A stretch of DNA of 64,000 nucleotides, taken from assembly GCF_003688895.1 (NCBI RefSeq), contig NZ_REFV01000002.1, positions 62,001 to 126,000 of the forward strand. The letters run 5' to 3'. Source of the stretch: Dokdonia sinensis. GTDB lineage: Bacteria; Bacteroidota; Bacteroidia; Flavobacteriales; Flavobacteriaceae. The translations under genes were made by a program, and so were the position numbers. The notes below the pieces were generated by a model that saw nothing but the letters and a program-made list of their open reading frames with translations, made no database searches and was not told where the DNA came from. Every line of letters begins with the position of its first letter. The stretch's first letter is position 1. Shown here one piece after another: positions 1 through 64,000 of this stretch.

Positions 1-449
1 AAGTTGTGGGACACAATATGTGAAAAGGTGTACAAGCGTTCGTTATGTTTTTCTATTAGGTCTAAAGAGGCCTGTAATTGCAACTTGATTTTTTCCTCTT
101 CGTCAATACTTTGAAAAACACCTCTGATCCCTATAATCTCTCCTTCTTCATTTTCCATAGGTTTTCCGTGTGCTCTGGCCCAAAAGACGGACCCATCATA
201 CGTAACCATTTTAATCTTTGTATCAAACGGTATTCCTTGAGCACAACCAAAGAAAAGTGCGGTTGCTTTATCTGTATGCTCCTCAGCATAGAATTTATAC
301 CCATTTTTTAAAGTGGGAATGAAATCTTCGGGGACTTTAAGTATACGTTTTGCCTGGTCATCAAAAAAACTCCTTTTATTCAGGAAATCGACCATCCACC
401 CTCCGGCCTCCGTAAGATTAGAGATTTCTTCATAATAGAAGTTGTCCAT
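1..449 (-). CDS. PAS-domain sensor histidine kinase, N-terminal part (cut by window edge)
   Basis: Reading the minus strand from the ATG at 449 gives an open frame to the window edge. It contains a PAS fold (GGWMVDF, then YDGSVFWARAHGKP and GEIIGIRGVFQSI) followed by a helix ending in FSHIVSHN. That ending is the phospho-acceptor histidine motif of a Bacteroidetes HisKA subtype, so this is a cytoplasmic PAS sensor kinase whose ATPase half lies outside the window. No membrane segment is visible in the part present. The frame stays open upstream to 536 (stop at 537-539), with TTG codons at 530 and 515, so the true start could be slightly earlier. It runs in the same direction as the folate-ligase gene but about 125 bases separate them. 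Confidence 0.8.
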   Translation of the reverse strand, partial: MDNFYYEEISNLTEAGGWMVDFLNKRSFFDDQAKRILKVPEDFIPTLKNGYKFYAEEHTDKATALFFGCAQGIPFDTKIKMVTYDGSVFWARAHGKPMENEEGEIIGIRGVFQSIDEEEKIKLQLQASLDLIEKHNERLYTFSHIVSHN

Positions 450-575
450 TGCAAATAGCTCCCGACTCTCCAATTTTTTTTGATCCTTTGATATAGAAGG
501 TTTGCGTCTTATCAATGTATTTACTTTCAATGGAACTTAATTGAGGCAGTCAAGGTATAAAAAAATAAGAAACAA

Positions 576-1142
576 TTAACAGAATTTAAAGGAATTTGAT
601 GGGCTTACACAGTATTTCATCGAGACATCTAAGCTGTTTGTCGTTATTTCTTTTTCTTCTGGCTCAAAATAGGATAGGCCTATTGTAAGTAGTTCCTTGT
701 TAGATTCGGCAAGGAGCTTGTCGTAAAAACCTTTGCCGTAGCCTACTCTGTTTCCCTTACTGTCATAAGCAAGAAGTGGTAGGAAAACAACTTGCGCTTT
801 CGCGAAAGCGATTTCAATCCCATCTACAGGTTCTGGAATTCCGTATTCGTTTACTTGAAGCTTGGTGTTATCCAGCAATAGGAAGTGTTGCATTGTGCCC
901 TTTTCAAAATCAGACTTCGAGATGAGAACGTTCTTGTCTTTTCCCGAAAGGATGTTAAGAATGTAGGTCGTGTCTACCTCTAGCAGGCGTTCTATAGGTA
1001 AGAAAATATGGTAATAGTCGTATTCCCAAATATCAAGACCAAGCAATTGATTTGCAATAGCAAGACTGCGGTTATCGCGTTCCTCTGCAGAGAGGGAAGC
1101 GCGCAAGGCCTTATATTTCTTCCTCAGACTCGCCTTGTTCAC
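576..1142 (-). CDS. 5-formyltetrahydrofolate cyclo-ligase
   Basis: 188-residue protein matching the 5-formyl-THF cyclo-ligase (MTHFS/YgfA) family, which uses ATP to convert 5-formyl-THF to 5,10-methenyl-THF and recycles this inhibitory folate. The basic N-terminus (NKASLRKKYKALR) and the family signature GYGKGFYD at residues 134-141 are present. The start overlaps the end of the upstream deacylase gene by 32 bases, so translation is probably coupled. Residues 112-116 (AFAKA) are encoded by a copy of the interspersed palindrome GCTTTCGCGAAAGC, placed just before the LPLLAYD strand. Length is normal for the family. Confidence 0.93.
   Translation of the reverse strand: MNKASLRKKYKALRASLSAEERDNRSLAIANQLLGLDIWEYDYYHIFLPIERLLEVDTTYILNILSGKDKNVLISKSDFEKGTMQHFLLLDNTKLQVNEYGIPEPVDGIEIAFAKAQVVFLPLLAYDSKGNRVGYGKGFYDKLLAESNKELLTIGLSYFEPEEKEITTNSLDVSMKYCVSPSNSFKFC
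795..810. repeat. Iterated palindrome CGCTTTCGCGAAAGCG (inside folate cyclo-ligase gene)
   Basis: Perfect 16-bp palindrome, in frame, encoding AFAKA. One of 18 exact copies of the 14-bp core in the window. Confidence 0.97.
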
Positions 1143-2118
1143 TTGTTGATTTTTCTACAGAGACATTAAAAATGGCGTCGCCTTGATACACTAGTGATGC
1201 CTCATTAACATTAATCACATAACCTTCGGATTTTGCCTTTACTACGTGTCTAAATTTCCCATAAGGATCTGTAATCGTTGCGATGTGTTGTCCTATCTCT
1301 AGATGTTGCCCGCAATGCACTTTAGTATGCAGGAGACCGCTATAGTTTGCGCGTATCCATTGGGTGCTTTCTATATATTTAGACGGCCTATCTGCTTCTG
1401 GAACTTCAATGGCAGGGTCTAGCATTCCTAAATGTGCAAAAACCCGCATTGCTCCTTGTACGCCTGCTTTTGCAATTTCTTTGTCACTTACTTTAGATTT
1501 CCCGCCTTCAAACAGTAATACTGGAATCTTAAGCCTAGAACAGGTAGCACGATAGGATTTAGGGATAATCTTAGACGTGAGGGTGAATGGAGCATTAAAA
1601 ACCCGAGCATACTCTGCGGATACTACATCAAGGGGATCTATACGGACCTGCGCCACATTAAAACGAGCAGCACCTCCCGTATGAAAATCCAGACACAGAT
1701 CTGCAACGGGTAAAATTTTCTTTACAAATTGATATGCAAATCTACTGGCTAGAGAGCCTCTTGGATTTCCCGGAAAGACTCTGTTGAGGTCTCTGCCATC
1801 TGGAAAAGCTCGTTTCATATCCAGAAAGCCAAAAATGTTAACCACCGGTATACAAATGATGGTTCCTTTTTTGGGTTTATTAATTTTTCTGGCAATAATC
1901 TGGCGCACGATTTCTACACCATTGATTTCATCACCGTGTATTCCAGATGTAATTAAAATGACTGGCCCAGGCTTTTTTGCACGTTCAATAATGATAGGAA
2001 TCTCAACCGAGGATGTCGTGTAGAGCTTTGCAAGATTAAAATTAATCGTCGCTCTCTTTCCTGGCAACACCTTTTCTCCAAGAAGGGTCAGAACGTTATT
2101 TTCGTCTATGAATTTCAA
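1111..2118 (-). CDS. Succinylglutamate desuccinylase/aspartoacylase-family metallo-deacylase
   Basis: 335-residue zinc carboxypeptidase-like protein of the AstE/AspA family. The zinc site is visible as HGDE at residues 61-64 and the distal His in DFHTGG (His146); GRDLNRVFPG (about 108-117) is the substrate-binding arginine segment. The C-terminal 80 residues form a beta-rich biotinyl-like tail (GYVINVNEASLVYQGDAIFNVS). It lies 11 bases downstream of rimK and after the retropepsin-like rimB gene, so it probably removes or trims acyl or amino-acid adducts linked to the RimK reaction. The exact substrate cannot be read from the sequence. Confidence 0.88.
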   Translation of the reverse strand: MKFIDENNVLTLLGEKVLPGKRATINFNLAKLYTTSSVEIPIIIERAKKPGPVILITSGIHGDEINGVEIVRQIIARKINKPKKGTIICIPVVNIFGFLDMKRAFPDGRDLNRVFPGNPRGSLASRFAYQFVKKILPVADLCLDFHTGGAARFNVAQVRIDPLDVVSAEYARVFNAPFTLTSKIIPKSYRATCSRLKIPVLLFEGGKSKVSDKEIAKAGVQGAMRVFAHLGMLDPAIEVPEADRPSKYIESTQWIRANYSGLLHTKVHCGQHLEIGQHIATITDPYGKFRHVVKAKSEGYVINVNEASLVYQGDAIFNVSVEKSTSEQGESEEEI

Positions 2119-2129
2119 GGGCTATTGTA

Positions 2130-3002
2130 TTAAATATGACGCTCTATGTAGCGTATAATTGTTTTAGCGATATCTTTTCCTGTTGCTTTCTCAATGCCTT
2201 CTAACCCAGGAGAAGAGTTGACTTCCAGAATAAGTGGTCCGCGCTCACTTTGTAGCATATCTACCCCTGCAACACCTAATCCCATAGCTTTTGCCGCTTT
2301 GATGGCCGCATTTTCTTCCTCATCAGAAAGCTGAATAATCTCTGCACTACCACCACGATGCAAGTTAGAGCGAAACTCCCCCTCTTTACCCTGACGTTTC
2401 ATAGCGCCTACGATCTGCCCATCTACAACAAAGGCACGAATGTCTGCTCCTTTTGCTTCCTTTATATATTCTTGAATAATGACACGTGCTTCAAGACCAT
2501 TAAAAGCTTCGATGACAGACTCTGCTGCATTTTTGGTTTCGGCGAGGACAACCCCTAACCCTTGTGTTCCTTCTAGCAATTTTATAATGAGCGGAGCTCC
2601 TCCTACGTGATCTATTACTTCGGATACGTCACGAGAGTAATTTGTAAAAATCGTTTTAGGAAGCCCCAACCTTGATTTTGATAAAATCTGGAGGCTACGC
2701 AACTTGTCACGACTTACCACAAGTGCTTGCGATGTCGTTGTCGTAAAGGTATTCATCATTTCAAACTGTCGCACCACTGCCGTTCCATAAAACGTTATAG
2801 AAGCCCCAATACGAGGGATGATGGCGTCTGTTGTTTCAAGATGACGCCCTTTATAATATACAACCGGATTTTTTTTCTCAATAATGAGGTCGCATTTCAG
2901 TGGGTCTATGACCTCTACGCTGTGGCCTCTTTTGAGTCCAGCCTCGACCAGCCTTTTCGTAGAATATAAATGACCATTACGAGATAGGATTTTTAAGTTC
3001 AT
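2130..3002 (-). CDS. rimK: RimK-family alpha-L-glutamate ligase (ATP-grasp)
   Basis: 290-residue ATP-grasp ligase. The N-terminal Rossmann-like segment ([18 protein letters not shown]) and the ATP-grasp motifs ([51 protein letters not shown]) match RimK. In E. coli RimK adds glutamates to the C-terminus of ribosomal protein S6 and can make poly-alpha-glutamate. The gene overlaps the end of the retropepsin-like gene by 26 bases and is followed by a deacylase gene, so the three are almost certainly co-transcribed. Length is standard. The substrate in this organism is inferred, not shown. Confidence 0.93.
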
Positions 3003-3420
3003 TGTTTTTTAGGTTGTAAGACACGTCTATAAGTTCTGTGTCTACGATGAATTTTTTAGTTAAAAGTTTACGGCCCAAAAGTACGGGAAAGCGCATATCT
3101 TCCCGCGAGCTTAGGGTTAAAGAAATACTATATTGTTTATTAAAGAGTATAATCTTGGTTTGTACCTCATAACGGTATTGGATCTCCCCGTTACTGCTCT
3201 TTACAGCGGCAATATCATAAAACTCAAACTTGAGCTCTCTCCCATCATACAGCGGGTGCGATGGATCTAGAAAAGTACAGATAAGCATGTCATTTTCCTC
3301 TCTTATGTTTGTACAATGAATGGAGGACGTGTAGGCTCCGGTATCCACTTTTACATCGATATCCTTAAAGCCCAACTCTGGAAAATCTGCCTTGTCTATT
3401 CTACCAATTGTCTTTTTCAT
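2977..3420 (-). CDS. rimB: Retropepsin-like peptidase, RimB type ('ATP-dependent zinc protease' family)
   Basis: 147 residues, with the aspartic-protease motif VDTGAYTSS at residues 25-33 (Asp26-Thr-Gly) and the second strand [14 protein letters not shown]. This is the small retropepsin-like family often labelled ATP-dependent zinc protease. RimB of Pseudomonas, also next to rimK, belongs to it and acts on RimK-modified S6. The single Asp-Thr-Gly motif implies a homodimeric active site. It is the first gene of a four-gene minus-strand operon and is divergent from uvrC. The symbol is assigned by family and context. Confidence 0.8.
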
Positions 3421-3479
3421 ATTAGGACGAGCAAGATACGCATATTACTATCTCATAAAGATATTTTAAGAGGAATTTA

Positions 3480-3499
3480 TACGCTTTCGCGAAAGCGTA
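3480..3499. repeat. 20-bp perfect palindrome upstream of uvrC promoter
   Basis: TACGCTTTCGCGAAAGCGTA, in the 105-bp divergent gap between rimB and uvrC. It ends 15 bases before the predicted -7 box of uvrC. The same 20-mer lies just upstream of the mfd -7 box (34883-34902) and at 46404-46423. Confidence 0.97.
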
Positions 3500-3514
3500 C
3501 TACCCCACAAATAC

Positions 3515-3522
3515 TATCTTTG
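3515..3522 (+). promoter_or_regulatory. Predicted -7 box of uvrC
   Basis: TATCTTTG matches the Bacteroidetes -7 consensus TAnnTTTG. It lies only three bases before the uvrC ATG at 3526, implying a leaderless or nearly leaderless message. No clear -33 TTG was found, because that region is occupied by the palindrome. Confidence 0.55.
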
Positions 3523-3525
3523 AGT

Positions 3526-5319
3526 ATGGCTAGTGCATCTGTAGAACTTCATCTTAAAACGCTTCCCACAAGCCCTGGAATTTATCAATATTATGATAAA
3601 GAAGGGCGACTGTTATATGTGGGCAAGGCTAAGAACCTTAAAAAACGTGTTCTTTCTTATTTTAGTAAGTCCCACGATAATGGCCGCATCCGAACGATGG
3701 TCAAAAAAATAGCCGAAATAAAACACATCGTCGTTGAGACCGAAACGGATGCATTACTGCTGGAAAACAGTCTCATAAAAGAATACCAGCCACGCTACAA
3801 CGTAATGCTCAAGGATGATAAAACCTATCCTTGGATTTGTATAAAAAATGAACGTTTCCCGAGGGTTTTCCCTACACGCAGATTGATAAAAGACGGTAGT
3901 GAGTATTACGGTCCGTACACCAGTATGAAGACGGTAAAAACGTTACTAGACCTCATTAAAAGTCTGTACAAACTGCGCACCTGTAATTATGATTTATCTC
4001 AAGAAAAAGTGGATGCTGGTAAATATAAAGTGTGCCTGGAATATCATCTAGGCAATTGCGAGGGGCCGTGTGAGGGCAAACAATCAGAAAAAGAGTATCA
4101 TGAGCACATAGAACATATTAGGCAGATTGTAAAAGGAGATTTCAAAACGTCTTTGTATAAATTTCGCGACCAGATGCAAAAGCACGCCGAGGCTATGGAG
4201 TTTGAAGACGCACAGCGCATAAAGGAAAAGCTCGATATTTTAGAAAACTATCAATCTAAAAGTACGGTCGTAAACCCAAAAATCTCAAACGTAGATGTAT
4301 TTTCCATCATAAGTGATGAGGGTTATGGATACGTGAATTTCCTACAACTTGCCCACGGAGCGATTATACGTTCACACACACTTGAACTCAAGAAAAAACT
4401 GGACGAGACCGATAAGGAATTATTGGAGTTGGGCATTATTGAGATTAGACAGCGTTTTTCTTCTCAGTCCAAGGAAATCTATGTTCCATTTGATATCGAA
4501 ATAGGAACCGAGGTAAAGGTGACGGTTCCTAAACTAGGAGACAAAAAGCGTATTCTCGAACTCTCAGAGCGCAATGCGAAGTACTATCGTATGGAGCGCT
4601 TTAAAAAGACAAAAATTGTTGATCCAGACCGTCATACAAATAGAATTATGGCGCAAATGAAGGTAGACTTACGACTTTCAGAAGAGCCCCGACACATAGA
4701 GTGTTTTGACAACTCAAATATTCAAGGAACAAATCCCGTGGCCGCCTGTGTGGTTTTTAAGGACGGGAAAGCCAGCAAGAAAGACTACCGGAAATTCAAT
4801 ATTAAAACTGTTGAAGGTCCGGATGATTTTGCCAGTATGGAGGAAGTCGTTTTTAGAAGGTATAGAAGGTTGCTTAACGAAGACGAACCCTTACCACAGC
4901 TCATCATAGTAGATGGGGGAAAAGGACAGCTATCTAGTGGGGTAAAAGCACTGGAAGATTTAGGATTGAGAGGCAAGATTGCCATTGTGGGCATTGCAAA
5001 GCGTCTGGAGGAAATTTATTATCCAGGAGATAGTATTCCCTTGTATCTGGACAAAAAGAGTGAAACACTCAAAATAATCCAGCAATTACGGAATGAAGCA
5101 CACCGTTTTGGTATTACCTTCCACCGGAATAAGCGATCTGCAGCGGCCTTAGGAACTGAACTAGAAACCATTCCCGGAATAGGTGAAAAAACGGTTATCG
5201 ACTTGCTCAAGCATTACCGCTCAGTTTCTAAAGTAAAAGAAGCCAGCAAAAAAAGTTTAACAGAAGTTGTGGGCAATGCAAAAGCAACCATTTTGTATAA
5301 TCACTATCATAAGAAGTAA
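3526..5319 (+). CDS. uvrC: UvrABC system protein C (excinuclease subunit)
   Basis: 597-residue UvrC, the nuclease that makes both incisions in nucleotide excision repair. An N-terminal GIY-YIG domain (PGIYQYYDKEGRLLYVGKAKNLKKRV) is followed by a cysteine-containing linker, a UVR motif (FEDAQRIKEKLDILENY), a C-terminal RNase H-like domain (IECFDNSNIQGTNPVA; LIIVDGGKGQ) and a helix-hairpin-helix end (ETIPGIGEKTVIDLLKHY). The frame is open further upstream, but the ATG at 3526 is where family similarity begins and is preceded by a -7 box. The next gene starts immediately after the stop codon. Confidence 0.97.
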   Translation: MASASVELHLKTLPTSPGIYQYYDKEGRLLYVGKAKNLKKRVLSYFSKSHDNGRIRTMVKKIAEIKHIVVETETDALLLENSLIKEYQPRYNVMLKDDKTYPWICIKNERFPRVFPTRRLIKDGSEYYGPYTSMKTVKTLLDLIKSLYKLRTCNYDLSQEKVDAGKYKVCLEYHLGNCEGPCEGKQSEKEYHEHIEHIRQIVKGDFKTSLYKFRDQMQKHAEAMEFEDAQRIKEKLDILENYQSKSTVVNPKISNVDVFSIISDEGYGYVNFLQLAHGAIIRSHTLELKKKLDETDKELLELGIIEIRQRFSSQSKEIYVPFDIEIGTEVKVTVPKLGDKKRILELSERNAKYYRMERFKKTKIVDPDRHTNRIMAQMKVDLRLSEEPRHIECFDNSNIQGTNPVAACVVFKDGKASKKDYRKFNIKTVEGPDDFASMEEVVFRRYRRLLNEDEPLPQLIIVDGGKGQLSSGVKALEDLGLRGKIAIVGIAKRLEEIYYPGDSIPLYLDKKSETLKIIQQLRNEAHRFGITFHRNKRSAAALGTELETIPGIGEKTVIDLLKHYRSVSKVKEASKKSLTEVVGNAKATILYNHYHKK

Positions 5320-7551
5320 GTGCGTCATCTCTTTTTCATACTATCCATTTTTACCTTAGGCATTCTACAGGCTCAGGAGCCTGTACAAAAAGATGTAAAA
5401 GTAGGTTTGGTTTTAAGCGGTGGCGGCGCTAAGGGGCTTGCGCATATAGGCGCACTTAAAGTGATAGAGGAAGCGGGAATTCGCATAGACTATATTGCGG
5501 GGACCAGTATGGGAGCTATCGTTGGGGGATTATATGCCTCTGGATATAACGCAACTGCGATAGACTCTATTTTTAAAGCGGTAGACTTTGACCGTTTAAT
5601 ACAGGATGATTTACCCCGTAGTGCAAAGACCTTTTATGAGAAAGATGATGCCGAAAGGTATGCCGTGACATTGCCCTTTGATAATTTTAAGCTGTCCTTT
5701 CCTAGAGCGCTTTCTAAGGGTCAAAACACCTATAATTTGCTGAGTCAAGTTTTGGGTCACGTAGACACAATTCAGGATTTTGAGCAATTGCCTATACCTT
5801 TTTTCTGTGTTGCGACAGATGTCGAAAATGGACAACAGGTTATTCTAGATAGTGGTTATTTACCAGAGGCACTTTCGGCCAGTGGTGCTTTACCTTCGTT
5901 GTTTAGCCCAGTATTACTAAATGATCGTGTCCTTATAGACGGAGGGGTGATAAATAATTATCCGGTAGATGAGCTTAAAACAAAAGGAATAGATTATGTG
6001 ATAGGCATAGATGTTCAGGATAGGTTAAGAGATAGAGAATCCCTACAAACAGCACCAGAGATACTCATGCAAATTAATAACTATCGTACGATCCAGGCGA
6101 TGGAGGAAAAAAAGAAACGTACCGATGTATATATACGACCAGACATCGATGATTTTTCGGTTGTTTCTTTTGACGAAGGGGCAAAGATTGTGGAGAAGGG
6201 AAGGGTAAAGGCGTTTGAGAATTATGAGGCTCTACGGGAAATAGGGATGATGCAGAGACCGCTTTCGCGAAAGCGTACTCCTCCACCTAAACCTAAGGAT
6301 AGCATTACATTAGATGCCGTAAACATTACCGGAAATGAGAACTATACCAGAGCATATATTTTGGGGAAACTTAAACTGAATCCTCCTCAAAAAGTAAGCT
6401 ACAGCGACTTTAATAGTGGCCTAAACAATCTGGCTGCTACAGAAAACTTTGAGCGCATTAATCACAGGTTAACACCTACTCCAGATGGGCAAGTATTGCA
6501 GTTAAATTTAAGAGAATCTTCGAGTACTCAGAGCATCAGGCTGGGCGTGCATTATGATGATTTGTACAGAAGTGCTGCACTAGTAAATTTTACAAAGAAG
6601 CGTTTGCTGTTTAAAAATGACATTGCAACACTCGATTTTATAATAGGGGATAATGTGCGATACAATTTTAATTATTATATAGATAAGGGTTATTACTGGA
6701 GTGTGGGTGTACGGTCCACGTATAACACTTTTGATAAAGGAGTAGATGCGCGATTTGTGGAGAATGTGAGTGCTCTGGATTTTGGCGGTGTAAATCGTGT
6801 AAATTTGGAATACCAAGATGTCACAAATCAACTGTTTTTGCAGACACTTTTTCTAAAAGAATTTTCTCTAGACTTAGGCGCTCAACATAAATTTCTGGAT
6901 GTCGAGACAGAAACTATTGTAAATGATGCAACCCCTGACGAGAGTTTTATTTTTGAAAAAAGTCATCTTGGGGGAGTTTATGCTCAGCTGCGCTATGACT
7001 CGCTGGATGACCTTTATTTTCCTTCTTCTGGAGTATATTTTGATGGAGATTTTGACCTTTATCTCTTTTCGTCAGACTTTAATAACAATTTTACAGAGTT
7101 TTCTATTGCTAAAGCACGTTTTAAGTATGCAAAGAGCGTCACTTCTAATTTTACACTCATCACAGAGCTAGCAGGAGGATTTAAAATAGGAGGAGCAGAG
7201 ACACGATCGCTAGACTTCTTTTTGGGAGGTTATGGAAATCAGCGCATAAATAATCTGGTTCCGTTTCTGGGGTACGATTTTATAAGTTTCGGGGGTGACG
7301 GTTTTGTAAAAGCTGGCCTCACGGCAGATTTTGAAATTTTTAATAAGAACCATATCAATCTTTCTGCAAATTTTGCAAATGCAGGCGATGATCTTTTCTC
7401 ATCTGAAGATTGGTTGCCACCTCCGGCGTTTACGGGCTATGCAATAGGCTATGGTCTGGAGTCGTTTTTAGGACCGCTAGAAGTAAAATATAGCTATAGT
7501 CCTGAGATTAAGTCTGGAGAATGGTTTGTGAGTCTCGGGTATAGATTTTAG
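5320..7551 (+). CDS. Patatin-like phospholipase with POTRA and outer-membrane barrel
   Basis: 743 residues beginning with GTG directly after the uvrC stop. A signal peptide (FILSIFTLGILQAQ) precedes a patatin domain with the oxyanion loop GGGAKG (34-39), nucleophile Ser63 in GTSMG and catalytic Asp207 in DGGVINNYPV. A POTRA-like segment follows (about 325-400, ITLDAVNITGNENYTRAYILGKL), then a BamA/surface-antigen barrel ending in GYRF. This matches type Vd (PlpD-like) or outer-membrane patatins that display or anchor a lipolytic domain. A palindrome copy encodes LSRK in the linker between the patatin and POTRA parts. Confidence 0.9.
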   Translation: MRHLFFILSIFTLGILQAQEPVQKDVKVGLVLSGGGAKGLAHIGALKVIEEAGIRIDYIAGTSMGAIVGGLYASGYNATAIDSIFKAVDFDRLIQDDLPRSAKTFYEKDDAERYAVTLPFDNFKLSFPRALSKGQNTYNLLSQVLGHVDTIQDFEQLPIPFFCVATDVENGQQVILDSGYLPEALSASGALPSLFSPVLLNDRVLIDGGVINNYPVDELKTKGIDYVIGIDVQDRLRDRESLQTAPEILMQINNYRTIQAMEEKKKRTDVYIRPDIDDFSVVSFDEGAKIVEKGRVKAFENYEALREIGMMQRPLSRKRTPPPKPKDSITLDAVNITGNENYTRAYILGKLKLNPPQKVSYSDFNSGLNNLAATENFERINHRLTPTPDGQVLQLNLRESSSTQSIRLGVHYDDLYRSAALVNFTKKRLLFKNDIATLDFIIGDNVRYNFNYYIDKGYYWSVGVRSTYNTFDKGVDARFVENVSALDFGGVNRVNLEYQDVTNQLFLQTLFLKEFSLDLGAQHKFLDVETETIVNDATPDESFIFEKSHLGGVYAQLRYDSLDDLYFPSSGVYFDGDFDLYLFSSDFNNNFTEFSIAKARFKYAKSVTSNFTLITELAGGFKIGGAETRSLDFFLGGYGNQRINNLVPFLGYDFISFGGDGFVKAGLTADFEIFNKNHINLSANFANAGDDLFSSEDWLPPPAFTGYAIGYGLESFLGPLEVKYSYSPEIKSGEWFVSLGYRF
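6260..6275. repeat. Iterated palindrome in patatin linker
   Basis: CGCTTTCGCGAAAGCG read in the LSRK frame (PLSRKRTPPPKPK), exactly at the flexible linker between domains. Confidence 0.97.
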
Positions 7552-7661
7552 AATCTTTAAACAGTATTTCATATTTATCATTTAATTAACAGAATGATTA
7601 AAAATATTGCTTCGATTTGTGTGTTTTGATTATATATCAATAATTCAAAAAAACGAACATT

Positions 7662-8447
7662 ATGAAAATCATCATCAAAACACTCGCTATTGTTTGCTTA
7701 GTAATCGTAGGCTGCAAAGAAAACAACTCTCAAGAAGCTAGCACCAAAAAACCTAGTAATCCAGATAAAGCATTATATGCGGCAAACGGAAGCACACTCG
7801 AAAAGCCAGAGTCAAAGGTTTTTTACATAAATGCACCGAGTGGGTTATCGCTAAGAGAAGGAATTACATTACGCTCCACAAAAAAACTTACACTTCCATA
7901 CGGAGCTCAAGTAACCCAATTAAGCGCTCCAGCACACACTACTATGACAATAGACGGAATCACAGGGGATATGGTTGAGGTAGATTATCAAGGAGCGACG
8001 GGATTTGTCTTTAACGGATACCTTACGGCACTAGCACCGCCATTAAAAAATGAATCTCTTAAAGCATATGCGCAACGGGTTTCTACAGTAGAATATCCTA
8101 TTACAGTAGCCCAGAAGCAGAATGAAAAAGGAGCTGCCTACGGGATGACCACAACAGTTTCTGTTCCTGCCAAAAGCTGGAATGAAGCGTATACTATCGC
8201 TCAGCATCTCTTTGAATTGCCAAAAAGCTTAAAACTAGATTTAAACAAGACCGCAATTCCGTCAAAATTAGAAAACACAGACAAGCGTCGTAAGACAGTT
8301 ATAGACGAAGTTACTATCTCCCGCGGCAACGATAATAATATAGAAAGAGTTACTTACACGTATGCACTAAAGGATTACAAACGGTCTGTAAGCGTTAAGA
8401 AAAACAATGGAGGATTCACTCTTGAAGAAGTGGAATCTTCAAACTAG
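7662..8447 (+). CDS. Lipoprotein with bacterial SH3-like domain
   Basis: 261 residues with a lipoprotein signal (AIVCLVIVGC, Cys18). A segment of about residues 52-125 (VFYINAPSGLSLREGITLRSTKKLTLPYGAQV) resembles SH3b domains, which usually bind cell-wall peptides. The C-terminal half (SVPAKSWNEAYTIAQHLFELP) is not recognised. It is probably anchored in a membrane facing the periplasm. It stands alone, 110 bases after the patatin gene, and ends at a strong terminator shared with pyk. Confidence 0.75.
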   Translation: MKIIIKTLAIVCLVIVGCKENNSQEASTKKPSNPDKALYAANGSTLEKPESKVFYINAPSGLSLREGITLRSTKKLTLPYGAQVTQLSAPAHTTMTIDGITGDMVEVDYQGATGFVFNGYLTALAPPLKNESLKAYAQRVSTVEYPITVAQKQNEKGAAYGMTTTVSVPAKSWNEAYTIAQHLFELPKSLKLDLNKTAIPSKLENTDKRRKTVIDEVTISRGNDNNIERVTYTYALKDYKRSVSVKKNNGGFTLEEVESSN

Positions 8448-8467
8448 TAACTTTAATTAATAAAAAA

Positions 8468-8497
8468 GGGGTTAAACTCGACATCGAGTTTAACCCC
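8468..8497. terminator. Bidirectional intrinsic terminator
   Basis: Perfect 14-bp stem (GGGGTTAAACTCGA with its complement, 2-base loop CA) flanked by A6 on the left and T4 on the right. It sits between two convergent genes (SH3 lipoprotein and pyk) and can serve both. Confidence 0.93.
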
Positions 8498-8518
8498 TTT
8501 TAATTCTATATGAGTTGC

Positions 8519-9946
8519 TTAAGCCTCTGAAACCCTTAAGGTATTTACCATACCTTTTTCTACAATGGGCATAGCGGCGAGGTTAATGAGCATATCTCCT
8601 TTCTGAACAAAACCTTTTTCAAGGGCAATTTTATTTACATCTTCAACTGTTTCATCAGTACTGACAAATTTATCGTAAAACACGGCTTTCACACCCCATA
8701 ACAGGTTGAGTTGGGTTAGAATGCGACGGTTGCTCGTAAATACTAGAATATGCGATTTGGGCCTCCAAGCAGAAATTTGGAAAGCGGTATATCCACTATT
8801 CGTAAGTGTTGAGATTGCCTTAGCATTTATTTCATTTGCCATATGTGCTGCGTGGTAACAGATAGACTTTGTAATAAATCTCTTCGTACGTATATGTGGA
8901 GGGTCTTGAGGTACTTTAATAAGCTCGGAGTCTTCTACATTTCTACAAATAGAGGCCATTTTTTCAATTACTTGCACAGGATACTGACCTACGGATGTTT
9001 CTCCAGAAAGCATTACTGCATCTGCACCATCCATAACAGAGTTTGCAACGTCATTTACCTCTGCTCTAGTTGGGGTAAGTGAGGAAATCATCGTTTCCAT
9101 CATTTGTGTTGCAATGATTACTGGTATACGTGCTTTCTTTGCTCTAAGCACTAATTTCTTTTGTATAAGGGGCACTTCATGTGCAGGGATTTCTACACCT
9201 AGATCTCCACGAGCTACCATTAATCCGTCGCAATAGGCGACGATCTTATCGATGTTTGCAACGCCCTCTGGTTTTTCAATTTTTGCTATTATAGGAATTT
9301 TATGATCTGAATGTTCATTTATGATTGCTTGCAGTTCTTGTAAGTCTTCTGCGTGACGAACAAAGGACAGCGCAATCCAGTCTACTTTGAGACTTATTGC
9401 AAAAATCGCATCTTTAACATCTTTTTCTGTAAGCGCGGGAAGTGAGATGTTAGTGTTGGGCAGGTTTACGCCTTTTCTAGATTTAAGAGGACCTCCCTGA
9501 ATGACCTTTGCTACAACCTCGCTTTTACCGTCTGTTTTTACAACTTCAAACATTAGTTTCCCATCGTCTAGAAGAATTTTTTCTCCTTTTTTTACGTCTC
9601 TTGGGAACTGTTGGTAGTTCATATAAACACGTTCTTTTGTGCCTTCAAATTCTTCTTTTGTGGAGAATGTAATAATGTCGCCAGGATTTACGACCACCTC
9701 TTCTTTCATTCGGCCTACGCGTAGTTTGGGGCCTTGTAAGTCTCCAAGTATGGAGATGTTATGTCCGTATTCTTCTGATAGCTCGCGTATCATAGTAACA
9801 CGCTCTCTGACGTCTTCGTAATCTGCATGGGAGAAGTTTATTCTAAAAACATCTGCTCCTGCATCCATCATTGCTTTTAGAACTTCTTTTTTGCTTGTTG
9901 CTGGTCCTAAAGTTGCAACTATCTTGGTCTTTTTTCTTTGTGGCAT
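8519..9946 (-). CDS. pyk: Pyruvate kinase
   Basis: 475-residue pyruvate kinase, which converts phosphoenolpyruvate and ADP to pyruvate and ATP. The N-terminus TKIVATLGPATS, the active-site block IPIIAKIEKPEGVANID, the metal/PEP segment MVARGDLGVEIPAHEVP and ATQMMETMI are all present. Length and motifs indicate a normal bacterial enzyme. Its start codon directly follows the stop of the IPExxxVDY gene (zero spacing), so the two are co-transcribed, as in many Flavobacteriaceae. Confidence 0.97.
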   Translation of the reverse strand: MPQRKKTKIVATLGPATSKKEVLKAMMDAGADVFRINFSHADYEDVRERVTMIRELSEEYGHNISILGDLQGPKLRVGRMKEEVVVNPGDIITFSTKEEFEGTKERVYMNYQQFPRDVKKGEKILLDDGKLMFEVVKTDGKSEVVAKVIQGGPLKSRKGVNLPNTNISLPALTEKDVKDAIFAISLKVDWIALSFVRHAEDLQELQAIINEHSDHKIPIIAKIEKPEGVANIDKIVAYCDGLMVARGDLGVEIPAHEVPLIQKKLVLRAKKARIPVIIATQMMETMISSLTPTRAEVNDVANSVMDGADAVMLSGETSVGQYPVQVIEKMASICRNVEDSELIKVPQDPPHIRTKRFITKSICYHAAHMANEINAKAISTLTNSGYTAFQISAWRPKSHILVFTSNRRILTQLNLLWGVKAVFYDKFVSTDETVEDVNKIALEKGFVQKGDMLINLAAMPIVEKGMVNTLRVSEA

Positions 9947-10432
9947 TTACTCTATGATTAAGTTTTCTTTGGCTTTTAATGTTGTTACTTCAACATTATA
10001 GGCGGTTACAATTTGCGTAATTTGGTTTAGGGTTGTGATTGTTTTTGCTTTCGCGAAAGCGCTACCATCATCTACAATACGAAGCATAAAATCTACCTTG
10101 GGCAGTTCTTGCATAAATACATAGCGTTTAGTCCCGTTATTCTCAAAGCCAAACAATCCATCTTTTTCCTCTCGAGCTACTGATATCCGCACTCTATTCT
10201 GAAGAAGTTGATAAGTTAGATATCGATAATCATCCTCGTATTGAAAAAGTGGAAATCCCGCTTCCAGCCCAGCAAAGTTTAAAAGAACATCCTTTCTTCT
10301 TCTTTCAAGCTTTATTTTGAGGTGTTTATTGAGTAGGAAAGCAAGGTAGTACGGCTCCAGTGAGCAATGAATGGCAATGAGTGTAAAATCATAGCTTATA
10401 TCATTCTCTAAAACAAGCTTATATGTTCCCAT
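9947..10432 (-). CDS. IPExxxVDY family protein
   Basis: 161 residues. The position (between rnc and pyk) and the motif near residue 110 (QELPKVDFML, a variant of IPExxxVDY) identify this Bacteroidetes-restricted family of unknown function. It is cytoplasmic by appearance, with no signal peptide. The gene abuts pyk. A palindrome copy near the 3' end encodes AFAKA (SAFAKAKTITT), just after the motif. No function can be assigned. Confidence 0.8.
   Translation of the reverse strand: MGTYKLVLENDISYDFTLIAIHCSLEPYYLAFLLNKHLKIKLERRRKDVLLNFAGLEAGFPLFQYEDDYRYLTYQLLQNRVRISVAREEKDGLFGFENNGTKRYVFMQELPKVDFMLRIVDDGSAFAKAKTITTLNQITQIVTAYNVEVTTLKAKENLIIE
10047..10060. repeat. Iterated palindrome in IPExxxVDY gene
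   Basis: Exact 14-mer GCTTTCGCGAAAGC in the AFAKA frame. Confidence 0.97.
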
Positions 10433-10538
10433 ACCTTTTTTAAACCAATTTTAAAGATACGCAATATGGCTAAAAGGCTATATGAATACAAGAATAAAAG
10501 AACGAAATCGTTTGCGCCAAATTACCTATAGAGCGCTG

Positions 10539-12185
10539 CTATAAGGGAAGTAAGAAGCTAACAATCGTCCCTTTTTCAAACGCACTTTCTATGGCTAGCT
10601 TTCCTTTATGCGCTTCGATAAATTGATTACATAGAATGAGCCCTAGTCCCGACCCTTTTTCATTATTAGTTCCCACCTGACGTGTCAAGGTGGTTATGTC
10701 TAGGAGATTGTCTTTAAAATCATCAGGTATCCCAATCCCATTATCTTCTATACTGAAGGATACGTTATTTTCAACTTTATTGATTTCAATAACGATGATA
10801 CCATTTAATCTAGAAAATTTGATTGCGTTCGAAAGTAGATTCCTTATTACTGTAGCAATCATATTTTTATCTGCGGTTACTTTGCCGCTGTAACTAGATT
10901 CTAGTCTTACTTGCAATCCTTTTTTTTCTAAGAGCTGACTCTGTACTTTTATTTGATCTTTGGTTATACTCATAAGATCTAAGGTTTCTGGATTAAAAGC
11001 AATTTGACCTGTTTGTATTTTAGACCATTTGAGAAGGTTATCTAGAAGGGTAATGCTATTTCTACTAGAATCTTCTAATTGCCCAAAAATATTATTGGTT
11101 TGACTGTTTTCGTAAGTTCCTCCTTTAAGTACATCTAAATAATTAATAACAGATGAGAGTGGACTCCTTAAATCGTGGGCTATAATTGAGAAAAATTTAT
11201 TTTTTGTAGCAACAAGTTCAGAGAGTTGTTCCTTTTGAGCAGCGATTGTGGCGTTTTTTTTCTTGTAAACATACAGTTGACTTATAATAAATAGCATAAA
11301 CCCGAGAATGAGGAGGTACCATAATGCTGAGGAAATAATTAAACTCGTGCTAAATTTGTATGGGCTTTTATAAGCTGTTCCTACGGTAAAACTCTTGTTA
11401 TAAAACGGAATTGTGGTGTATACATATTGATTTTCAGCAATGTCAAAATTTTTAAAATACTCTGGATCAGAGTCGTCAGACGTTAATTTCTGGTAGTTAT
11501 ATGACCTCGTCCTGTCAAAATAATTTCCGTTCGTACTCTGAAAACTGAATACAAACTGTGACTTGTCTACGTGATCATATACTCTGTTAATAATAGGGGC
11601 AAACTCTGCAACGCTTGTCAAGTATCCCCTAGAAACCCCAGTACTATCCAAAATCCCAAAACCTAACGGAAATCCCACTCGCCCTTCTATCAGATTTGTA
11701 GGGTCTGAGGCATAAAAGGAATCCTTTAGCATAAGCGTATCCATACGGCGTATACCCGATTCTCCTATTATATCTTTTATAGATGTTCCCTCAAGATGCA
11801 ATGGTCCTGCTGGTTGCATTGTAAAATCAAATTGAAATATATGATTTGTGTCTATGTAAGAAACGCTAAAAGGGGGCTCTGCCTTGACATCAGAAATTTG
11901 AGTTTTAAGAAAGTACTGAATGTCTTCTTTTCTAGGAATATCGTTCCTGTAAGAAATAAAGGTCTTTACTCCAGATATCAATGTGGCATAACTTACTAGA
12001 GCTTCCTGTAGCTCTGTAGCAGCAGTTTTATTTGCTTGTTTGAGTCTGAGTTTTCGTGTGGCCTGTTCTTCTTCAATAATCCTTGAGGTACTCCAAACTA
12101 CAGCAATTGCAGTAATAATGGCAATTATAGCAAACAGGAAATAATAATTTTTCGAAAATCGAAGTGACATAGCAAACCCCTTCAA
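10539..12185 (-). CDS. Membrane sensor histidine kinase with CHASE-like periplasmic domain
   Basis: 548 residues. TM1 is about 13-32; a periplasmic domain of about 245 residues resembling CHASE follows (LISGVKTFISYRNDI; SVSYIDTNHIFQFDF); TM2 is about 281-303; a short coiled coil leads to HisKA with His337 in FFSIIAHDLRSPL. The ATPase domain shows N (NLLSNAIKFSR), G1 (IEDNGIGIP) and G2 (GSGLGLILCNQF) boxes. No receiver domain is attached and no response regulator gene is adjacent, so the partner is unknown. The gene interrupts the usual rnc to IPExxxVDY neighbourhood. An alternative ATG is at 12170. Confidence 0.9.
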   Translation of the reverse strand: MKGFAMSLRFSKNYYFLFAIIAIITAIAVVWSTSRIIEEEQATRKLRLKQANKTAATELQEALVSYATLISGVKTFISYRNDIPRKEDIQYFLKTQISDVKAEPPFSVSYIDTNHIFQFDFTMQPAGPLHLEGTSIKDIIGESGIRRMDTLMLKDSFYASDPTNLIEGRVGFPLGFGILDSTGVSRGYLTSVAEFAPIINRVYDHVDKSQFVFSFQSTNGNYFDRTRSYNYQKLTSDDSDPEYFKNFDIAENQYVYTTIPFYNKSFTVGTAYKSPYKFSTSLIISSALWYLLILGFMLFIISQLYVYKKKNATIAAQKEQLSELVATKNKFFSIIAHDLRSPLSSVINYLDVLKGGTYENSQTNNIFGQLEDSSRNSITLLDNLLKWSKIQTGQIAFNPETLDLMSITKDQIKVQSQLLEKKGLQVRLESSYSGKVTADKNMIATVIRNLLSNAIKFSRLNGIIVIEINKVENNVSFSIEDNGIGIPDDFKDNLLDITTLTRQVGTNNEKGSGLGLILCNQFIEAHKGKLAIESAFEKGTIVSFLLPL

Positions 12186-12265
12186 AAGGTAGTTGATTAT
12201 TAAACAAATATTTAGGAGGGGTAAAAGAGTATGCTAAAGTAGTAAATTAACGGATAAATTAAACA

Positions 12266-13003
12266 CTATTTAGCTTCAATTTCTCGTTGAAAGGCATAAA
12301 AAGCTCGTTTAGAAGCAATTTCTTCAGCTTTTTTCTTTGATGTCGCACGCGCCTTTGCACTTACTTCTCCATCAATTAAAAGCTTGACTCCGAAATGTTT
12401 AACTAGGTCTTGTCCTGTATCTTCAAAAGTGTCAAATTTGAAAGTCTTCTTTTCTTTCTGACACCACTCTATTAAAACACTTTTATAACTTATAATGCGA
12501 CCCTCAAGTTTTTCAATATCTACATAGGGTTCTATAACACGTTTTTGGATGAATTTCTCACAGTAACTATAACCCCTGTCCAAGTAGATAGCCCCTACTA
12601 AGGCTTCAAAAAGATTACCGTGAATGTTTGCGCCAAAATTTTCAATAGGAATGTTGGCCTTTACATAACGTATAAGGTTAAGGTCCTTTCCAAGTTCGTT
12701 TAGGTGCTTTCTGCTCACGACCTTTGAGCGCATTTTTGTGAGATAGCCTTCGTTTCCGCCTTGCACTTCATCAAATAGATGTGCTGCGATTACAGATCCT
12801 AACATAGCATCACCTAAAAATTCGAGTCGCTCATAATTAAGGGGGTTCCCATCTTCTTTTTTAAGCCCTAAGGAACGATGTGTAAACGCCTTTTCATAAT
12901 GAGATAATTCCTTAGGCTTAAATCCCAAAATGGAGTGCATACGCATAAAAAAACTCCCGTCCTTTTCAGCACGAGAGTTGAATATTTTTTTAAAAGCGCT
13001 CAT
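12266..13003 (-). CDS. rnc: Ribonuclease III
   Basis: 245-residue RNase III, which cleaves double-stranded RNA in rRNA and mRNA processing. The catalytic signature ERLEFLGDAMLG and downstream NLFEALVGAIYLDRG (second acidic residue) are intact. The C-terminal double-stranded RNA-binding domain ends in KKKAEEIASKRAFYAF. It lies six bases after fabF in the acpP-fabF-rnc operon. An approximately 30-residue N-terminal extension before the nuclease domain is typical for Bacteroidetes. Confidence 0.97.
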   Translation of the reverse strand: MSAFKKIFNSRAEKDGSFFMRMHSILGFKPKELSHYEKAFTHRSLGLKKEDGNPLNYERLEFLGDAMLGSVIAAHLFDEVQGGNEGYLTKMRSKVVSRKHLNELGKDLNLIRYVKANIPIENFGANIHGNLFEALVGAIYLDRGYSYCEKFIQKRVIEPYVDIEKLEGRIISYKSVLIEWCQKEKKTFKFDTFEDTGQDLVKHFGVKLLIDGEVSAKARATSKKKAEEIASKRAFYAFQREIEAK

Positions 13004-13009
13004 TACAAA

Positions 13010-14263
13010 TTAAGCATCTAATTTTTTAAATAGCACGCAAGCGTTATGACCTCCAAAACCAAAGGTATTGCTCATTGCTACATTTACTTCTTTCTTCTGT
13101 GCCTTGTTGAGCGTAAGATTAAAAGAAGGATCTATATTCTCATCTACAGTCGTGTGATTTATTGTGGGAGGGACAAGGCTGTGTTGCATTGCCAGTATTG
13201 CGGCAATAGACTCTATTGCCCCAGCGGCACCTAGCAAGTGGCCTGTCATTGATTTAGTAGAATTGATATTTATATGTGCTGCGTGTTCTCCAAATACTTT
13301 AGAAATCGCTTTAAGCTCTGCAACATCTCCTAACGGGGTCGAGGTGCCATGTGTGTTAATATGGTCTACATCTTCAGGCTTTAAGCCCGCATCATTTAAA
13401 CAATTGAGCATTACACGTTCTACACCTATTCCTTCAGGATGGGGGGCGGTCATATGATACGCATCACTAGACATTCCTCCTCCTACAACCTCAGCATAGA
13501 TTTTTGCACCACGTGCTTTTGCGTGCTCATATTCCTCAAGAATAAGTGCTCCAGATCCCTCACCTAGAACAAATCCATCACGAGTCGCATCAAAGGGTCT
13601 AGAAGCCGTGTCTGCATCTTCATTTCTTGTAGATAATGCATGCATTGCGTTAAAACCACCCATTCCAGCTGGTGTTACCGCCGCTTCACTTCCTCCAGTT
13701 ACAATAATATCACAATGTCCTAGCCTAATGTAGTTAAGCGCATCAATCATTGCATTTGCGCTAGACGCACAAGCAGAAACCGTGGTATAGTTGGGTCCCA
13801 TAAATCCGTGTTTGATCGAGATATTACCTGGGGCAATATCTGCAATCATTTTTGGGATAAAGAAGGGATTAAATCTTGGTGTGCCGTCTCCAGCACCAAA
13901 GTTGAGAACCTCGTTTTGAAAAGTTTCTAGACCACCTATTCCGGCACCCCAAATCACTCCTACTCTAAACTTGTCAACCTTATCAAGATCAATACCCGCA
14001 TCATTGATAGCCTCATCTGAGGCTACCAATGCATATTGGGCAAATTTATCGAGCTTTCGAGCTTCCTTACGATCAAAGAACTCGAGAGCGTCAAAGTTTT
14101 TAAGCTCACAAGCAAATTTTGTTTTAAACTTTTCCGTATCAAAATATGTGATAGGTGCGCACCCACTTTTACCTGTAGAAAGTCCTTCCCAGTATTCCTG
14201 GATATTATTTCCTATTGGGGTAAGTGCACCAAGTCCGGTAACTACTACTCGCTTAAGCTCCAT
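13010..14263 (-). CDS. fabF: 3-oxoacyl-[ACP] synthase II (KAS II)
   Basis: Chain-elongating beta-ketoacyl-ACP synthase of fatty acid synthesis. The nucleophile cysteine is in VSACASSANAM and the two catalytic histidines in NTHGTSTPLGD and STKSMTGHLLGAAG. The ATG at 14263 (MELKRVVVTGLG) is preferred because homologues begin there; an ATG nine bases upstream (14272) is also possible. It follows acpP by about 10 bases and precedes rnc by six, forming an operon. Confidence 0.97.
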   Translation of the reverse strand: MELKRVVVTGLGALTPIGNNIQEYWEGLSTGKSGCAPITYFDTEKFKTKFACELKNFDALEFFDRKEARKLDKFAQYALVASDEAINDAGIDLDKVDKFRVGVIWGAGIGGLETFQNEVLNFGAGDGTPRFNPFFIPKMIADIAPGNISIKHGFMGPNYTTVSACASSANAMIDALNYIRLGHCDIIVTGGSEAAVTPAGMGGFNAMHALSTRNEDADTASRPFDATRDGFVLGEGSGALILEEYEHAKARGAKIYAEVVGGGMSSDAYHMTAPHPEGIGVERVMLNCLNDAGLKPEDVDHINTHGTSTPLGDVAELKAISKVFGEHAAHININSTKSMTGHLLGAAGAIESIAAILAMQHSLVPPTINHTTVDENIDPSFNLTLNKAQKKEVNVAMSNTFGFGGHNACVLFKKLDA

Positions 14264-14273
14264 AGTACGCAAT

Positions 14274-14510
14274 TTATTTCTTTGCGTCCTCTATATATGA
14301 AACTGCTTGACCTACAGTAGCAATGTTCTCTGCCTGGTCATCTGGAATCTGAATATCAAATTCTTTTTCGAATTCCATTATAAGTTCCACTGTGTCTAGT
14401 GAGTCAGCGCCTAGGTCGTTTGTGAAGCTAGCTTCTGTTACAACTTCGTTTTCGTCTACTCCTAATTTGTCTACGATAATCGCTTTTACTCTTGATGCAA
14501 TGTCTGACAT
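14274..14510 (-). CDS. acpP: Acyl carrier protein
   Basis: 78-residue acidic acyl carrier protein. Ser37 in [10 protein letters not shown] is the 4'-phosphopantetheine attachment site. It carries growing acyl chains for FabF, whose gene follows within about 10 bases. Size and motif are canonical, and it is the first gene of the acpP-fabF-rnc operon with a good promoter upstream. Confidence 0.98.
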
Positions 14511-14540
14511 AATCTTTAAATTTAATTTTTAATTAAGTCG

Positions 14541-14569
14541 CAAAAATAGCAAACTTTACGGTTATACAA
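14541..14569 (-). promoter_or_regulatory. Predicted promoter of acpP operon
   Basis: On the minus strand, TTG (14569-14567) is followed 18 bases later by TATTTTTG (14548-14541), matching the Bacteroidetes -33/-7 pattern. It is about 30 bases upstream of the acpP start. Confidence 0.65.
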
Positions 14570-14685
14570 TTCTTTGCGCTTAAAATGTGAAGGTAATTTA
14601 CGTATTTCTGTAATAAGTAAAGGTAAGATTACCTTCAAAATGTTAATAATAATCCTTTGTTTTGCACTCACAACAGCACTTCAAG

Positions 14686-15276
14686 ATGAAACGTATTGTA
14701 ATTTTTGCCTCGGGTAACGGTACAAACGCCCAGCGTATTGTAGAGTATTTTAAGGACCGTACGGATGCCCGAGTCGTGCAGTTGCTCAGTAACAACCCCC
14801 GTGCCAAAGTGCTAGAACGCGCTCGAGGCCTCGACATCAGTGCCTTAAGCTTTAACCGTCAGGCCTTCTATAAGACAGACGATGTGCTCAACCTGCTCAA
14901 AACGACTGCTCCAGATGTGATTGTACTGGCTGGATTTCTTTGGCTCTTCCCAGAGAAAATCATTCATGCGTTTCCTAATAAGGTTATCAATATTCACCCG
15001 GCCTTACTTCCAGATTTTGGAGGTAAGGGAATGTACGGGATGAATGTTCACGAGGCTGTTTCCGCTTTCGCGAAAGCGCACTCAGAACAAAAACACTACA
15101 CAGGAATCACCATACACAAAGTAACGCCAGAGTATGACAAAGGCGAATACCTTTTCCAAGCCAAAGTAGAGGTGACTCAAAATGACACGCCCGAAACTAT
15201 TGCCGAAAAAGTGCATCAATTAGAATATGCGCATTTTCCAGAAGTGATAGCATCATTTTTGAAAAAAAATAATTAA
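14686..15276 (+). CDS. purN: Phosphoribosylglycinamide formyltransferase
   Basis: About 196 residues. Transfers a formyl group from 10-formyl-THF to GAR in purine synthesis. The N-terminal FASGNGTNAQRIVEYF phosphate loop, catalytic Asn/His in INIHPALLPDFGG and Asp in EYDKGEYLF are present. The ATG at 14686 (MKRIVIFASGNG) fits homologues; an ATG at 14662 only adds eight non-conserved residues. A palindrome copy encodes AFAKA in the loop between the GGKGMYG motif and TGITIHKV. It is divergent from acpP, as usual in Flavobacteriaceae. Confidence 0.96.
   Translation: MKRIVIFASGNGTNAQRIVEYFKDRTDARVVQLLSNNPRAKVLERARGLDISALSFNRQAFYKTDDVLNLLKTTAPDVIVLAGFLWLFPEKIIHAFPNKVINIHPALLPDFGGKGMYGMNVHEAVSAFAKAHSEQKHYTGITIHKVTPEYDKGEYLFQAKVEVTQNDTPETIAEKVHQLEYAHFPEVIASFLKKNN
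15063..15078. repeat. Iterated palindrome in purN
   Basis: CGCTTTCGCGAAAGCG in the AFAKA frame (VSAFAKAHSEQ), in a surface loop. Confidence 0.97.
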
Positions 15277-15323
15277 CGCCATAATGTCTAAACTTTTAGG
15301 CATCTAAAAATGGGTGGATGAGA

Positions 15324-15341
15324 TTTCCGCCTTCGCGGAAA
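15324..15341 (+). repeat. Short hairpin repeat in the leader of the RNase H gene
   Basis: TTTCCGC-CTTC-GCGGAAA, a 7-bp stem and 4-base loop, ending 10 bases before the RNase H ATG. A near copy with the same loop sits in front of dut at 24082-24098. It belongs to the family of short dispersed hairpins common in flavobacterial genomes. Confidence 0.8.
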
Positions 15342-15351
15342 TGACAAATTA

Positions 15352-15990
15352 ATGAGTAAGAAAAAAGAAAAATTCTACGTGGTCTGGGAAGGTAAAAAGC
15401 CGGGCATCTATCTCTCGTGGAAGGATTGCAAGGCAATGATAGACGGCTATGCTGGGGCAAAGTATAAGAGCTTTGAAACCTTTGCCAAAGCAAAAACGGC
15501 TTATAACGGAGACTATAACGACTTTAAAGGAACTTCAAAAAAGAAACGCGTTCTAACAGCTGATGAAAAAGCAAAATACGGAGAACCTAATCTCTACTCC
15601 ATTGCTGTAGATGCCGCAAGTTCTGGAAATCCCGGTATTATGGAATACCGTGGGGTAGACACGCAAACGGTCAAGCAACTTTTTCACCAAGGGCCTTTTA
15701 AGCAAGGGACCAATAATATAGGAGAGTTTCTCGCTCTCGTACACGGCCTGGCTTATCTTAAAAAAATAGGAAGCGACCGAATAATATACTCCGACTCACG
15801 AATTGCCATAGGCTGGGTGAAAAAGAAAAAGTGCAATACAAAACTTCAAGAAAATACCCGAAATAAAGACGTAATCGACCTCGTGAGGCGGGCAGAGCAA
15901 TGGCTTAAATCTAATACCTACACAACTACTATCGTCAAGTGGGAAACCAAAGCCTGGGGAGAAATTCCAGCAGATTTTGGGAGGAAGTAA
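15352..15990 (+). CDS. Ribonuclease H with N-terminal viroplasmin domain
   Basis: 212 residues. An N-terminal caulimovirus viroplasmin-type domain (about 1-50: FYVVWEGKKPGIYLSWKDCKAMIDGYAGAKYKSF) binds RNA-DNA hybrids. The RNase HI fold follows, with catalytic acids in IAVDAASSGNPG, NNIGEFLALV and IIYSDSRIAIGW and a final Asp in EIPADFGRK. It degrades RNA in hybrids, for example R-loops and primers. Probably co-transcribed with purN, separated by about 75 bases holding a hairpin repeat. Confidence 0.93.
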   Translation: MSKKKEKFYVVWEGKKPGIYLSWKDCKAMIDGYAGAKYKSFETFAKAKTAYNGDYNDFKGTSKKKRVLTADEKAKYGEPNLYSIAVDAASSGNPGIMEYRGVDTQTVKQLFHQGPFKQGTNNIGEFLALVHGLAYLKKIGSDRIIYSDSRIAIGWVKKKKCNTKLQENTRNKDVIDLVRRAEQWLKSNTYTTTIVKWETKAWGEIPADFGRK

Positions 15991-16614
15991 TTACGGGTTA
16001 TCCTGTCGCCATTTTACGAGCAACACTACAGAAAGATTTTCAATAATAGTTCCTGTACCATCTACTTCCATTCTAAACCAGTCTCCGGCATCAAAGTCTA
16101 AGTTATAGGTGTTGTTCTTATAGTTACCCACATTATCAAGCTTAAATACACCACTTTTTGTAATGTCTGCCGTATTTCTAGGAACTTGAACATTATTTTT
16201 AAATAATTTTATATCTACATTACTATCATCTCTTGTTGCTCGCATACTCAGACCTACTATAGTACCATCAAAAGGCATTAATGGCCCACTAGTCTGAACG
16301 TCACCACCACCATACTCTAAAGAGCTGTCATCAGATGAAATCCCCAACCTCCCAAACTCAATTGTTGTATATTCTATACTTAGCCACTTATCGCGATTTG
16401 CATCAAACATATAGAGTTTATCTCCTATGACTGCCATTTGTCCAGTATCTACACCTTTGGGATTTTCTTGCGGATTTAATCGTAAACCAGGAAGATCAGA
16501 CGCTGTAGTCTTAATTTCTAACGCAGCCGTGGGATTACGCTCTCCAAACCCAATTTGCGCATTGCTACAAAAGCTTATAAATATTAAATTAATAAGAAGT
16601 ATGAATTTTTTCAT
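15991..16614 (-). CDS. Secreted protein, downstream member of a tandem paralogue pair
   Basis: 207 residues with a signal peptide (LLINLIFISFCSNAQ). The mature N-terminus IGFGERNPTAALEIKTT...LPGLRLNPQ resembles the opening repeat of Bacteroidetes surface or tail-fibre-like proteins (VGIGTxTPxAxLEI). The C-terminal half is a beta-rich globular domain ending KWRQ. It shares length, N-terminus and end (DFDAGDW.R...VVLLVKWR) with the gene at 16648-17271, so the two arose by tandem duplication. Function unknown; probably extracellular. Confidence 0.75.
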   Translation of the reverse strand: MKKFILLINLIFISFCSNAQIGFGERNPTAALEIKTTASDLPGLRLNPQENPKGVDTGQMAVIGDKLYMFDANRDKWLSIEYTTIEFGRLGISSDDSSLEYGGGDVQTSGPLMPFDGTIVGLSMRATRDDSNVDIKLFKNNVQVPRNTADITKSGVFKLDNVGNYKNNTYNLDFDAGDWFRMEVDGTGTIIENLSVVLLVKWRQDNP

Positions 16615-16647
16615 TTAGAACAATTTATGATGAAGATGTAAAGAATT

Positions 16648-17271
16648 TTATTTGCGCCATTTTACCCAAATGACAGCTGTAGGATCATTCACATTATTTC
16701 CTCCACCATTGCCCACGTGTACTCTTATATAATCTCCCGCTTCAAAGTCTAGATTAAAATCAGTTTTCTTAAGAGATCCGCCCACAAGATTTAGGCTTGT
16801 AGATGATTGTTCTACTCCTGCGCTGTTGTGAATGGTAATTCTAATTTCCTTAGTAGCGTTCCCGCCAGAAGAGTTTAACGAGGCATAAACGATTGTCCCT
16901 TTTCTAGGCATCTTAGGGCCGCTGGACGTGATGTCTCCGGCGTACTCCAGAGTAGAATTATTCTGCCCGCCCTCACGACCAAAGTTAAAAGAACTTGATC
17001 CTATTGTGAGCCACTTGCCTTGACCTGTATTATCTGTACGTGTTGTATCAAACATAAAGAGCTCAGGGCCATAATCAGGAGTGTTGATCACAGAAATTTG
17101 ACCCATAGCCGTGCCGTCTGGAGCTGTTTGGGGATTAAGCTCTAATGCGGGAAGCTGGTCTGTGGGTGATTTTATCTCTAATTCTGCGTTAGGAGTAGAA
17201 GTTCCTATACCGACTTGTCCCCATAAGGTATAAGAAAATAGGAGCACGAATGCTAGTGGTTGTAATTTCAT
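16648..17271 (-). CDS. Secreted protein, upstream member of a tandem paralogue pair
   Basis: 207 residues, same length as its neighbour. Signal peptide LAFVLLFSYTLWGQ, then VGIGTSTPNAELEIKSPTDQLPALELNPQTAPDG. Conserved stretches with the paralogue include TLEYAGD/SLEYGGG, TSGPxMP..GTIV, NLDFEAGD and VKWR. The globular part is glycine and asparagine rich. It is the first gene of a two-gene minus-strand unit with a plausible -7 box (CAAAGATA on the plus strand, 17293-17300). No function is assigned. Confidence 0.75.
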   Translation of the reverse strand: MKLQPLAFVLLFSYTLWGQVGIGTSTPNAELEIKSPTDQLPALELNPQTAPDGTAMGQISVINTPDYGPELFMFDTTRTDNTGQGKWLTIGSSSFNFGREGGQNNSTLEYAGDITSSGPKMPRKGTIVYASLNSSGGNATKEIRITIHNSAGVEQSSTSLNLVGGSLKKTDFNLDFEAGDYIRVHVGNGGGNNVNDPTAVIWVKWRK

Positions 17272-17438
17272 AATTCAATAGATTTGGGATGTCAAAGATA
17301 TAATTTATTTTCAATTTTAGCCGTAACTTGTTGAAAATGTGCATATTGTGTTTTATGGCGATAATTTTTTGCACTTCGTCGATATTTTCAGCACGACTGG
17401 ATGATAAATACGACAATTTCTTAGCATTGGTTTCCGTG

Positions 17439-17454
17439 CGCTTTCGCGAAAGCG
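17439..17454. repeat. Iterated palindrome, intergenic
   Basis: Exact CGCTTTCGCGAAAGCG, 91 bases upstream of the -33 element of the PfkB gene. Confidence 0.97.
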
Positions 17455-17544
17455 AACTATTAAAGAGGCATCTCTTTAGATTTTAAGTAATACTCTCGTG
17501 CCTGTATTTTTACATTGACTAATTTCAGTCTCATTAGGCTAGTA

Positions 17545-17572
17545 TTGTCAAGCATTCAAAATCGTATATTTG
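17545..17572 (+). promoter_or_regulatory. Predicted promoter of PfkB kinase gene
   Basis: TTG at 17545-17547, 17-base spacer, TATATTTG at 17565-17572, 13 bases before the ATG. A textbook Bacteroidetes promoter layout. Confidence 0.7.
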
Positions 17573-17585
17573 CAAAAAAAATTAA

Positions 17586-18515
17586 ATGAGTAAATTGGTT
17601 ATTGTAGGTTCTTGTGCGTTTGATGCGATTGAAACTCCATTCGGAAAAACGGATAAGATCTTGGGAGGTGCAGCAACTTACATAGGGCTTTCTGCTTCAA
17701 AATTTTCTGGAGTATCTCCAGCGGTCGTATCTGTTGTGGGAGAAGATTTTCCTCAGGAATATATAGATTTATTAAAAAACCGAGGTGTAAATACGGACGG
17801 AATAGAAGTGGTTAAAGGAGGTAAAACTTTTTTCTGGAGCGGCAAGTATCATAACGATATGAATACTCGTGATACGCTTGTTACAGAGCTTAATACTCTA
17901 GCAGATTTTGACCCCAAAGTTCCAGCTACTTACAAGGATGCTCCAATAGTAATGCTAGGAAATCTACAACCGAGTGTTCAACTCGGAGTTATAGATCAAA
18001 TGATCGTAAAGCCTAAGCTAGTCATTCTAGACACGATGAATTTCTGGATGGATATCGCTCTTGACGAGCTTAAAACCACACTAAAAAAAGTAGATGTCAT
18101 TACCATAAATGATGAAGAGGCGAGACAATTAAGCGGGGAGTATTCGCTTGTTACTGCTGCCCGTAAGATTCACGAGATGGGACCTAAATATGTTGTGATT
18201 AAAAAGGGAGAGCATGGCGCTTTACTTTTTCATAAGGACGAGATTTTCTTTTCGCCCGCATTACCGCTAGAAGAGGTTTTTGATCCTACGGGAGCAGGAG
18301 ATACTTTTGCAGGAGGATTTGCAGGGTATCTTGCCCAGATAGAGACAGTTTCTTTTAAGACAATGAAAAACGCTCTCATTTACGGCTCATGCTTGGCATC
18401 TTTTACGGTAGAAAAGTTTGGAACAGAGCGATTACAATCTGTTACAGACGAGGAGATAAAGGAACGGCTTAGAGAATTTGAGAAGCTAACACAATTTGAT
18501 ATAGCATTAAACTAA
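17586..18515 (+). CDS. PfkB-family sugar kinase
   Basis: 309 residues of the ribokinase/PfkB fold. It has the N-terminal glycine motif (KILGGAATYIGLSASKF) and the anion-hole/catalytic-base motif DPTGAGDTFAGGFAGYLA near the C-terminus. The substrate cannot be told; nucleoside or sugar kinases are likely. It precedes an amidophosphoribosyltransferase-like gene but is separated from it by a terminator, so co-regulation is uncertain. Confidence 0.9.
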   Translation: MSKLVIVGSCAFDAIETPFGKTDKILGGAATYIGLSASKFSGVSPAVVSVVGEDFPQEYIDLLKNRGVNTDGIEVVKGGKTFFWSGKYHNDMNTRDTLVTELNTLADFDPKVPATYKDAPIVMLGNLQPSVQLGVIDQMIVKPKLVILDTMNFWMDIALDELKTTLKKVDVITINDEEARQLSGEYSLVTAARKIHEMGPKYVVIKKGEHGALLFHKDEIFFSPALPLEEVFDPTGAGDTFAGGFAGYLAQIETVSFKTMKNALIYGSCLASFTVEKFGTERLQSVTDEEIKERLREFEKLTQFDIALN

Positions 18516-18522
18516 TATAAAC

Positions 18523-18544
18523 GCGCTCCTATTTTAAGGGGCGC
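18523..18544 (+). terminator. Intrinsic terminator after PfkB gene
   Basis: 8-bp stem GCGCTCCT / AGGGGCGC (one G-T pair), 6-base loop, then TTTT. It is only eight bases after the stop codon and 18 bases before the next ATG. Confidence 0.8.
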
Positions 18545-18562
18545 TTTTGTTTACAAACGATT

Positions 18563-20461
18563 ATGAGTGACGCAATAAAACATGAGTGCGGTATTGCACT
18601 TATTAGATTAAAAAAGCCCCTCCAGTTCTACAAGGACAAATATGGTACAGCTTTTTACGGGGTAAACAAGATGTACCTCATGATGGAAAAACAGCACAAT
18701 CGTGGTCAGGATGGAGCTGGTTTTGCCAGTATTAAACTTGATATGGATCCCGGACAGCGTTATATAAGCAGGCAAAGATCTACGGCCCAACAACCTATTC
18801 AAGATATTTTTGCTCAAATAAATGGACGGATTAATGAGATGATGACTGCAAATCCTGATAAGAAAGAAGATGTTGCTTGGCAAAAAAATAACGTTCCTTA
18901 CATTGGAGAATTATTATTGGGTCACGTGCGTTACGGAACTTTTGGAAAAAATAGTGTTGAGAGTGTTCATCCTTTTTTACGTCAGAATAACTGGATGCAT
19001 CGTAATCTTATAGTAGCGGGTAATTTTAATATGACAAATGTAAGCCAGCTGTTTGACAAACTGGTTTCATTAGGGCAACATCCCAAAGAGCAGGCAGATA
19101 CGATTACGGTAATGGAAAAGATAGGTCACTTTCTAGATGATGAGGTGGCAAAGCTGTACAAAAAACTTAAGAAAGAAGGTTTTAATAAGCAACAGGCTTC
19201 TCCCAAAATTGCCCAAAGGCTAAAAGTGAATAAAATTCTCAAAAGAGCATCTAAAGATTGGGATGGAGGATATGCAATGGCGGGAATGTTAGGTCACGGA
19301 GATGCATTTGTGTTGCGTGACCCAGCGGGAATTAGACCAGCTTATTATTATGAAAATGAAGAAATAGCGGTCGTTGCTAGTGAGCGCCCTGTGATTCAGA
19401 CGGCATTTAATATTCCTTTTGAAGACGTTAAGGAGCTTGATCCTGGAGCAGCAGTCGTTATTAAGAAAAATGGCGAGTTACAAATTCATCAAATTATAGA
19501 ACCTCTAGAACGCAAGGCGTGCTCCTTTGAGCGTATATATTTCTCCAGAGGATCTGACGCCGAAATTTACCAAGAACGTAAAATGCTCGGGCGACTCTTA
19601 ATGCCTGAAGTTTTAAAGAGTATTGACCACGACACAGTGAACTCCGTTTTCAGCTTCATACCGAACACGGCAGAGACCTCTTTTTATGGAATGGTTGAGG
19701 CGGCACAAGATGAACTTAATAAACAAAAGGGACAGGAGATCCTTGCGGCTAAGGATAGTTTGGACGAGGCAGGTCTCCAGAAAATACTTTCGCGAAAGCT
19801 GAGAACCGAAAAAATCGCTATAAAGGATGCAAAGCTGCGTACCTTTATTACAGAAGATAGTAGCCGTGATGATCTCGTTGCACACGTTTATGATGTGACT
19901 TATGGTGTGGTAAAACCAGAAGATAAGCTCGTAATAATAGACGATAGTATTGTGCGAGGCACGACCTTAAAGAAAAGTATCATAAAGATGCTTGCAAGAT
20001 TAAATCCATCTAAGATTATTGTTGTCTCTTCTGCTCCTCAAATACGTTATCCAGATTGTTACGGTATTGATATGGCCAGACTGGAAGACTTTATCGCTTT
20101 TAGAGCGGCGATAGCGCTGCTTAAAGAGCACGGTAAAGAAGATATAATTGATAATGTATATCAAAAATGCAAAGAACAGACGGAGTTTAAGGATAAGAAC
20201 GTAAAGAACTATGTAAAAGAGATTTATGCTCCATTTACAGATCAACAAGTTTCTGCAAAGATTGCTGAGCTTCTTATAGACGATTCTGTAACTGTAGAAG
20301 TAGATATAATCTATCAGACCGTAGAAAACTTACATATGGCCTGTCCTAAAAACTTAGGAGACTGGTACTTTACAGGAGATTACCCTACATACGGGGGAAA
20401 TAGAGTTGTAAATAGAGCTTATATAAATTACGTGGAGGGAAATAGTGCTAGGGCTTATTAA
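18563..20461 (+). CDS. Amidophosphoribosyltransferase-type enzyme (PurF family, long form)
   Basis: 632 residues, longer than the usual 470-510 of PurF. Cys9 (HECGIALIRL) would be the Ntn glutaminase nucleophile after removal of a short propeptide; QHNRGQDGAGFAS and VRYGTFG follow. The PRPP-binding motif VIIDDSIVRGTT is present. Several lysine-rich insertions (about 190-230 and 395-425) account for the extra length, and one contains the palindrome (ILSRKLRTEK). Flavobacteria commonly carry this long paralogue; whether it is the main purine enzyme is not known from the window. Confidence 0.88.
   Translation: MSDAIKHECGIALIRLKKPLQFYKDKYGTAFYGVNKMYLMMEKQHNRGQDGAGFASIKLDMDPGQRYISRQRSTAQQPIQDIFAQINGRINEMMTANPDKKEDVAWQKNNVPYIGELLLGHVRYGTFGKNSVESVHPFLRQNNWMHRNLIVAGNFNMTNVSQLFDKLVSLGQHPKEQADTITVMEKIGHFLDDEVAKLYKKLKKEGFNKQQASPKIAQRLKVNKILKRASKDWDGGYAMAGMLGHGDAFVLRDPAGIRPAYYYENEEIAVVASERPVIQTAFNIPFEDVKELDPGAAVVIKKNGELQIHQIIEPLERKACSFERIYFSRGSDAEIYQERKMLGRLLMPEVLKSIDHDTVNSVFSFIPNTAETSFYGMVEAAQDELNKQKGQEILAAKDSLDEAGLQKILSRKLRTEKIAIKDAKLRTFITEDSSRDDLVAHVYDVTYGVVKPEDKLVIIDDSIVRGTTLKKSIIKMLARLNPSKIIVVSSAPQIRYPDCYGIDMARLEDFIAFRAAIALLKEHGKEDIIDNVYQKCKEQTEFKDKNVKNYVKEIYAPFTDQQVSAKIAELLIDDSVTVEVDIIYQTVENLHMACPKNLGDWYFTGDYPTYGGNRVVNRAYINYVEGNSARAY
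19787..19798. repeat. Iterated palindrome (12-bp core) in PurF-like gene
   Basis: CTTTCGCGAAAG in the LSRK frame, inside a lineage-specific insertion of the protein. The outer bases A...C no longer pair, so only the 12-mer is perfect. Confidence 0.9.
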
Positions 20462-20602
20462 AGCAAGTCTTAATAAAATGTCAATTTGCTGATTATTTGT
20501 GTATTTCGTCTAAAAATAGTGTTGTTGGTCTAAAAGTTAGATTTTGTGTGGGATAAGCACATATATTAGCAAAGCCATAGCATAAGTAGGTTAAGTTCAT
20601 GG

Positions 20603-20657
20603 TAGATTTGGGGCAAAAAAAGGTGGATCTTTCCGCCTTTTTTTATGCCCCAAATCT
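20603..20657. repeat. Large imperfect hairpin element
   Basis: The left arm (AGATTTGGGGC, then A7 and GGTGG) pairs with the right arm (CCGCC, T7, AT, GCCCCAAATCT) around a short loop. The right arm is the first 33-bp repeat. It could act as a terminator for the PurF-like gene or be a REP-like element. Confidence 0.8.
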
Positions 20658-20729
20658 TCGGGGGTGGCGAGTAAATTTTATGATGATATAAGAGCCATTT
20701 GGCATACGAGCCGTTTTTTCTTTCTTTGT

Positions 20730-20762
20730 CTTTCCGCCTTTTTTTATGCCCCAAATCTTCGG
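20730..20762. repeat. Second 33-bp direct repeat copy
   Basis: Identical over 33 bases to 20629-20661, 101 bases away, and similar for about ten more bases (GGTGGCG/GGTGACG). This copy lacks the inverted partner. Confidence 0.9.
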
Positions 20763-21172
20763 AGGTGACGCGTATAACCACTCTTGATAAAGGACATTTG
20801 TCGAGCGCACTTTTTGATTTCTCTTAAATGTCTGTTTTTTGTTATGTGAATTCAACCCGGGTAGTTATTTGCGCTGAAAGACTACAATTAAATTTCTGTA
20901 ATTGTTTTAAACTGCAGTTATCCCCCGATAAAAGCGACATTATCTATTCCAATGCTTGTATGTTATTAGAAATAAAAATTCTAGTATTTTATAATAGCTT
21001 TCTTTTTAGCGTATTTTAAAAAGAGACCCAATAAGAGTATGGATCTATCAAAACGTTGCGTGCGGTTTCGTTACATTAAAACAACTTTAACCAGCAGTCA
21101 TAATCTCTTGCTAAATCAATAGCAAAACTCATATCCTATATTATTTTTGAAGCTCATCAATACAATCAAAAA

Positions 21173-21715
21173 ATGAAAACATTATGCACACTAGTCTTCA
21201 TCGCAATTTTAAGCTTAAGTACAGATGCCATTTGTCAGATTGAGAAGGGAGACCGTTTTGCAAGCATATCTTTTGCTCCGTATCCCACCACTTCAAATGA
21301 TGAAAAGGATTTTGGCATTATCGTAAAGGCAGACGCAGAGTTTCTTCTTACAAATAGGCTGTCTTTTGTGACAAGTGGTTTTTACTCTAGCAATACGGCT
21401 TTTGAGAATGCCAGCGGCGTCCGGTTAAATGCTTTTGGGATCATACCTTCTTTACAATATTATGTAGTAAACAAAGATAGGTGGAATGTACATGTACTAG
21501 CGGGATATGGTTTTGGGTTTACGGATCGCGCTTTTGGCGGTGCGGAGAATAGTGCTATATCAATTGTGAGTCTGGGTGCTGGAGCCTCTTATAAAATCAG
21601 TGAGAAATTCTACTTAAAGCTGCAAGTGCCATATTTCAAAGCGCAGAATATTTCTTATGACTTTACGGAAGTTGAGGGAGCAGCTCCATTTTTCGGAGTA
21701 GCATATAATTTTTAG
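21173..21715 (+). CDS. Outer-membrane beta-barrel protein
   Basis: 180 residues. Signal peptide (LVFIAILSLSTDAICQ), then alternating hydrophobic strands and a C-terminal aromatic end (FFGVAYNF) typical of small 8-stranded outer-membrane barrels. No specific family or function can be named. It is preceded by a 700-base repeat-containing gap and followed by a palindrome copy. Confidence 0.75.
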   Translation: MKTLCTLVFIAILSLSTDAICQIEKGDRFASISFAPYPTTSNDEKDFGIIVKADAEFLLTNRLSFVTSGFYSSNTAFENASGVRLNAFGIIPSLQYYVVNKDRWNVHVLAGYGFGFTDRAFGGAENSAISIVSLGAGASYKISEKFYLKLQVPYFKAQNISYDFTEVEGAAPFFGVAYNF

Positions 21716-21730
21716 TGTTTCGTATAAGTA

Positions 21731-21746
21731 CGCTTTCGCGAAAGCG
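21731..21746. repeat. Iterated palindrome, intergenic
   Basis: CGCTTTCGCGAAAGCG, 15 bases after the barrel gene stop, between two co-directional envelope genes. Confidence 0.97.
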
Positions 21747-21850
21747 GCATTCTTATCTCAATCATTAAAATTTTTCATTTTCCCACATTCATTTTTTGTA
21801 CTTTACCTACTCTGGCATTTCTTTTGAACTGTGACTACAAAACAAACTTT

Positions 21851-22360
21851 ATGAACACCCTAAAACTCATTTTCATCCTCTTTATATCTATTTCAATGTC
21901 ACAATGTGGTTCAAGCCAGCAGGCACCTCTAGAAGTCCCCTTTAATGGCGGTAACTCGTATTATGAAACGTGGATTGCTGGGGTACAAGGAGGAGGCTCT
22001 GGGGTAAATCTTTTTTTAGACTTTAAAAATGTTCCAGAAGATGTAATACTCAAGGAAGCATATTTTCAGGAGATGAGAGCCACCATCACTTTAGAAAATG
22101 GTCAGTATGTCGCGCGATTTAAAACGGCGCTCAACAATGCCAGAGATATTGTTATGAGCAAGGATCCTGTGGAAGAAATGGTTAATACCCCTTCTTCAAA
22201 AGAGATGTTCAAGTTTCCACTGGAAGAAAATGAAGCTGGAATTACGTATATGCAAAATGGAGCACTGCGGTACGCAAAAATAGCGAACATCACATTTAAA
22301 GAAAGTAAACCACTTCCCTCACAACGTCCTCAAAATGGAATGGACAGAGGGCAAGAATAG
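21851..22360 (+). CDS. Small lipoprotein of unknown function
   Basis: 169 residues from the ATG at 21851. Lipoprotein signal LIFILFISISMSQC (Cys19). The mature part (PFNGGNSYYETWIAGVQGGGSGVNLFLDF) is a beta-rich domain seen in flavobacterial lipoproteins without a known role. The earlier ATG at 21824 would add nine polar residues in front of the signal and is not favoured. Probably periplasmic or outer-membrane anchored. Confidence 0.75.
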   Translation: MNTLKLIFILFISISMSQCGSSQQAPLEVPFNGGNSYYETWIAGVQGGGSGVNLFLDFKNVPEDVILKEAYFQEMRATITLENGQYVARFKTALNNARDIVMSKDPVEEMVNTPSSKEMFKFPLEENEAGITYMQNGALRYAKIANITFKESKPLPSQRPQNGMDRGQE

Positions 22361-22403
22361 GTGCTTATTTTCGTTACTTTAGCAAGCGAAAACACCAGCC
22401 TTC

Positions 22404-23867
22404 TTGAGCTCACTTAAAAGTCTTTTTCAGCATACGTTTGTGTACGGTCTTGCGACTGTGCTGCCACGATTGCTTACATTGTTACTTACCCCTTTATTGA
22501 CAGAGTATCTTCCAGATGCAGACGCATTTGGCGAAGTGTCTATCATATTCTCATATATTTTACTCTTGAACGTTATCCTTACGTATGGGATGGAAACGGC
22601 GTTCTTTCGGTTTTTTTCTGACAGGGCTCATAAGGGTAAAACACTTAGCACTGGACTTATTACCATTCTCATAACGACCACTGTTTTTGTAATAATTGCC
22701 TTCTTAGCATTAAATCAAATAGCAACTTTTACAGAAATTCCTGCAGTTTACTGGAAGTGGGTTATCGGGGTCATTGCTTTTGACACACTGATGGTAATTC
22801 CCTTTGCGTATATGAGGGCGCAAAAGAAATCGTTAAAATATGCCTTGATTAAGTTGCTCAATGTGGTGATAACGACGAGTACGGCGGCGGTATTTTTAAT
22901 TTGGTTGCCAGAAATGAACGCCATTAATTCCTATCTGCCGTCTGACAAGATTGAACTTTACTTCATAGCTTTCCTGGCAGCGAGCATCATAACATTTCTA
23001 ATTGTAGCCAAACCTTATTTTTCAAAATGGGATTTTGATGTTGCTTTATGGAAGAAAATGGTTAGATATGGAGCGCCTATTTTAATAGCGGGACTTGCAT
23101 TTGCTGTAAATGAGACTTTTGATAAAATATTACTCCAGAAACTTCTTCCAGAAGACATTGCCGAAACTCAAGTGGGAATTTACTCTGCCTGTTATCGTTT
23201 ATCTGTCGGGATGACCTTATTTGCCACAGCATTTAAACTTGGAGTAGAGCCATTTTTCTTTTCAGAATCAAAAAATGAGAATGCAACAAAGATGTATGCC
23301 CAGATAACAAAAATGTTTGTGGTCCTGGGAGCTATCGCGCTTTTCGTCTATGTTGTCTTAGTAGACCTCATAAAACCATTACTACTCACTAAAGAAGTAT
23401 ACTGGGAAGCAATGAATGTTGTTCCACTAGTGCTTATAGCCTACTTGTTTTTCGGGATTTATCAAACCTTATCCGTCTGGTATAAGGTGACGGATAAAAC
23501 GCGTTATGGTGCTTATATTTCGGTAGCGGGAGCGACACTTACGATTGTTGTAAACGTACTGCTTATCCCAAAAATAGGATACCTCGCCAGTGCCATTGCC
23601 ACCTGTGGGGCCTATGGACTAATGATGGTTGCTTCCTATGTGATGGGCCGTAAACATTTAGCAGTTCCTTATGATCTAAAAAACATACTTTTGTACCTCA
23701 CCTTGTCCATCGTCTTTACGGTAGTATTTTTCTACGGTTTTCGGGAATATTTTGGTATTGGGAGTTGGCAATTGTATCTTGTAGGAGCAGGAATGACGCT
23801 TATTTTAGTAGGGTTTATTAGCTTTCGCGAAAAAGCACTCTTGTTACGATTATTAAGAAGAAAATAG
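22404..23867 (+). CDS. Polysaccharide flippase (Wzx/PST-type, MATE-like)
   Basis: 487 residues with about 12-14 hydrophobic segments, beginning at a TTG codon (SSLKSLFQHTFVYGLATVLPRLLTLLLTPLLTEYL). The pattern fits oligosaccharide or lipopolysaccharide flippases. The C-terminus has an imperfect palindrome copy (23821-23836, FREK). It starts an envelope-biogenesis stretch with dut, a nucleotidyltransferase, TPR, DUF4292 and EnvC, a gene order common in Flavobacteriaceae. The lipid-linked substrate is unknown. Confidence 0.88.
   Translation: MSSLKSLFQHTFVYGLATVLPRLLTLLLTPLLTEYLPDADAFGEVSIIFSYILLLNVILTYGMETAFFRFFSDRAHKGKTLSTGLITILITTTVFVIIAFLALNQIATFTEIPAVYWKWVIGVIAFDTLMVIPFAYMRAQKKSLKYALIKLLNVVITTSTAAVFLIWLPEMNAINSYLPSDKIELYFIAFLAASIITFLIVAKPYFSKWDFDVALWKKMVRYGAPILIAGLAFAVNETFDKILLQKLLPEDIAETQVGIYSACYRLSVGMTLFATAFKLGVEPFFFSESKNENATKMYAQITKMFVVLGAIALFVYVVLVDLIKPLLLTKEVYWEAMNVVPLVLIAYLFFGIYQTLSVWYKVTDKTRYGAYISVAGATLTIVVNVLLIPKIGYLASAIATCGAYGLMMVASYVMGRKHLAVPYDLKNILLYLTLSIVFTVVFFYGFREYFGIGSWQLYLVGAGMTLILVGFISFREKALLLRLLRRK
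23821..23836. repeat. Imperfect iterated palindrome in flippase gene
   Basis: GCTTTCGCGAAAAAGC: both arms of the 14-mer are kept, with two extra A. Read in the FRE frame. Confidence 0.8.
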
Positions 23868-23873
23868 GAGTAT

Positions 23874-23911
23874 GCTTTCGCGATTTATCCTGAATTTATT
23901 TCAGTGAAAGC
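23874..23911 (+). repeat. Composite palindrome element (arms split by 23-nt insert)
   Basis: GCTTTCGCG (23874-23882), a 23-base insert with internal inverted repeat CTGAA...TTCAG, then GAAAGC (23906-23911). The inverse-orientation counterpart at 31214-31253 matches it across arms and insert (16 of 23 insert bases identical). Confidence 0.85.
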
Positions 23912-24081
23912 AGAAAAAAATACATCTGACCTTCGAGATTTTGTCGTAGGGAACCTTATAGGTCTGGATGAGGAGCATTAGTAATCGAAGTATTAAAAAA
24001 CTTGTGCTACATCACTAAGATACTCATCGGGATATGAATCAGATGAATGTTTAAAGTGGTAAGCCTAATACAATTAAAAGA

Positions 24082-24098
24082 TTCCCGCCTTCGCGGAA
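24082..24098 (+). repeat. Short hairpin repeat in the dut leader
   Basis: TTCCCGC-CTTC-GCGGAA, near copy of the element at 15324-15341, 20 bases before the dut ATG. Confidence 0.8.
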
Positions 24099-24118
24099 AT
24101 GAAATATTTAAATTTTCA

Positions 24119-24553
24119 ATGAAAATAAAAGTAATAAACAAGAGCGAACACCCATTACCTCATTACGAGACTATCGCCAGTGCGGGTATGGACTTAAGAG
24201 CAAATAATCAAGAGAACATCATAATTGCTCCAATGGAAAGAGCCATCGTTCCCACCGGAATCTATATGGAACTTCCCATAGGTGTAGAAGCACAAGTGCG
24301 ACCTCGAAGTGGCCTGGCTGCAAAAAAAGGAATCACAGTTCTAAATGCCCCAGGAACAATAGATGCAGATTACCGTGGCGAAGTAGGAGTGATCTTAGTA
24401 AACCTTTCAAAGGAAACTTTTGTTGTAGAAAACGGAGAACGCATCGCCCAGATGGTCATTGCAAAACACGAACGAGCAGACTGGGAATCGGTTACTGAAC
24501 TATCGAGTACAGATCGTGGTGAAGGTGGGTTTGGGTCGACAGGGATAAAGTAA
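24119..24553 (+). CDS. dut: dUTP diphosphatase (dUTPase)
   Basis: 144-residue trimeric dUTPase, hydrolysing dUTP to dUMP. The conserved motifs are visible: SAGMDLRA (1), [10 protein letters not shown] (3), [10 protein letters not shown] (3/4) and the C-terminal arm [10 protein letters not shown] (5). The ATG at 24119 gives the standard length; the frame is open upstream through a hairpin repeat and should not be extended. Its stop codon is followed directly by a repeat unit. Confidence 0.96.
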
Positions 24554-24650
24554 TTCCTGCGCAGGCAGGAATCTCTAACTCGGACAAAAAAGCATTTTGA
24601 AAAGCTCAGAACGTTGCAAATATGAGCCGTAAGAGTAAAAAGAGATGGAG
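24551..24650 (+). repeat. Left ~100-bp direct repeat flanking GIY-YIG pseudogene
   Basis: Begins TAATTCCTGCGCAGGCAGGA (overlapping the dut stop) and ends in ATGAGCCGTAAGAGTAAAAA. The counterpart at 24974-25070 is imperfect, with the same order of blocks. The start of each unit is a TTCCTGCG-type hairpin. Confidence 0.75.
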
Positions 24651-24680
24651 TAAGTACCCACAATTCTCATACAAGTAGTT

Positions 24681-24971
24681 ATGAGCGAATGGTTTGTGTA
24701 TATTATGACTAACAAATCGCACGAAGTTTTATATATAGGCGTGACAGACAATATTGAAAAATGAGTAAAAGAACATAAGTTTAAGCTTTATCCAAATTCA
24801 TTTACGGCTCGCTATAATTGTGATAAGCTAGTTTATTTAGAAACGATTTATAAAGGAGTAGACGCTGTAAAGCGAGAATCGCAGATGAAGAAATGGAAAA
24901 GAGAATGGAAGATAAAGTTAATTGAGGAACTAAATCCAAATTGGTTTGATTTGAGTATGAATTGGTCATAA
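24681..24971 (+). pseudogene. Small GIY-YIG nuclease gene with in-frame stop
   Basis: Translation from the ATG at 24681 gives EWFVYIMTNKSHEVLYIGVTDNIEK, then TGA (24762-24764), then VKEHKFKLYPNSFTARYNCDKLVYLE...QMKKWKREWK, ending at TAA 24969-24971. This is the single-domain GIY-YIG nuclease family of about 95 residues. The stop stands where relatives have Arg (LERRVxEHK), so CGA to TGA is a one-base change. Flanked by imperfect direct repeats. No downstream restart would give a functional domain. Confidence 0.85.
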
Positions 24972-24973
24972 CC

Positions 24974-25070
24974 TAATTCCTGCGAAGGCAGGAACCTCCG
25001 ACTCTAGCGACAAAGCCCTTTTAATAGCTCAGAAATTAGTAAATATGAGTCGCAAGAGTAAAAACGTAGA
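24974..25070 (+). repeat. Right ~100-bp direct repeat flanking GIY-YIG pseudogene
   Basis: TAATTCCTGCGAAGGCAGGA at its start, then AGCTCAGAAA and ATGAGTCGCAAGAGTAAAAA. Matches 24551-24650 with a few indels. A truncated third hairpin-like piece (GATCCCTGCCTACGC) lies at about 25130-25145. Confidence 0.75.
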
Positions 25071-25189
25071 ATAAAATAGCTTTCTCATGAAGTTTGAGAC
25101 ATTTAAGAAATATTTGATAATCTAATAAGAGATCCCTGCCTACGCCTTATCTCCGACGAGTGAGGAACGAGGGAGAGGAAGATAAAAGT

Positions 25190-26209
25190 ATGAAAATAAT
25201 AGTCCCAATGGCAGGACGTGGCAGTCGCCTCCGCCCACATAGTTTAACAGTTCCTAAACCTCTAATTCCCGTAGCTGGACAGCCTATTGTGCATCGTCTT
25301 GTTAAGGATATTGCAAAGGTTCTGGATGAACCTATAGAGGAAATAGCGTTTGTTCTGGGTGACCCCGCTTGGTTTGATGACGAAGTAGTGGGCCAACTCG
25401 TAGACCTTGCCGAAGGTCTAGGCGCACACCCTTCCATTTATAGACAAGACCGGCCCTTAGGAACAGGCCACGCCATTATGTGTGCGGCCGAGTCTCTTTC
25501 TGGCCCAGCCGTTATCGCTTATGCGGATACTTTGATACGGGCAACATTTGATCTTGATCAGGAAGCAGACAGTGTTATCTGGACAAAAAAAGTGGATAAT
25601 CCAGAGGCTTTTGGTGTCGTAAAACTTAATGATAAACAAGAAATCGTAGAGCTTGTTGAGAAGCCAGAGCAGTTTGTTTCTGACCAAGCCGTAATAGGAA
25701 TATATTATTTTAAAGATGTAGCCGTTCTTAAAGACAAGCTTCAAGAAGTGCTGGAGGAGAACATTATGAATGGTGGCGAGTACCAGATAAACGACGGGAT
25801 CAAGAAAATGATGGCCGACGGAAAAGTGTTTAAAACAGGAACCGTAGACGAGTGGATGGACTGTGGAAACAAGGCAGTGACTGTCGAAACAAATGGCAGA
25901 ATGCTCCAGTTCCTGCACGATGATAAAGAAGAAAAACTGGTTGCAGAAAGCGCCAAATTAGAAAACGCGAGTATCATTCCGCCGTGCTATATTGGGGAGA
26001 ACGTGGTGCTTAAGGATGTTACCATTGGGCCTAATGTTTCGGTGGGACGTGGCACAAAAATTGTCAATAGTATCGTGAAAAATAGCTTGATTCAGAATGA
26101 TTCTGTGATTAAAAATGTAAATCTGGATCAGGCAATGATCGGGAATCACGTAAAGTATGATGGGAAGTTTACACAAGTGAGCTTGGGCGATTATACGGTG
26201 CTGGAATAG
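25190..26209 (+). CDS. Sugar-phosphate nucleotidyltransferase
   Basis: 339 residues from the ATG at 25190. The N-terminal Rossmann-like domain has the pyrophosphorylase signature GRGSRLRPHSLTVPKPLIPVAGQP, followed by LGTGHAIMCA and AYADTLI. The C-terminal part (about 255-335: ASIIPPCYIGENVVLKDVTIGPNVSVGRGTKI) is a left-handed beta-helix of hexapeptide repeats. It resembles glucose-1-phosphate thymidylyl- or UDP-sugar synthesising enzymes; the nucleotide and sugar cannot be decided. First gene of an operon with TPR, DUF4292 and EnvC. Confidence 0.92.
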   Translation: MKIIVPMAGRGSRLRPHSLTVPKPLIPVAGQPIVHRLVKDIAKVLDEPIEEIAFVLGDPAWFDDEVVGQLVDLAEGLGAHPSIYRQDRPLGTGHAIMCAAESLSGPAVIAYADTLIRATFDLDQEADSVIWTKKVDNPEAFGVVKLNDKQEIVELVEKPEQFVSDQAVIGIYYFKDVAVLKDKLQEVLEENIMNGGEYQINDGIKKMMADGKVFKTGTVDEWMDCGNKAVTVETNGRMLQFLHDDKEEKLVAESAKLENASIIPPCYIGENVVLKDVTIGPNVSVGRGTKIVNSIVKNSLIQNDSVIKNVNLDQAMIGNHVKYDGKFTQVSLGDYTVLE

Positions 26210-26237
26210 GTTGCCTTTGGGCGAAAATGGAATAGAA

Positions 26238-27614
26238 ATGAAAAGAAATACGTACATCTTAGTGTTGTTTTTGAGTTTGAGTATGCTTTCGCGAAAGCAT
26301 ACCTATGCCCAGGATCAAACCCCATTTGCAGATGAAAATGTAGACGATCTAGAAGATGTATCTGACGATTTTCAGGAAAGTTTCTTTGAAGCTTTGAAAC
26401 AAAAAGGGATTCAAAATTATGACCGCGCTATTCTTGCATTAAACAAATGCATCCAGATGGAGCCAGATCGTGATTTTTTATACTTTGAACGTGCAAAAAA
26501 CTTTAGCGCAAGAAAAGAATACGACCGCGCCGAAGAAGATTTAGAGAAAGCACTTGAGCTAAAGCCCAATAGAGCGCCTGTTTTAGAATTGTTGTACGAT
26601 GTACACTATGAGACTCAAGATTATGAAAAGGCAGCAAGCACGGCGCTTAAGTTGGTTGCGTTTAATACACAATACAAAGAGGATCTCGCTCGTATCTATA
26701 TTCGAACAAAAAAATATGATGAAGCGCTCGTTCTTCTAGAAGAGCTTGACGAGGAAAAGGGTCAGGATCCCTATCGTGAGAAGCTCAAAGCAAATATTTA
26801 CAGACAAACGGGAAACACACAACAGCAAACGGCTAAAGTAGAGGCAAACATTGCTGCAAACCCTCAAAACGAAAAAGAATATCTCAAACTTATTTTCTTG
26901 TATAGTGAGCAAGGAGAGACTCAAAAAGCATACGACACCGCGCTAGAGCTACAGAAAATAAATCCAGAAGCGGCAGAAGTACAACTAGCCTTGTATAAAT
27001 TCTACCTTGAAGATGGAAAGGTAGATGAGGCAATTGTCGCGATGAATAAAACCTTATTGAGTCCCCGTATAGATGGAAAAGTAAAGCACCGTGTGATCAA
27101 TGATTTTTTAATGTACGTGAATAATAATCCACAGTATCAACCACAGCTGGAAGCAGCGATTGCTGTTTTTGACGAGCAAGTTGAAGATGCAAAAGTTTAT
27201 GAAGAGCTCGCAAACTATTTTATCAAGAGAAATGATAAAACAAAAGCGCTCCCTTATCTTGAGAAAGCACTTGCAAGAGACCCTGAGAATCTAGAGCTTA
27301 TTAAGAATACAGTCTTATTACAACTCGATGCTGGAGCTTATGAGGCAGCCATAAAAACTGCATCCACGGGCTTAGATTTATATCCTGCGCAACCATTGTT
27401 GTATCTCACAAACGGTGTAGCATCTAACAAGATAAGTAAATATGACGAGGCCGTAGCGCATCTTGAAACAGGCCTGGATTACATCATAGACGACGCAAAA
27501 ATGGAAGCAGATTTTTACCTGCAACTGGCAGATGCTTTTACGGGAAAAGGGGATCCAACTAAGGCGGCTCGGTATCAAGAAAAAGCTTCAAAACTTAAAG
27601 CTCAAATAGATTAA
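26238..27614 (+). CDS. Secreted TPR-repeat protein
   Basis: 458 residues from the ATG at 26238. The signal peptide is unusual: hydrophobic core LVLFLSLS, then MLSRKH encoded by a 22-bp palindrome, then TYAQ as likely cleavage site. The mature protein has an acidic start and about eight to ten TPR units (for example AILALNKCIQMEPDRDFLYFERAKNF; ALPYLEKALARDPENLELI). Probably a periplasmic scaffold. It overlaps the following DUF4292 gene by one base (TAATG), so the two are translationally coupled. Confidence 0.88.
   Translation: MKRNTYILVLFLSLSMLSRKHTYAQDQTPFADENVDDLEDVSDDFQESFFEALKQKGIQNYDRAILALNKCIQMEPDRDFLYFERAKNFSARKEYDRAEEDLEKALELKPNRAPVLELLYDVHYETQDYEKAASTALKLVAFNTQYKEDLARIYIRTKKYDEALVLLEELDEEKGQDPYREKLKANIYRQTGNTQQQTAKVEANIAANPQNEKEYLKLIFLYSEQGETQKAYDTALELQKINPEAAEVQLALYKFYLEDGKVDEAIVAMNKTLLSPRIDGKVKHRVINDFLMYVNNNPQYQPQLEAAIAVFDEQVEDAKVYEELANYFIKRNDKTKALPYLEKALARDPENLELIKNTVLLQLDAGAYEAAIKTASTGLDLYPAQPLLYLTNGVASNKISKYDEAVAHLETGLDYIIDDAKMEADFYLQLADAFTGKGDPTKAARYQEKASKLKAQID
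26281..26302. repeat. 22-bp perfect palindrome in signal-peptide codons of TPR gene
   Basis: Longest perfect copy in the window: GTATGCTTTCG and its complement CGAAAGCATAC. Read in the LSRK frame between the hydrophobic core and the cleavage site of the signal peptide. Confidence 0.97.
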
Positions 27615-28387
27615 TGAAAAATATCATAATAGTTTCTAGTGTATTCTTATTAATCGCCTGTGGAGGAACAAAAAATATTGCAACATCTGGAGACGCTGAG
27701 GTTGCAGATATTACAACCGCCACAGTACTTAAAAACTATAGCGAGAATCGTTTTGACTTCAACACCCTTGCTGCTCGTATGAAAGTACGGTACGAGGACA
27801 AGAAAAATGCACAGAGCGTCACCGTGAGTCTTCGTATGGAAAAAGACAAAACCATCTGGATGAGTGCCTCCCTTTTAGGCATCTCACTCGCTAAGGCAAT
27901 GGTCACTCCAGACCGCGTTGCCTATTACGAGAAGATAGGAGGGACATATTTTGATGGGGACTTTGAGTTCTTGAGTGAATACTTTGGAGTGGATATGGAT
28001 TTCAATCAGTTACAACGACTGCTCGTCGGGCAGACGGTTTATGACCTTGAAAAAGGGAAGTATGTGGTTAATGATGTAAATAATGAATATCAAATTACTC
28101 CCAAAAAACAACTCGATATTCTAAATCTGTTTTTTTTCCTTGAACCTGAGAAATTCTTACTTAAAAATCAAAAGGTGACACAGCCTAAAGATCGTTTATT
28201 TCTAGATGTAGATTATCGCTCACATCAGGAAGTAGGCGGAAAACCATTTCCACAATTCATTTTTATCGAAGTGCTTGATAAAGATGACCGCACCACAATC
28301 GGTATTGATTATAGATCTGTAGATTACAATGCCACCGTGAGTTTTCCGTTCTCTATTCCTAGTGGATATAAAGAAATCAAGTTTTAG
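27614..28387 (+). CDS. DUF4292 lipoprotein
   Basis: 257 residues. Lipoprotein signal IIIVSSVFLLIAC (Cys16), then a DUF4292-type domain (LAARMKVRYEDKKNAQSVTVSLRMEKDKTIWMSAS) of the LolA/LolB-like fold. In Bacteroidetes it sits in the TPR-DUF4292-EnvC operon and is thought to serve envelope maintenance; a LolB-like lipoprotein role is an inference. It overlaps both neighbours by one base. Confidence 0.88.
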   Translation: MKNIIIVSSVFLLIACGGTKNIATSGDAEVADITTATVLKNYSENRFDFNTLAARMKVRYEDKKNAQSVTVSLRMEKDKTIWMSASLLGISLAKAMVTPDRVAYYEKIGGTYFDGDFEFLSEYFGVDMDFNQLQRLLVGQTVYDLEKGKYVVNDVNNEYQITPKKQLDILNLFFFLEPEKFLLKNQKVTQPKDRLFLDVDYRSHQEVGGKPFPQFIFIEVLDKDDRTTIGIDYRSVDYNATVSFPFSIPSGYKEIKF

Positions 28388-29628
28388 TGAGGTCTTATAA
28401 ATTCTTACATATTGCTCTATTGGGGTGCTTTCTTTTAGGAAGTGTTCAGAGCACCTTTGCTCAATCTAAAAAACAACGAGAACTGGAGCAACGTCGTGAA
28501 GCGTTGCGTACTGAGATGCAACAATTACAACGCTTGCGCGAAAGCAATAAAAAGAAAGAAATCTCGGAGCTTAGTCAGGTAGAAGACCTTGATCAGCAAA
28601 TAAATGTTCGGGAGGACCTTATAAAAGTTACAAACCGTCAGGCAAATTTATTGACGCGCGAGATAAATGAGAACCTCAATAAGATGGAAAATCTGCGAGA
28701 AGAACTTACATTGCTTAAGGAAGATTATGCGCAAATGATACGCAGGTCTTATAAAAGTAAAGACGGGCAAAGTAAAGTGATGTTTTTATTATCTAGTGAG
28801 AGTTTTGCTCAAGCATACAAGCGTGTACAGTATATGAAGCAATATGCAAACTACCGCAAGAAACAGGGTGAGCAAATAAAAGAACGCACAGAACTATTGC
28901 AGACGGTTAACAAGGATCTAGCACGCCAAAAGAAAGATAAGGACGCCCTCATTGCCGAAAATCGTAAGGCAAAACTACAACTAGACAAGGAAAAAGAGCA
29001 ACACGATGCACTCGTTAAAGCCATCCGAAAAAAATCTAGTGTGTATGCTTCCCAAATAAAGAAGAAACAACAAGAGGCAGACCGCATAGACCGTCAAATA
29101 GACAAACTCATCGCCGAAGCTATTGCGGCCGCAAATAAGAAAACAGGAACCAAAGCTACGACTAAGGGAACGGCAAATACGTTTGCCCTCACCCCAGAAG
29201 GAAAAATCCTAGGTGCCAGTTTTGAGTCAAATAAAGGACGGTTGATTTGGCCAGTAAAAAGAGGACGCGTGATAAAACGTTTTGGAAAATCTAAGCATCC
29301 TACGTTACCTAACATTACCACCTATAGTAGCGGTGTAGAAATTGAAACTGCACCAAAAACACAAGCAAGAGCTGTTTTTAACGGAGAAGTACTTGCTATC
29401 CTAAAAATCCCAGGAGCAAACAATGCAGTCTCTGTGCGTCACGGAAACTACATTACGGTTTATCAAAATCTTGTCAACATTAGCGTACAGAAAGGAGACA
29501 AAATCTCACGTGAGCAGGAGCTTGGAGAGATTGCGGCATCTAATCTTACAGGGAAAACAGTACTCAAATTTGTAGTTTATAAAAATAAAGCAAAACTCAA
29601 CCCATCAGACTGGGTGCTTAATATGTAG
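28387..29628 (+). CDS. EnvC-like murein hydrolase activator (coiled coil + LytM)
   Basis: 413 residues from GTG at 28387, overlapping the DUF4292 stop. Signal peptide (LGCFLLGSVQSTFAQ), a long coiled coil (about 28-245) and a C-terminal LytM/M23 fold (LIWPVKRGRVIKRFG onward). The metal site is lost: HxxxD is replaced by SSGVE and the HxH loop reads HGNYITVYQNL. This matches EnvC, which activates cell-division amidases rather than cutting peptidoglycan itself. A degenerate palindrome is at 28531-28546. Confidence 0.9.
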   Translation: MRSYKFLHIALLGCFLLGSVQSTFAQSKKQRELEQRREALRTEMQQLQRLRESNKKKEISELSQVEDLDQQINVREDLIKVTNRQANLLTREINENLNKMENLREELTLLKEDYAQMIRRSYKSKDGQSKVMFLLSSESFAQAYKRVQYMKQYANYRKKQGEQIKERTELLQTVNKDLARQKKDKDALIAENRKAKLQLDKEKEQHDALVKAIRKKSSVYASQIKKKQQEADRIDRQIDKLIAEAIAAANKKTGTKATTKGTANTFALTPEGKILGASFESNKGRLIWPVKRGRVIKRFGKSKHPTLPNITTYSSGVEIETAPKTQARAVFNGEVLAILKIPGANNAVSVRHGNYITVYQNLVNISVQKGDKISREQELGEIAASNLTGKTVLKFVVYKNKAKLNPSDWVLNM

Positions 29629-29794
29629 TCTGATAATTTGACTTGCTTGGACGTAACATACTAAGATTCTTCCATCCAGTTTAGCATTCTTCTTAAAGAA
29701 ATTTCTTTGTAAAAATTGTAACTTATGTTTTGGCATCCATTCGACCTTTGATAGGAATTAAGTTCTAGGTAATCTCTTTGATATTAAGCGTTCA

Positions 29795-30445
29795 TTATTT
29801 TTTGCCATCCCACTCTGCATAGAACTCCTCAAGAAAGGCTTTCATATATTGATGACGCTTTTCTGCCATCTTATGTCCCGTCTTGGTGTTCATTCTGTCC
29901 TTAAGAAGTAATAATTTTTCATAAAAATGATTTATTGTAGGAGCGGTAGAAGCTTTGTACTGAACTGGAGTGAGATTAAGTTCCGGAGGTATAGATGGAT
30001 CATAAATCTTCCTATTTTTAAATCCGCCATAATTAAAGGTTCTGGCAATGCCGATGGCTCCTAGCGCATCCAACCTGTCCGCATCTTGCACAACATCTAA
30101 CTCTAATGAGCGGAATGTTTGCTCTTTATTTCCTCCTTTAAAGGAAATGTTCTTTATAATTTGAACTACGTGCTCGATAATGGCGCTGTCACAGTTCTCA
30201 CTCAAGAGAAATTTGGTCGCGAGTTTTGGCCCAACGGTTTCATCACCGTTATGAAATTTTGAATCTGCAATGTCGTGAAGGAGTGCTCCTAGGGCGACAA
30301 TTTCAACATTTACTTTTTCACTATTGGCTATTTTTAGGGCGTTTTTATAAACACGTTCTATATGAAACCAGTCGTGACCGCCTTCAGCATTTTCTAGGGC
30401 TTGCTTTACGAAAGTGATGGTGTTTTGGATTAGTGGGTTATTCAT
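29795..30445 (-). CDS. HD-domain phosphohydrolase
   Basis: 216 residues from the ATG at 30445. The HD fold is shown by HDWFHIERV, the metal-binding pair HDIAD in LLHDIADSKF and the later ADRLDALGAIGIARTF. This is the YedJ-like group of small HD hydrolases acting on nucleotide-type phosphates; the substrate is unknown. It stands alone, with no neighbour close on the same strand. An earlier ATG at 30475 adds ten non-conserved residues. Confidence 0.9.
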   Translation of the reverse strand: MNNPLIQNTITFVKQALENAEGGHDWFHIERVYKNALKIANSEKVNVEIVALGALLHDIADSKFHNGDETVGPKLATKFLLSENCDSAIIEHVVQIIKNISFKGGNKEQTFRSLELDVVQDADRLDALGAIGIARTFNYGGFKNRKIYDPSIPPELNLTPVQYKASTAPTINHFYEKLLLLKDRMNTKTGHKMAEKRHQYMKAFLEEFYAEWDGKK

Positions 30446-30636
30446 TGTCGTCCCGCGATTAATAGTGAAAGTCATAATTCAAAATTCGTTAGTTTCATTC
30501 AGACTTACAAGGTTACTACATTTAAACTACGCTCTATGAACACGGCTAAACCTCACAGGTCGGTAATTGAGAAACCCGATAAAAGGCTTCTTTTATAAAA
30601 TCGAATAAAAGTGGGTAATAAGATTCTTAGATGTAA

Positions 30637-30650
30637 GCTTTCGCGAAAGC
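30637..30650. repeat. Iterated palindrome, intergenic
   Basis: Exact GCTTTCGCGAAAGC next to the bacilliredoxin terminator. Confidence 0.97.
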
Positions 30651-30658
30651 AGACAAAA

Positions 30659-30682
30659 AAACCACCCCGTAAAGAGTGGTTT
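30659..30682 (-). terminator. Intrinsic terminator of bacilliredoxin gene
   Basis: Stem AAACCAC/GTGGTTT with a 10-base loop; read on the minus strand it is followed by a run of seven T. Confidence 0.8.
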
Positions 30683-30708
30683 CATATCTAATATGTCACA
30701 TTCAGAAT

Positions 30709-31125
30709 CTAACTCACGTGCTCTTCAAATGCATCCATAAGGTTTTCTGCTATCATTTCTGCCGGGCGGCCTTCAATATGGTGACGCTCAATCATATGAA
30801 CTAATTCCCCGTCTTTAAAAAGTGCCATAGATGGACTAGAGGGAGGAAAAGGAACCATAAACGATCGTGCAAGATCAGTCGCGGCAGCATCTACTCCTGC
30901 AAATACAGTATAGATATTATCTGGCTTCTTCTTGCTGTTTGCAACAGCGTGAACTGCTGCAGGACGTGCGTTACGTGCGGCGCAGCCACAAACAGAATTT
31001 ACGACCACAAGGGTTGTTCCTTCTTTTTTCATCGCTGCTTGTACGTCTTCGGTTGTATGTAATTCGGTGAAGCCGTTCTTTGAAAGGTCTTCACGCATCG
31101 GTTTTACTAAATCTGCTGGGTACAT
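30709..31125 (-). CDS. Bacilliredoxin (BrxA/BrxB family)
   Basis: 138 residues from the ATG at 31125 (MYPADLVKPMREDL). The thioredoxin-like YphP/BrxA family signature CGC lies in VNSVCGCAARNARPA. It removes bacillithiol or similar thiols from oxidised proteins in Firmicutes; in Bacteroidetes its partner thiol is less certain. A -7 box (TACATTTG on the minus strand, 31151-31144) lies about 19 bases upstream. The two-codon longer start at 31131 is also possible. Confidence 0.92.
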   Translation of the reverse strand: MYPADLVKPMREDLSKNGFTELHTTEDVQAAMKKEGTTLVVVNSVCGCAARNARPAAVHAVANSKKKPDNIYTVFAGVDAAATDLARSFMVPFPPSSPSMALFKDGELVHMIERHHIEGRPAEMIAENLMDAFEEHVS

Positions 31126-31213
31126 AATCAAAATATTTTAGTGCAAATGTACAAAAAGTGTACCTCGATAGTAAGACGGAAATTTTGGCAGGAGTTTACA
31201 TTGTTTCTTATGC

Positions 31214-31253
31214 CGCTTTCCTTGAGACAAGCTCAGGATAAACCGCAAAAGCG
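31214..31253 (-). repeat. Composite palindrome element, reverse orientation
   Basis: CGCTTTC (31214-31220), 23-base insert (31221-31243), CGCAAAAGCG (31244-31253). Reverse-complemented, the whole unit aligns with 23874-23911, including TTTATCCTGA in the insert. Confidence 0.85.
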
Positions 31254-31325
31254 TAACAAACCCCTTAAAAATCCGTCAAACATTTAAGAAGCCGTAAATT
31301 TGTGGCTAAAGATTGAAAAAGAACA

Positions 31326-32084
31326 ATGATTAAATATATAGCAGCGGTCTTGGGCTGGTACGTCTCGAGACATTTTATAGGTGCCGTGGTGGGCTACTTC
31401 ATAGGGAGTGCCATAGATTCCCTAATGCAAAAAGACAAGCCAAAAGGGCAACAGCGCAGGAGCTTTAAAGATGTTTTTGAAAATGCAACCAGAGAAAATG
31501 TCTCTCCGGGTGACTTTGAACTCAATCTTCTATCGCTTGCCTCTATAGTCATTAAGGCAGATGGAAAGGTAAGCCAGACGGAGCTGGACTATGCAAGACA
31601 ATATTTTGTACGTGCTTATGGAAAGGACAGGGCAAACGCTACGTTTAAAACCTTTAACGAAGTGATAAAAAATCGTGAAGTTTCGGCTTCTCGTATCTGT
31701 ACCTATCTTAACGCTCGAACGCGATATGAGATTAGATTACAGATTTTACATTTCCTTTTTGGAATTGCGCAGGCAGACGGACAGGTAAGCCAGCCAGAGG
31801 TAAATGTTTTGGGCACAATTGCGGGGTATTTTCGTATCAATCATCAGGATTTTGAGAGTATCAAAAATATGTTTGTCAAGAAGGCAGATAGCGCATATAA
31901 AATTCTTGAAATAGACAAAACAGCAAGTGATGATGAAGTTAAAAAAGCTTTCCGAACGATGGCAAAAAAATACCATCCAGATAAGTTAATGGACATGGAT
32001 GAAGCTTACCGTAAAGGTGCTGAGGAGAAATTCCAAAACGTTCAAGAGGCGTACGAGACCATACAGAAGGAAAGAGGGTTGTAA
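31326..32084 (+). CDS. TerB/DjlA-like co-chaperone with C-terminal J domain
   Basis: 252 residues. An N-terminal membrane or glycine-zipper-like segment (GAVVGYFIGSAI) precedes a TerB-type helical domain (IVIKADGKVSQTELDYARQYF; IAQADGQVSQPEV) and a J domain with the HPD motif (KKYHPDKLMDMDEAY). The layout matches DjlA, an inner-membrane DnaK co-chaperone. A -7 box (TAAATTTG) lies at 31295-31302. Monocistronic. Confidence 0.9.
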   Translation: MIKYIAAVLGWYVSRHFIGAVVGYFIGSAIDSLMQKDKPKGQQRRSFKDVFENATRENVSPGDFELNLLSLASIVIKADGKVSQTELDYARQYFVRAYGKDRANATFKTFNEVIKNREVSASRICTYLNARTRYEIRLQILHFLFGIAQADGQVSQPEVNVLGTIAGYFRINHQDFESIKNMFVKKADSAYKILEIDKTASDDEVKKAFRTMAKKYHPDKLMDMDEAYRKGAEEKFQNVQEAYETIQKERGL

Positions 32085-32085
32085 A

Positions 32086-32106
32086 TAGTCGGTAGTCGGT
32101 AGTCGG
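32086..32106. repeat. Three tandem copies of TAGTCGG
   Basis: Exact 7-bp unit repeated three times directly after the DjlA-like gene stop. Confidence 0.9.
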
Positions 32107-32144
32107 TAAAAGTGCTTAAATTTCACCTGTTATCATAAGAAATT

Positions 32145-33293
32145 TTACTTTCTGAAGAGTACTCTCAGGGCTGCTTTTATAAATATAACCTTCGGGGCGC
32201 TCCATATTACTTTGAATTCGTCCCAATAGGATGAATCCTCATCCAGAAAACGAAAAATGTGATTTGCTTTTCCATCTTTAAACATTCTGGTAAAGATTTC
32301 GGCTCCTTTCTCGTTGTGTTTATCAAGAACTTCCAGTAATACAGCATCGTAAAAGGTCCAGCGGTTTTTTAGTGAATATACCGTAAACGGTTTAGCCGAC
32401 TTTAAAAATTCTATCAGCTTTTTAGATTTCTTTACCGTGTGCTTAAATGTATATCCCGTACTCGCTTTTGTCCATCCACCTGCAGTACCGATATGCAGTA
32501 CATTGTCCGTATTGTGCTGGGTAAAATCGTAGGTGGTCATTGGGATACTTCCTTGCTCTCTAGCAGTAATTTCATAAGTTGAAACACCTAGATTTTTTAG
32601 GTAGCTCTTTATGGCTTCTTCGTATTCGGCTTTGGGCAGTAAATCTTTCGAAAATAATGTGTACTCTAATAGCGCCTCTTTATTTGAAGTCGGAAGCACA
32701 TACATAAATCTGCAATTGCCATTTTGCGGAATATTAAAATCCATATAAGAAGCAACGTTAGGATAAAAAACAGGGGTTTCCGTCCTAATAAACCAACCTA
32801 CAAAATGTTGTTGCAGGACGACTTTTTGGTTTTGTTGCTCGAGAATTTCTGGTTTGTAAATACTATTTAAAACCTTACCTGCGGTAAGGCTTCCTTCAGA
32901 GGTTTGAATCTTGACTTCGTTTCCATTCTCTTGGTAATCCTCTACCTTTGCTTCTATAAACGTAATATTGCTATGTTGCGATAATTCCGCTTTCGCGAAA
33001 GCGTAAAAATCCTTTCCCTCAATCTTCTTATATAAATATGGTGCTATCTCAATGGGAGTGGCTTTAGTATCGTTCTGAACCAAAATCTTAGACCAGCGAT
33101 ACGAAACTACTTCCTCAAAAATATCGGGCTCTGTTTCCCAAAAACACCATGTGCGATCGTTTCCCTTATTAAAATCGGCATCAATAATAGCGATGGATTT
33201 GTTGCCAAAAAAAGCATCCCGCGCCATTCTCAAAGCCATTGTGTAACCCGATAGGCCCGCACCCAGAATTATGTAGTCATAGTGTTTTTGCAC
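32145..33293 (-). CDS. crtY: Lycopene beta-cyclase
   Basis: About 383 residues. The FAD/NAD-binding start YDYIILGAGLSGYTMALRM and family blocks (NDRTWCFWE; GWFIRTETPVFYP; IPMTTYDF; HIGTAGGWTKASTGYTF) identify lycopene cyclase, which makes beta-carotene from lycopene. The start is taken as GTG at 33293, directly before the conserved fold and after a -7-like box (TACCTTTG); the frame is open to 33368 and overlaps the upstream reductase. A palindrome copy encodes AFAKA. No other carotenoid gene is in the window. Confidence 0.88.
   Translation of the reverse strand: MQKHYDYIILGAGLSGYTMALRMARDAFFGNKSIAIIDADFNKGNDRTWCFWETEPDIFEEVVSYRWSKILVQNDTKATPIEIAPYLYKKIEGKDFYAFAKAELSQHSNITFIEAKVEDYQENGNEVKIQTSEGSLTAGKVLNSIYKPEILEQQNQKVVLQQHFVGWFIRTETPVFYPNVASYMDFNIPQNGNCRFMYVLPTSNKEALLEYTLFSKDLLPKAEYEEAIKSYLKNLGVSTYEITAREQGSIPMTTYDFTQHNTDNVLHIGTAGGWTKASTGYTFKHTVKKSKKLIEFLKSAKPFTVYSLKNRWTFYDAVLLEVLDKHNEKGAEIFTRMFKDGKANHIFRFLDEDSSYWDEFKVIWSAPKVIFIKAALRVLFRK
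32988..33003. repeat. Iterated palindrome in crtY
   Basis: CGCTTTCGCGAAAGCG, AFAKA frame; on the coding strand followed by GGAATTAT, as in three other intragenic copies. Confidence 0.97.
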
Positions 33294-33324
33294 AGTACAA
33301 AGGTAAGGATTACCCGTGGTCTCA

Positions 33325-34674
33325 CTAGACCATACTTTGTGCATCACTTGCAAATGTAGGATAGGCAAAAATGGTTTCTCTAAACTGTGAGCAAGTCAAT
33401 TTTTGCTGGATAGCGATGGCAAAGAGATTTATCATTTCGCTCGCCTCTGGGGCTAGAATTTCGGCACCTAGAATTTCTTCTTTGGGACCTTTTATGGTTT
33501 TATAGCAGTAATTTCTAGAATTCAATCGTTTTACGCTAAACCAGTCTGGTACGTGTTCTTCTAAAATAGTGTGCTCAATGCCTTGCTTTTTAGCTTCGGC
33601 CTCTGAGATTCCCACAATGGCGAGTTGTGGCTGTGTGTATACCGAAGTTGGGATAGCTGGAAATGTATATGTAGTATGTTTTCCAGATACGAGCTGATTT
33701 GCAACGTGCTTTCCTTCCATTCCAGACAGTGGCGTAAGCGGTAAAGCACCACTATCTGCCACATCACCACAGGCATAGATGTTTGGGTTTGAAACACTCT
33801 GCAAATATTCATTTACTTTAATTCCTTTAGGTGATGCTTCTATGTTTGCTTTTTCTAAGTCCAGCATTTCTACAGATGCTACGCGCCCTGAAGTGTTAAA
33901 AATTAATTCTGCTTTCGCGAAAGCGGTTTCTCCCTCCTTCTCATAACCTACTCGTATATTTTTGCGCAATTCCTCTGCACCAGTAACGGTAGCATTAAAG
34001 ATGAACCTAATCCCAATATCTTCAGAGACTTTTTGTAGATGATCGGTAAGACTTTCGTCAAACATTCTAAGCACACGCTCGCCCCGTTCTATAATCGTGA
34101 CATCTACACCACAACGTGCTGCGATATGCGCAAACTCCATCGCGATATAGCCGCCTCCTATAAAAATCATACTATCTGGTAATGCAGGAAGTTCCAGGAA
34201 ATCGTCCGAGGTCTTTAAAAGTGCTGCGCCCTTAAAATGTAATGGACGCGGAATTAATCCCGTTGCTATAACGGCCTTATCATAAGTTACCTTTTTACCT
34301 TCTACGATGAGGAGACCATCTTCTAGAAACTGCGGAGATTGATGGTACATTTTTATTCCTAATTTTTCTAGATCTTCCTCAGTCCGAATAGGAACCGCCG
34401 AGACAAATTTCTCTTTAAATTTTTGAAGTGCCTGCCAGTTGATTTTGGCAACCTCTGTGATACCGACCTCAGCCATATCTGTAGTGTAGGCTATGAGTTC
34501 GCTGGCATTGATGAGCACTTTTTTAGGATCACAACCACGGTTAGGGCAGGTCCCACCATACTCACGATTATCTGCAATGGCGACTTTCATTCCTTCTCGT
34601 GCGCAACGCTTGGCAACTTGCTGTCCAGCAGTCCCGCTTCCTATTACAAATATGTCGTAGTGTTCAAATCCCAT
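33325..34674 (-). CDS. Pyridine nucleotide-disulfide oxidoreductase (glutathione reductase-like)
   Basis: About 449 residues from the ATG at 34674. FAD motif IFVIGSGTAGQQVAKRC, redox pair GGTCPNRGCDPKKVL, NAD(P) motif FIGGGYIAMEFAHIA and the C-terminal FAD stretch ACGDVADSGALPLTPLSGMEGKHVANQL are present. The dimer-interface end reads AYPTFASD where lipoamide dehydrogenase and glutathione reductase have a catalytic His-Pro, so the catalytic base is missing. The substrate is unknown. It is 31 bases upstream of crtY and may be co-transcribed. Confidence 0.88.
   Translation of the reverse strand: MGFEHYDIFVIGSGTAGQQVAKRCAREGMKVAIADNREYGGTCPNRGCDPKKVLINASELIAYTTDMAEVGITEVAKINWQALQKFKEKFVSAVPIRTEEDLEKLGIKMYHQSPQFLEDGLLIVEGKKVTYDKAVIATGLIPRPLHFKGAALLKTSDDFLELPALPDSMIFIGGGYIAMEFAHIAARCGVDVTIIERGERVLRMFDESLTDHLQKVSEDIGIRFIFNATVTGAEELRKNIRVGYEKEGETAFAKAELIFNTSGRVASVEMLDLEKANIEASPKGIKVNEYLQSVSNPNIYACGDVADSGALPLTPLSGMEGKHVANQLVSGKHTTYTFPAIPTSVYTQPQLAIVGISEAEAKKQGIEHTILEEHVPDWFSVKRLNSRNYCYKTIKGPKEEILGAEILAPEASEMINLFAIAIQQKLTCSQFRETIFAYPTFASDAQSMV
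33911..33924. repeat. Iterated palindrome in reductase gene
   Basis: Exact GCTTTCGCGAAAGC, AFAKA frame (ETAFAKAELIF). Confidence 0.97.
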
Positions 34675-34882
34675 TTTTATTTCTTTTCTATAAAGGTAGG
34701 TTTCGTGTTGTTTTTCGGGTGTTATGAAAATGGTAAAACTTGGTCGGTATTTTGGAGGAAGCGCAGTGATGAGAAACCGCATAAAAGTGAGCAAATCATC
34801 TTGAGTAATACCCCTGAGCTTGATTATGGGATTTCTCCTAACGTCGAGGTGACAACTTACATTTAAGAAACCTTTCTCTTTT

Positions 34883-34902
34883 TACGCTTTCGCGAAAGCG
34901 TA
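34883..34902. repeat. 20-bp perfect palindrome upstream of mfd promoter
   Basis: TACGCTTTCGCGAAAGCGTA ends eight bases before the mfd -7 box; identical to the element upstream of uvrC. Confidence 0.97.
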
Positions 34903-34910
34903 CCCACAAC

Positions 34911-34918
34911 TATCTTTG
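34911..34918 (+). promoter_or_regulatory. Predicted -7 box of mfd
   Basis: TATCTTTG, 16 bases before the GTG start. The -33 region is occupied by the palindrome, as at uvrC. Confidence 0.55.
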
Positions 34919-34934
34919 CACAAAACACAATTAC

Positions 34935-37900
34935 GTGAGTAAATCCGAACTCTCGCAACACTTGTCACAGTCTCCTGAACTTGGGAAACTGCGGGAAGCT
35001 ATTGCCCATTCTCAAAAAAACAAGCAAAATATTCAAGCAAAAGGGCTCGTAGGATCGGCGCTTTCTTTTGTGATTAGCGACTTGTTTAAAGGTCAGGAGC
35101 ATCCGCTATTGATGATTTTAAATGACAAAGAAGAGGCTGCATATTACCTCAACGACCTAGAACAGTTGCGCAAAGAAGAAAACGTGCTTTTTTACCCTGG
35201 GAGCTACCGCCGCCCCTATCAAATAGAGGAGACAGACAATGCGAACATCTTACTGCGCGCCGAAGTTCTGAACCGGATCAACTCCCGAAAAAAGCCAGCG
35301 CTTCTCGTCACTTATCCAGATGCCCTATTTGAAAAGGTCGTAACCCGTAAAGAGTTGGACAGGCAAACACTCAAGGTTTCGGTAAACGATAAATTGTCGC
35401 TGGATTTTGTAAACGAGATGTTGTTTGAATACAAGTTTAAACGTGTAGATTTTGTAACAGAACCTGGAGAATTCTCAGTGCGTGGCGGAATTGTAGATGT
35501 GTTTTCTTTCTCTCACGATGAGCCGTATCGTATTGAGTTTTTTGGCGATGAGGTAGATAGTATTCGCACCTTTGATGTAGAAGAACAACTCTCCACAGGC
35601 AATGTGAAGAAAATTACCATAATGCCCAATTTAGAAAACAAGGGCTTGATGGAAATTAGGGAGAGTTTTCTGGAATACATTTCACCGAAAACAGTAGTAT
35701 TCATTAAAAACCGTTCACTTCTTGTTGACCGTACCGATAAAAATTTTGCAAAAGCAGAAGAAGCCTTTTCGACCTTAGAATCCGAAATAAAACGCAACTC
35801 GCCAGAGGAGTTATTCGTGCACGGTGAGGCGCTTAAAACACAGTTAGATGCCTTTACCACGGTAGATCTTACAAACGAGATAGATGGTGCCACGGCAAAT
35901 GAAGTATTAACCTTTGCACAACAACCGCAACCATCTTTCAACAAGCAGTTTGACCTGCTTATTGAGAACTTAAATGACAATACAGATAAGGGTTATAAAA
36001 ATTATATTGCATGCGTGAGCGAGCAGGCTGCAAAGCGTTTTCACGATATATTTGACGATGCAGAGGCAACTGTTGAAGAATATGAAACTGTTGTTTTATC
36101 ACTATATCAAGGTTTTATAGACAACGATTTAAAAATTGCCGTATACACAGACCATCAGATTTTTGAGCGTTATCATAAGTTCAACCTTAAGAATGGGTAT
36201 GCTAAAAAGCAGGCGATTACTATTAAAGAATTGAGTCATCTTTCTGTGGGTGATTATGTGACGCATATTGATCACGGGATAGGGAAATTTGGCGGACTTC
36301 AAAAAATAGATGTCGAGGGAAAACCGCAAGAAGCGATTAAATTAATTTACGGTGAGCGGGATATTCTATACCTGAGCATACACTCACTGCATAAAATTTC
36401 TAAGTATACAGGTAAAGACGGCAAGCCACCACAGATTTATAAATTAGGAAGCCAAGCTTGGAAAAAACTTAAAGCCAAAACAAAAACAAAGGTTAAGCAC
36501 ATCGCCTTTAACCTGATAAAATTATATGCAAAGCGACGACTGCAAAAAGGCTACGCCTTTGGGCCAGATACTCATATGCAACACGAGCTGGAGGCCAGTT
36601 TTATATATGAAGACACTCCAGACCAAAGCAGTGCCACCGAAGACGTAAAGCGGGATATGGAAAGTGATCGTCCTATGGACAGGCTGGTTTGTGGAGATGT
36701 AGGTTTTGGCAAGACCGAAGTTGCGATACGTGCTGCATTTAAAGCAGTAGACAACGGGAAGCAGGTGGCAATTCTTGTTCCCACTACAATTCTTGCCTAC
36801 CAGCACTCTCGTACCTTTAAAGAACGTCTCGCAGGTTTTCCTGTGACGGTAGATTATTTGAATCGTTTTCGCACGGCAAAAGAAAAACGTGAAGTGCTCG
36901 CTGGGATAGAGAGCGGAGCGATAGATATCGTGATTGGCACGCACCAGCTTACGAGTAAGAATGTAAAATTTAAAGACCTAGGCCTATTAGTTATAGATGA
37001 GGAGCAAAAATTTGGTGTTGCGGTAAAAGACAAGCTCAAGACCATCTCTGAAACGGTAGATACACTTACCCTAACCGCAACTCCTATCCCGAGGACCTTA
37101 CAGTTTTCACTTATGGCGGCCCGTGATCTGAGTACGATAACTACGGCTCCGCCTAACCGATATCCTATCGAAAGCAACGTAATCCGTTTTTCTGAAGAAG
37201 TGATACGTGATGCGGTGCAATATGAAATTCAGAGAGGTGGGCAAGTATTTTTTATCCATAACCGCATTGCAAATATTCAAGAGGTTGCAGGTTTAATACA
37301 GCGACTCGTTCCTGATGCAAAGGTGGGCATAGGTCACGGCCAGATGGAAGGAAAAACACTGGAGACAAAAATGCTTGCTTTTATGAATGGGGAGTTTGAT
37401 GTTTTGGTATCGACCACAATTATCGAGAGCGGGCTAGATGTGCCTAATGCAAATACCATTTTTATAAATAACGCAAATAACTTTGGCCTCTCTGACCTGC
37501 ACCAGATGCGTGGTCGTGTGGGACGTAGTAACAAGAAAGCCTTTTGTTATTTTATCACGCCACCCTACAGCGCGATGACAGATGATGCGCGCAAGCGTAT
37601 TCAGGCATTAGAGCAATTCTCAGTATTAGGTAGCGGTTTTAACATCGCGATGAAGGATCTTGAGATACGTGGCGCTGGAGATTTACTAGGAGGAGAACAA
37701 AGCGGATTTATAAACGAAATAGGTTTTGACACCTACCAGAAAATTCTCAATGAAGCGATAGAAGAATTGAAGGAAGATGAGTTTGCAGAGCTTTATAAGG
37801 ATGATAACGCTTTCGCGAAAGCGGACAAAGATTACGTAAAAGACACTGTTATAGACACTGACTTTAGTCTACTATTCCCCGACGATTACGTAAACAATAT

Positions 37901-38327
37901 TACCGAAAGACTAAACCTTTACACAGACCTAAACAGCGTAAAAACCGAAGAACAACTAGATGCGTTTGAAGCAAAACTTGTGGATCGTTTTGGCCCGCTC
38001 CCCGAGGAAGCCGAAGATTTACTGGACTCGGTGCGCATTAAATGGGTGGCGACAAAAATTGGGCTCGAAAAAGTGGTGATGAAAAATGGCAAGCTCACAG
38101 GTTTCTTTATCGCAGACCAGCAGAGTGCTTTTTACCAAAGTCCAGCCTTTGGTCGTGTTCTGGAGTTCGTCCAGAAAAATGCGTATCGTGTGCAACTCAA
38201 AGAAAAGAAAAGTGGTAAAGGACTACGCCTGCTCCTCAAATCTGATGATGCAAAAACGGTAAATGACGTGGTTGCCCTGTTGCGCCCGCTTATGCCAGAG
38301 AGCACTTTAGAAAAAGCTGAGAAATGA
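34935..38327 (+). CDS. mfd: Transcription-repair coupling factor
   Basis: 1130 residues from GTG at 34935. N-terminal UvrB-homology region (FVTEPGEFSVRGGIVDVFSFS), RNA-polymerase interaction domain (SVGDYVTHIDHGIGKFGGLQ), then SF2 translocase motifs: Walker A GDVGFGKTEVA, Walker B IDEEQKFG, LTATPIPRTLQ and the RecG-like end QMRGRVGRS. It removes stalled RNA polymerase and recruits UvrA. A palindrome copy encodes AFAKA just before the TRCF domain. It overlaps the next small gene by four bases (ATGA). Confidence 0.97.
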   Translation: MSKSELSQHLSQSPELGKLREAIAHSQKNKQNIQAKGLVGSALSFVISDLFKGQEHPLLMILNDKEEAAYYLNDLEQLRKEENVLFYPGSYRRPYQIEETDNANILLRAEVLNRINSRKKPALLVTYPDALFEKVVTRKELDRQTLKVSVNDKLSLDFVNEMLFEYKFKRVDFVTEPGEFSVRGGIVDVFSFSHDEPYRIEFFGDEVDSIRTFDVEEQLSTGNVKKITIMPNLENKGLMEIRESFLEYISPKTVVFIKNRSLLVDRTDKNFAKAEEAFSTLESEIKRNSPEELFVHGEALKTQLDAFTTVDLTNEIDGATANEVLTFAQQPQPSFNKQFDLLIENLNDNTDKGYKNYIACVSEQAAKRFHDIFDDAEATVEEYETVVLSLYQGFIDNDLKIAVYTDHQIFERYHKFNLKNGYAKKQAITIKELSHLSVGDYVTHIDHGIGKFGGLQKIDVEGKPQEAIKLIYGERDILYLSIHSLHKISKYTGKDGKPPQIYKLGSQAWKKLKAKTKTKVKHIAFNLIKLYAKRRLQKGYAFGPDTHMQHELEASFIYEDTPDQSSATEDVKRDMESDRPMDRLVCGDVGFGKTEVAIRAAFKAVDNGKQVAILVPTTILAYQHSRTFKERLAGFPVTVDYLNRFRTAKEKREVLAGIESGAIDIVIGTHQLTSKNVKFKDLGLLVIDEEQKFGVAVKDKLKTISETVDTLTLTATPIPRTLQFSLMAARDLSTITTAPPNRYPIESNVIRFSEEVIRDAVQYEIQRGGQVFFIHNRIANIQEVAGLIQRLVPDAKVGIGHGQMEGKTLETKMLAFMNGEFDVLVSTTIIESGLDVPNANTIFINNANNFGLSDLHQMRGRVGRSNKKAFCYFITPPYSAMTDDARKRIQALEQFSVLGSGFNIAMKDLEIRGAGDLLGGEQSGFINEIGFDTYQKILNEAIEELKEDEFAELYKDDNAFAKADKDYVKDTVIDTDFSLLFPDDYVNNITERLNLYTDLNSVKTEEQLDAFEAKLVDRFGPLPEEAEDLLDSVRIKWVATKIGLEKVVMKNGKLTGFFIADQQSAFYQSPAFGRVLEFVQKNAYRVQLKEKKSGKGLRLLLKSDDAKTVNDVVALLRPLMPESTLEKAEK
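37808..37823. repeat. Iterated palindrome in mfd
   Basis: CGCTTTCGCGAAAGCG, AFAKA frame (DNAFAKADKDY), in a charged loop. Confidence 0.97.
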
Positions 38328-38461
38328 CCCAATCTTGGAAAATTGCAATAGCTGTGGTCGCTGCGCTTATTACCATAATTGGACTGGTGACAGGTAAATT
38401 TTTGTTTATTGCCATCTGGTTGCCGTTGGGTTTTCTATTTAATAAGAAGAAAGATGAATAG
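38324..38461 (+). CDS. Small membrane protein (45 residues)
   Basis: Starts at the ATG overlapping the mfd stop (ATGA) and ends at TAG 38459-38461. Two hydrophobic stretches (IAIAVVAALITIIGLVTG and FLFIAIWLPLGFLF) end in a lysine-rich tail NKKKDE. The overlap with mfd upstream and the following gene downstream (ATG at 38454) suggests real translational coupling. No function is recognised. Confidence 0.65.
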   Translation: MTQSWKIAIAVVAALITIIGLVTGKFLFIAIWLPLGFLFNKKKDE

Positions 38462-39035
38462 GATTATCGTTTTAATGGTTTTGGTTACCGCTTTCGCGAA
38501 AGCGGAATTATCCCGCGCCCAAAAAGTAGAAAAGGAGTACCGCATCGACGAGGTTGCCGTGCCTCAGGTTGCACGAGACTTTATCGCATCTTTTGATGTC
38601 TCCCGAAAAATAAAATGGATACAAGAAGTGAGTGACGAGGGAACATCAATAGAAGCAAAATTTAAAAGTTCGGGAACACGCTACAGTATCGAGTTTACGG
38701 AAAGTGGAATGCTGGAAGATCTAGAGGTGCTTGTAAAAATGGGTGATATAGGTAAAATCATTAGAAAGAATATAGAAAATTATCTAGACACAACATTTGA
38801 TTATTATAAAGTCGAAAAAGTACAGGCACAGTACATAGATACCCCAGAACGCATCTTACAATGGCGAGCGACAGATAAGAAATTGCGTAGCCTAAGGCCT
38901 AAATATGAGATTGTGTTAAAAGCGCGCAACTCAGGAAGTAGTGCGAAGCGGTTTGAATTTCTTTTTGACGAGGAAGGAATATTTATAAAAAAGGAGCAGA
39001 TCATTAAACGTAATGATAATATTTTACGCTTTTAA
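38454..39035 (+). CDS. Secreted protein of unknown function
   Basis: 193 residues from the ATG at 38454, overlapping the small membrane gene. The signal peptide IIVLMVLV is followed by TAFAKAELS, encoded by a palindrome copy, then RAQ. The mature part (VPQVARDFIASFDVSRKIKWIQEVSDEGTSIEAKFKSSG) resembles PepSY-like or beta-lactamase-inhibitor-like folds found in Bacteroidetes, but this is only a resemblance. It precedes a DUF2490 gene by two bases, so they form a unit. Confidence 0.75.
   Translation: MNRIIVLMVLVTAFAKAELSRAQKVEKEYRIDEVAVPQVARDFIASFDVSRKIKWIQEVSDEGTSIEAKFKSSGTRYSIEFTESGMLEDLEVLVKMGDIGKIIRKNIENYLDTTFDYYKVEKVQAQYIDTPERILQWRATDKKLRSLRPKYEIVLKARNSGSSAKRFEFLFDEEGIFIKKEQIIKRNDNILRF
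38488..38505. repeat. 18-bp palindrome in signal-peptide codons
   Basis: CCGCTTTCGCGAAAGCGG, AFAKA frame, between the hydrophobic core and cleavage site of the secreted protein; followed by AATTAT. Confidence 0.97.
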
Positions 39036-39037
39036 GG

Positions 39038-39721
39038 ATGAATAGATATGTATTTATTTTCATTTTTGGCGTTTTTACCATTGCTGGAATGTGTGCGCAA
39101 GGGACGTACGAAGTTGGTGCCATTCCAGAATTTAATCTTGGGGTAAAACTGTCTGAGGTCTGGAAAATGGACGTGGAATTTGCTCCTCGCATTGAGGCTT
39201 TTTCTGGAGATTTTGATGGAAATTCAGAAACAGATATCTTTTTTGATTTACTGGATGTCACCAGCGTATTAAATAGGACTGTAGGTGTAGATGCAAAAGC
39301 AGGAATGGGATATCTTGCCCGTTTTGAGCGAGAGCGTGTAGTACATAGATTTTTACAACAGTATTCATTTACAAATCCTCATTATGGCTATCGTTTAGGC
39401 CACCGTTTTAGGATAGATCAGACCTTTCGTCCCGATGAGAAGTTTGAGTTTAGAGCGAGGTACAGGCTATCTTCAGATATTTCTCTTAATGGCGAGTTTA
39501 TAGATCCAGGCGAGATTTACATAAAACTAGGTAATGAGTATATAGGCTCTTGGCAGGATGGAGATTCTGACTTAGAGATTAGGGTGGTCCCATCGCTGGG
39601 GTACTACTTTGACGATGCACATAAACTAGAGCTTGGTGTGGATTATCGCATAGACTCTTTTTTAAATGCGACGGCAAGTCACCGGTTTTGGTTAAGTGTG
39701 GGTTATTATTTAAGTCTGTGA
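39038..39721 (+). CDS. DUF2490 outer-membrane protein
   Basis: 227 residues. Signal peptide (FIFIFGVFTIAGMCAQ), then beta strands typical of DUF2490 (FRIDQTFRPDEKFEFRARYRLSSDISLNGE; LGVDYRIDSF; RFWLSVGYYLSL). Likely a small outer-membrane barrel. Co-transcribed with the preceding secreted protein. No substrate is known for the family. Confidence 0.85.
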   Translation: MNRYVFIFIFGVFTIAGMCAQGTYEVGAIPEFNLGVKLSEVWKMDVEFAPRIEAFSGDFDGNSETDIFFDLLDVTSVLNRTVGVDAKAGMGYLARFERERVVHRFLQQYSFTNPHYGYRLGHRFRIDQTFRPDEKFEFRARYRLSSDISLNGEFIDPGEIYIKLGNEYIGSWQDGDSDLEIRVVPSLGYYFDDAHKLELGVDYRIDSFLNATASHRFWLSVGYYLSL

Positions 39722-39771
39722 TAATTTCCGCTGACAAGCCTTACCTAAAATCGCTGTAAAAATGAAAATTG

Positions 39772-40665
39772 TTAAGCAGGTTCAGACACCGCAAGCGTTT
39801 TGCTTTTTTCTGGCTGTAGGTATCTGCGCAACACACCTCCTTTTACATTGTTTACATCAAACTCTACGATGAATGCTTCTGGATCTATGTCGTCTATGAG
39901 TCTATGTATTTTCCTAAGATGAATACGGTTTATTATGGTTTGAATCACCCTGCGATCCTGATTTTGACCTGTGCTCCCAAAGCCAGAAGCCGCCTTGTAA
40001 ACTGTGATGCCAGCACCAAGTTCATACATTATTCGATCTTCAATTTCTTTAGATTGTGGAGAAATGATGGTAATACCTATAAAATCTTCGAAACCTTTAA
40101 TAAAAAAGTCTATAAACTTAGCTGTTACGATATACGTGAGTATAGAGTACAGAGCAACCTCCACAGAAACAATAACGGCGGTAATGGCAAATAAAATAAT
40201 ATTAAAAGCAAGGATAGTCTTCCCGATACTAATACCAAATTGATCAAAAATATAAATCCCTAAAATTTCTGATCCGTCCAGAACTGCTCCATTGCGTACG
40301 GCTATGCCTATACCAGAACCCAAGAGCATCCCACCAAAAATCGCAATGAGCAACTTATCCTCCGTAATAACAGGAAACGACTCTAAACCTATTAAAACTG
40401 ATAATGCGATAATGGAAATAATACTTTTAATCAAAATCCTTCGAGACAGTTTATATAGACCTAAAACAAGGAAAGGTAAGCTTATGAAGAGTAATAAAAT
40501 AGAAATATTAATGCCTGTCTCTCGCGATATAAGAATTGCAATACCTGTCGCACCGCCATCTAAAAATCCGTTGGGCAGTAAAAACGCTTTGAGTCCTATA
40601 CTACCTAAACACACGCCAAATGCAATTTGGAAATATTCGGATATGGCGTTTTTTAAATCTTTCAT
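39772..40665 (-). CDS. YitT-family membrane protein
   Basis: 297 residues with five or six hydrophobic segments (for example IALSVLIGLESFP; IAIFGGMLLGSGIGIAVRNGA, with DGSEIL after it) and a soluble C-terminal DUF2179 domain (about 215-285: ITVYKAASGFGSTGQNQDRRVIQTIINRIHL). The family is widespread and of unknown transport function. It follows the 105-residue protein by 15 bases on the same strand. Confidence 0.9.
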   Translation of the reverse strand: MKDLKNAISEYFQIAFGVCLGSIGLKAFLLPNGFLDGGATGIAILISRETGINISILLLFISLPFLVLGLYKLSRRILIKSIISIIALSVLIGLESFPVITEDKLLIAIFGGMLLGSGIGIAVRNGAVLDGSEILGIYIFDQFGISIGKTILAFNIILFAITAVIVSVEVALYSILTYIVTAKFIDFFIKGFEDFIGITIISPQSKEIEDRIMYELGAGITVYKAASGFGSTGQNQDRRVIQTIINRIHLRKIHRLIDDIDPEAFIVEFDVNNVKGGVLRRYLQPEKSKTLAVSEPA

Positions 40666-40680
40666 ATGAGAGGGTTGGAA

Positions 40681-40998
40681 TTATTTTTTCTTTGGTAAAG
40701 AAAGCACAAATTCAATTAACCCACTATCTGCATCCTTACCATAAGCACTAGATAAGCATCCTTTTGTAGTATCACTAGCCTCAATTAAAAATAGAATGGA
40801 GCTATCGCCAGGATCATTCATCCCTTCGTGACGACAATACTCAACGAGTACCAACTCTTGAGCCGTGTACCAGATATTGTTTTCTCTACAGAGAATTTTA
40901 TTATCCTGATACATAAAGTCAGAAGTATAGCCTGCTTCTTTGGCAGCCACAATGTCTTCTAGCAGCGTGTTTGCAGTGGATAATATCATAATTTTCAT
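40681..40998 (-). CDS. Conserved small protein, function unknown
   Basis: 105 residues, acidic, no signal peptide. Sequence (LEDIVAAKEAGYTSDFMYQDNKILCRENNIWYTAQELVLVEYCRHEGMNDPGDSSILFLIE) matches a Bacteroidetes family sometimes labelled phosphoribosylpyrophosphate synthetase. It has no PRPP-synthetase motif, so that label should not be used. Between the SulP transporter and YitT genes. Confidence 0.7.
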   Translation of the reverse strand: MKIMILSTANTLLEDIVAAKEAGYTSDFMYQDNKILCRENNIWYTAQELVLVEYCRHEGMNDPGDSSILFLIEASDTTKGCLSSAYGKDADSGLIEFVLSLPKKK

Positions 40999-41026
40999 TG
41001 TTTGAATTATGCTCCCGATAAAAATT

Positions 41027-41040
41027 TTTCGCGAAAGCGG
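41027..41040. repeat. Damaged copy of iterated palindrome, intergenic
   Basis: TTTCGCGAAAGCGG: right arm intact, left arm reduced to T5. Confidence 0.75.
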
Positions 41041-41068
41041 CCTTACTAAAAGCCTATGTACCCAAACA

Positions 41069-42733
41069 CTACTTTACATCTTTTAAGTATATCTTGAGAT
41101 ATTTAAAAGCATCGTCTATAGTATCAAAAACACGCTCTCTTGGGATAAGGTCTGGAATAATGTCTATTGCCTCTAGTGTGTCTTTAGGTTGCTCTGTAAG
41201 CCCCGTGAGAATTACTATGACACCGCTCTTCTGTAAGTCTGTAATAGCAGTTTCTAAGGCATACAATCCCGATTGGTCAATATGAGGAACTCGATCCATA
41301 CGTATTACAAGACCTTTTAAATCTTTAGAAACAGCTTTGATTTGATCTTGAAAATGCGCTGTAAAGCCAAAAAATAGCGGGCCGTACAAGTGCTTGATGT
41401 AAATTTTATCTTTGTAAGTCTCGTATAATTCCTTTTCGTCAGACCATAATGGCTCGCCATCCACACCCGCAAGAGTTCCTACCTCTAGCCCTTTTTCGGC
41501 AAGGTCGCTGGAGCGTTTCATAAAAAGGAGGGATGCAAGCACCACTCCAAAACCAACGGCTTGGATAAGGCTCCCAAAGGTGGTCATCAACAATACAAGA
41601 ATAAGAACAGCACCGTCTGCCTTAGGAATTATGCGCAGATGTTTTAAACCTTTAAAATCTACAATTTTAAAACCTATAGGAATTAAAATACCTGCTAACA
41701 CCGCCAGCGGTATATGAGCTGCGAGACTACCCAAACCTAATAATACAGCAAGTAAAAATAATCCGTGTAAGGTTCCTGAAAGACGTGTGCTTCCACCAGC
41801 GTTTATATTTACTACAGTTCCTTTAGTAGCTCCTGCTCCTGGAATACCACCAAAAATAGCCGCAACCATATTCCCTATTCCTTGACCTATAAGTTCGCGA
41901 TTGCTGTTATGCTTGGTTTTAGTCATATTATCTGCGATTACAGAGGTAAGTAATGAGTCTATAGACCCTAAAACGGCAAGAACGGCCGCGTACTCTATAA
42001 TGAGGGGATAGGCTGCACTGTCAATGGTAAGGAGACCACTTACTTGCAATGCAGGTATACCAGAAGGGATATCTCCTATAATAGGAACATCCCATTGTAA
42101 AAAGTAACTCGCAATAGAGACCACGATCAAAGCAACGAGCGCGCTCGGGATAGCTTTTGTTATTTTAGGAAACACAAAATAAATCAAGATCGTAAGCGCT
42201 CCCAGCGCCAGTGCATAAATATTAAATTCCTGAAAGAGCCTTGGGATATCCGTAATAACAGCCCACGTACTTTTAGAAGATGCAAGACCAAATAACGGGA
42301 ATATCTGAAGTAAAACAATAATTAATCCTACTCCACTCATAAATCCGGAGACTACGGGATAGGGGAAGTATTTTATATATCCAGCGATATTAATAAAGCC
42401 AAAAAGCATCTGCAACAATCCTCCCAATAAGAACGTGGCCACAATAATCGCCATTGCAGACTCATTGAGTGTTCCAGTTAGTTCTATGGCACTCACCACA
42501 AGTGCAGCACTTACCACAGTCATAGGCCCTGTAGGTCCACTTGCCTGTGTAGGCGTTCCTCCAAAAATAGCTGCAAATATTCCTACCGCAATCGCTCCGT
42601 ATAGACCGGCAATTGCACCTAATCCAGATTGTACCCCAAAAGCAAGCGCTAGCGGTAAGGCAACAACTCCTGCCGTTAACCCTCCCGTTAGATCTCCTTT
42701 AAAATATCGAGCATTGTAAAATTTGGCAAGCAT
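41069..42733 (-). CDS. SulP-family anion transporter with STAS domain (BicA-like)
   Basis: 554 residues. About 12-14 membrane segments (SGPTGPMTVVSAALVVSAIELTG), then a C-terminal STAS domain (LVIRMDRVPHIDQSGLYALETAITDLQKSG). SulP proteins move sulfate or, in the BicA group, bicarbonate with Na+. Next to an SbtA-type gene, bicarbonate is the likelier substrate. The gene lies 129 bases after sbtA with a palindrome copy between. Confidence 0.88.
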   Translation of the reverse strand: MLAKFYNARYFKGDLTGGLTAGVVALPLALAFGVQSGLGAIAGLYGAIAVGIFAAIFGGTPTQASGPTGPMTVVSAALVVSAIELTGTLNESAMAIIVATFLLGGLLQMLFGFINIAGYIKYFPYPVVSGFMSGVGLIIVLLQIFPLFGLASSKSTWAVITDIPRLFQEFNIYALALGALTILIYFVFPKITKAIPSALVALIVVSIASYFLQWDVPIIGDIPSGIPALQVSGLLTIDSAAYPLIIEYAAVLAVLGSIDSLLTSVIADNMTKTKHNSNRELIGQGIGNMVAAIFGGIPGAGATKGTVVNINAGGSTRLSGTLHGLFLLAVLLGLGSLAAHIPLAVLAGILIPIGFKIVDFKGLKHLRIIPKADGAVLILVLLMTTFGSLIQAVGFGVVLASLLFMKRSSDLAEKGLEVGTLAGVDGEPLWSDEKELYETYKDKIYIKHLYGPLFFGFTAHFQDQIKAVSKDLKGLVIRMDRVPHIDQSGLYALETAITDLQKSGVIVILTGLTEQPKDTLEAIDIIPDLIPRERVFDTIDDAFKYLKIYLKDVK

Positions 42734-42842
42734 ACCCTAGTCTTTATTGGTTAGTATTTTTAAAAATACGGGTAAATCTCTCTTTAGGAAAGTATCGAGC
42801 GGTCTAGGAGCGTTATTTTTATCTTAAATTTTGCTTTTTTAA

Positions 42843-42856
42843 GCTTTCGCGAAAGC
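42843..42856. repeat. Iterated palindrome between sbtA and sulP genes
   Basis: Exact GCTTTCGCGAAAGC, seven bases after the sbtA stop (minus strand). Confidence 0.97.
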
Positions 42857-42862
42857 GCATCT

Positions 42863-43828
42863 TTAAGGAAAAACTTGTATCAAATACATATATAATGGCA
42901 TCCCGAATGTGATATTAAAAGGGAATGTAATCGCTAGCGCCATAGGAAGATACAACCCTTCATTTGCATCCGGTGCAGCAAGTTTCATAGCGGCGGGAAC
43001 GGCTATATAAGATGCACTTGCGGCAAGAATGGCAAAGAGAAATCGGTTTCCTATCTCGTCAGTAATTAGAGCACTTAGAAAGCAAACAATAACCCCGTTG
43101 ATAATTGGGATTGCAATGGCAAATATGTAGGGAAAAGCGCCGTAATCTTTAAGACTTCCTATTTTTTTGCCACTAGCAATACCCATATCCAAAAGGAAAA
43201 CTGCGAGAAAGCCTTTAAAAATATCTGTTGTAAAAGGAGCGATTCCAGTTGCCTGTGCATCATTAGCCAGAAACCCGATGACTAAACTCCCTAAAATAAG
43301 CATCACACTGCCGTTAGTCACAGAATGCTTTACAATAGATCCCATATTTAGATTAGAGGCTTTTGTGACTGAAAATAAGGACATCAAAAGCACACCTATT
43401 ATAATAGATGGGGCTTCCATAATTGCCATAACCGCAACCATATAACCATTGTATGGGATTGCCTCCATATCCAAAAATGAGACAGCCGTTACAAAGGTTA
43501 CTGCGCTTACAGATCCATAAGCCGCGGCAATGGCCGCGGCATTCTGGACGCCAAGTTTCTTTTTTAATATAAAAAAGGTATATACAGGCACTATAAGTGC
43601 CAGCAATACCCCAAAAATCAACGAAAATACAATCTCATAGCCCCATTCCGAATGAGCTAATTCTTGCCCTCCCTTAAAGCCGATGGAAAATAATAAGTAA
43701 AGGGAAATAAACTTAGAAGAACTAGGCGGTATCGCTAGATCACTTTTTACTTGCACGGCTATTAGTCCTAGAAAAAAGAACAAGAGAGCTGGATTGGTCA
43801 GATTGTCGACCAATAGATGTAAATCCAT
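42863..43828 (-). CDS. sbtA: Sodium-dependent bicarbonate permease (SbtA family)
   Basis: 321 residues, about 10 membrane segments in two inverted halves. Family blocks include NPALLFFFLGLIAVQVKSDL, IGFKGGQELA, AAAYGSVSAVTFVTA and ASASYIAVPAAM. SbtA is a high-affinity Na+/HCO3- symporter of cyanobacteria, also found in marine Flavobacteriia, where it may feed anaplerotic carbon fixation. No PII-like SbtB partner gene is adjacent; two unknown small genes lie upstream instead. Confidence 0.9.
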   Translation of the reverse strand: MDLHLLVDNLTNPALLFFFLGLIAVQVKSDLAIPPSSSKFISLYLLFSIGFKGGQELAHSEWGYEIVFSLIFGVLLALIVPVYTFFILKKKLGVQNAAAIAAAYGSVSAVTFVTAVSFLDMEAIPYNGYMVAVMAIMEAPSIIIGVLLMSLFSVTKASNLNMGSIVKHSVTNGSVMLILGSLVIGFLANDAQATGIAPFTTDIFKGFLAVFLLDMGIASGKKIGSLKDYGAFPYIFAIAIPIINGVIVCFLSALITDEIGNRFLFAILAASASYIAVPAAMKLAAPDANEGLYLPMALAITFPFNITFGMPLYMYLIQVFP

Positions 43829-43863
43829 AAGGTAGGAGTGGTTTGGTAGTTTTTAGAAAGTGA

Positions 43864-44175
43864 TTACCTTCTTACATTAATATTTATCGTGCTGTTAATT
43901 TCGAGTTTACACCCCTCTGCACGTATGCTACTTAAGAAGTCTTTAAGTTTTCCTTTCTCATCTATAAGTTCTAAAATACGACCATTGTCATACTCGCAAG
44001 CATCATCCATATTACCCTCAGTGCGAGTGAGACGTTGTAGTTTGTGAAAATTGATTTTCTTATCGAGCATAGCGTGTAGGACATCTCCAGCTTCAGTAGC
44101 TGTAAAAAGCCCGTCGATAAGGTTGATTTTTTGATCTGTAATTTGTGCTGTTTCTGTAGTGAGTTGCGTGTTCAT
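43864..44175 (-). CDS. Unknown small protein upstream of sbtA
   Basis: 103 residues (INLIDGLFTATEAGDVLHAMLDKKINFHKLQRLTRTEGNMDDACEYDNGRILELIDEKGKLKDFLSSIRAEGCKLEINSTININ). Soluble, mostly helical with a short beta end. No PII/SbtB signature is seen. Located 35 bases before sbtA in the same direction, so probably in its operon. Function not recognised. Confidence 0.7.
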   Translation of the reverse strand: MNTQLTTETAQITDQKINLIDGLFTATEAGDVLHAMLDKKINFHKLQRLTRTEGNMDDACEYDNGRILELIDEKGKLKDFLSSIRAEGCKLEINSTININVRR

Positions 44176-44204
44176 TGTTTTAATTTTTTTAGTAGATTAA
44201 TTTG

Positions 44205-44450
44205 TTAGGATTTTCCTCCTGCGATTTTCACAATGAGGATAAGAGTTAGTAAAAAAGTGCCAGATAAAATCTCGTTTAAGAAGAGGTAATCATTTGCAAT
44301 AGAAAGTGCAATGGCACCTATGGGAAATGCAAAAAGTAAAACACATTGCAGGATATAAAATACTTTTGACCAATCTACGCTCTTGCTGGCGGTTTTCTCT
44401 GCGTTGATGTACGCTTGAGAAAAAGTTTCAATTTTAATGCGTTGTAACAT
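44205..44450 (-). CDS. Small two-helix membrane protein
   Basis: About 81 residues from the ATG at 44450. Soluble N-terminal 35 residues (QRIKIETFSQAYINAEKTASKSVDW), then two membrane segments (VFYILQCVLLFAFPIGAIALSI and IANDYLFLNEILSGTFLLTLILIVKIAG). First gene of the bicarbonate-uptake cluster, divergent from the LysR gene. A TTG at 44474 is a less likely start. Function unknown. Confidence 0.65.
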   Translation of the reverse strand: MLQRIKIETFSQAYINAEKTASKSVDWSKVFYILQCVLLFAFPIGAIALSIANDYLFLNEILSGTFLLTLILIVKIAGGKS

Positions 44451-44537
44451 ATCTTGTTTTTTTTGACGATGCAAAGATGTAGTACATAACTCATATATTT
44501 TTATTTATATTTATAATGAAAAACATTAATATTATTT

Positions 44538-45461
44538 ATGCATTATACATTACACCAGCTTCAAGTATTTATAAAAATCGCCGACTTGCGAAGCATAACA
44601 AAGGCTGCAGAAGAGCTGTGTCTTACACAGCCAGCGGTTTCAATACAATTAAAGAATTTTCAAAATCAGTTTCCTATCCCGCTTACGGAGGTCGTGGGAA
44701 GGCAGTTATATGTAACAGAATTTGGTAAAGAAATTGCCGAAGCTGCAAGAAATATTTTAGAAGAGGTAAAGACAATTAATCATAAAACACTTGCTTATCA
44801 AGGCGAACTTTCGGGGACGCTAAACATTGCAATCGTCTCTACTGCAAAATATGTGATACCTTATTTTCTAACAGATTTTATGCGTCAGAACACGGGCGTA
44901 GACTTACAGATGGACGTGACCAATAAATCTAGTGTGATTACGAGCCTTGAGAATAATGAGATAGACTTTGCGATGGTCTCTACGATACCGCCCAACCTTA
45001 AGTTGGACAGCATCCCACTTATGAAGAATAAGTTGTACTTCGTAGGACCTCGAGAGCACAAACTTTCAGGAAGAAATATCACACGAAAACAGTTTAAATC
45101 GCTACCGCTTATCTTTAGGGAGCAAGGATCTGCCACGCGCAATGCGATGGAAAATTATTTAAATAAAATTGAAATTCCTGCTACTAAAAAAATTGCCCTC
45201 ACCTCAAACGAAGCCGTAAAGCAAGCCGTTATTTCAGGATTAGGGTATTCTATATTACCACTTATAGGGCTAAAAAACGAATTATTTTCGGGTGACCTGC
45301 ACATTATTCCTGCTAAGGATTTACCTGTGGTTACAGAGTGGAATCTGGTCTGGCTCAAGGCAAAGAAGCTGTCTCCAGTTGCTACTGCTTTACGGGATTA
45401 TCTTGAGGCCTCTAAAGATCAGATTATTAAAGATAAATTTGAATGGTTTGAGGCGTATTGA
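44538..45461 (+). CDS. LysR-family transcriptional regulator (CbbR/CmpR-like)
   Basis: 307 residues. N-terminal winged helix-turn-helix (LHQLQVFIKIADLRSITKAAEELCLTQPAVSIQLKNFQ), then a two-lobed effector domain (GELSGTLNIAIVSTAKYVIPYFLTDF). Divergent from the bicarbonate-transport cluster with 87 bases between starts, the usual layout for a LysR regulator and its target. CbbR/CmpR regulators control carbon fixation and Ci uptake; the target here is inferred from position. Confidence 0.9.
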   Translation: MHYTLHQLQVFIKIADLRSITKAAEELCLTQPAVSIQLKNFQNQFPIPLTEVVGRQLYVTEFGKEIAEAARNILEEVKTINHKTLAYQGELSGTLNIAIVSTAKYVIPYFLTDFMRQNTGVDLQMDVTNKSSVITSLENNEIDFAMVSTIPPNLKLDSIPLMKNKLYFVGPREHKLSGRNITRKQFKSLPLIFREQGSATRNAMENYLNKIEIPATKKIALTSNEAVKQAVISGLGYSILPLIGLKNELFSGDLHIIPAKDLPVVTEWNLVWLKAKKLSPVATALRDYLEASKDQIIKDKFEWFEAY

Positions 45462-45474
45462 ATTTTCTTTTTAC

Positions 45475-45488
45475 GCTTTGCCGAAAGC
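45475..45488. repeat. Near-copy of iterated palindrome, intergenic
   Basis: GCTTTGCCGAAAGC: the two inner bases of the left half (CG) are swapped to GC. Confidence 0.8.
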
Positions 45489-45493
45489 AAAAA

Positions 45494-45515
45494 AACCCGC
45501 TCCTAAGAGCGGGTT
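45494..45515. terminator. Bidirectional terminator between LysR gene and sod
   Basis: 9-bp stem AACCCGCTC/GAGCGGGTT, 4-base loop CTAA; A-run on the left serves the convergent sod transcript. Confidence 0.88.
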
Positions 45516-45538
45516 AGATTTATTATAAAAGTAATAGC

Positions 45539-46147
45539 CTATTTATTCTGAGCATATAGAGAAGCAACCTTCTCCCAGTTAATCACATTAAAAAATGCGT
45601 TTACATAATCTGGGCGTCTGTTTTGATAGTTGAGGTAATAAGCGTGCTCCCATACATCAAGACCTAATATTGGAGTTCCTCCACATCCTACCCCTGGCAT
45701 TATAGGGTTATCTTGATTAGGTGTAGAACAAACTTCTACTTTTCCGCCTTCGTGTACGCAGAGCCATGCCCAACCTGAACCAAATTGTCCTCCAGCTGCC
45801 GCAGAAAATTTATCTTTAAAAGACTCGAAATTTCCGTAGGCATCATTTATAGCATTTGCAAGTTCTCCAGAAGGCTCTCCTCCTCCTGATGGAGACATCA
45901 CTTCCCAAAAAAGACGGTGATTATAGTATCCACCACCATTATTGCGAACAGCGGTATTACTCATATCAAGATTAATTAAAATATTCTCTATAGTTTTACC
46001 ATCAAGGTCAGTTCCTTCGATTGCGCTATTGAGTTTAGAAGTATAACCTGCGTGATGCTTTCCGTGGTGTATCTCCATGGTTTTAGCATCTATATTAGGC
46101 TCTAAAGCATCTTTTGCATATGGTAATTCTGGTAATTCGAATGGCAT
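45539..46147 (-). CDS. Superoxide dismutase (Fe/Mn family)
   Basis: 202 residues. Metal ligands are in [23 protein letters not shown] and [13 protein letters not shown], with [12 protein letters not shown] in the core. Cytoplasmic (no signal peptide). It dismutates superoxide. Iron versus manganese cannot be decided here. A -7 box (TAACTTTG on the minus strand, 46192-46185) lies about 38 bases upstream. Monocistronic. Confidence 0.96.
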
Positions 46148-46582
46148 AATGTTGTGTTTTTGTTGATTAATCTTTCTTAAAAAACAAAGTTAAGCAATGT
46201 AGTTCTTCTTCTATGTTATAGAAATCTTATAGTTTTTGTGGATGTTTTTGCCCTTTTGATCTGAATAACTAATTAGCTGAGTGGAGAATAAGTAAATTTA
46301 AGCTTACTGAGCAGACATAGGTTTGTACAAGACTTTAACCAAATGAGAATCATACGATGATAAATGGCGTGCTCAAATTTATAACGCTGTTACTTGGGTA
46401 TTATACGCTTTCGCGAAAGCGTAAAAAGCAACATTTTCATTTATAAAGCATTTATTTTCACTAAGAATTTACATCCAGATTTTAAGGGCTTACCTTTCAT
46501 ATAAAATACCCATTATTGGGTATTGTCTAGAACGGCTATCAAATTTATTTTAGCTCAATACTATTAACCAAATTAAATATCT
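46148..46582. other. 435-bp divergent intergenic region
   Basis: Between sod (-) and the Kelch lipoprotein (+). It contains the sod -7 box, a 20-bp palindrome (46404-46423) and an 8-bp-stem hairpin AATACCCA-TTAT-TGGGTATT at 46505-46524. TTGGGTATT also occurs at about 46395. No gene is seen. Confidence 0.7.
46404..46423. repeat. 20-bp perfect palindrome, intergenic
   Basis: TACGCTTTCGCGAAAGCGTA, identical to the copies upstream of uvrC and mfd. Confidence 0.97.
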
Positions 46583-48088
46583 ATGAAATTTTCAAAATTA
46601 TGGGTGCTTTTACTAGCTGCCAGTTTTACTATTATGAGTTGTGGTGACGATGATTCTCCAGAAGAGATGGTAGTTACTACAGACGATGACGGAGGAATGA
46701 CTGATGACGGAGACAATGGTATGTCAGAACTTCTTGCTGCTCAAGAGATGACCACAGCAAACTTAACTAATGACGGTAGCGGCAAAGTCTGGCGCATCGA
46801 GCAAGCTACGCTGAATAACGAGTCTGGGGCTATAGATATTTCTAGCAATTTTAACGTTGTAGATGATGAGTTTATATTTTCTGGATCAAGAACAAATGGC
46901 TCGCTTGAGTGGAGGCAAGGTAATGCCATTGGTGTAGATGGCACGAGCTCCCAAGAAACGCTTCTTGATTTTTATAAGGCCCCTGTTATGTCGAGTTTTT
47001 CTTTTGACGCAGAGAGCAGTACAAACCTCTCTGGACTAGACGGCAATATGACTTTTCAGGTTATAGATGAGAATACCATAACGGGACAGCTTTCTTTTAC
47101 TGAGGGACGTAGGGCTGGAGAAACATTGGATTTTGACCTTACCACAAAGACATCTGAAGATTATGCAGCGCCACAAACAGATCTACAGTTTTCTAATTTT
47201 GCAGTTTTGTTTAATGACTGTGTGTCTAGTTGCGCCCCTGGTTTTGCGGGTTCTTATGCAGATAATAGTTTATTTGTTTCTACTAGAGCTGCGGTAAATA
47301 ATAATAACAGTGAACTGGTTGTAAAATATAATGCAGAAACAGGGACAGAAGAGTCTTTCCTGTTTCCACAGGCAGATTTTGTTTCCAAACAATTATTAGT
47401 GCGCGATGATCAACTTGTCATCGTAGGAGGTCAATATGTAAACCGTTATGATTTAGATGATTTAAACAATCCTACTTCTGAACTTCATGGTAAAGCATTA
47501 ACTAGATTTGGAACAGCCGTTCAAGGCGATATTTTATACATTATAGGAGGCGGATTAGATAATGTAGATCCCGAGAAAATCTTCCAATATAACTTAGAGA
47601 CTGGGCAGCTTAGTGATTTTGTGTCATTACCAGAACCTAGATTTGGAGCGAGGGGGACTATTGTAAATAATAAGCTTTATGTTTTTGGAGGAACAACAAC
47701 GTTTGGTGGATCAGATGCGATGAACACACTTTATATAATTGATATAGCAACACAACAGATAACTACAGAAACAATGCCAGTTAGCCTTAACTACTCTTAT
47801 GTAGAACGTTTCCAGAACTTAATATACGTAGCTGGAAGAATTGATCTGCGTAATGATGAGGGTAACAACACGGGTAGAGATGAGTTTATTGGAGTTTATG
47901 ATACTCGAGATGGCAGCTGGACAGAGCTCACAACTAACCTAACAGGAACACAAGATGATTTTGTGAGTATTCACGGGATGGGACTTTTTAACAACAGACT
48001 TTACATCATATATGACGATGGACTTGATGATGATAACAATCCGGACACTCCATCACCTAACAACATTCTAGTTGCAGACTTAAATTAA
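46583..48088 (+). CDS. Kelch-repeat lipoprotein
   Basis: 501 residues. Lipoprotein signal VLLLAASFTIMSC (Cys20) and an Asp/Thr-rich tether. A lipocalin-like region occupies about 55-195 (WRIEQATLNNESGAIDI). A Kelch-type beta-propeller follows (RFGTAVQGDILYIIGGGLDNVD; RFGARGTIVNNKLYVFGGTTTFGG). Probably surface-exposed and involved in binding; ligand unknown. Flanked by a good terminator. Confidence 0.85.
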   Translation: MKFSKLWVLLLAASFTIMSCGDDDSPEEMVVTTDDDGGMTDDGDNGMSELLAAQEMTTANLTNDGSGKVWRIEQATLNNESGAIDISSNFNVVDDEFIFSGSRTNGSLEWRQGNAIGVDGTSSQETLLDFYKAPVMSSFSFDAESSTNLSGLDGNMTFQVIDENTITGQLSFTEGRRAGETLDFDLTTKTSEDYAAPQTDLQFSNFAVLFNDCVSSCAPGFAGSYADNSLFVSTRAAVNNNNSELVVKYNAETGTEESFLFPQADFVSKQLLVRDDQLVIVGGQYVNRYDLDDLNNPTSELHGKALTRFGTAVQGDILYIIGGGLDNVDPEKIFQYNLETGQLSDFVSLPEPRFGARGTIVNNKLYVFGGTTTFGGSDAMNTLYIIDIATQQITTETMPVSLNYSYVERFQNLIYVAGRIDLRNDEGNNTGRDEFIGVYDTRDGSWTELTTNLTGTQDDFVSIHGMGLFNNRLYIIYDDGLDDDNNPDTPSPNNILVADLN

Positions 48089-48112
48089 AAATAAAGGCAT
48101 ATTTATAAAAAC

Positions 48113-48144
48113 AGAAAAGCTACCCAATCTCGGGTAGCTTTTCT
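48113..48144 (+). terminator. Intrinsic terminator of Kelch gene
   Basis: Perfect 13-bp stem (AGAAAAGCTACCC and complement), 6-base loop, then ATTTTT. Eleven bases before the addA-like ATG. Confidence 0.92.
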
Positions 48145-48155
48145 ATTTTTATAAG

Positions 48156-51100
48156 ATGTCACAACACAATACGTTTACAATTTATAATGCCTCTGCGGGA
48201 TCTGGTAAAACTTATACGCTAGTGAAACAGTATGTGAGTATTTTACTTAGAAGCAACAGTCCCTACAAATACCGTAATCTGCTTGCAATTACCTTTACAA
48301 ATAAAGCTGTTGAGGAAATGAAAGAACGAGTTATTACAACGCTTCTTGATTTTTCAAACTATAATGGCGACAAAGAAATTCCTACGATGATGGAAGATCT
48401 TTCTAACTCACTAAAACTATCGCAAGAGGAGATAATCAAGAAATCTAAAATAATCTTAGAGAACATCATACACGACTATGCCTCGCTGGACATACTTACA
48501 ATAGACACTTTAACGCATCGTATTTTAAGGACCTTCTCAAAAGATTTAGGGCTTTCTGGTAATTTTGAAATATCATTAGACGTTAACGAGATTTATGAAA
48601 AAGCTGTAGATCTCCTTATAGATAAAGCAGGAACGGATAAGGAAATCACAGAAGTACTTATCAATTTTGCCTTAGAAAAAGCAGACGATGACAAAAGTTG
48701 GGATATTAGTTATGACCTAAATACTATCGCTAAGTTGCTATATAAGGAAAATGACAGAGATGCAATCACGAGAATAAGCAAACACGATCTAGCCGATTTT
48801 AAGAAGCTTAAGACAATCCTTAACAAAAAGATCCTTTCTCTTAAAACGAAAATAAAAACAAACACAGACACTGCACTTGAACTAATAAATAATAATGGGC
48901 TTACTTTAGATAATTTTTTAAGTACTTTCTCAAAACACCTTCAAAAACTGGATTCAGAACCGGAGACTGTTAGTTATCCTGCAACTACAAAGTGGCTTCA
49001 GGACATCTCCGTATATAACTTTTACCGAGCTACTGAAAAGTCAGAAATAAAAGCAACAATTGACAGCATAAAGCCACAGCTCATTACATTCTTTGACGAG
49101 ACCAAGGCACTTCACTACAAAATCACCGAGTTGGAAGATTTTAAGAAAAGACTAGTACCACTTTCTGTGCTCAGGCTCATTTACAATGAGATCCAGAGCA
49201 TAAAAGAAGATCAAAACTTGTTGCTTATTTCAGATTTTAATGAGCATATCTTTAAATACTTGCGTAACGAACCCGCAGCATTTATCTACGAGAGATTAGG
49301 AGAGCGCTACACAAATTATTTTGTAGATGAGTTTCAGGACACCTCTGTAATGCAATGGAGTAATCTTATTCCTCTTATGGAAAGTGCCTTAAGTTCTCAA
49401 TCTGAAGATGAGGTTCCTAATACTGCTTTGCTCGTGGGCGACCCAAAGCAGGCTATTTATCGCTGGCGAGGTGGGAAGGCCGAGCAATTTATCGATTTGA
49501 GCAATGGAAAGCAGCCCTTTGCTATAGAAAATTTTAAGACAGAATATCTAGATACCAATTGGAGAAGCCACGAGGAAATTATAAAATTTAATAACGCCTT
49601 TTTTACACATCTAGCTCAAGAATATAGTAATCCAAACTATGAAGAAATTTATAAGACAGGAAATACTCAAAACACCAACCATCGTAAGGGAGGGTATGTT
49701 GCCCTTAATTTTGTAGAAGGTGCAACCGTAGAAGAACTAGAACCCCTGTATCTAAAAAAAACATTACAGATAGTAAGAGAAATCCAGCAGGATAACATCC
49801 CTCTAAACGACATTTGTATCTTGACTAGAAGTAATAAGCACGGTGCCGCAGTAGCCCGTTTTCTTGCAGAAAATGACATTAAGGTCGTTTCAAACGAGAG
49901 TCTTTTGTTATCATCTTCTCCAGAGGTAAACTGTCTCAATGCGATGCTTACCTTAATGGTTCACCCAGATACTGCAGAAATCACAATAGTAGTGCTGGAG
50001 TACCTTACAGAAGTTCTTAAGATTGAGGACAAGCATTATTTTATTGCAGAGCATATCCATCTTCCTACACAGCAATTATTGCAAAAACTTTCTTCTGAGT
50101 ATCAAATTTTAATAGAAACAAGCATTTTTAACACCCTTCCATTGTATGAGGGAGCAGAGTATCTTCTGCGAGCTTTATCCCTAGACAAAAAAGGGGATGC
50201 ATTTCTTGTGGGATATCTCAATGAGATATATGAGTTTACAGCAAAAAATGGGGGACTTAGTGATTTTCTCGCATATTACGAGCTCAAAAAAGATAAGCTC
50301 AGTATTCAGATTCCCAGACAGGAGGATGCTATACAATTAATGACCATCCATAAATCTAAGGGGCTTGAGTTTCCTGTAGTAATTTTCCCTTATGCAGATG
50401 CAGATTTGTATTCCCATAGAGAAGAATATCATTGGTTAGAGACAGAGGCGCAAACTTTTGGAGGTTTCGAAGAATTACTCATAAGCCACAGGAGTGAGAT
50501 GGTAAATTATGGAGAACTTCCAGCAGCGCTTTATGAAGAAAGGCAGTCGCAGCAACAATTTGACGCCATAAACGTGCTATACGTTGCCCTTACACGGGCC
50601 GTAAGAAGGTTATATGTGGTATCCCGCTTTCGCGAAAGCAAAAACAAAAAAATGTACTACGGTCACTTGCTACAATCATATATCCAGAGTAAAGACCTCT
50701 GGGAAGGTCCTGAAAAAAGATATGATTGGGGTACTACTGAAGTACTAATAAATAAGGAATCTAAAATTCAAACTACCCAAAAAATAGAATTTTTTTCGTC
50801 GCCTAAAGAAGCACACAATATCCAAGTAATTACAAAAGCCAGCACCTTGTGGAATGAGCAACGACAAGAAGCTATATCTTATGGAAACTTACTACACGAG
50901 TTACTTGCAAAAATTAAACATCGCGGCCAGCAAGAAGCCGTCATTGAGCAGGCCTTAGAGGAAGGTCTTATAAACCGTGAGCAAGTCCCAGAAATTACCA
51001 GTCATCTTAATAAAGTGATGTTACATCCTGATTTACAAGAATTATTTATAAATGGGAATACAATATACAACGAGAGACCTATTCTCGATAGTGATGGAAA

Positions 51101-51296
51101 CATCCATATTCCAGACCGTATAGAGATAAACGCAGACGGAAAACTTACCATAATAGACTATAAAACGGGAGTTCCTCAGGAAAGTCATGAGTACCAGCTC
51201 GATAGATATACAGCTATACTCAAGGAGATGGAGCTAGAAACTTCAGAACGTAAACTTGTGTACATAAACCAAGACGTCACGGTGCTTACGGTCTAA
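48156..51296 (+). CDS. UvrD-type helicase-nuclease, AddA-like
   Basis: 1046 residues. SF1 helicase motifs: Walker A ASAGSGKTYTLVKQY, TFTNKAVEEMKERV, DEFQDTSVMQW, GDPKQAIYRWRGG, IHKSKGLEFPVVIF and VALTRAVRRLYVVSR. The C-terminal PD-(D/E)XK nuclease ends in TIIDYKTG. With the nuclease at 54106-56817 it would form an AddAB-type double-strand-break resection complex. In Flavobacteriaceae the two genes are separated by kbl and ompA, as here. A palindrome copy encodes FRES. Confidence 0.92.
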   Translation: MSQHNTFTIYNASAGSGKTYTLVKQYVSILLRSNSPYKYRNLLAITFTNKAVEEMKERVITTLLDFSNYNGDKEIPTMMEDLSNSLKLSQEEIIKKSKIILENIIHDYASLDILTIDTLTHRILRTFSKDLGLSGNFEISLDVNEIYEKAVDLLIDKAGTDKEITEVLINFALEKADDDKSWDISYDLNTIAKLLYKENDRDAITRISKHDLADFKKLKTILNKKILSLKTKIKTNTDTALELINNNGLTLDNFLSTFSKHLQKLDSEPETVSYPATTKWLQDISVYNFYRATEKSEIKATIDSIKPQLITFFDETKALHYKITELEDFKKRLVPLSVLRLIYNEIQSIKEDQNLLLISDFNEHIFKYLRNEPAAFIYERLGERYTNYFVDEFQDTSVMQWSNLIPLMESALSSQSEDEVPNTALLVGDPKQAIYRWRGGKAEQFIDLSNGKQPFAIENFKTEYLDTNWRSHEEIIKFNNAFFTHLAQEYSNPNYEEIYKTGNTQNTNHRKGGYVALNFVEGATVEELEPLYLKKTLQIVREIQQDNIPLNDICILTRSNKHGAAVARFLAENDIKVVSNESLLLSSSPEVNCLNAMLTLMVHPDTAEITIVVLEYLTEVLKIEDKHYFIAEHIHLPTQQLLQKLSSEYQILIETSIFNTLPLYEGAEYLLRALSLDKKGDAFLVGYLNEIYEFTAKNGGLSDFLAYYELKKDKLSIQIPRQEDAIQLMTIHKSKGLEFPVVIFPYADADLYSHREEYHWLETEAQTFGGFEELLISHRSEMVNYGELPAALYEERQSQQQFDAINVLYVALTRAVRRLYVVSRFRESKNKKMYYGHLLQSYIQSKDLWEGPEKRYDWGTTEVLINKESKIQTTQKIEFFSSPKEAHNIQVITKASTLWNEQRQEAISYGNLLHELLAKIKHRGQQEAVIEQALEEGLINREQVPEITSHLNKVMLHPDLQELFINGNTIYNERPILDSDGNIHIPDRIEINADGKLTIIDYKTGVPQESHEYQLDRYTAILKEMELETSERKLVYINQDVTVLTV
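50626..50639. repeat. Iterated palindrome in addA-like gene
   Basis: Exact GCTTTCGCGAAAGC in the FRES frame (SRFRESKNKK), the only exact copy in that frame. Confidence 0.97.
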
Positions 51297-51301
51297 AAAA
51301 G

Positions 51302-51309
51302 TATCTTTG
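51302..51309 (+). promoter_or_regulatory. Predicted -7 box of kbl
   Basis: TATCTTTG, 19 bases before the ATG; no clear -33 TTG. Confidence 0.5.
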
Positions 51310-51328
51310 TTTAAAATTTTAAGATATT

Positions 51329-52522
51329 ATGTACGGAGCAATACAACAACACCTACAAAAAGAACTTGCCGAAATTAAAGAAGCAGGTCTGTATAAAAAG
51401 GAACGCATCATTACATCCCCTCAAGATGCAATAATTAAAATATCTACGGGAGAAGAAGTAATTAACTTCTGCGCAAATAATTACCTAGGACTTTCTTCTA
51501 ATAAAGAAGTTATACAGGCAGCAAAGGATGTTATGGATACCCACGGTTTCGGAATGAGCTCTGTGCGCTTTATTTGTGGTACACAAGACATACACAAGGA
51601 GCTAGAAAAAAACATTGCAGATTATTATGGCACAGAGGATACGATTCTTTACGCTGCAGCTTTTGACGCAAACGGTGGAGTTTTCGAACCACTTCTAGGT
51701 CCTGAAGATGCAATAATTTCAGATTCATTAAATCACGCTTCTATTATAGATGGTGTTCGTTTGTGTAAAGCTGGGAGATACCGATATCAAAATAGCGATA
51801 TGGATGATCTCGAAGTCCAGCTTAAAAAGGCGCAAGAAGACGGAGCACGTTTTAAAATTATTGTAACAGATGGCGTATTTTCTATGGACGGGCTGGTGGC
51901 ACCTTTAGATAAAATATGTGATTTAGCAGAAAAATATGATGCCTTAGTTATGATAGATGAGTGTCACGCTACAGGTTTTATAGGTGAAACAGGTCGAGGT
52001 ACTCTGGAGGAAAAAAATGTAATGGGACGTATTGATATCATTACAGGTACATTAGGAAAAGCTCTTGGTGGAGCAATGGGAGGATATACCACAGGAAAAA
52101 AAGAGATTATAGAAATTTTGAGACAACGGTCTAGACCTTATTTGTTTTCAAACTCTTTGGCACCTGCGATCGTCGGTGCGTCCATAAAAGTTTTTGAAAT
52201 GTTAAGTAACGACACCACATTAAGAGATAAGCTTCAAAAGAATACAGAATATTTTAAAAATGGAATGAAAGCGGCAGGGTTCGACATAATAGATGGAGAT
52301 TCTGCTATTGTACCTGTAATGCTGTATGACGCAAAGCTTAGCCAGAATATGGCAGATTTACTTTTAGAAGAAGGGATTTATGTTATTGGTTTTTTCTTTC
52401 CAGTCGTTCCTAAAGATAAAGCGCGTATAAGAGTGCAATTAAGTGCTGCTCACAAATTAGAACATCTAGACAAAGCAATTGCCGCATTTACTAAAGTCGG
52501 AAAAAACTTAGGAGTGATATAA
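51329..52522 (+). CDS. kbl: Glycine C-acetyltransferase (2-amino-3-ketobutyrate CoA ligase)
   Basis: 397 residues of the alpha-oxoamine synthase family. PLP motifs: [25 protein letters not shown] and the Schiff-base Lys in [14 protein letters not shown]. It converts 2-amino-3-ketobutyrate and CoA to glycine and acetyl-CoA in threonine breakdown. Strong similarity to E. coli Kbl in length and motifs; no threonine dehydrogenase gene is adjacent. Confidence 0.94.
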
Positions 52523-52580
52523 GCTTTGTCACAAGCGAAGCGAGCGTTTCGTATTTCACAAAAATTTAGTACTTTTATCT

Positions 52581-52610
52581 TTGTTGATAAATGTTAACAA
52601 CTTACTTTTG
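52581..52610 (+). promoter_or_regulatory. Predicted promoter of ompA gene
   Basis: TTG at 52581-52583, 19-base spacer, TACTTTTG at 52603-52610, 33 bases before the ATG. A second -7-like box (TATCTTTG) overlaps at 52576-52583. Confidence 0.6.
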
Positions 52611-52643
52611 CGATTAATTAACACTTAAAATTAACAACAGACA

Positions 52644-54038
52644 ATGAAACATCTAAGCAGATTTTTAGCCGCTTCGCTACTAATTTTCGGATTGACATCG
52701 GTAAATGCACAGGACGAAAATAATCCTTGGGCAATTAGTATTGGTGTAAATGCCGTTGACACTTACCCAGTAGGTGATCCAGTAGAAGGACTTCGAGGAG
52801 AAGTATTTCAAGAATTTTTTAACGTAAACGATCACTGGAGTATTTTACCTTCTGTATCAGTTATCAACGTGTCTCGATATATCGGAGATGGGTTTGTAGT
52901 TGGAGTTACAGGATCGTTAAATCGTATTGATAAAATTGGAGACACTAGACCTTCTGGTTCTCTTGAGTACTATGCTGCAGACGCAGATGTTTCTTACAGC
53001 CTTAGAGACCTTATCAATGGAGAAGGTGGATGGTTTGATCCATATTTAGGAGTTGGAGCAGGTTACACCTGGTTAGAAAGTGTAGCAACCGGAGGGGTTC
53101 CTGGTTTTGGAACAGCAAACGCTTCTGCAGGAGTTCGTTTCTGGTTAGGAGAGCAAATAAATCTTGGTGTACAGTCTAAATATAAGCACGCTTTTGAAGA
53201 TGAAGGAACAAAACACTTCCAACATCAAGCAACTATAGGTTTTGTTTTCGGAGGTAAAGATACTGACGGTGACGGAATTTACGATAGAGAAGATGAGTGT
53301 CCAGAAACTCCAGGTCTTCCTGAGTTTAATGGTTGTCCTGATACTGACGGTGATGGAATCCAAGATTCTAAAGATGCTTGTCCAACTGTATTCGGTCTTG
53401 CTGAATTTGATGGTTGTCCTGATACGGATGGTGACGGAATCCCAGATCCTAAAGATGCTTGTCCTACAGTTGCAGGTCTTGCAGCGTTAGGTGGATGTCC
53501 AGATGCAGATGGCGACGGAATAAAAGATAGCGAAGATGAGTGTCCTAATGAGGCTGGCCCACGTGAGAACAATGGTTGTCCTTATGCAGATAGAGATGGT
53601 GACGGAGTATTAGACAAAGACGATGAGTGTCCAGATGTTGCAGGTACTGTAGCAAACAATGGATGTCCAGAAATGTCTGTTGAGGTTCTTACAGATCTTA
53701 ACGTGCAGTTCAAATCAGTTTTATTTGATTATGACAAAGCATCTATACGTCAAGAGTCTTACGGTACACTAGACAATATCGCTGGAATTATGAACGAGTA
53801 TCCTAACTCACGTTTCCTTGTAGAAGGTCACACAGATTCTAGAGGTAGCGATTCTTATAACTTAGACCTTTCTAACCGTCGTGCTGCCTCTGTAATGAAT
53901 TATCTTACAGGGAAAGGAATAGCATCAAGTCGTTTAGAGTCTAAAGGATTTGGAGAGACTATGCCAGTAGCAAGTAACAATACTGCTGCAGGACGTCAAG
54001 AAAACAGACGTGTACAGTTATCTCTTCTAGATAACTAG
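52644..54038 (+). CDS. OmpA-family protein with calcium-binding TSP3 repeats
   Basis: 464 residues. Signal peptide (AASLLIFGLTSVNAQ), N-terminal 8-stranded barrel (about 25-205), five thrombospondin type-3 repeats rich in DxDGDGI/CP (about 207-345), then a C-terminal OmpA peptidoglycan-binding domain (VLFDYDKASIRQESYGTLDN; VEGHTDSRGSDSYNLDLSNRRA). It ties the outer membrane to the cell wall. The repeats are near-identical at DNA level. It ends in a terminator. Confidence 0.95.
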   Translation: MKHLSRFLAASLLIFGLTSVNAQDENNPWAISIGVNAVDTYPVGDPVEGLRGEVFQEFFNVNDHWSILPSVSVINVSRYIGDGFVVGVTGSLNRIDKIGDTRPSGSLEYYAADADVSYSLRDLINGEGGWFDPYLGVGAGYTWLESVATGGVPGFGTANASAGVRFWLGEQINLGVQSKYKHAFEDEGTKHFQHQATIGFVFGGKDTDGDGIYDREDECPETPGLPEFNGCPDTDGDGIQDSKDACPTVFGLAEFDGCPDTDGDGIPDPKDACPTVAGLAALGGCPDADGDGIKDSEDECPNEAGPRENNGCPYADRDGDGVLDKDDECPDVAGTVANNGCPEMSVEVLTDLNVQFKSVLFDYDKASIRQESYGTLDNIAGIMNEYPNSRFLVEGHTDSRGSDSYNLDLSNRRAASVMNYLTGKGIASSRLESKGFGETMPVASNNTAAGRQENRRVQLSLLDN

Positions 54039-54063
54039 AAATACAATAAAATAAATACTGGAA

Positions 54064-54087
54064 AACGTCTCGAGTCATCGAGGCGTT
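54064..54087 (+). terminator. Intrinsic terminator of ompA gene
   Basis: 10-bp stem AACGTCTCGA/TCGAGGCGTT (one G-T pair), loop GTCA, then TTTTT. Confidence 0.88.
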
Positions 54088-54105
54088 TTTTATTTTTAGT
54101 GATGT

Positions 54106-56817
54106 ATGGAATCATTTATTGAAGAAGTTGTCGCTACGGTATTAAAGCAGAACGACGATGTTACAAATACCTTGTTCATTGTCCCTAGCAGAAGGGCTGG
54201 AAACATGGTGCGTAGTGCACTTTCGCAAAAGCTTAATAAAACAATTTTTGCTCCAGAAATATTCAGTATCGAGGAGTTCATTGCGCATATTTCTGGCTTA
54301 AGAGCTATAGATGCAACCGAACAATTATTTACGCTTTTTAAAGTCTATCAAGAAAAAACACCGAAAGTTAATCAGGAATCATTTGCTGTCTTCTATGGTT
54401 GGGCACAAACTGTACTTCACGATTTTAACGAGATCGATAGGTATCTTGTTAGTCATAAAGAGTTTTTTGATTATCTAAGTGCCGTCCAAGAAATCAATCA
54501 TTGGTCATCAGAAAATAATCAAACAGATATTATTAAACGTTACCTCGATTTTTGGGAAACACTTCCAGTACTTTACAAAGCATTTTGTACAAAACTTGAA
54601 AAACAAGGTAAAGGTCATCAAGGAATCATCTATAGAAAAGCCGCCGATGATGTAGAGTTTTACATCGAAAATAATAAAGACAAACAACACATATTCATAG
54701 GCTTCAATGCTCTTAATACCTCAGAGCAGCACATTATTCAAGCATTATTATCTGCGGGAAATACTTCAGTTTTTTGGGATGCAGAGGAGTGGTTTATGAA
54801 GAATAAGAAGCACGAGGCTTCCTATTTTTTAAGAGCTTATAAAAAGGAGTGGAAGTATTACCAGACGAACCCTTTTTTAGCCGTTTCAAATAATTATCCA
54901 GTCCAAAAAAATATACGATCCATCGCAGTAACTCAAGATATTGAGCAAGCTAAACTCGTAGGGCAACTATTACAACAATATACAAGTAGTAAAGAATTGC
55001 GCAATACCGCCGTTATTCTGAATGACGAACGGTTACTCATACCTATTCTTAATGCGCTTCCTGACCATATTAAAAAAGTAAATATCACAATGGGAGTGCC
55101 TCTAGGCCAAACGCCTACAGCAGCACTCTTTGACCAACTTTTTTTGTTACATACTCATGTTTCTCAACGTGGCTACTATTATAAACAAGTGGTTGCCATA
55201 TTACAACATCAAGCCGTTGGAAAATTACTGGGGTCAAATTTAGAAAGGATTAAAAAAACAATAGCTAGCCAGAACTACGTCTACTTTTCTGAAAAGGAAA
55301 TAAAAACAATGATCCTCCAGAACACAGAGAGTGATATTGTGGCCAGCCTATTTACAAGTTGGGATGATAACCCGAACAATGCCATAAAATTATGCCTCAC
55401 ATTCATTCAGGGGCTTAAAGAAAGCTTACTTCATAGTGATCATAAGGAAGCTCTTGCACTTGAGTACTTATTTGGTTTTTACAAGGTCTTTAATCAGCTC
55501 AAAAACTTAAATGACACTTATGCCTTCATTGAGGATGTGGCGACGCTTAGACGTTTTTATATGGATGTTATCGGTTCACATACTTTAGATTTAAGAGGAG
55601 ATCCCTATGAAGGACTACAGATTATGGGCGTACTCGAGTCTAGACTCCTGGACTTTAAGAATATTATCATGACCTCTGTAAATGAGGGAGTGATACCTGC
55701 AGGAAAAAGCACTAACTCATACATTCCATATGACCTCAAACTAACATACAAACTGCCCACCTTCCGGGAGAAAGATGCAGTTTACGCCTATCACTTCTAT
55801 AGATTATTGCATCGTGCAAACAATGTCGATTTTATATACACAACTTCGTCACAAGGAATAGGAAGTACAGAAAAGAGCCGTTTTATTTTACAGATGGAAA
55901 TAGAAGGGCCACATGATCTAGCCAGTAGTGTTGCCACATCTTCATTTCAAGTTGCACCGTATACTGAAAATACAATCTTAAAGACTCCAGAAATAATATC
56001 CCGCTTACGCGAAATTGTACAATCCGGGCTTTCCCCATCATCACTCACAACATACATCAGAAATCCAATTGATTTTTATTACAAATACGTGCTGCGTATT
56101 AAGGAACGAGAAGATGTTGAAGAGACCGTAGCCGCAAATACAATGGGAACCATCGTTCATAATACCTTGGAAGAGCTCTATAAACCTTATGTAAACGTAA
56201 AACTCACAGCCCAAATCATCGAAGGCATGATTCTAAAAATTGATGCCGAGGTAAGAAATCAATTTGCAACCGAATACGGGCTCACACAGATCGCCCAAGG
56301 GAAGAATCTCATTATTTATCAAGTGGTGTGTCGCTACGTGGAGAACTATTTGCAGCTGCAGTTGTCCAGTTTAAAAAGCGGAGATACCATCGTCGTAAGA
56401 GGGTTGGAATCAAATCTTAATGTGTCATTTAAAAAAGAAATTAACTTCAAAGGAAAAGTAGATTTAGTAGAGGAGCGCAATGGTGATATACGCATTATAG
56501 ATTACAAAACAGGAAAGGTAGAATCAAGGCACTTATCTCCTGCAAATTGGGAAGATTTACTTGACGACACCGGTAAATACGAGAAGGCATTCCAAGTTTT
56601 AATGTATGCTTATATGATGCATAAAAAAACGCCGCTGGCATTACCTATAAGCGCAGGGATTATCTCCTTTAAAAATTTAAAGTCTGGCTTTATGCCATTT
56701 AAAAAAGACAAGAGTACAGATATCACAGAAGAGACCTTGTCTTCTTTTTCAGAAATATTGGATCAGTTAATCGCCGAGATTTTAAATCCTGATATTCCCT
56801 TTGCTCAACCTACATAA
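54106..56817 (+). CDS. PD-(D/E)XK exonuclease, AddB-like
   Basis: 903 residues. N-terminal IFIVPSRRAG-type inactive helicase start (FIVPSRRAGNMVRSAL), central domain (LRGDPYEGLQIMGVLESRLLDFKNIIMTSVNEG), and C-terminal nuclease with LSPSSLTTYIRNPIDFYYKYVL and the catalytic IRIIDYKTG. It fits the AddB/RexB-like partner of the helicase at 48156-51296. No intact Walker A is seen, as in AddB relatives. Confidence 0.88.
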   Translation: MESFIEEVVATVLKQNDDVTNTLFIVPSRRAGNMVRSALSQKLNKTIFAPEIFSIEEFIAHISGLRAIDATEQLFTLFKVYQEKTPKVNQESFAVFYGWAQTVLHDFNEIDRYLVSHKEFFDYLSAVQEINHWSSENNQTDIIKRYLDFWETLPVLYKAFCTKLEKQGKGHQGIIYRKAADDVEFYIENNKDKQHIFIGFNALNTSEQHIIQALLSAGNTSVFWDAEEWFMKNKKHEASYFLRAYKKEWKYYQTNPFLAVSNNYPVQKNIRSIAVTQDIEQAKLVGQLLQQYTSSKELRNTAVILNDERLLIPILNALPDHIKKVNITMGVPLGQTPTAALFDQLFLLHTHVSQRGYYYKQVVAILQHQAVGKLLGSNLERIKKTIASQNYVYFSEKEIKTMILQNTESDIVASLFTSWDDNPNNAIKLCLTFIQGLKESLLHSDHKEALALEYLFGFYKVFNQLKNLNDTYAFIEDVATLRRFYMDVIGSHTLDLRGDPYEGLQIMGVLESRLLDFKNIIMTSVNEGVIPAGKSTNSYIPYDLKLTYKLPTFREKDAVYAYHFYRLLHRANNVDFIYTTSSQGIGSTEKSRFILQMEIEGPHDLASSVATSSFQVAPYTENTILKTPEIISRLREIVQSGLSPSSLTTYIRNPIDFYYKYVLRIKEREDVEETVAANTMGTIVHNTLEELYKPYVNVKLTAQIIEGMILKIDAEVRNQFATEYGLTQIAQGKNLIIYQVVCRYVENYLQLQLSSLKSGDTIVVRGLESNLNVSFKKEINFKGKVDLVEERNGDIRIIDYKTGKVESRHLSPANWEDLLDDTGKYEKAFQVLMYAYMMHKKTPLALPISAGIISFKNLKSGFMPFKKDKSTDITEETLSSFSEILDQLIAEILNPDIPFAQPT

Positions 56818-56868
56818 AGTGCCCCTTACTTTGGGTCGTTCAGGAGCGAGTTAATAAAGATTAAGGAA

Positions 56869-57882
56869 TTAATTTTTGATGATACGTTTTACCGTCGTAG
56901 CTTCACCTATAAGGATCTTAACCATATAGACACCAGCCTTTAAAGAAGTAAGGTCAACGGTGTTTTGATTGCCGTTTAATACTTTTTGACCCACAAGATT
57001 GTACACCTCATAAGAATCAATTGGCATATCGGTCTTGATGTTCACGATATCATTGGTCGGGTTCGGATATAGGGAGAGTGTTGCAATCGCCTGTTCGTTG
57101 ATGCCCAATGAATTGCCGTCACAATCAAAAGGAGACATATTTACATAATTTGGACCATCCTCACCAACGATTGTAATTCCAGCATCTGGAGGATAGATAT
57201 AAGATCCTTCATTTACATTCTGACCACCTACATTTAACATTGCACCTTCAGAGAAGGAATCAACAACACAAAAATTTTGTTGTAAAAAGCTATTTGCAAA
57301 ACTTCTATAGATGTTTAATTCTCCAATAGTGGAAAGATTAATAGTTTCAATAAAATTTCCAGCAATATCAAGACGATTAATTTTAGGGATATTACCAAAA
57401 ACAACTGAGGTCAACATATTGCCTCCAAAATTAAAAGTTTCGATTTCCACACTATTATTCCCTACAATGAGACTAGTTATATTATTAGAAGTAAACTCTA
57501 ACACCTAATATTTAGAAGGTCCGTCCGTGTATAAAATTAATTCATCGATAAAATTTGCATTGTCAGCAATAACAATACGTAATTCAGGGTTTTGAGAAAG
57601 GTCCAAAGTGCCTTCTAAAAAGTTACGCGTTAGAATGATTTCCTCTAAAGCTGTAAAATAAAATGCTTCTGGAAAGACATCAATAAATTTTCTATCGAGG
57701 TCTAAAAATGTAACTTCGGCAGCTTCCGCTTCGGATATCTGGCCGTCGTTGTTGGTGTCAATACTCGGTTCTTGGTCGAGCATACCCTGTAAAGTGTCAG
57801 GGTCTTCAAATGTAATGTTCTGCGCAGTTGCGCTCGTGGCAACCATAGCGATTGCAATTAAGGTAAAAATGTAATTTTTCAT
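56869..57882 (-). pseudogene. T9SS-secreted repeat protein interrupted by an in-frame TAG
   Basis: Two frames in the same phase: the N-terminal half (57882-57505; signal peptide FTLIAIAMVATSATAQ, EF-hand-like DTNNDGQISEAEAAEV, leucine-rich-like repeats) ends at TAG (57507-57505), and the next codons run on without shift to 56869 (VLEFTSNNITSLIVGNN...). The end is a type IX secretion sorting domain (LSLYPNPTNDIVNIKT...YEVYNLVGQKV...LKAGVYMVKI..GEATTVKRIIKN). One codon changed to stop accounts for the break. The two halves would total about 337 residues. Confidence 0.8.
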
Positions 57883-58033
57883 TTAAAATGATTTGGGGAC
57901 ATAAAGATACCATTCGCAACGCGATGGTGCAATAAAATCGCCAAAGGCGATTTTCGACGGATTTTAAAAAATTATGACAAAACAATAAAAATTCTTTCAT
58001 TTCCTGTGAAACAGCCATAGGTTAGGCCATTAA

Positions 58034-58068
58034 ATAAGAAAGACGCAAAAAATGAGCGTCTTTCTTAT
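58034..58068 (-). terminator. Intrinsic terminator of the DksA-like gene
   Basis: Perfect 13-bp stem (ATAAGAAAGACGC and complement), 9-base loop; T-rich after the stem on the minus strand. Confidence 0.8.
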
Positions 58069-58111
58069 CTGTAAGAATTTTGATTTACGACAATGTATGT
58101 CGCCTAACGAC

Positions 58112-58495
58112 TTACCCCTGCATATTCTTAGCCTCAATACTCAAGGTTGCGTGAGGCACAAGTTTAAGCCGCTCGGGATTGATAAGCTTACCAGTAACTC
58201 GGCAAATACCGTACGTTTTGTTTTGAATACGGGTGAGGGCATTCTTAAGGTCACGTATAAACTTTTCCTGACGTATTGCAAGTGCGCTGTTAGACTCCTT
58301 ACTCATTACCTGACTTCCTTCGTCAAAAGATTTAAACTGTGGAGAGGTATCATCTGTACCATTATTACCATCGTTTAGGTAAGCACTTTTAATAAGCTCA
58401 AGGTCGTGCTGTGCTTTTTCTATTTTCTTTAGGATGAGTTGCTTGAATTCCTCGAGCTGTGCATCGCTAAAACGTTCTTGTATGTCTGTCGCCAT
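58112..58495 (-). CDS. TraR/DksA-family protein without zinc cysteines
   Basis: 127 residues. An N-terminal coiled coil (EEFKQLILKKIEKAQHDLELIK) and a C-terminal DksA-like domain (LTRIQNKTYGICRVTGKLINPERLKLVPHATLSIEA). Canonical DksA has CxxC...CxxC; only one cysteine remains here and the second pair reads SIEA. It may still bind the RNA polymerase secondary channel. It follows ileS by three bases, so the two are co-transcribed. Confidence 0.88.
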   Translation of the reverse strand: MATDIQERFSDAQLEEFKQLILKKIEKAQHDLELIKSAYLNDGNNGTDDTSPQFKSFDEGSQVMSKESNSALAIRQEKFIRDLKNALTRIQNKTYGICRVTGKLINPERLKLVPHATLSIEAKNMQG

Positions 58496-58498
58496 AAC

Positions 58499-61400
58499 TT
58501 AATTTTTTGAAATGGTTAAAATTGTTTTTATATCATCAAAAGCAATCTCGAGGCCGTCATTTATAGTCGGAACGATCTCAAGACTATCTGCTAGTGTTTC
58601 TGCTTTAATATATGTTGCATTCGTCGCAATTGTCTCGTTAATCGATGCTTCTTCTTGTAACTTAATATGGATACGGTCTGTCACTTCCAGGCCAGAATCC
58701 TTACGTAAGTTTTGAATACGGTTTACAAGTTCCCGGGCCACGCCTTCTTTACGTAACTCGTCACTTATAGTTACATCTAACGCAACAGTTACTCCCGCAT
58801 TACTAGCAACAAGCCACCCCTCGATATCTTGAGATGTTATCTCTACGTCTGAGGCCTCCAAAATAACATTTTCTCCTTTAATTTCAACAGTTAATTGTCC
58901 TTCGCGCTCGATTGTAGCAATATCTTTTGCTTCAAGTGAATTTATCTTGCTAGCAATCAGCTTCATATCTTTTCCGAAGCGTGGGCCCAATACCTTAAAA
59001 TTAGGCTTGATTTGCTTCACTAGGATGCCAGAATCATCAGAAATAAGCTCGATTTCTTTTACGTTTACCTCAGATTTAATTAAATCTTCGACCGCATTTA
59101 TCTCTTTTTTATCCACTTCATTCAGTACAGGAATCATAATACGCTGTAAGGGCTGGCGTACTTTGATTTTTTCTTTTGCCCTGAGCGAAAGCGTTAACGA
59201 ACTTATAACCTGCGCCTTCTGCATCTTATGTTCTAACGCAGTATCGATATATTTCGTATCGCTCACAGGAAATTGTGCAAGGTGAATGCTTTCAAAATCT
59301 TCTCTTCCAGTTGTAGCGTTCAGGTCTTTGTAGAGCTTCTCCATAAAAAATGGAGCTACAGGAGCACTAAGCTTTGCAACCGTCTCTAGACACGTGTATA
59401 ATGTTTGATAGGCAGAGATTTTATCTGTCGCATACTCACCTTTCCAGAAGCGTCTTCTACTCAAACGTACAAACCAGTTAGATAAGTTTTCTTGTACAAA
59501 CTTGTCTATGGCTCTTGTCGCCTTAGTTGGTTCGTATTCCGCATAAAATTTGTCTACTTCGGCGATAAGCGAGTGTAGTTCTGATAAGATCCAGCGGTCT
59601 ATTTCTGGACGTTTAGAAAGTTCTATTTCCGCTTCCGCGAAAGCGAAACTATCCAGATTTGCATACAGTGCAAAGAAGTTATACGTATTGTAAAGCGTCC
59701 CGAAAAACTTACGTTTTACCTCCTCGATGCCATCTAAATCAAACTTGAGATTGTCCCAAGGATTTGCATTAGAAATCATGTACCAGCGCGTCGCATCTGG
59801 CCCGTAGGTTTCAAGGGTCTCAAAAGGATCTGTAGCATTGCCGAGACGTTTAGACATTTTTTGTCCGTTCTTGTCAAGTACAAGTCCGTTAGAAACAACG
59901 TTTTTGTAGGCCACATCGTCAAAAATCATTGTCGCAATGGCGTGTAGCGTATAGAACCAACCACGAGTTTGATCTACACCTTCGGCGATGAAGTCTGCTT
60001 TGCGCCAAACATCTTCTACAAGCTCTTTATTTTCAAAAGGGTAGTGCCATTGCGCATAAGGCATTGATCCAGAGTCAAACCAAACATCGATCAAATCTGC
60101 CTCACGGGTCATAGGTTTACCGCTATCTGAAACAAGCGTGATTTTATCTACTACGTTTTTGTGAAGGTCTACCAGATCGTAGTTTTCCTCACTCATATCA
60201 CCTACTTTAAATCCTTCAAAAGGATCTGTGGTCATTACACCTTTGTCTAATGCTTTTTGGATTTCGGCTTTTAGTTCTGCAATAGAACCTATCAAAAGTT
60301 CTTCTTTTCCATCTTCGGTACGCCAGATAGGTAATGGGATTCCCCAGAAACGACTACGTGATAAATTCCAGTCATTTGCATTTGCTAGCCAGTTACCAAA
60401 ACGGCCTTCTCCTGTAGACTTCGGTTTCCAATTGATGCCCAGGTTTAACTCGTGCATACGGTCTTTAAAGTCGGTCACTTTGATAAACCAAGAATCTAGC
60501 GGATAATATAATACAGGCTTATCTGTACGCCAGCAGTGTGGGTAACTGTGTACGTATTTCTCAACCTTAAATGCTTTATTTTCTTCTTTTAAACGAATGG
60601 CAAGCTCAACGTCCATCGATTTCTCTGGAGCTTCACCATCGTTATAATATTCGTTTTTGATGTACTTATTTCCAAATTCTTTTAGCTCAGGGCGAAATTT
60701 TCCCTGAAGGTCTACAAGAGGAACCAAGTTTCCATCTCCATCTTTAATCAAAAGTGGCGGCACTTCTGGTGAAGCTAGTTTTGCAACAAGCGCATCATCT
60801 GCACCAAAGGTAGGTGCGGTGTGTACGATTCCTGTTCCATCCTCAGTCGTTACAAAGTCTCCAGCAATCACACGAAAGGCATCCTGCGGATTGTCATTAG
60901 GCTGTACGAAATCGAATAACTGCTCATAGCGAAGTTCTAATAAATCTGCGCCTTTACATTCTTTGATTATGTAATAGGGGATCTTTTTATCGCCAGCCTT
61001 GTAGGTATCCAGTTCTTCTTTCGCGGAAGCGGAAACAAACTTTTTATCAAATTGCTTAGCAACTAAGTTCTTTGCAAGAATGACGCGAGTAGGCTCAAAA
61101 GTATATTGATTAAAGGTCTCTACAAGTACATAATCAATCTTCTTTCCAACAGTAAGCGCGGTATTAGAAGGCAATGTCCAAGGCGTGGTCGTCCAGGCTA
61201 GAAAATAAGTCCTTCCGTCTGCAAGCTCTTTTGCAAGTGCGTTTTCACCTTGAGCGGTTACTTTAAACTGTGCCACCACCGTTGTGTCTGTAACGTCACG
61301 ATACGCACCAGGTTGGTTAAGCTCGTGTGAGCTCAATCCTGTTCCGGCTTTTGGAGAATATGGCTGGATCGTGTAGCCTTTGTACAGCAAATCTTTATTG

Positions 61401-61906
61401 TAAATCTGTTTTAGGAGCCACCATACGGTCTCCATATATTTAGACTTATAGGTGATATATGGATCTTCCATATCTACCCAGTAGCCCATCTTTTCAGTAA
61501 GGTCATTCCAGATGTCTGTGTAGCGCATCACGGCTTTTTTACAAGCCTCGTTATACTCCTCTACAGAGATCTTTTTACCGATATCTTCTTTAGTAATACC
61601 AAGTTCTTTCTCAACCCCAAGTTCTACGGGAAGTCCGTGAGTATCCCAGCCAGCCTTGCGCTTTACTTGAAAGCCTTTCATCGTTTTGTAGCGTGGGAAA
61701 ATGTCTTTAATCGCTCGAGCAAGCACGTGATGTACTCCAGGTAGTCCATTTGCACTAGGTGGTCCTTCAAAAAAAACATAGGGCTCTGCCCCATCTCTGG
61801 AAGAAATTGATTTTTCAAAAATGTCATTTTCCTTCCAGTAGGTAAGCACTTCGCTAGCAAGGCCAGGAAGGTCTAATCCTTTATATTCAGTGAACTTAGC
61901 GCTCAT
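58499..61906 (-). CDS. ileS: Isoleucyl-tRNA synthetase
   Basis: 1135 residues. Class I motifs: the HIGH-equivalent in PPSANGLPGVHHVLARAIKD and KMSKR in DKNGQKMSKRLGN. The editing domain and a long C-terminal domain fit the IleRS type of Bacteroidetes. Charges tRNA-Ile. Near-copies of the iterated palindrome with one substitution are at 59630-59645 (AFAEA) and 61018-61030. Confidence 0.97.
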   Translation of the reverse strand: MSAKFTEYKGLDLPGLASEVLTYWKENDIFEKSISSRDGAEPYVFFEGPPSANGLPGVHHVLARAIKDIFPRYKTMKGFQVKRKAGWDTHGLPVELGVEKELGITKEDIGKKISVEEYNEACKKAVMRYTDIWNDLTEKMGYWVDMEDPYITYKSKYMETVWWLLKQIYNKDLLYKGYTIQPYSPKAGTGLSSHELNQPGAYRDVTDTTVVAQFKVTAQGENALAKELADGRTYFLAWTTTPWTLPSNTALTVGKKIDYVLVETFNQYTFEPTRVILAKNLVAKQFDKKFVSASAKEELDTYKAGDKKIPYYIIKECKGADLLELRYEQLFDFVQPNDNPQDAFRVIAGDFVTTEDGTGIVHTAPTFGADDALVAKLASPEVPPLLIKDGDGNLVPLVDLQGKFRPELKEFGNKYIKNEYYNDGEAPEKSMDVELAIRLKEENKAFKVEKYVHSYPHCWRTDKPVLYYPLDSWFIKVTDFKDRMHELNLGINWKPKSTGEGRFGNWLANANDWNLSRSRFWGIPLPIWRTEDGKEELLIGSIAELKAEIQKALDKGVMTTDPFEGFKVGDMSEENYDLVDLHKNVVDKITLVSDSGKPMTREADLIDVWFDSGSMPYAQWHYPFENKELVEDVWRKADFIAEGVDQTRGWFYTLHAIATMIFDDVAYKNVVSNGLVLDKNGQKMSKRLGNATDPFETLETYGPDATRWYMISNANPWDNLKFDLDGIEEVKRKFFGTLYNTYNFFALYANLDSFAFAEAEIELSKRPEIDRWILSELHSLIAEVDKFYAEYEPTKATRAIDKFVQENLSNWFVRLSRRRFWKGEYATDKISAYQTLYTCLETVAKLSAPVAPFFMEKLYKDLNATTGREDFESIHLAQFPVSDTKYIDTALEHKMQKAQVISSLTLSLRAKEKIKVRQPLQRIMIPVLNEVDKKEINAVEDLIKSEVNVKEIELISDDSGILVKQIKPNFKVLGPRFGKDMKLIASKINSLEAKDIATIEREGQLTVEIKGENVILEASDVEITSQDIEGWLVASNAGVTVALDVTISDELRKEGVARELVNRIQNLRKDSGLEVTDRIHIKLQEEASINETIATNATYIKAETLADSLEIVPTINDGLEIAFDDIKTILTISKN
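59630..59645. repeat. One-mismatch copy of iterated palindrome in ileS
   Basis: CGCTTCCGCGAAAGCG; encodes AFAEA. Confidence 0.8.
61018..61030. repeat. One-mismatch copy of iterated palindrome in ileS
   Basis: CTTTCGCGGAAGC, one A-to-G change in the right arm. Confidence 0.65.
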
Positions 61907-62092
61907 TTTACGGTCTTTATTATTTGTGCGCGAATTTACGGGTTTTTTGTTGGAAAATGCGTGACGTACTTTACTGATGCAAACAACTACTATATGTTAC
62001 AACATTGAACATATAATACGGCAGTATAAGGCACTTAAAAGAAAGTCATAAGACGCAGGTTTAATACTTCTTGTAGCTAGCTTGATTACCTA

Positions 62093-63028
62093 TTATTTTT
62101 CCAACTCCTTAACAAGCAACCAAGCGGCCTTGTTGTCAGAAGTTCTTATCGAACGCAATTCTGAAAGTGCATTTTTACTATCTGAGAAACTACCATACAC
62201 TACTTGGTGTAGTCCGTAGCGGTTAGTTCCTATCTGACGGGCTTTGTAGCCTTTATCTCTGAGTTCAGAAACTTTTTTTGATGCATTTTCTGCCTGGCGG
62301 AAGGCACCAGCAACAATATGATATTTCCCCACAGGCTTCATTACCGAAAGTGTAACTGCAGGTAGCGGGTTTTCAATGATAAAAGTCGCTTCTTGAATCT
62401 TTCCTTCAAGTTGCTCATCTGCCTCTTGCTGTGAAGCGTAGTTGTATTCTTCTACATTCTGAACATACTTAAATCCAGCGAGACCTATTCCGCCCAGAAT
62501 AACCATTCCGGCAACGGCATATTTTATCCAGCTGCTAGAGCGACGCTCTGGTGTAAAAGCAATAGGCGCTTTTTCTTCTAGTTTTTCGACTTCTTCCTTA
62601 TATACTTCACGCGCAATTTGTGGTGTAGTAAATGAAGCAAGTCCAAAGGAGTCAGTTAAGTAATTGAGATGATACGAAGGCTCAAAAATTACGTGACTAT
62701 CTGCCGTGAGCGATAGCGTCCCTATATTTTCTAGAACTTGAGTTTCTCCTCTGTGCAAGCTGTCAAAAAGAAAACGCACATAACTCGCAATGCGATTGTT
62801 TGCTTCCTCGTGAGGAATCATCTCACTTTTTGCAATATAATTAGCCAGCAGGCCGTCATTGTCGGTGAGTTGTGCATTAAACGATAAACGCTTTTGCGGT
62901 GGGTAAAATGCATTAGTACTTTCGTGTACGCGCGCACTTTTATATTGGGTGAGAAATGCACCAAAATTTGGTAAAATCACACACTCATATCTGTATAAAA
63001 GGTCGCTTATGTACTGGTCTAACTGCAT
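62093..63028 (-). CDS. HU-CCDC81/SPOR-domain membrane protein
   Basis: 311 residues. The N-terminal CCDC81-type HU-like region (YISDLLYRYECVILPNFGAFLTQYKSA) is cytoplasmic; a single membrane segment (about 168-187: YAVAGMVILGGIGLAGFKYV) follows; the C-terminal SPOR domain (KYHIVAGAFRQAENASKKVSELRDKGYKARQI) binds denuded peptidoglycan at division sites. Divergent from dprA, a usual neighbour in Flavobacteriaceae. Confidence 0.9.
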   Translation of the reverse strand: MQLDQYISDLLYRYECVILPNFGAFLTQYKSARVHESTNAFYPPQKRLSFNAQLTDNDGLLANYIAKSEMIPHEEANNRIASYVRFLFDSLHRGETQVLENIGTLSLTADSHVIFEPSYHLNYLTDSFGLASFTTPQIAREVYKEEVEKLEEKAPIAFTPERRSSSWIKYAVAGMVILGGIGLAGFKYVQNVEEYNYASQQEADEQLEGKIQEATFIIENPLPAVTLSVMKPVGKYHIVAGAFRQAENASKKVSELRDKGYKARQIGTNRYGLHQVVYGSFSDSKNALSELRSIRTSDNKAAWLLVKELEK

Positions 63029-63129
63029 ATCTCAAAATTAACCAAAATCGCGAGTGAGCCAAGACTTTCTACAACATTTTATTAACACGCAGAAATATCG
63101 TTACTTAGACCGCTCAATCTTGGATTCTT

Positions 63130-64000
63130 ATGTCAGAAAATGAACTTTTAACCCTCTTAACTTTGCAACATACGCCTAATCTGGGTGACGGAACCATTAA
63201 AAAGTTCATTAATATTTTTGGGAGTGCAGAAGAGGTCCTTCGGCAAAAGAAAAGTACGTTGTTAAAAATTGACGGCGTAGGGGAGCATAAATTAAGTGCT
63301 TTTGGTAAGGAGGAGTATTACGCTTTCGCGAAAGCGGAATTACAATACATACACGACAATAACATCCAGTACGCCACATACACAGATCCACATTACCCAC
63401 AGAAACTAAAGCATTGCATAGATGGGCCGATACTACTCTTCTCTCGTGGAAATATAGACTGGAACAACCCGCGTATCATTAGTATCGTGGGGACGCGTAA
63501 GATTACCACCTATGGAACTGCATTTTTAGAAAAACTCATTGCAGACATCGCACCGCTTAATCCGCTTATAATCTCTGGATTTGCTTATGGTGTGGACATC
63601 ACAGCCCATAAAGCGTGCGTCGAGCACGGAGTTCAAAACGTAGGAGTACTTGCCCACGGCCTGAATCAAATCTATCCCAAAGTACATTCAAAATACACCA
63701 AAGCCGTAGAAGCAAACGGCGGTTTTGTTACAGATTTTTGGAGTAGTGACAGTTTTGTGCATACTAACTTCTTGCAACGCAACCGTATTATCGCGGGACT
63801 GAGCGAAGCCACAATTGTCATAGAATCTGCTGCCAAGGGCGGTTCTCTTGTGACCGCTGAATTTGCAAATGGGTACAACCGTGACGTCTTTGCCGTTCCT
63901 GGTCGTGCAGATGACAAACAAAGTCTGGGTTGCAATAATCTTATTAAGCAGCAAAAGGCACACTTGATGACCAGCGCAGCAGACTTGCTATATATTTTAA
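63130..64000 (+). CDS. dprA: DNA processing protein DprA (cut by window edge)
   Basis: 290 complete codons from the ATG at 63130, open to the window edge. A helix-hairpin-helix-like N-terminal region (FINIFGSAEEVLRQKKSTLLKIDGVGEHKL) precedes the Rossmann-like DprA/Smf domain (ISIVGTRKITTYGTAFL; ISGFAYGVDITAHKACVEHG; VGVLAHGLNQIYP; KGGSLVTAEFANGYNRDVFAVPG). DprA loads RecA on imported single strands. A palindrome copy encodes AFAKA in the N-terminal part. Confidence 0.95.
   Translation, partial: MSENELLTLLTLQHTPNLGDGTIKKFINIFGSAEEVLRQKKSTLLKIDGVGEHKLSAFGKEEYYAFAKAELQYIHDNNIQYATYTDPHYPQKLKHCIDGPILLFSRGNIDWNNPRIISIVGTRKITTYGTAFLEKLIADIAPLNPLIISGFAYGVDITAHKACVEHGVQNVGVLAHGLNQIYPKVHSKYTKAVEANGGFVTDFWSSDSFVHTNFLQRNRIIAGLSEATIVIESAAKGGSLVTAEFANGYNRDVFAVPGRADDKQSLGCNNLIKQQKAHLMTSAADLLYIL
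63321..63336. repeat. Iterated palindrome in dprA
   Basis: CGCTTTCGCGAAAGCG, AFAKA frame (YYAFAKAELQY), followed by GAATTA as in three other intragenic copies. Confidence 0.97.

Follow-up and report, generated by a model that had tools for sequence, protein, structure and literature searches.

A highly iterated, evenly spaced palindrome in Dokdonia genomes as a candidate mark for DNA uptake or recombination

An over-represented palindrome in the window and the genome

The window analysed here, a 64-kb stretch of the Dokdonia sinensis genome, contains 18 exact copies of a perfect palindrome with the 14-mer core GCTTTCGCGAAAGC (Table 1), raising the question of what maintains a word repeated on this scale and what reads it. 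These copies had been listed in an original prediction made from the sequence alone and every one was found in its place, while a simple gene caller gave the same division into 7 intergenic copies and 11 within genes. The near copies listed there were also recovered, each with one or two mismatches; the window holds one-mismatch copies at 19786, 28532 and 59631 and two-mismatch copies at 23821, 41025, 45475, 54219 and 61017.

Table 1. Exact copies of the palindrome in the 64-kb window and near copies with arms (flanking sequences described below)
Feature	Position	Strand	Context
Exact core	796..809	.	In gene 576-1142 (-), frame giving AFAKA
Exact core, both arms	3483..3496	.	In uvrC-like gene 3316-5319
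Exact core, both arms	6261..6274	.	In patatin/Omp85 gene 5320-7551; G001 has core at same aligned place
Exact core, both arms	10047..10060	.	In gene 9947-10432 (-)
Exact core, both arms	15064..15077	.	In gene 14662-15276
Exact core, weak arms	17440..17453	.	Intergenic, divergent genes
Exact core, both arms	21732..21745	.	Intergenic
Exact core, both arms	26285..26298	.	In TPR gene 26211-27614
Exact core, one good arm	30637..30650	.	Intergenic
Exact core, both arms	32989..33002	.	In lycopene-cyclase-like gene; exact in 5/6 aligned relatives, one substitution in the sixth
Exact core, one good arm	33911..33924	.	In oxidoreductase gene; exact in 0/7 aligned relatives
Exact core, both arms	34886..34899	.	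Just upstream of mfd; exact in 6/6 aligned relatives
Exact core, both arms	37809..37822	.	Inside mfd, encoding NAFAK in a variable loop; exact in 9/15 aligned relatives
Exact core, both arms	38490..38503	.	In gene 38409-39035; exact in 0/3 aligned relatives
Exact core, weak arms	42843..42856	.	Intergenic
Exact core, both arms	46407..46420	.	Intergenic, divergent genes
Exact core, both arms	50626..50639	.	In AddA-like gene 48156-51296 (UvrD helicase and PD-(D/E)XK domains); G001 has core at same aligned place
Exact core, both arms	63322..63335	.	Intergenic
One-mismatch core, both arms	59631..59644	.	In ileS-like gene; site has decayed or is incomplete
Two-mismatch core, one good arm	45475..45488	.	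Intergenic
Two-mismatch core, one good arm	54219..54232	.	In AddB-like gene
Two-mismatch core, one good arm	61017..61030	.	In ileS-like gene

Far from being confined to the window, the exact 14-mer occurs 857 times in the whole genome of 3.65 Mb, or once per 4.3 kb, compared to 0 for the reversed control word. In 464 kb of this genome we found 108 exact, 22 one-mismatch and 31 two-mismatch copies, compared to a Markov expectation for the same 464 kb (mean of three order-3 sequences) of 0, 0 and 1.7. Inside genes lie 60 of the 108 copies, against a mean of 0.25 (maximum 2) in 100 codon-preserving shuffles. The excess far beyond chance that had been claimed was upheld by both controls, which place the frequency well away from compositional prediction and rule out codon or base composition as the source of the 14-mer. 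The palindrome visibly shapes protein sequences: the peptide AFAK was seen 48 times, with 2.2 expected.

Core, arms and spacing

The core is strictly kept and extended as TAC...GTA, giving a palindrome of 14–20 bp. Each flank carries an arm of ~18 nt that is G/T-rich, C-poor and has a 3-nt period, present outside reading frames too. On both strands, the sequence 5' of the core has T-over-A peaks at −4, −7, −10 and −13, with weaker ones at −16 and −19, and the 3' flank is A/C-rich with no T tract. Left and right arms showed no covariation over 342 sites. The arms are scarcely better conserved than their surroundings, and changes to C are only mildly rarer in them than in the background (18/96 and 36/248 vs 0.22 and 0.21).

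A palindrome that is denser outside genes (0.66/kb vs 0.15/kb inside, in G000) might function as a transcription terminator or RNA hairpin, or be what remains of a very small mobile element. However, the A/C-rich 3' flank argues against a terminator and the independence of the two arms against a hairpin, and Rfam gave no match in the window; on these grounds terminator, RNA hairpin and cruciform were rejected. The share of copies in genes also argues against an element of the REP or MITE type, since the sites are not mainly intergenic.

The even spacing of the sites is a new observation on this palindrome, beyond the original prediction. In G000 the gaps between sites have a coefficient of variation (CV) of 0.65, compared to 0.98 for random placement, only 5 gaps are shorter than 1 kb where 21.7 are expected, and none of 5000 simulations was as even. 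Typical spacing is roughly 4 kb. Spacing more even than random was also significant in G001, in g11 and in the pooled remaining DNA of the genus, and was not significant among the 25 sites of g191 (p = 0.125). G000 also contains large motif-poor gaps.

Even spacing and strong conservation would suit an architectural role, in which a nucleoid or segregation protein following the logic of Noc, SlmA or MatP orders the chromosome every ~4 kb, and a palindrome of 14–20 bp with independent, symmetric half-sites would suit a dimer. Noc, SlmA and MatP have tens of sites each, however, compared to the hundreds of palindromes here, and phasing of the arms by 3 nt is, to our knowledge, no usual feature of double-strand readers. 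We regard this reading as unlikely.

Distribution among relatives and turnover of sites

All 18 genus genomes searched contain the palindrome, with 369–905 exact copies each. In a family survey of 397 genomes from 237 genera, hundreds of copies were found in three genera only, the window's own and two others, and 0–19 elsewhere. Of 76 non-Dokdonia loci, the 75 examined (L123 was left out) held no comparable iterated palindrome. A different word, TCATTTCGAAATGA, has 6 copies in 17 Muricauda-group loci and may represent one orthologous site. Viral contigs yielded at least 120 stretches; 9 of the 85 scored sites in the 80 listed loci had an arm score above 6, a threshold of our own choosing. In other genera the palindrome seems to mark islands that moved horizontally, in which Pfam identified copper/heavy-metal efflux genes; with this content, a conjugative nature of the islands was dropped. 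Evidence on a possible independent origin of the palindrome in g11 is divided: the Mfd protein of g11, at 70–72% identity, ranks under many non-carriers, but it sits on a long branch in an Mfd tree (690 residues; 31 rows, with one from g1 and none from g191), and this one-protein tree did not reject a clade of g1 and g11 (p = 0.286). Within the small part of each genome compared, no gene stood out among the top rows for unusual likeness between g11 and g1 or g191.

Conservation was measured for 50 G001 sites aligned to G016 (94.5% identity) and G004 (81%). Of the sites covered, 47 of 48 were exact in G016, compared to 56.5% of control 14-mers, and 37 of 40 in G004, compared to 17.2%. Around mfd, 20 of 37 site-genome pairs were exact, against 1.5–4.9% of control 14-mers. 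The sites are therefore kept at the DNA level. In one 200-kb region, sequence identity near sites is flat against G016, and against G004 it is 0.836 at 30–100 bp and 0.807–0.826 from 100 to 5000 bp. Each of the three G001 sites not retained in G004 has a G004-only site 343–2087 bp away, a proximity with permutation p of 0.002–0.026 by statistic and null (n = 3). Where G004 alone has a site, several bases separate it from the corresponding G001 sequence.

Of the 19 site differences listed among near species, 18 come down to one substituted base, and none showed a clean empty site lacking the 14 bp; this pattern of turnover disfavours a mobile element. On the other side, the mfd loop holding the core is 2–4 residues shorter in the 56 displayed rows from other genera, and several site differences at 72–81% identity align with gaps. 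These two observations led us to raise the probability of the residue, terminator or hairpin reading slightly, and it stays very improbable.

The deviations also bear on a further explanation, that the word is a product of a dedicated DNA methylase with linked repair, as for HIP1, biased mutation making and keeping it. C6 to T accounts for 11 of 43 single deviations from the core, which could reflect cytosine methylation, and one study describes cyanobacterial highly iterated palindromes as accompanied by cognate methylases (PMC4390886). Mutation bias alone, however, predicts neither the even spacing nor the replacement of lost sites. A search of 13 carriers and 11 non-carriers with three Pfam methylase families found none common to the carriers: PF00145 was present in 5 (absent in 8), PF01555 exceeded the cut-off in 2 and PF02086 occurred in 8, with no match to any of them in G006 (one contig) and G258. 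A dedicated methylase of these families as common cause was rejected, being missing from several carriers, and we consider the explanation as a whole improbable.

Candidate readers and known systems

Of the roles suggested in the original prediction, a mark for DNA uptake or recombination fits best, mobile-element residue and methylase target are disfavoured, and a nucleoid protein may still be the reader. We tentatively favour, at somewhat short of even odds, a self-mark that serves DNA uptake or the homologous recombination following it, in the manner of the DUS of Neisseria and the USS of Haemophilus. The core would be recognized by a protein that is sequence-specific and probably dimeric, either during uptake in natural transformation or in subsequent recombination. 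Fragments holding one core would have an advantage in uptake or recombination; cores would spread in this way, and biased recombination together with selection would then preserve them. A single core every few kb would be enough, which would account for the even spacing. The arms may ease strand opening or the growth of a RecA filament on the strand becoming single-stranded. All 24 genomes tested contain the ComEC channel family, whether or not they carry the palindrome, so the uptake machinery does not explain the distribution of the palindrome; no report of competence in the carrier genera was found in the literature surveyed.

The main rivals to such a self-mark are a nucleoid-protein site and a two-way Chi, a recombination hotspot that works in both directions. 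In the latter, the core would halt or switch the end-resecting AddAB nuclease arriving from either side, with the arms stabilizing RecA on the strand that ends 3'. Against this reading, the Chi sites known so far have a direction and are short; in its favour, the density of cores here, one per 4.3 kb, lies near that of Chi in E. coli. The G/T-rich, T-peaked 5' side on both strands is where RecA would load, and AddA- and AddB-like genes lie within the window. RecA groups ssDNA in threes and dissociates most slowly from TGG repeats, which suits arms phased by 3 nt, though in the same study RecA nucleation is favoured by neither Chi nor TTG repeats (PMC3763553). Also against this reading, AddB of G027 (g11) is 39% identical to that of the window genome, among the lower of 156 matching genomes in a sample that left out g191. 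With AddB of G027 thus ordinary, there was no sign that a common AddB specificity had been transferred. We hold the two-directional hotspot, too, to be unlikely.

Only a few DNA marks found throughout a genome (DUS, USS, Chi and HIP1) have a reader that is known or supposed. As far as the open-licence literature shows, none has been described for Bacteroidota, and no counterpart in Flavobacteriia was found there, as had been claimed. The palindrome is symmetric, and its flank phased by 3 nt points to a recombinase-type filament. It is conceivable, if doubtful, that it represents a kind of signal not described before, acting in Bacteroidota as a bidirectional signal for recombination or self-recognition and composed of a double-strand core and single-strand arms of about six RecA-type triplets, spaced by ~4 kb and renewed when lost.

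Sites of Noc, SlmA, MatP and ParB are likewise chromosomal palindromes of the dimer type, but the present palindrome is ten or more times commoner. The likeness to HIP1 (GCGATCGC) that had been noted stands, in that both are highly iterated palindromes in and between genes. Unlike HIP1, the palindrome measures 14–20 bp rather than 8–10, has about a quarter of the density reported for HIP1, carries G/T-rich arms phased by 3 nt and has none of the three tested methylase families common to its carriers. It resembles Chi in density and in being G/T-rich on the flank expected to engage RecA, but it is much longer and strand bias is impossible, a perfect palindrome having no direction.

The DNA uptake sequences DUS of Neisseria and USS of Pasteurellaceae are evenly spaced and affect protein sequence; they are not known to be palindromic. 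Treangen et al. report high conservation of DUS, permissive locations, spacing matching conversion tracts, new copies that differ too much to have arisen by point mutation and surroundings more divergent than average (PMC2397512), and for USS a rigid inner core, weaker flanking AT tracts and evolution by point mutation are described in another study (PMC7811141). Several features are shared with the palindrome. First, it is an exact word over-represented genome-wide, in all 18 genus genomes searched. Second, its spacing is more even than random. Third, it combines strict conservation, permissive places and a rigid core with softer flanks, as in those studies. Lastly, the several-base differences at G004-only sites resemble those reported there for new DUS copies. 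In contrast to DUS, the surroundings of the palindrome were not more divergent in the 200-kb region, although this is not a defining trait. Unlike DUS and USS, the palindrome is symmetric with G/T arms phased by 3 nt, occurs once per ~4 kb rather than ~1 kb, and is hosted by Bacteroidota.

Abundance and genomic range of the palindrome

The 14-bp perfect palindrome GCTTTCGCGAAAGC, hereafter the core, occurs in 18 exact copies in the 64-kb window, and an exact-match search found every one where the original prediction had placed it. The motif is not limited to the window: the whole genome (G000; 3,647,482 bases) contains 857 exact copies, or one per 4.3 kb, and 0 copies of a backwards-read control pattern. 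A 464-kb sample of it (C1:1-400000 plus the window) held 108 exact cores compared to none in three order-3 Markov sequences, and the 60 within called genes, where 100 codon-preserving shuffles averaged 0.25, confirmed the predicted excess beyond base and codon composition. The peptides encoded by the core were likewise more frequent than expected from composition (AFAK, 48 vs 2.2; LSRK, 16 vs 1.9; FRES, 14 vs 1.1).

Each of the 18 genomes examined from the window's genus (g1), its own included, carried 369 to 905 cores. Among 397 family genomes from 237 genera, hundreds of cores were found in six carriers: two of g1, three of genus g11 (578, 609 and 664) and one of genus g191 (408); 74 of the remaining 391 had 1 to 19 and the rest had none. 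In a phylum sample of 296 genomes, overlapping partly with the family set, 280 had no core and the maximum was 4 except in the window's own genome. Among 80 named loci surrounding mfd, all 4 titled Dokdonia and 0 of 76 others contained an exact core. By Mfd identity, the nearest genus sampled to g1 is g191 (81%), with g11 more distant (70–72%). Since a g1+g11 clade was not rejected in the single tree made, one origin of the mark, followed by turnover, is possible.

In non-carrier genera, cores were often clustered among the matches listed. Two such genomes, G177 and G231, have four cores in common with identical spacing (933, 10754 and 3991 bp), and the flanks in their clusters and in that of a third, G353, looked proper by eye. 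From this clustering and common spacing, the core seems to betray DNA derived from carriers and may act as a tag of horizontal transfer. Separately, four viral contig pieces (L357, L361, L375 and L399) contain cores with proper arms and near-identical flanks in common, and are perhaps related proviruses of carriers. Another palindrome, TCATTTCGAAATGA, was present in 6 copies in 388 kb from the 17 Muricauda-group loci of the mfd set (0.01 expected), which may represent one orthologous site.

Searches of the open-access literature found no earlier mention of the 14-mer, the 10-mer core only in 10 papers with titles not on flavobacteria, the 12-mer and related words only in two papers unrelated by title, and nothing on a Dokdonia methylome, a Bacteroidetes or flavobacterial uptake sequence or a Bacteroidetes HIP1; an earlier description elsewhere, for example in subscription papers or preprints, is possible.

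Features carrying or related to the core
Feature	Coordinates	Description
Exact core in mfd	window 37809-37822 (gene 34935-38327)	in loop stretch extra in Dokdonia Mfd
AddA-like gene	window 48156-51296	exact core, same aligned place in G001
AddB-like gene	window 54106-56817	
G177 cluster	C1:302000-341999 (L162, L163)	copper/heavy-metal efflux island: RND pump, P-type ATPases, multicopper oxidase (Pfam)
G231 cluster	C1:1150000-1169999 (L164)	core spacing identical to G177
G353 cluster	C5:45000-64999 (L165)	P-type ATPases related to those of G177 (Pfam)

Arms, conservation and turnover

The core is extended outward as TAC...GTA and flanked on each side by an arm of ~18 nt. On the strand running 5' to 3' into the core, the arm is G/T-rich and C-poor: C content per 3-base bin is 3–9% between -4 and -18 compared to 14–15% at -22 to -30 (342 pooled sites). 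This signal was seen in G000, its relative G001 and g11, and was weaker in g191. T-over-A bias peaked at -4, -7, -10 and -13 and weakly at -16 and -19. The 3-nt period is not a codon effect alone, since it persists in the 50 of 342 sites centred outside any open frame of at least 50 codons (0/1000 shuffles as strong) and, among coding sites, gives clear peaks in frame 0 (93 sites), with weaker ones in frames 1 (32) and 2 (34). Left and right arms neither covaried over the 342 sites nor correlated in strength, and therefore form no stem. Base by base, arms were conserved barely above their surroundings, with changes to C only slightly rarer than background. Among 43 single deviations from the core in pooled carrier DNA, none fell at T3 or T4, 11 were C6 to T and 16 were at G1.

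The core itself was strictly conserved. Over 200 kb with 50 exact sites in each of G001, G016 and G004, 47 of 48 covered G001 sites were identical in G016 (94.5% identity; 56.5% of control 14-mers) and 37 of 40 in G004 (81.4% identity; 17.2% of controls); with G004 as reference, 37 of 44 covered sites were found in G001. When G000 was set against G001, two site pairs were compared and both were at the same place. In the mfd region, comparison of the window with 15 relatives gave 37 site-genome pairs, of which 20 were identical, compared to 1.5–4.9% of controls. The core of the AddA-like gene keeps its aligned place in G001 even though identity between the two proteins, where they align, is just 47%.

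For 13 non-independent pairs of near genomes, which are 80–95% identical where they align, single substitutions account for 18 of the 19 site differences listed; the remaining one is a gappy alignment. At 81% identity, several-base differences, some gapped, were found at 2/3 G001-only and 7/7 G004-only sites. For each of the three G001-only sites, a G004-only site lies at a distance of 343, 1899 or 2087 bp (p 0.013 and 0.002 by permutation; 0.026 and 0.006 with new sites kept off old ones), and these three events suggest that lost sites are replaced by nearby new ones. Between genera, no coding site held its aligned position relative to g1 (0/6 in g11, 0/6 in g191), a core was present no more than 60 bases away for 2 of the 6 g11 sites, and an ileS site of g11 aligned to a two-mismatch form in g1. 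Since the core-bearing Mfd loop is 2–4 residues shorter in the 56 listed of 76 other-genus rows, the history of the mfd core includes the gain of a few codons by insertion. Another insertion adjoins the core in the mfd of locus L053.

Spacing of cores was more even than random in G000 (CV 0.65 vs 0.98; 5 gaps <1 kb vs 21.7 expected), G001 (0.62), g11 (0.45) and pooled other g1 DNA (0.49); the g191 value of 0.76 was not significant (p 0.125, 25 sites). By a simple gene caller that overlooks some genes, core density was 0.66 per kb outside genes and 0.15 inside. At 12.7 kb, the widest interval between exact cores in the window (50626-63322) includes three near copies (54219, 59631 and 61017) that retain one or two good arms and are perhaps decaying or forming sites.

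Possible function and likeness to uptake sequences

The even spacing of sites, their apparent replacement and their strict conservation favour a function that requires roughly one core in every few kb of DNA, and argue against both a mobile element and mutation bias acting alone; the gappy cases slightly raise the mobile and transcript readings, which together are still highly improbable. As a palindrome, the core calls for a symmetric reader protein. A HIP1-type methylase cause (PMC4390886) fits poorly and is very unlikely: the methylase family PF00145 was detected in 5 of 13 carriers, PF01555 above cut-off in 2 and PF02086 in 8, none in all 13, and carriers G006 and G258 matched none of the three. 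AddB was ordinary in the single g11 genome sampled and ComEC was present in 24 of 24 genomes tested, leaving no reader candidate among these five in the genomes tested.

Of the two main rivals, both rather unlikely, one is a nucleoid or segregation site and the other a two-way Chi. The 3-nt phased G/T arms are reminiscent of RecA, which, according to PMC3763553, arranges bases in triplets and has its greatest stability on TGG repeats; the same study reports that RecA nucleation is not favoured on Chi or TTG repeats.

We tentatively prefer an uptake or recombination self-mark, a reading that we consider possible though short of probable, drawn from the spacing, apparent replacement and conservation of sites, the palindrome, arms that by analogy recall RecA preferences, and likeness to known uptake sequences. 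In contrast to the DUS of Neisseria as described in PMC2397512, this core does not have more divergent surroundings; it shares with DUS, as reported there, strong conservation, location in permissive places and new copies that differ from their homologues, and with the USS of Pasteurellaceae (PMC7811141) a rigid core with softer flanks.
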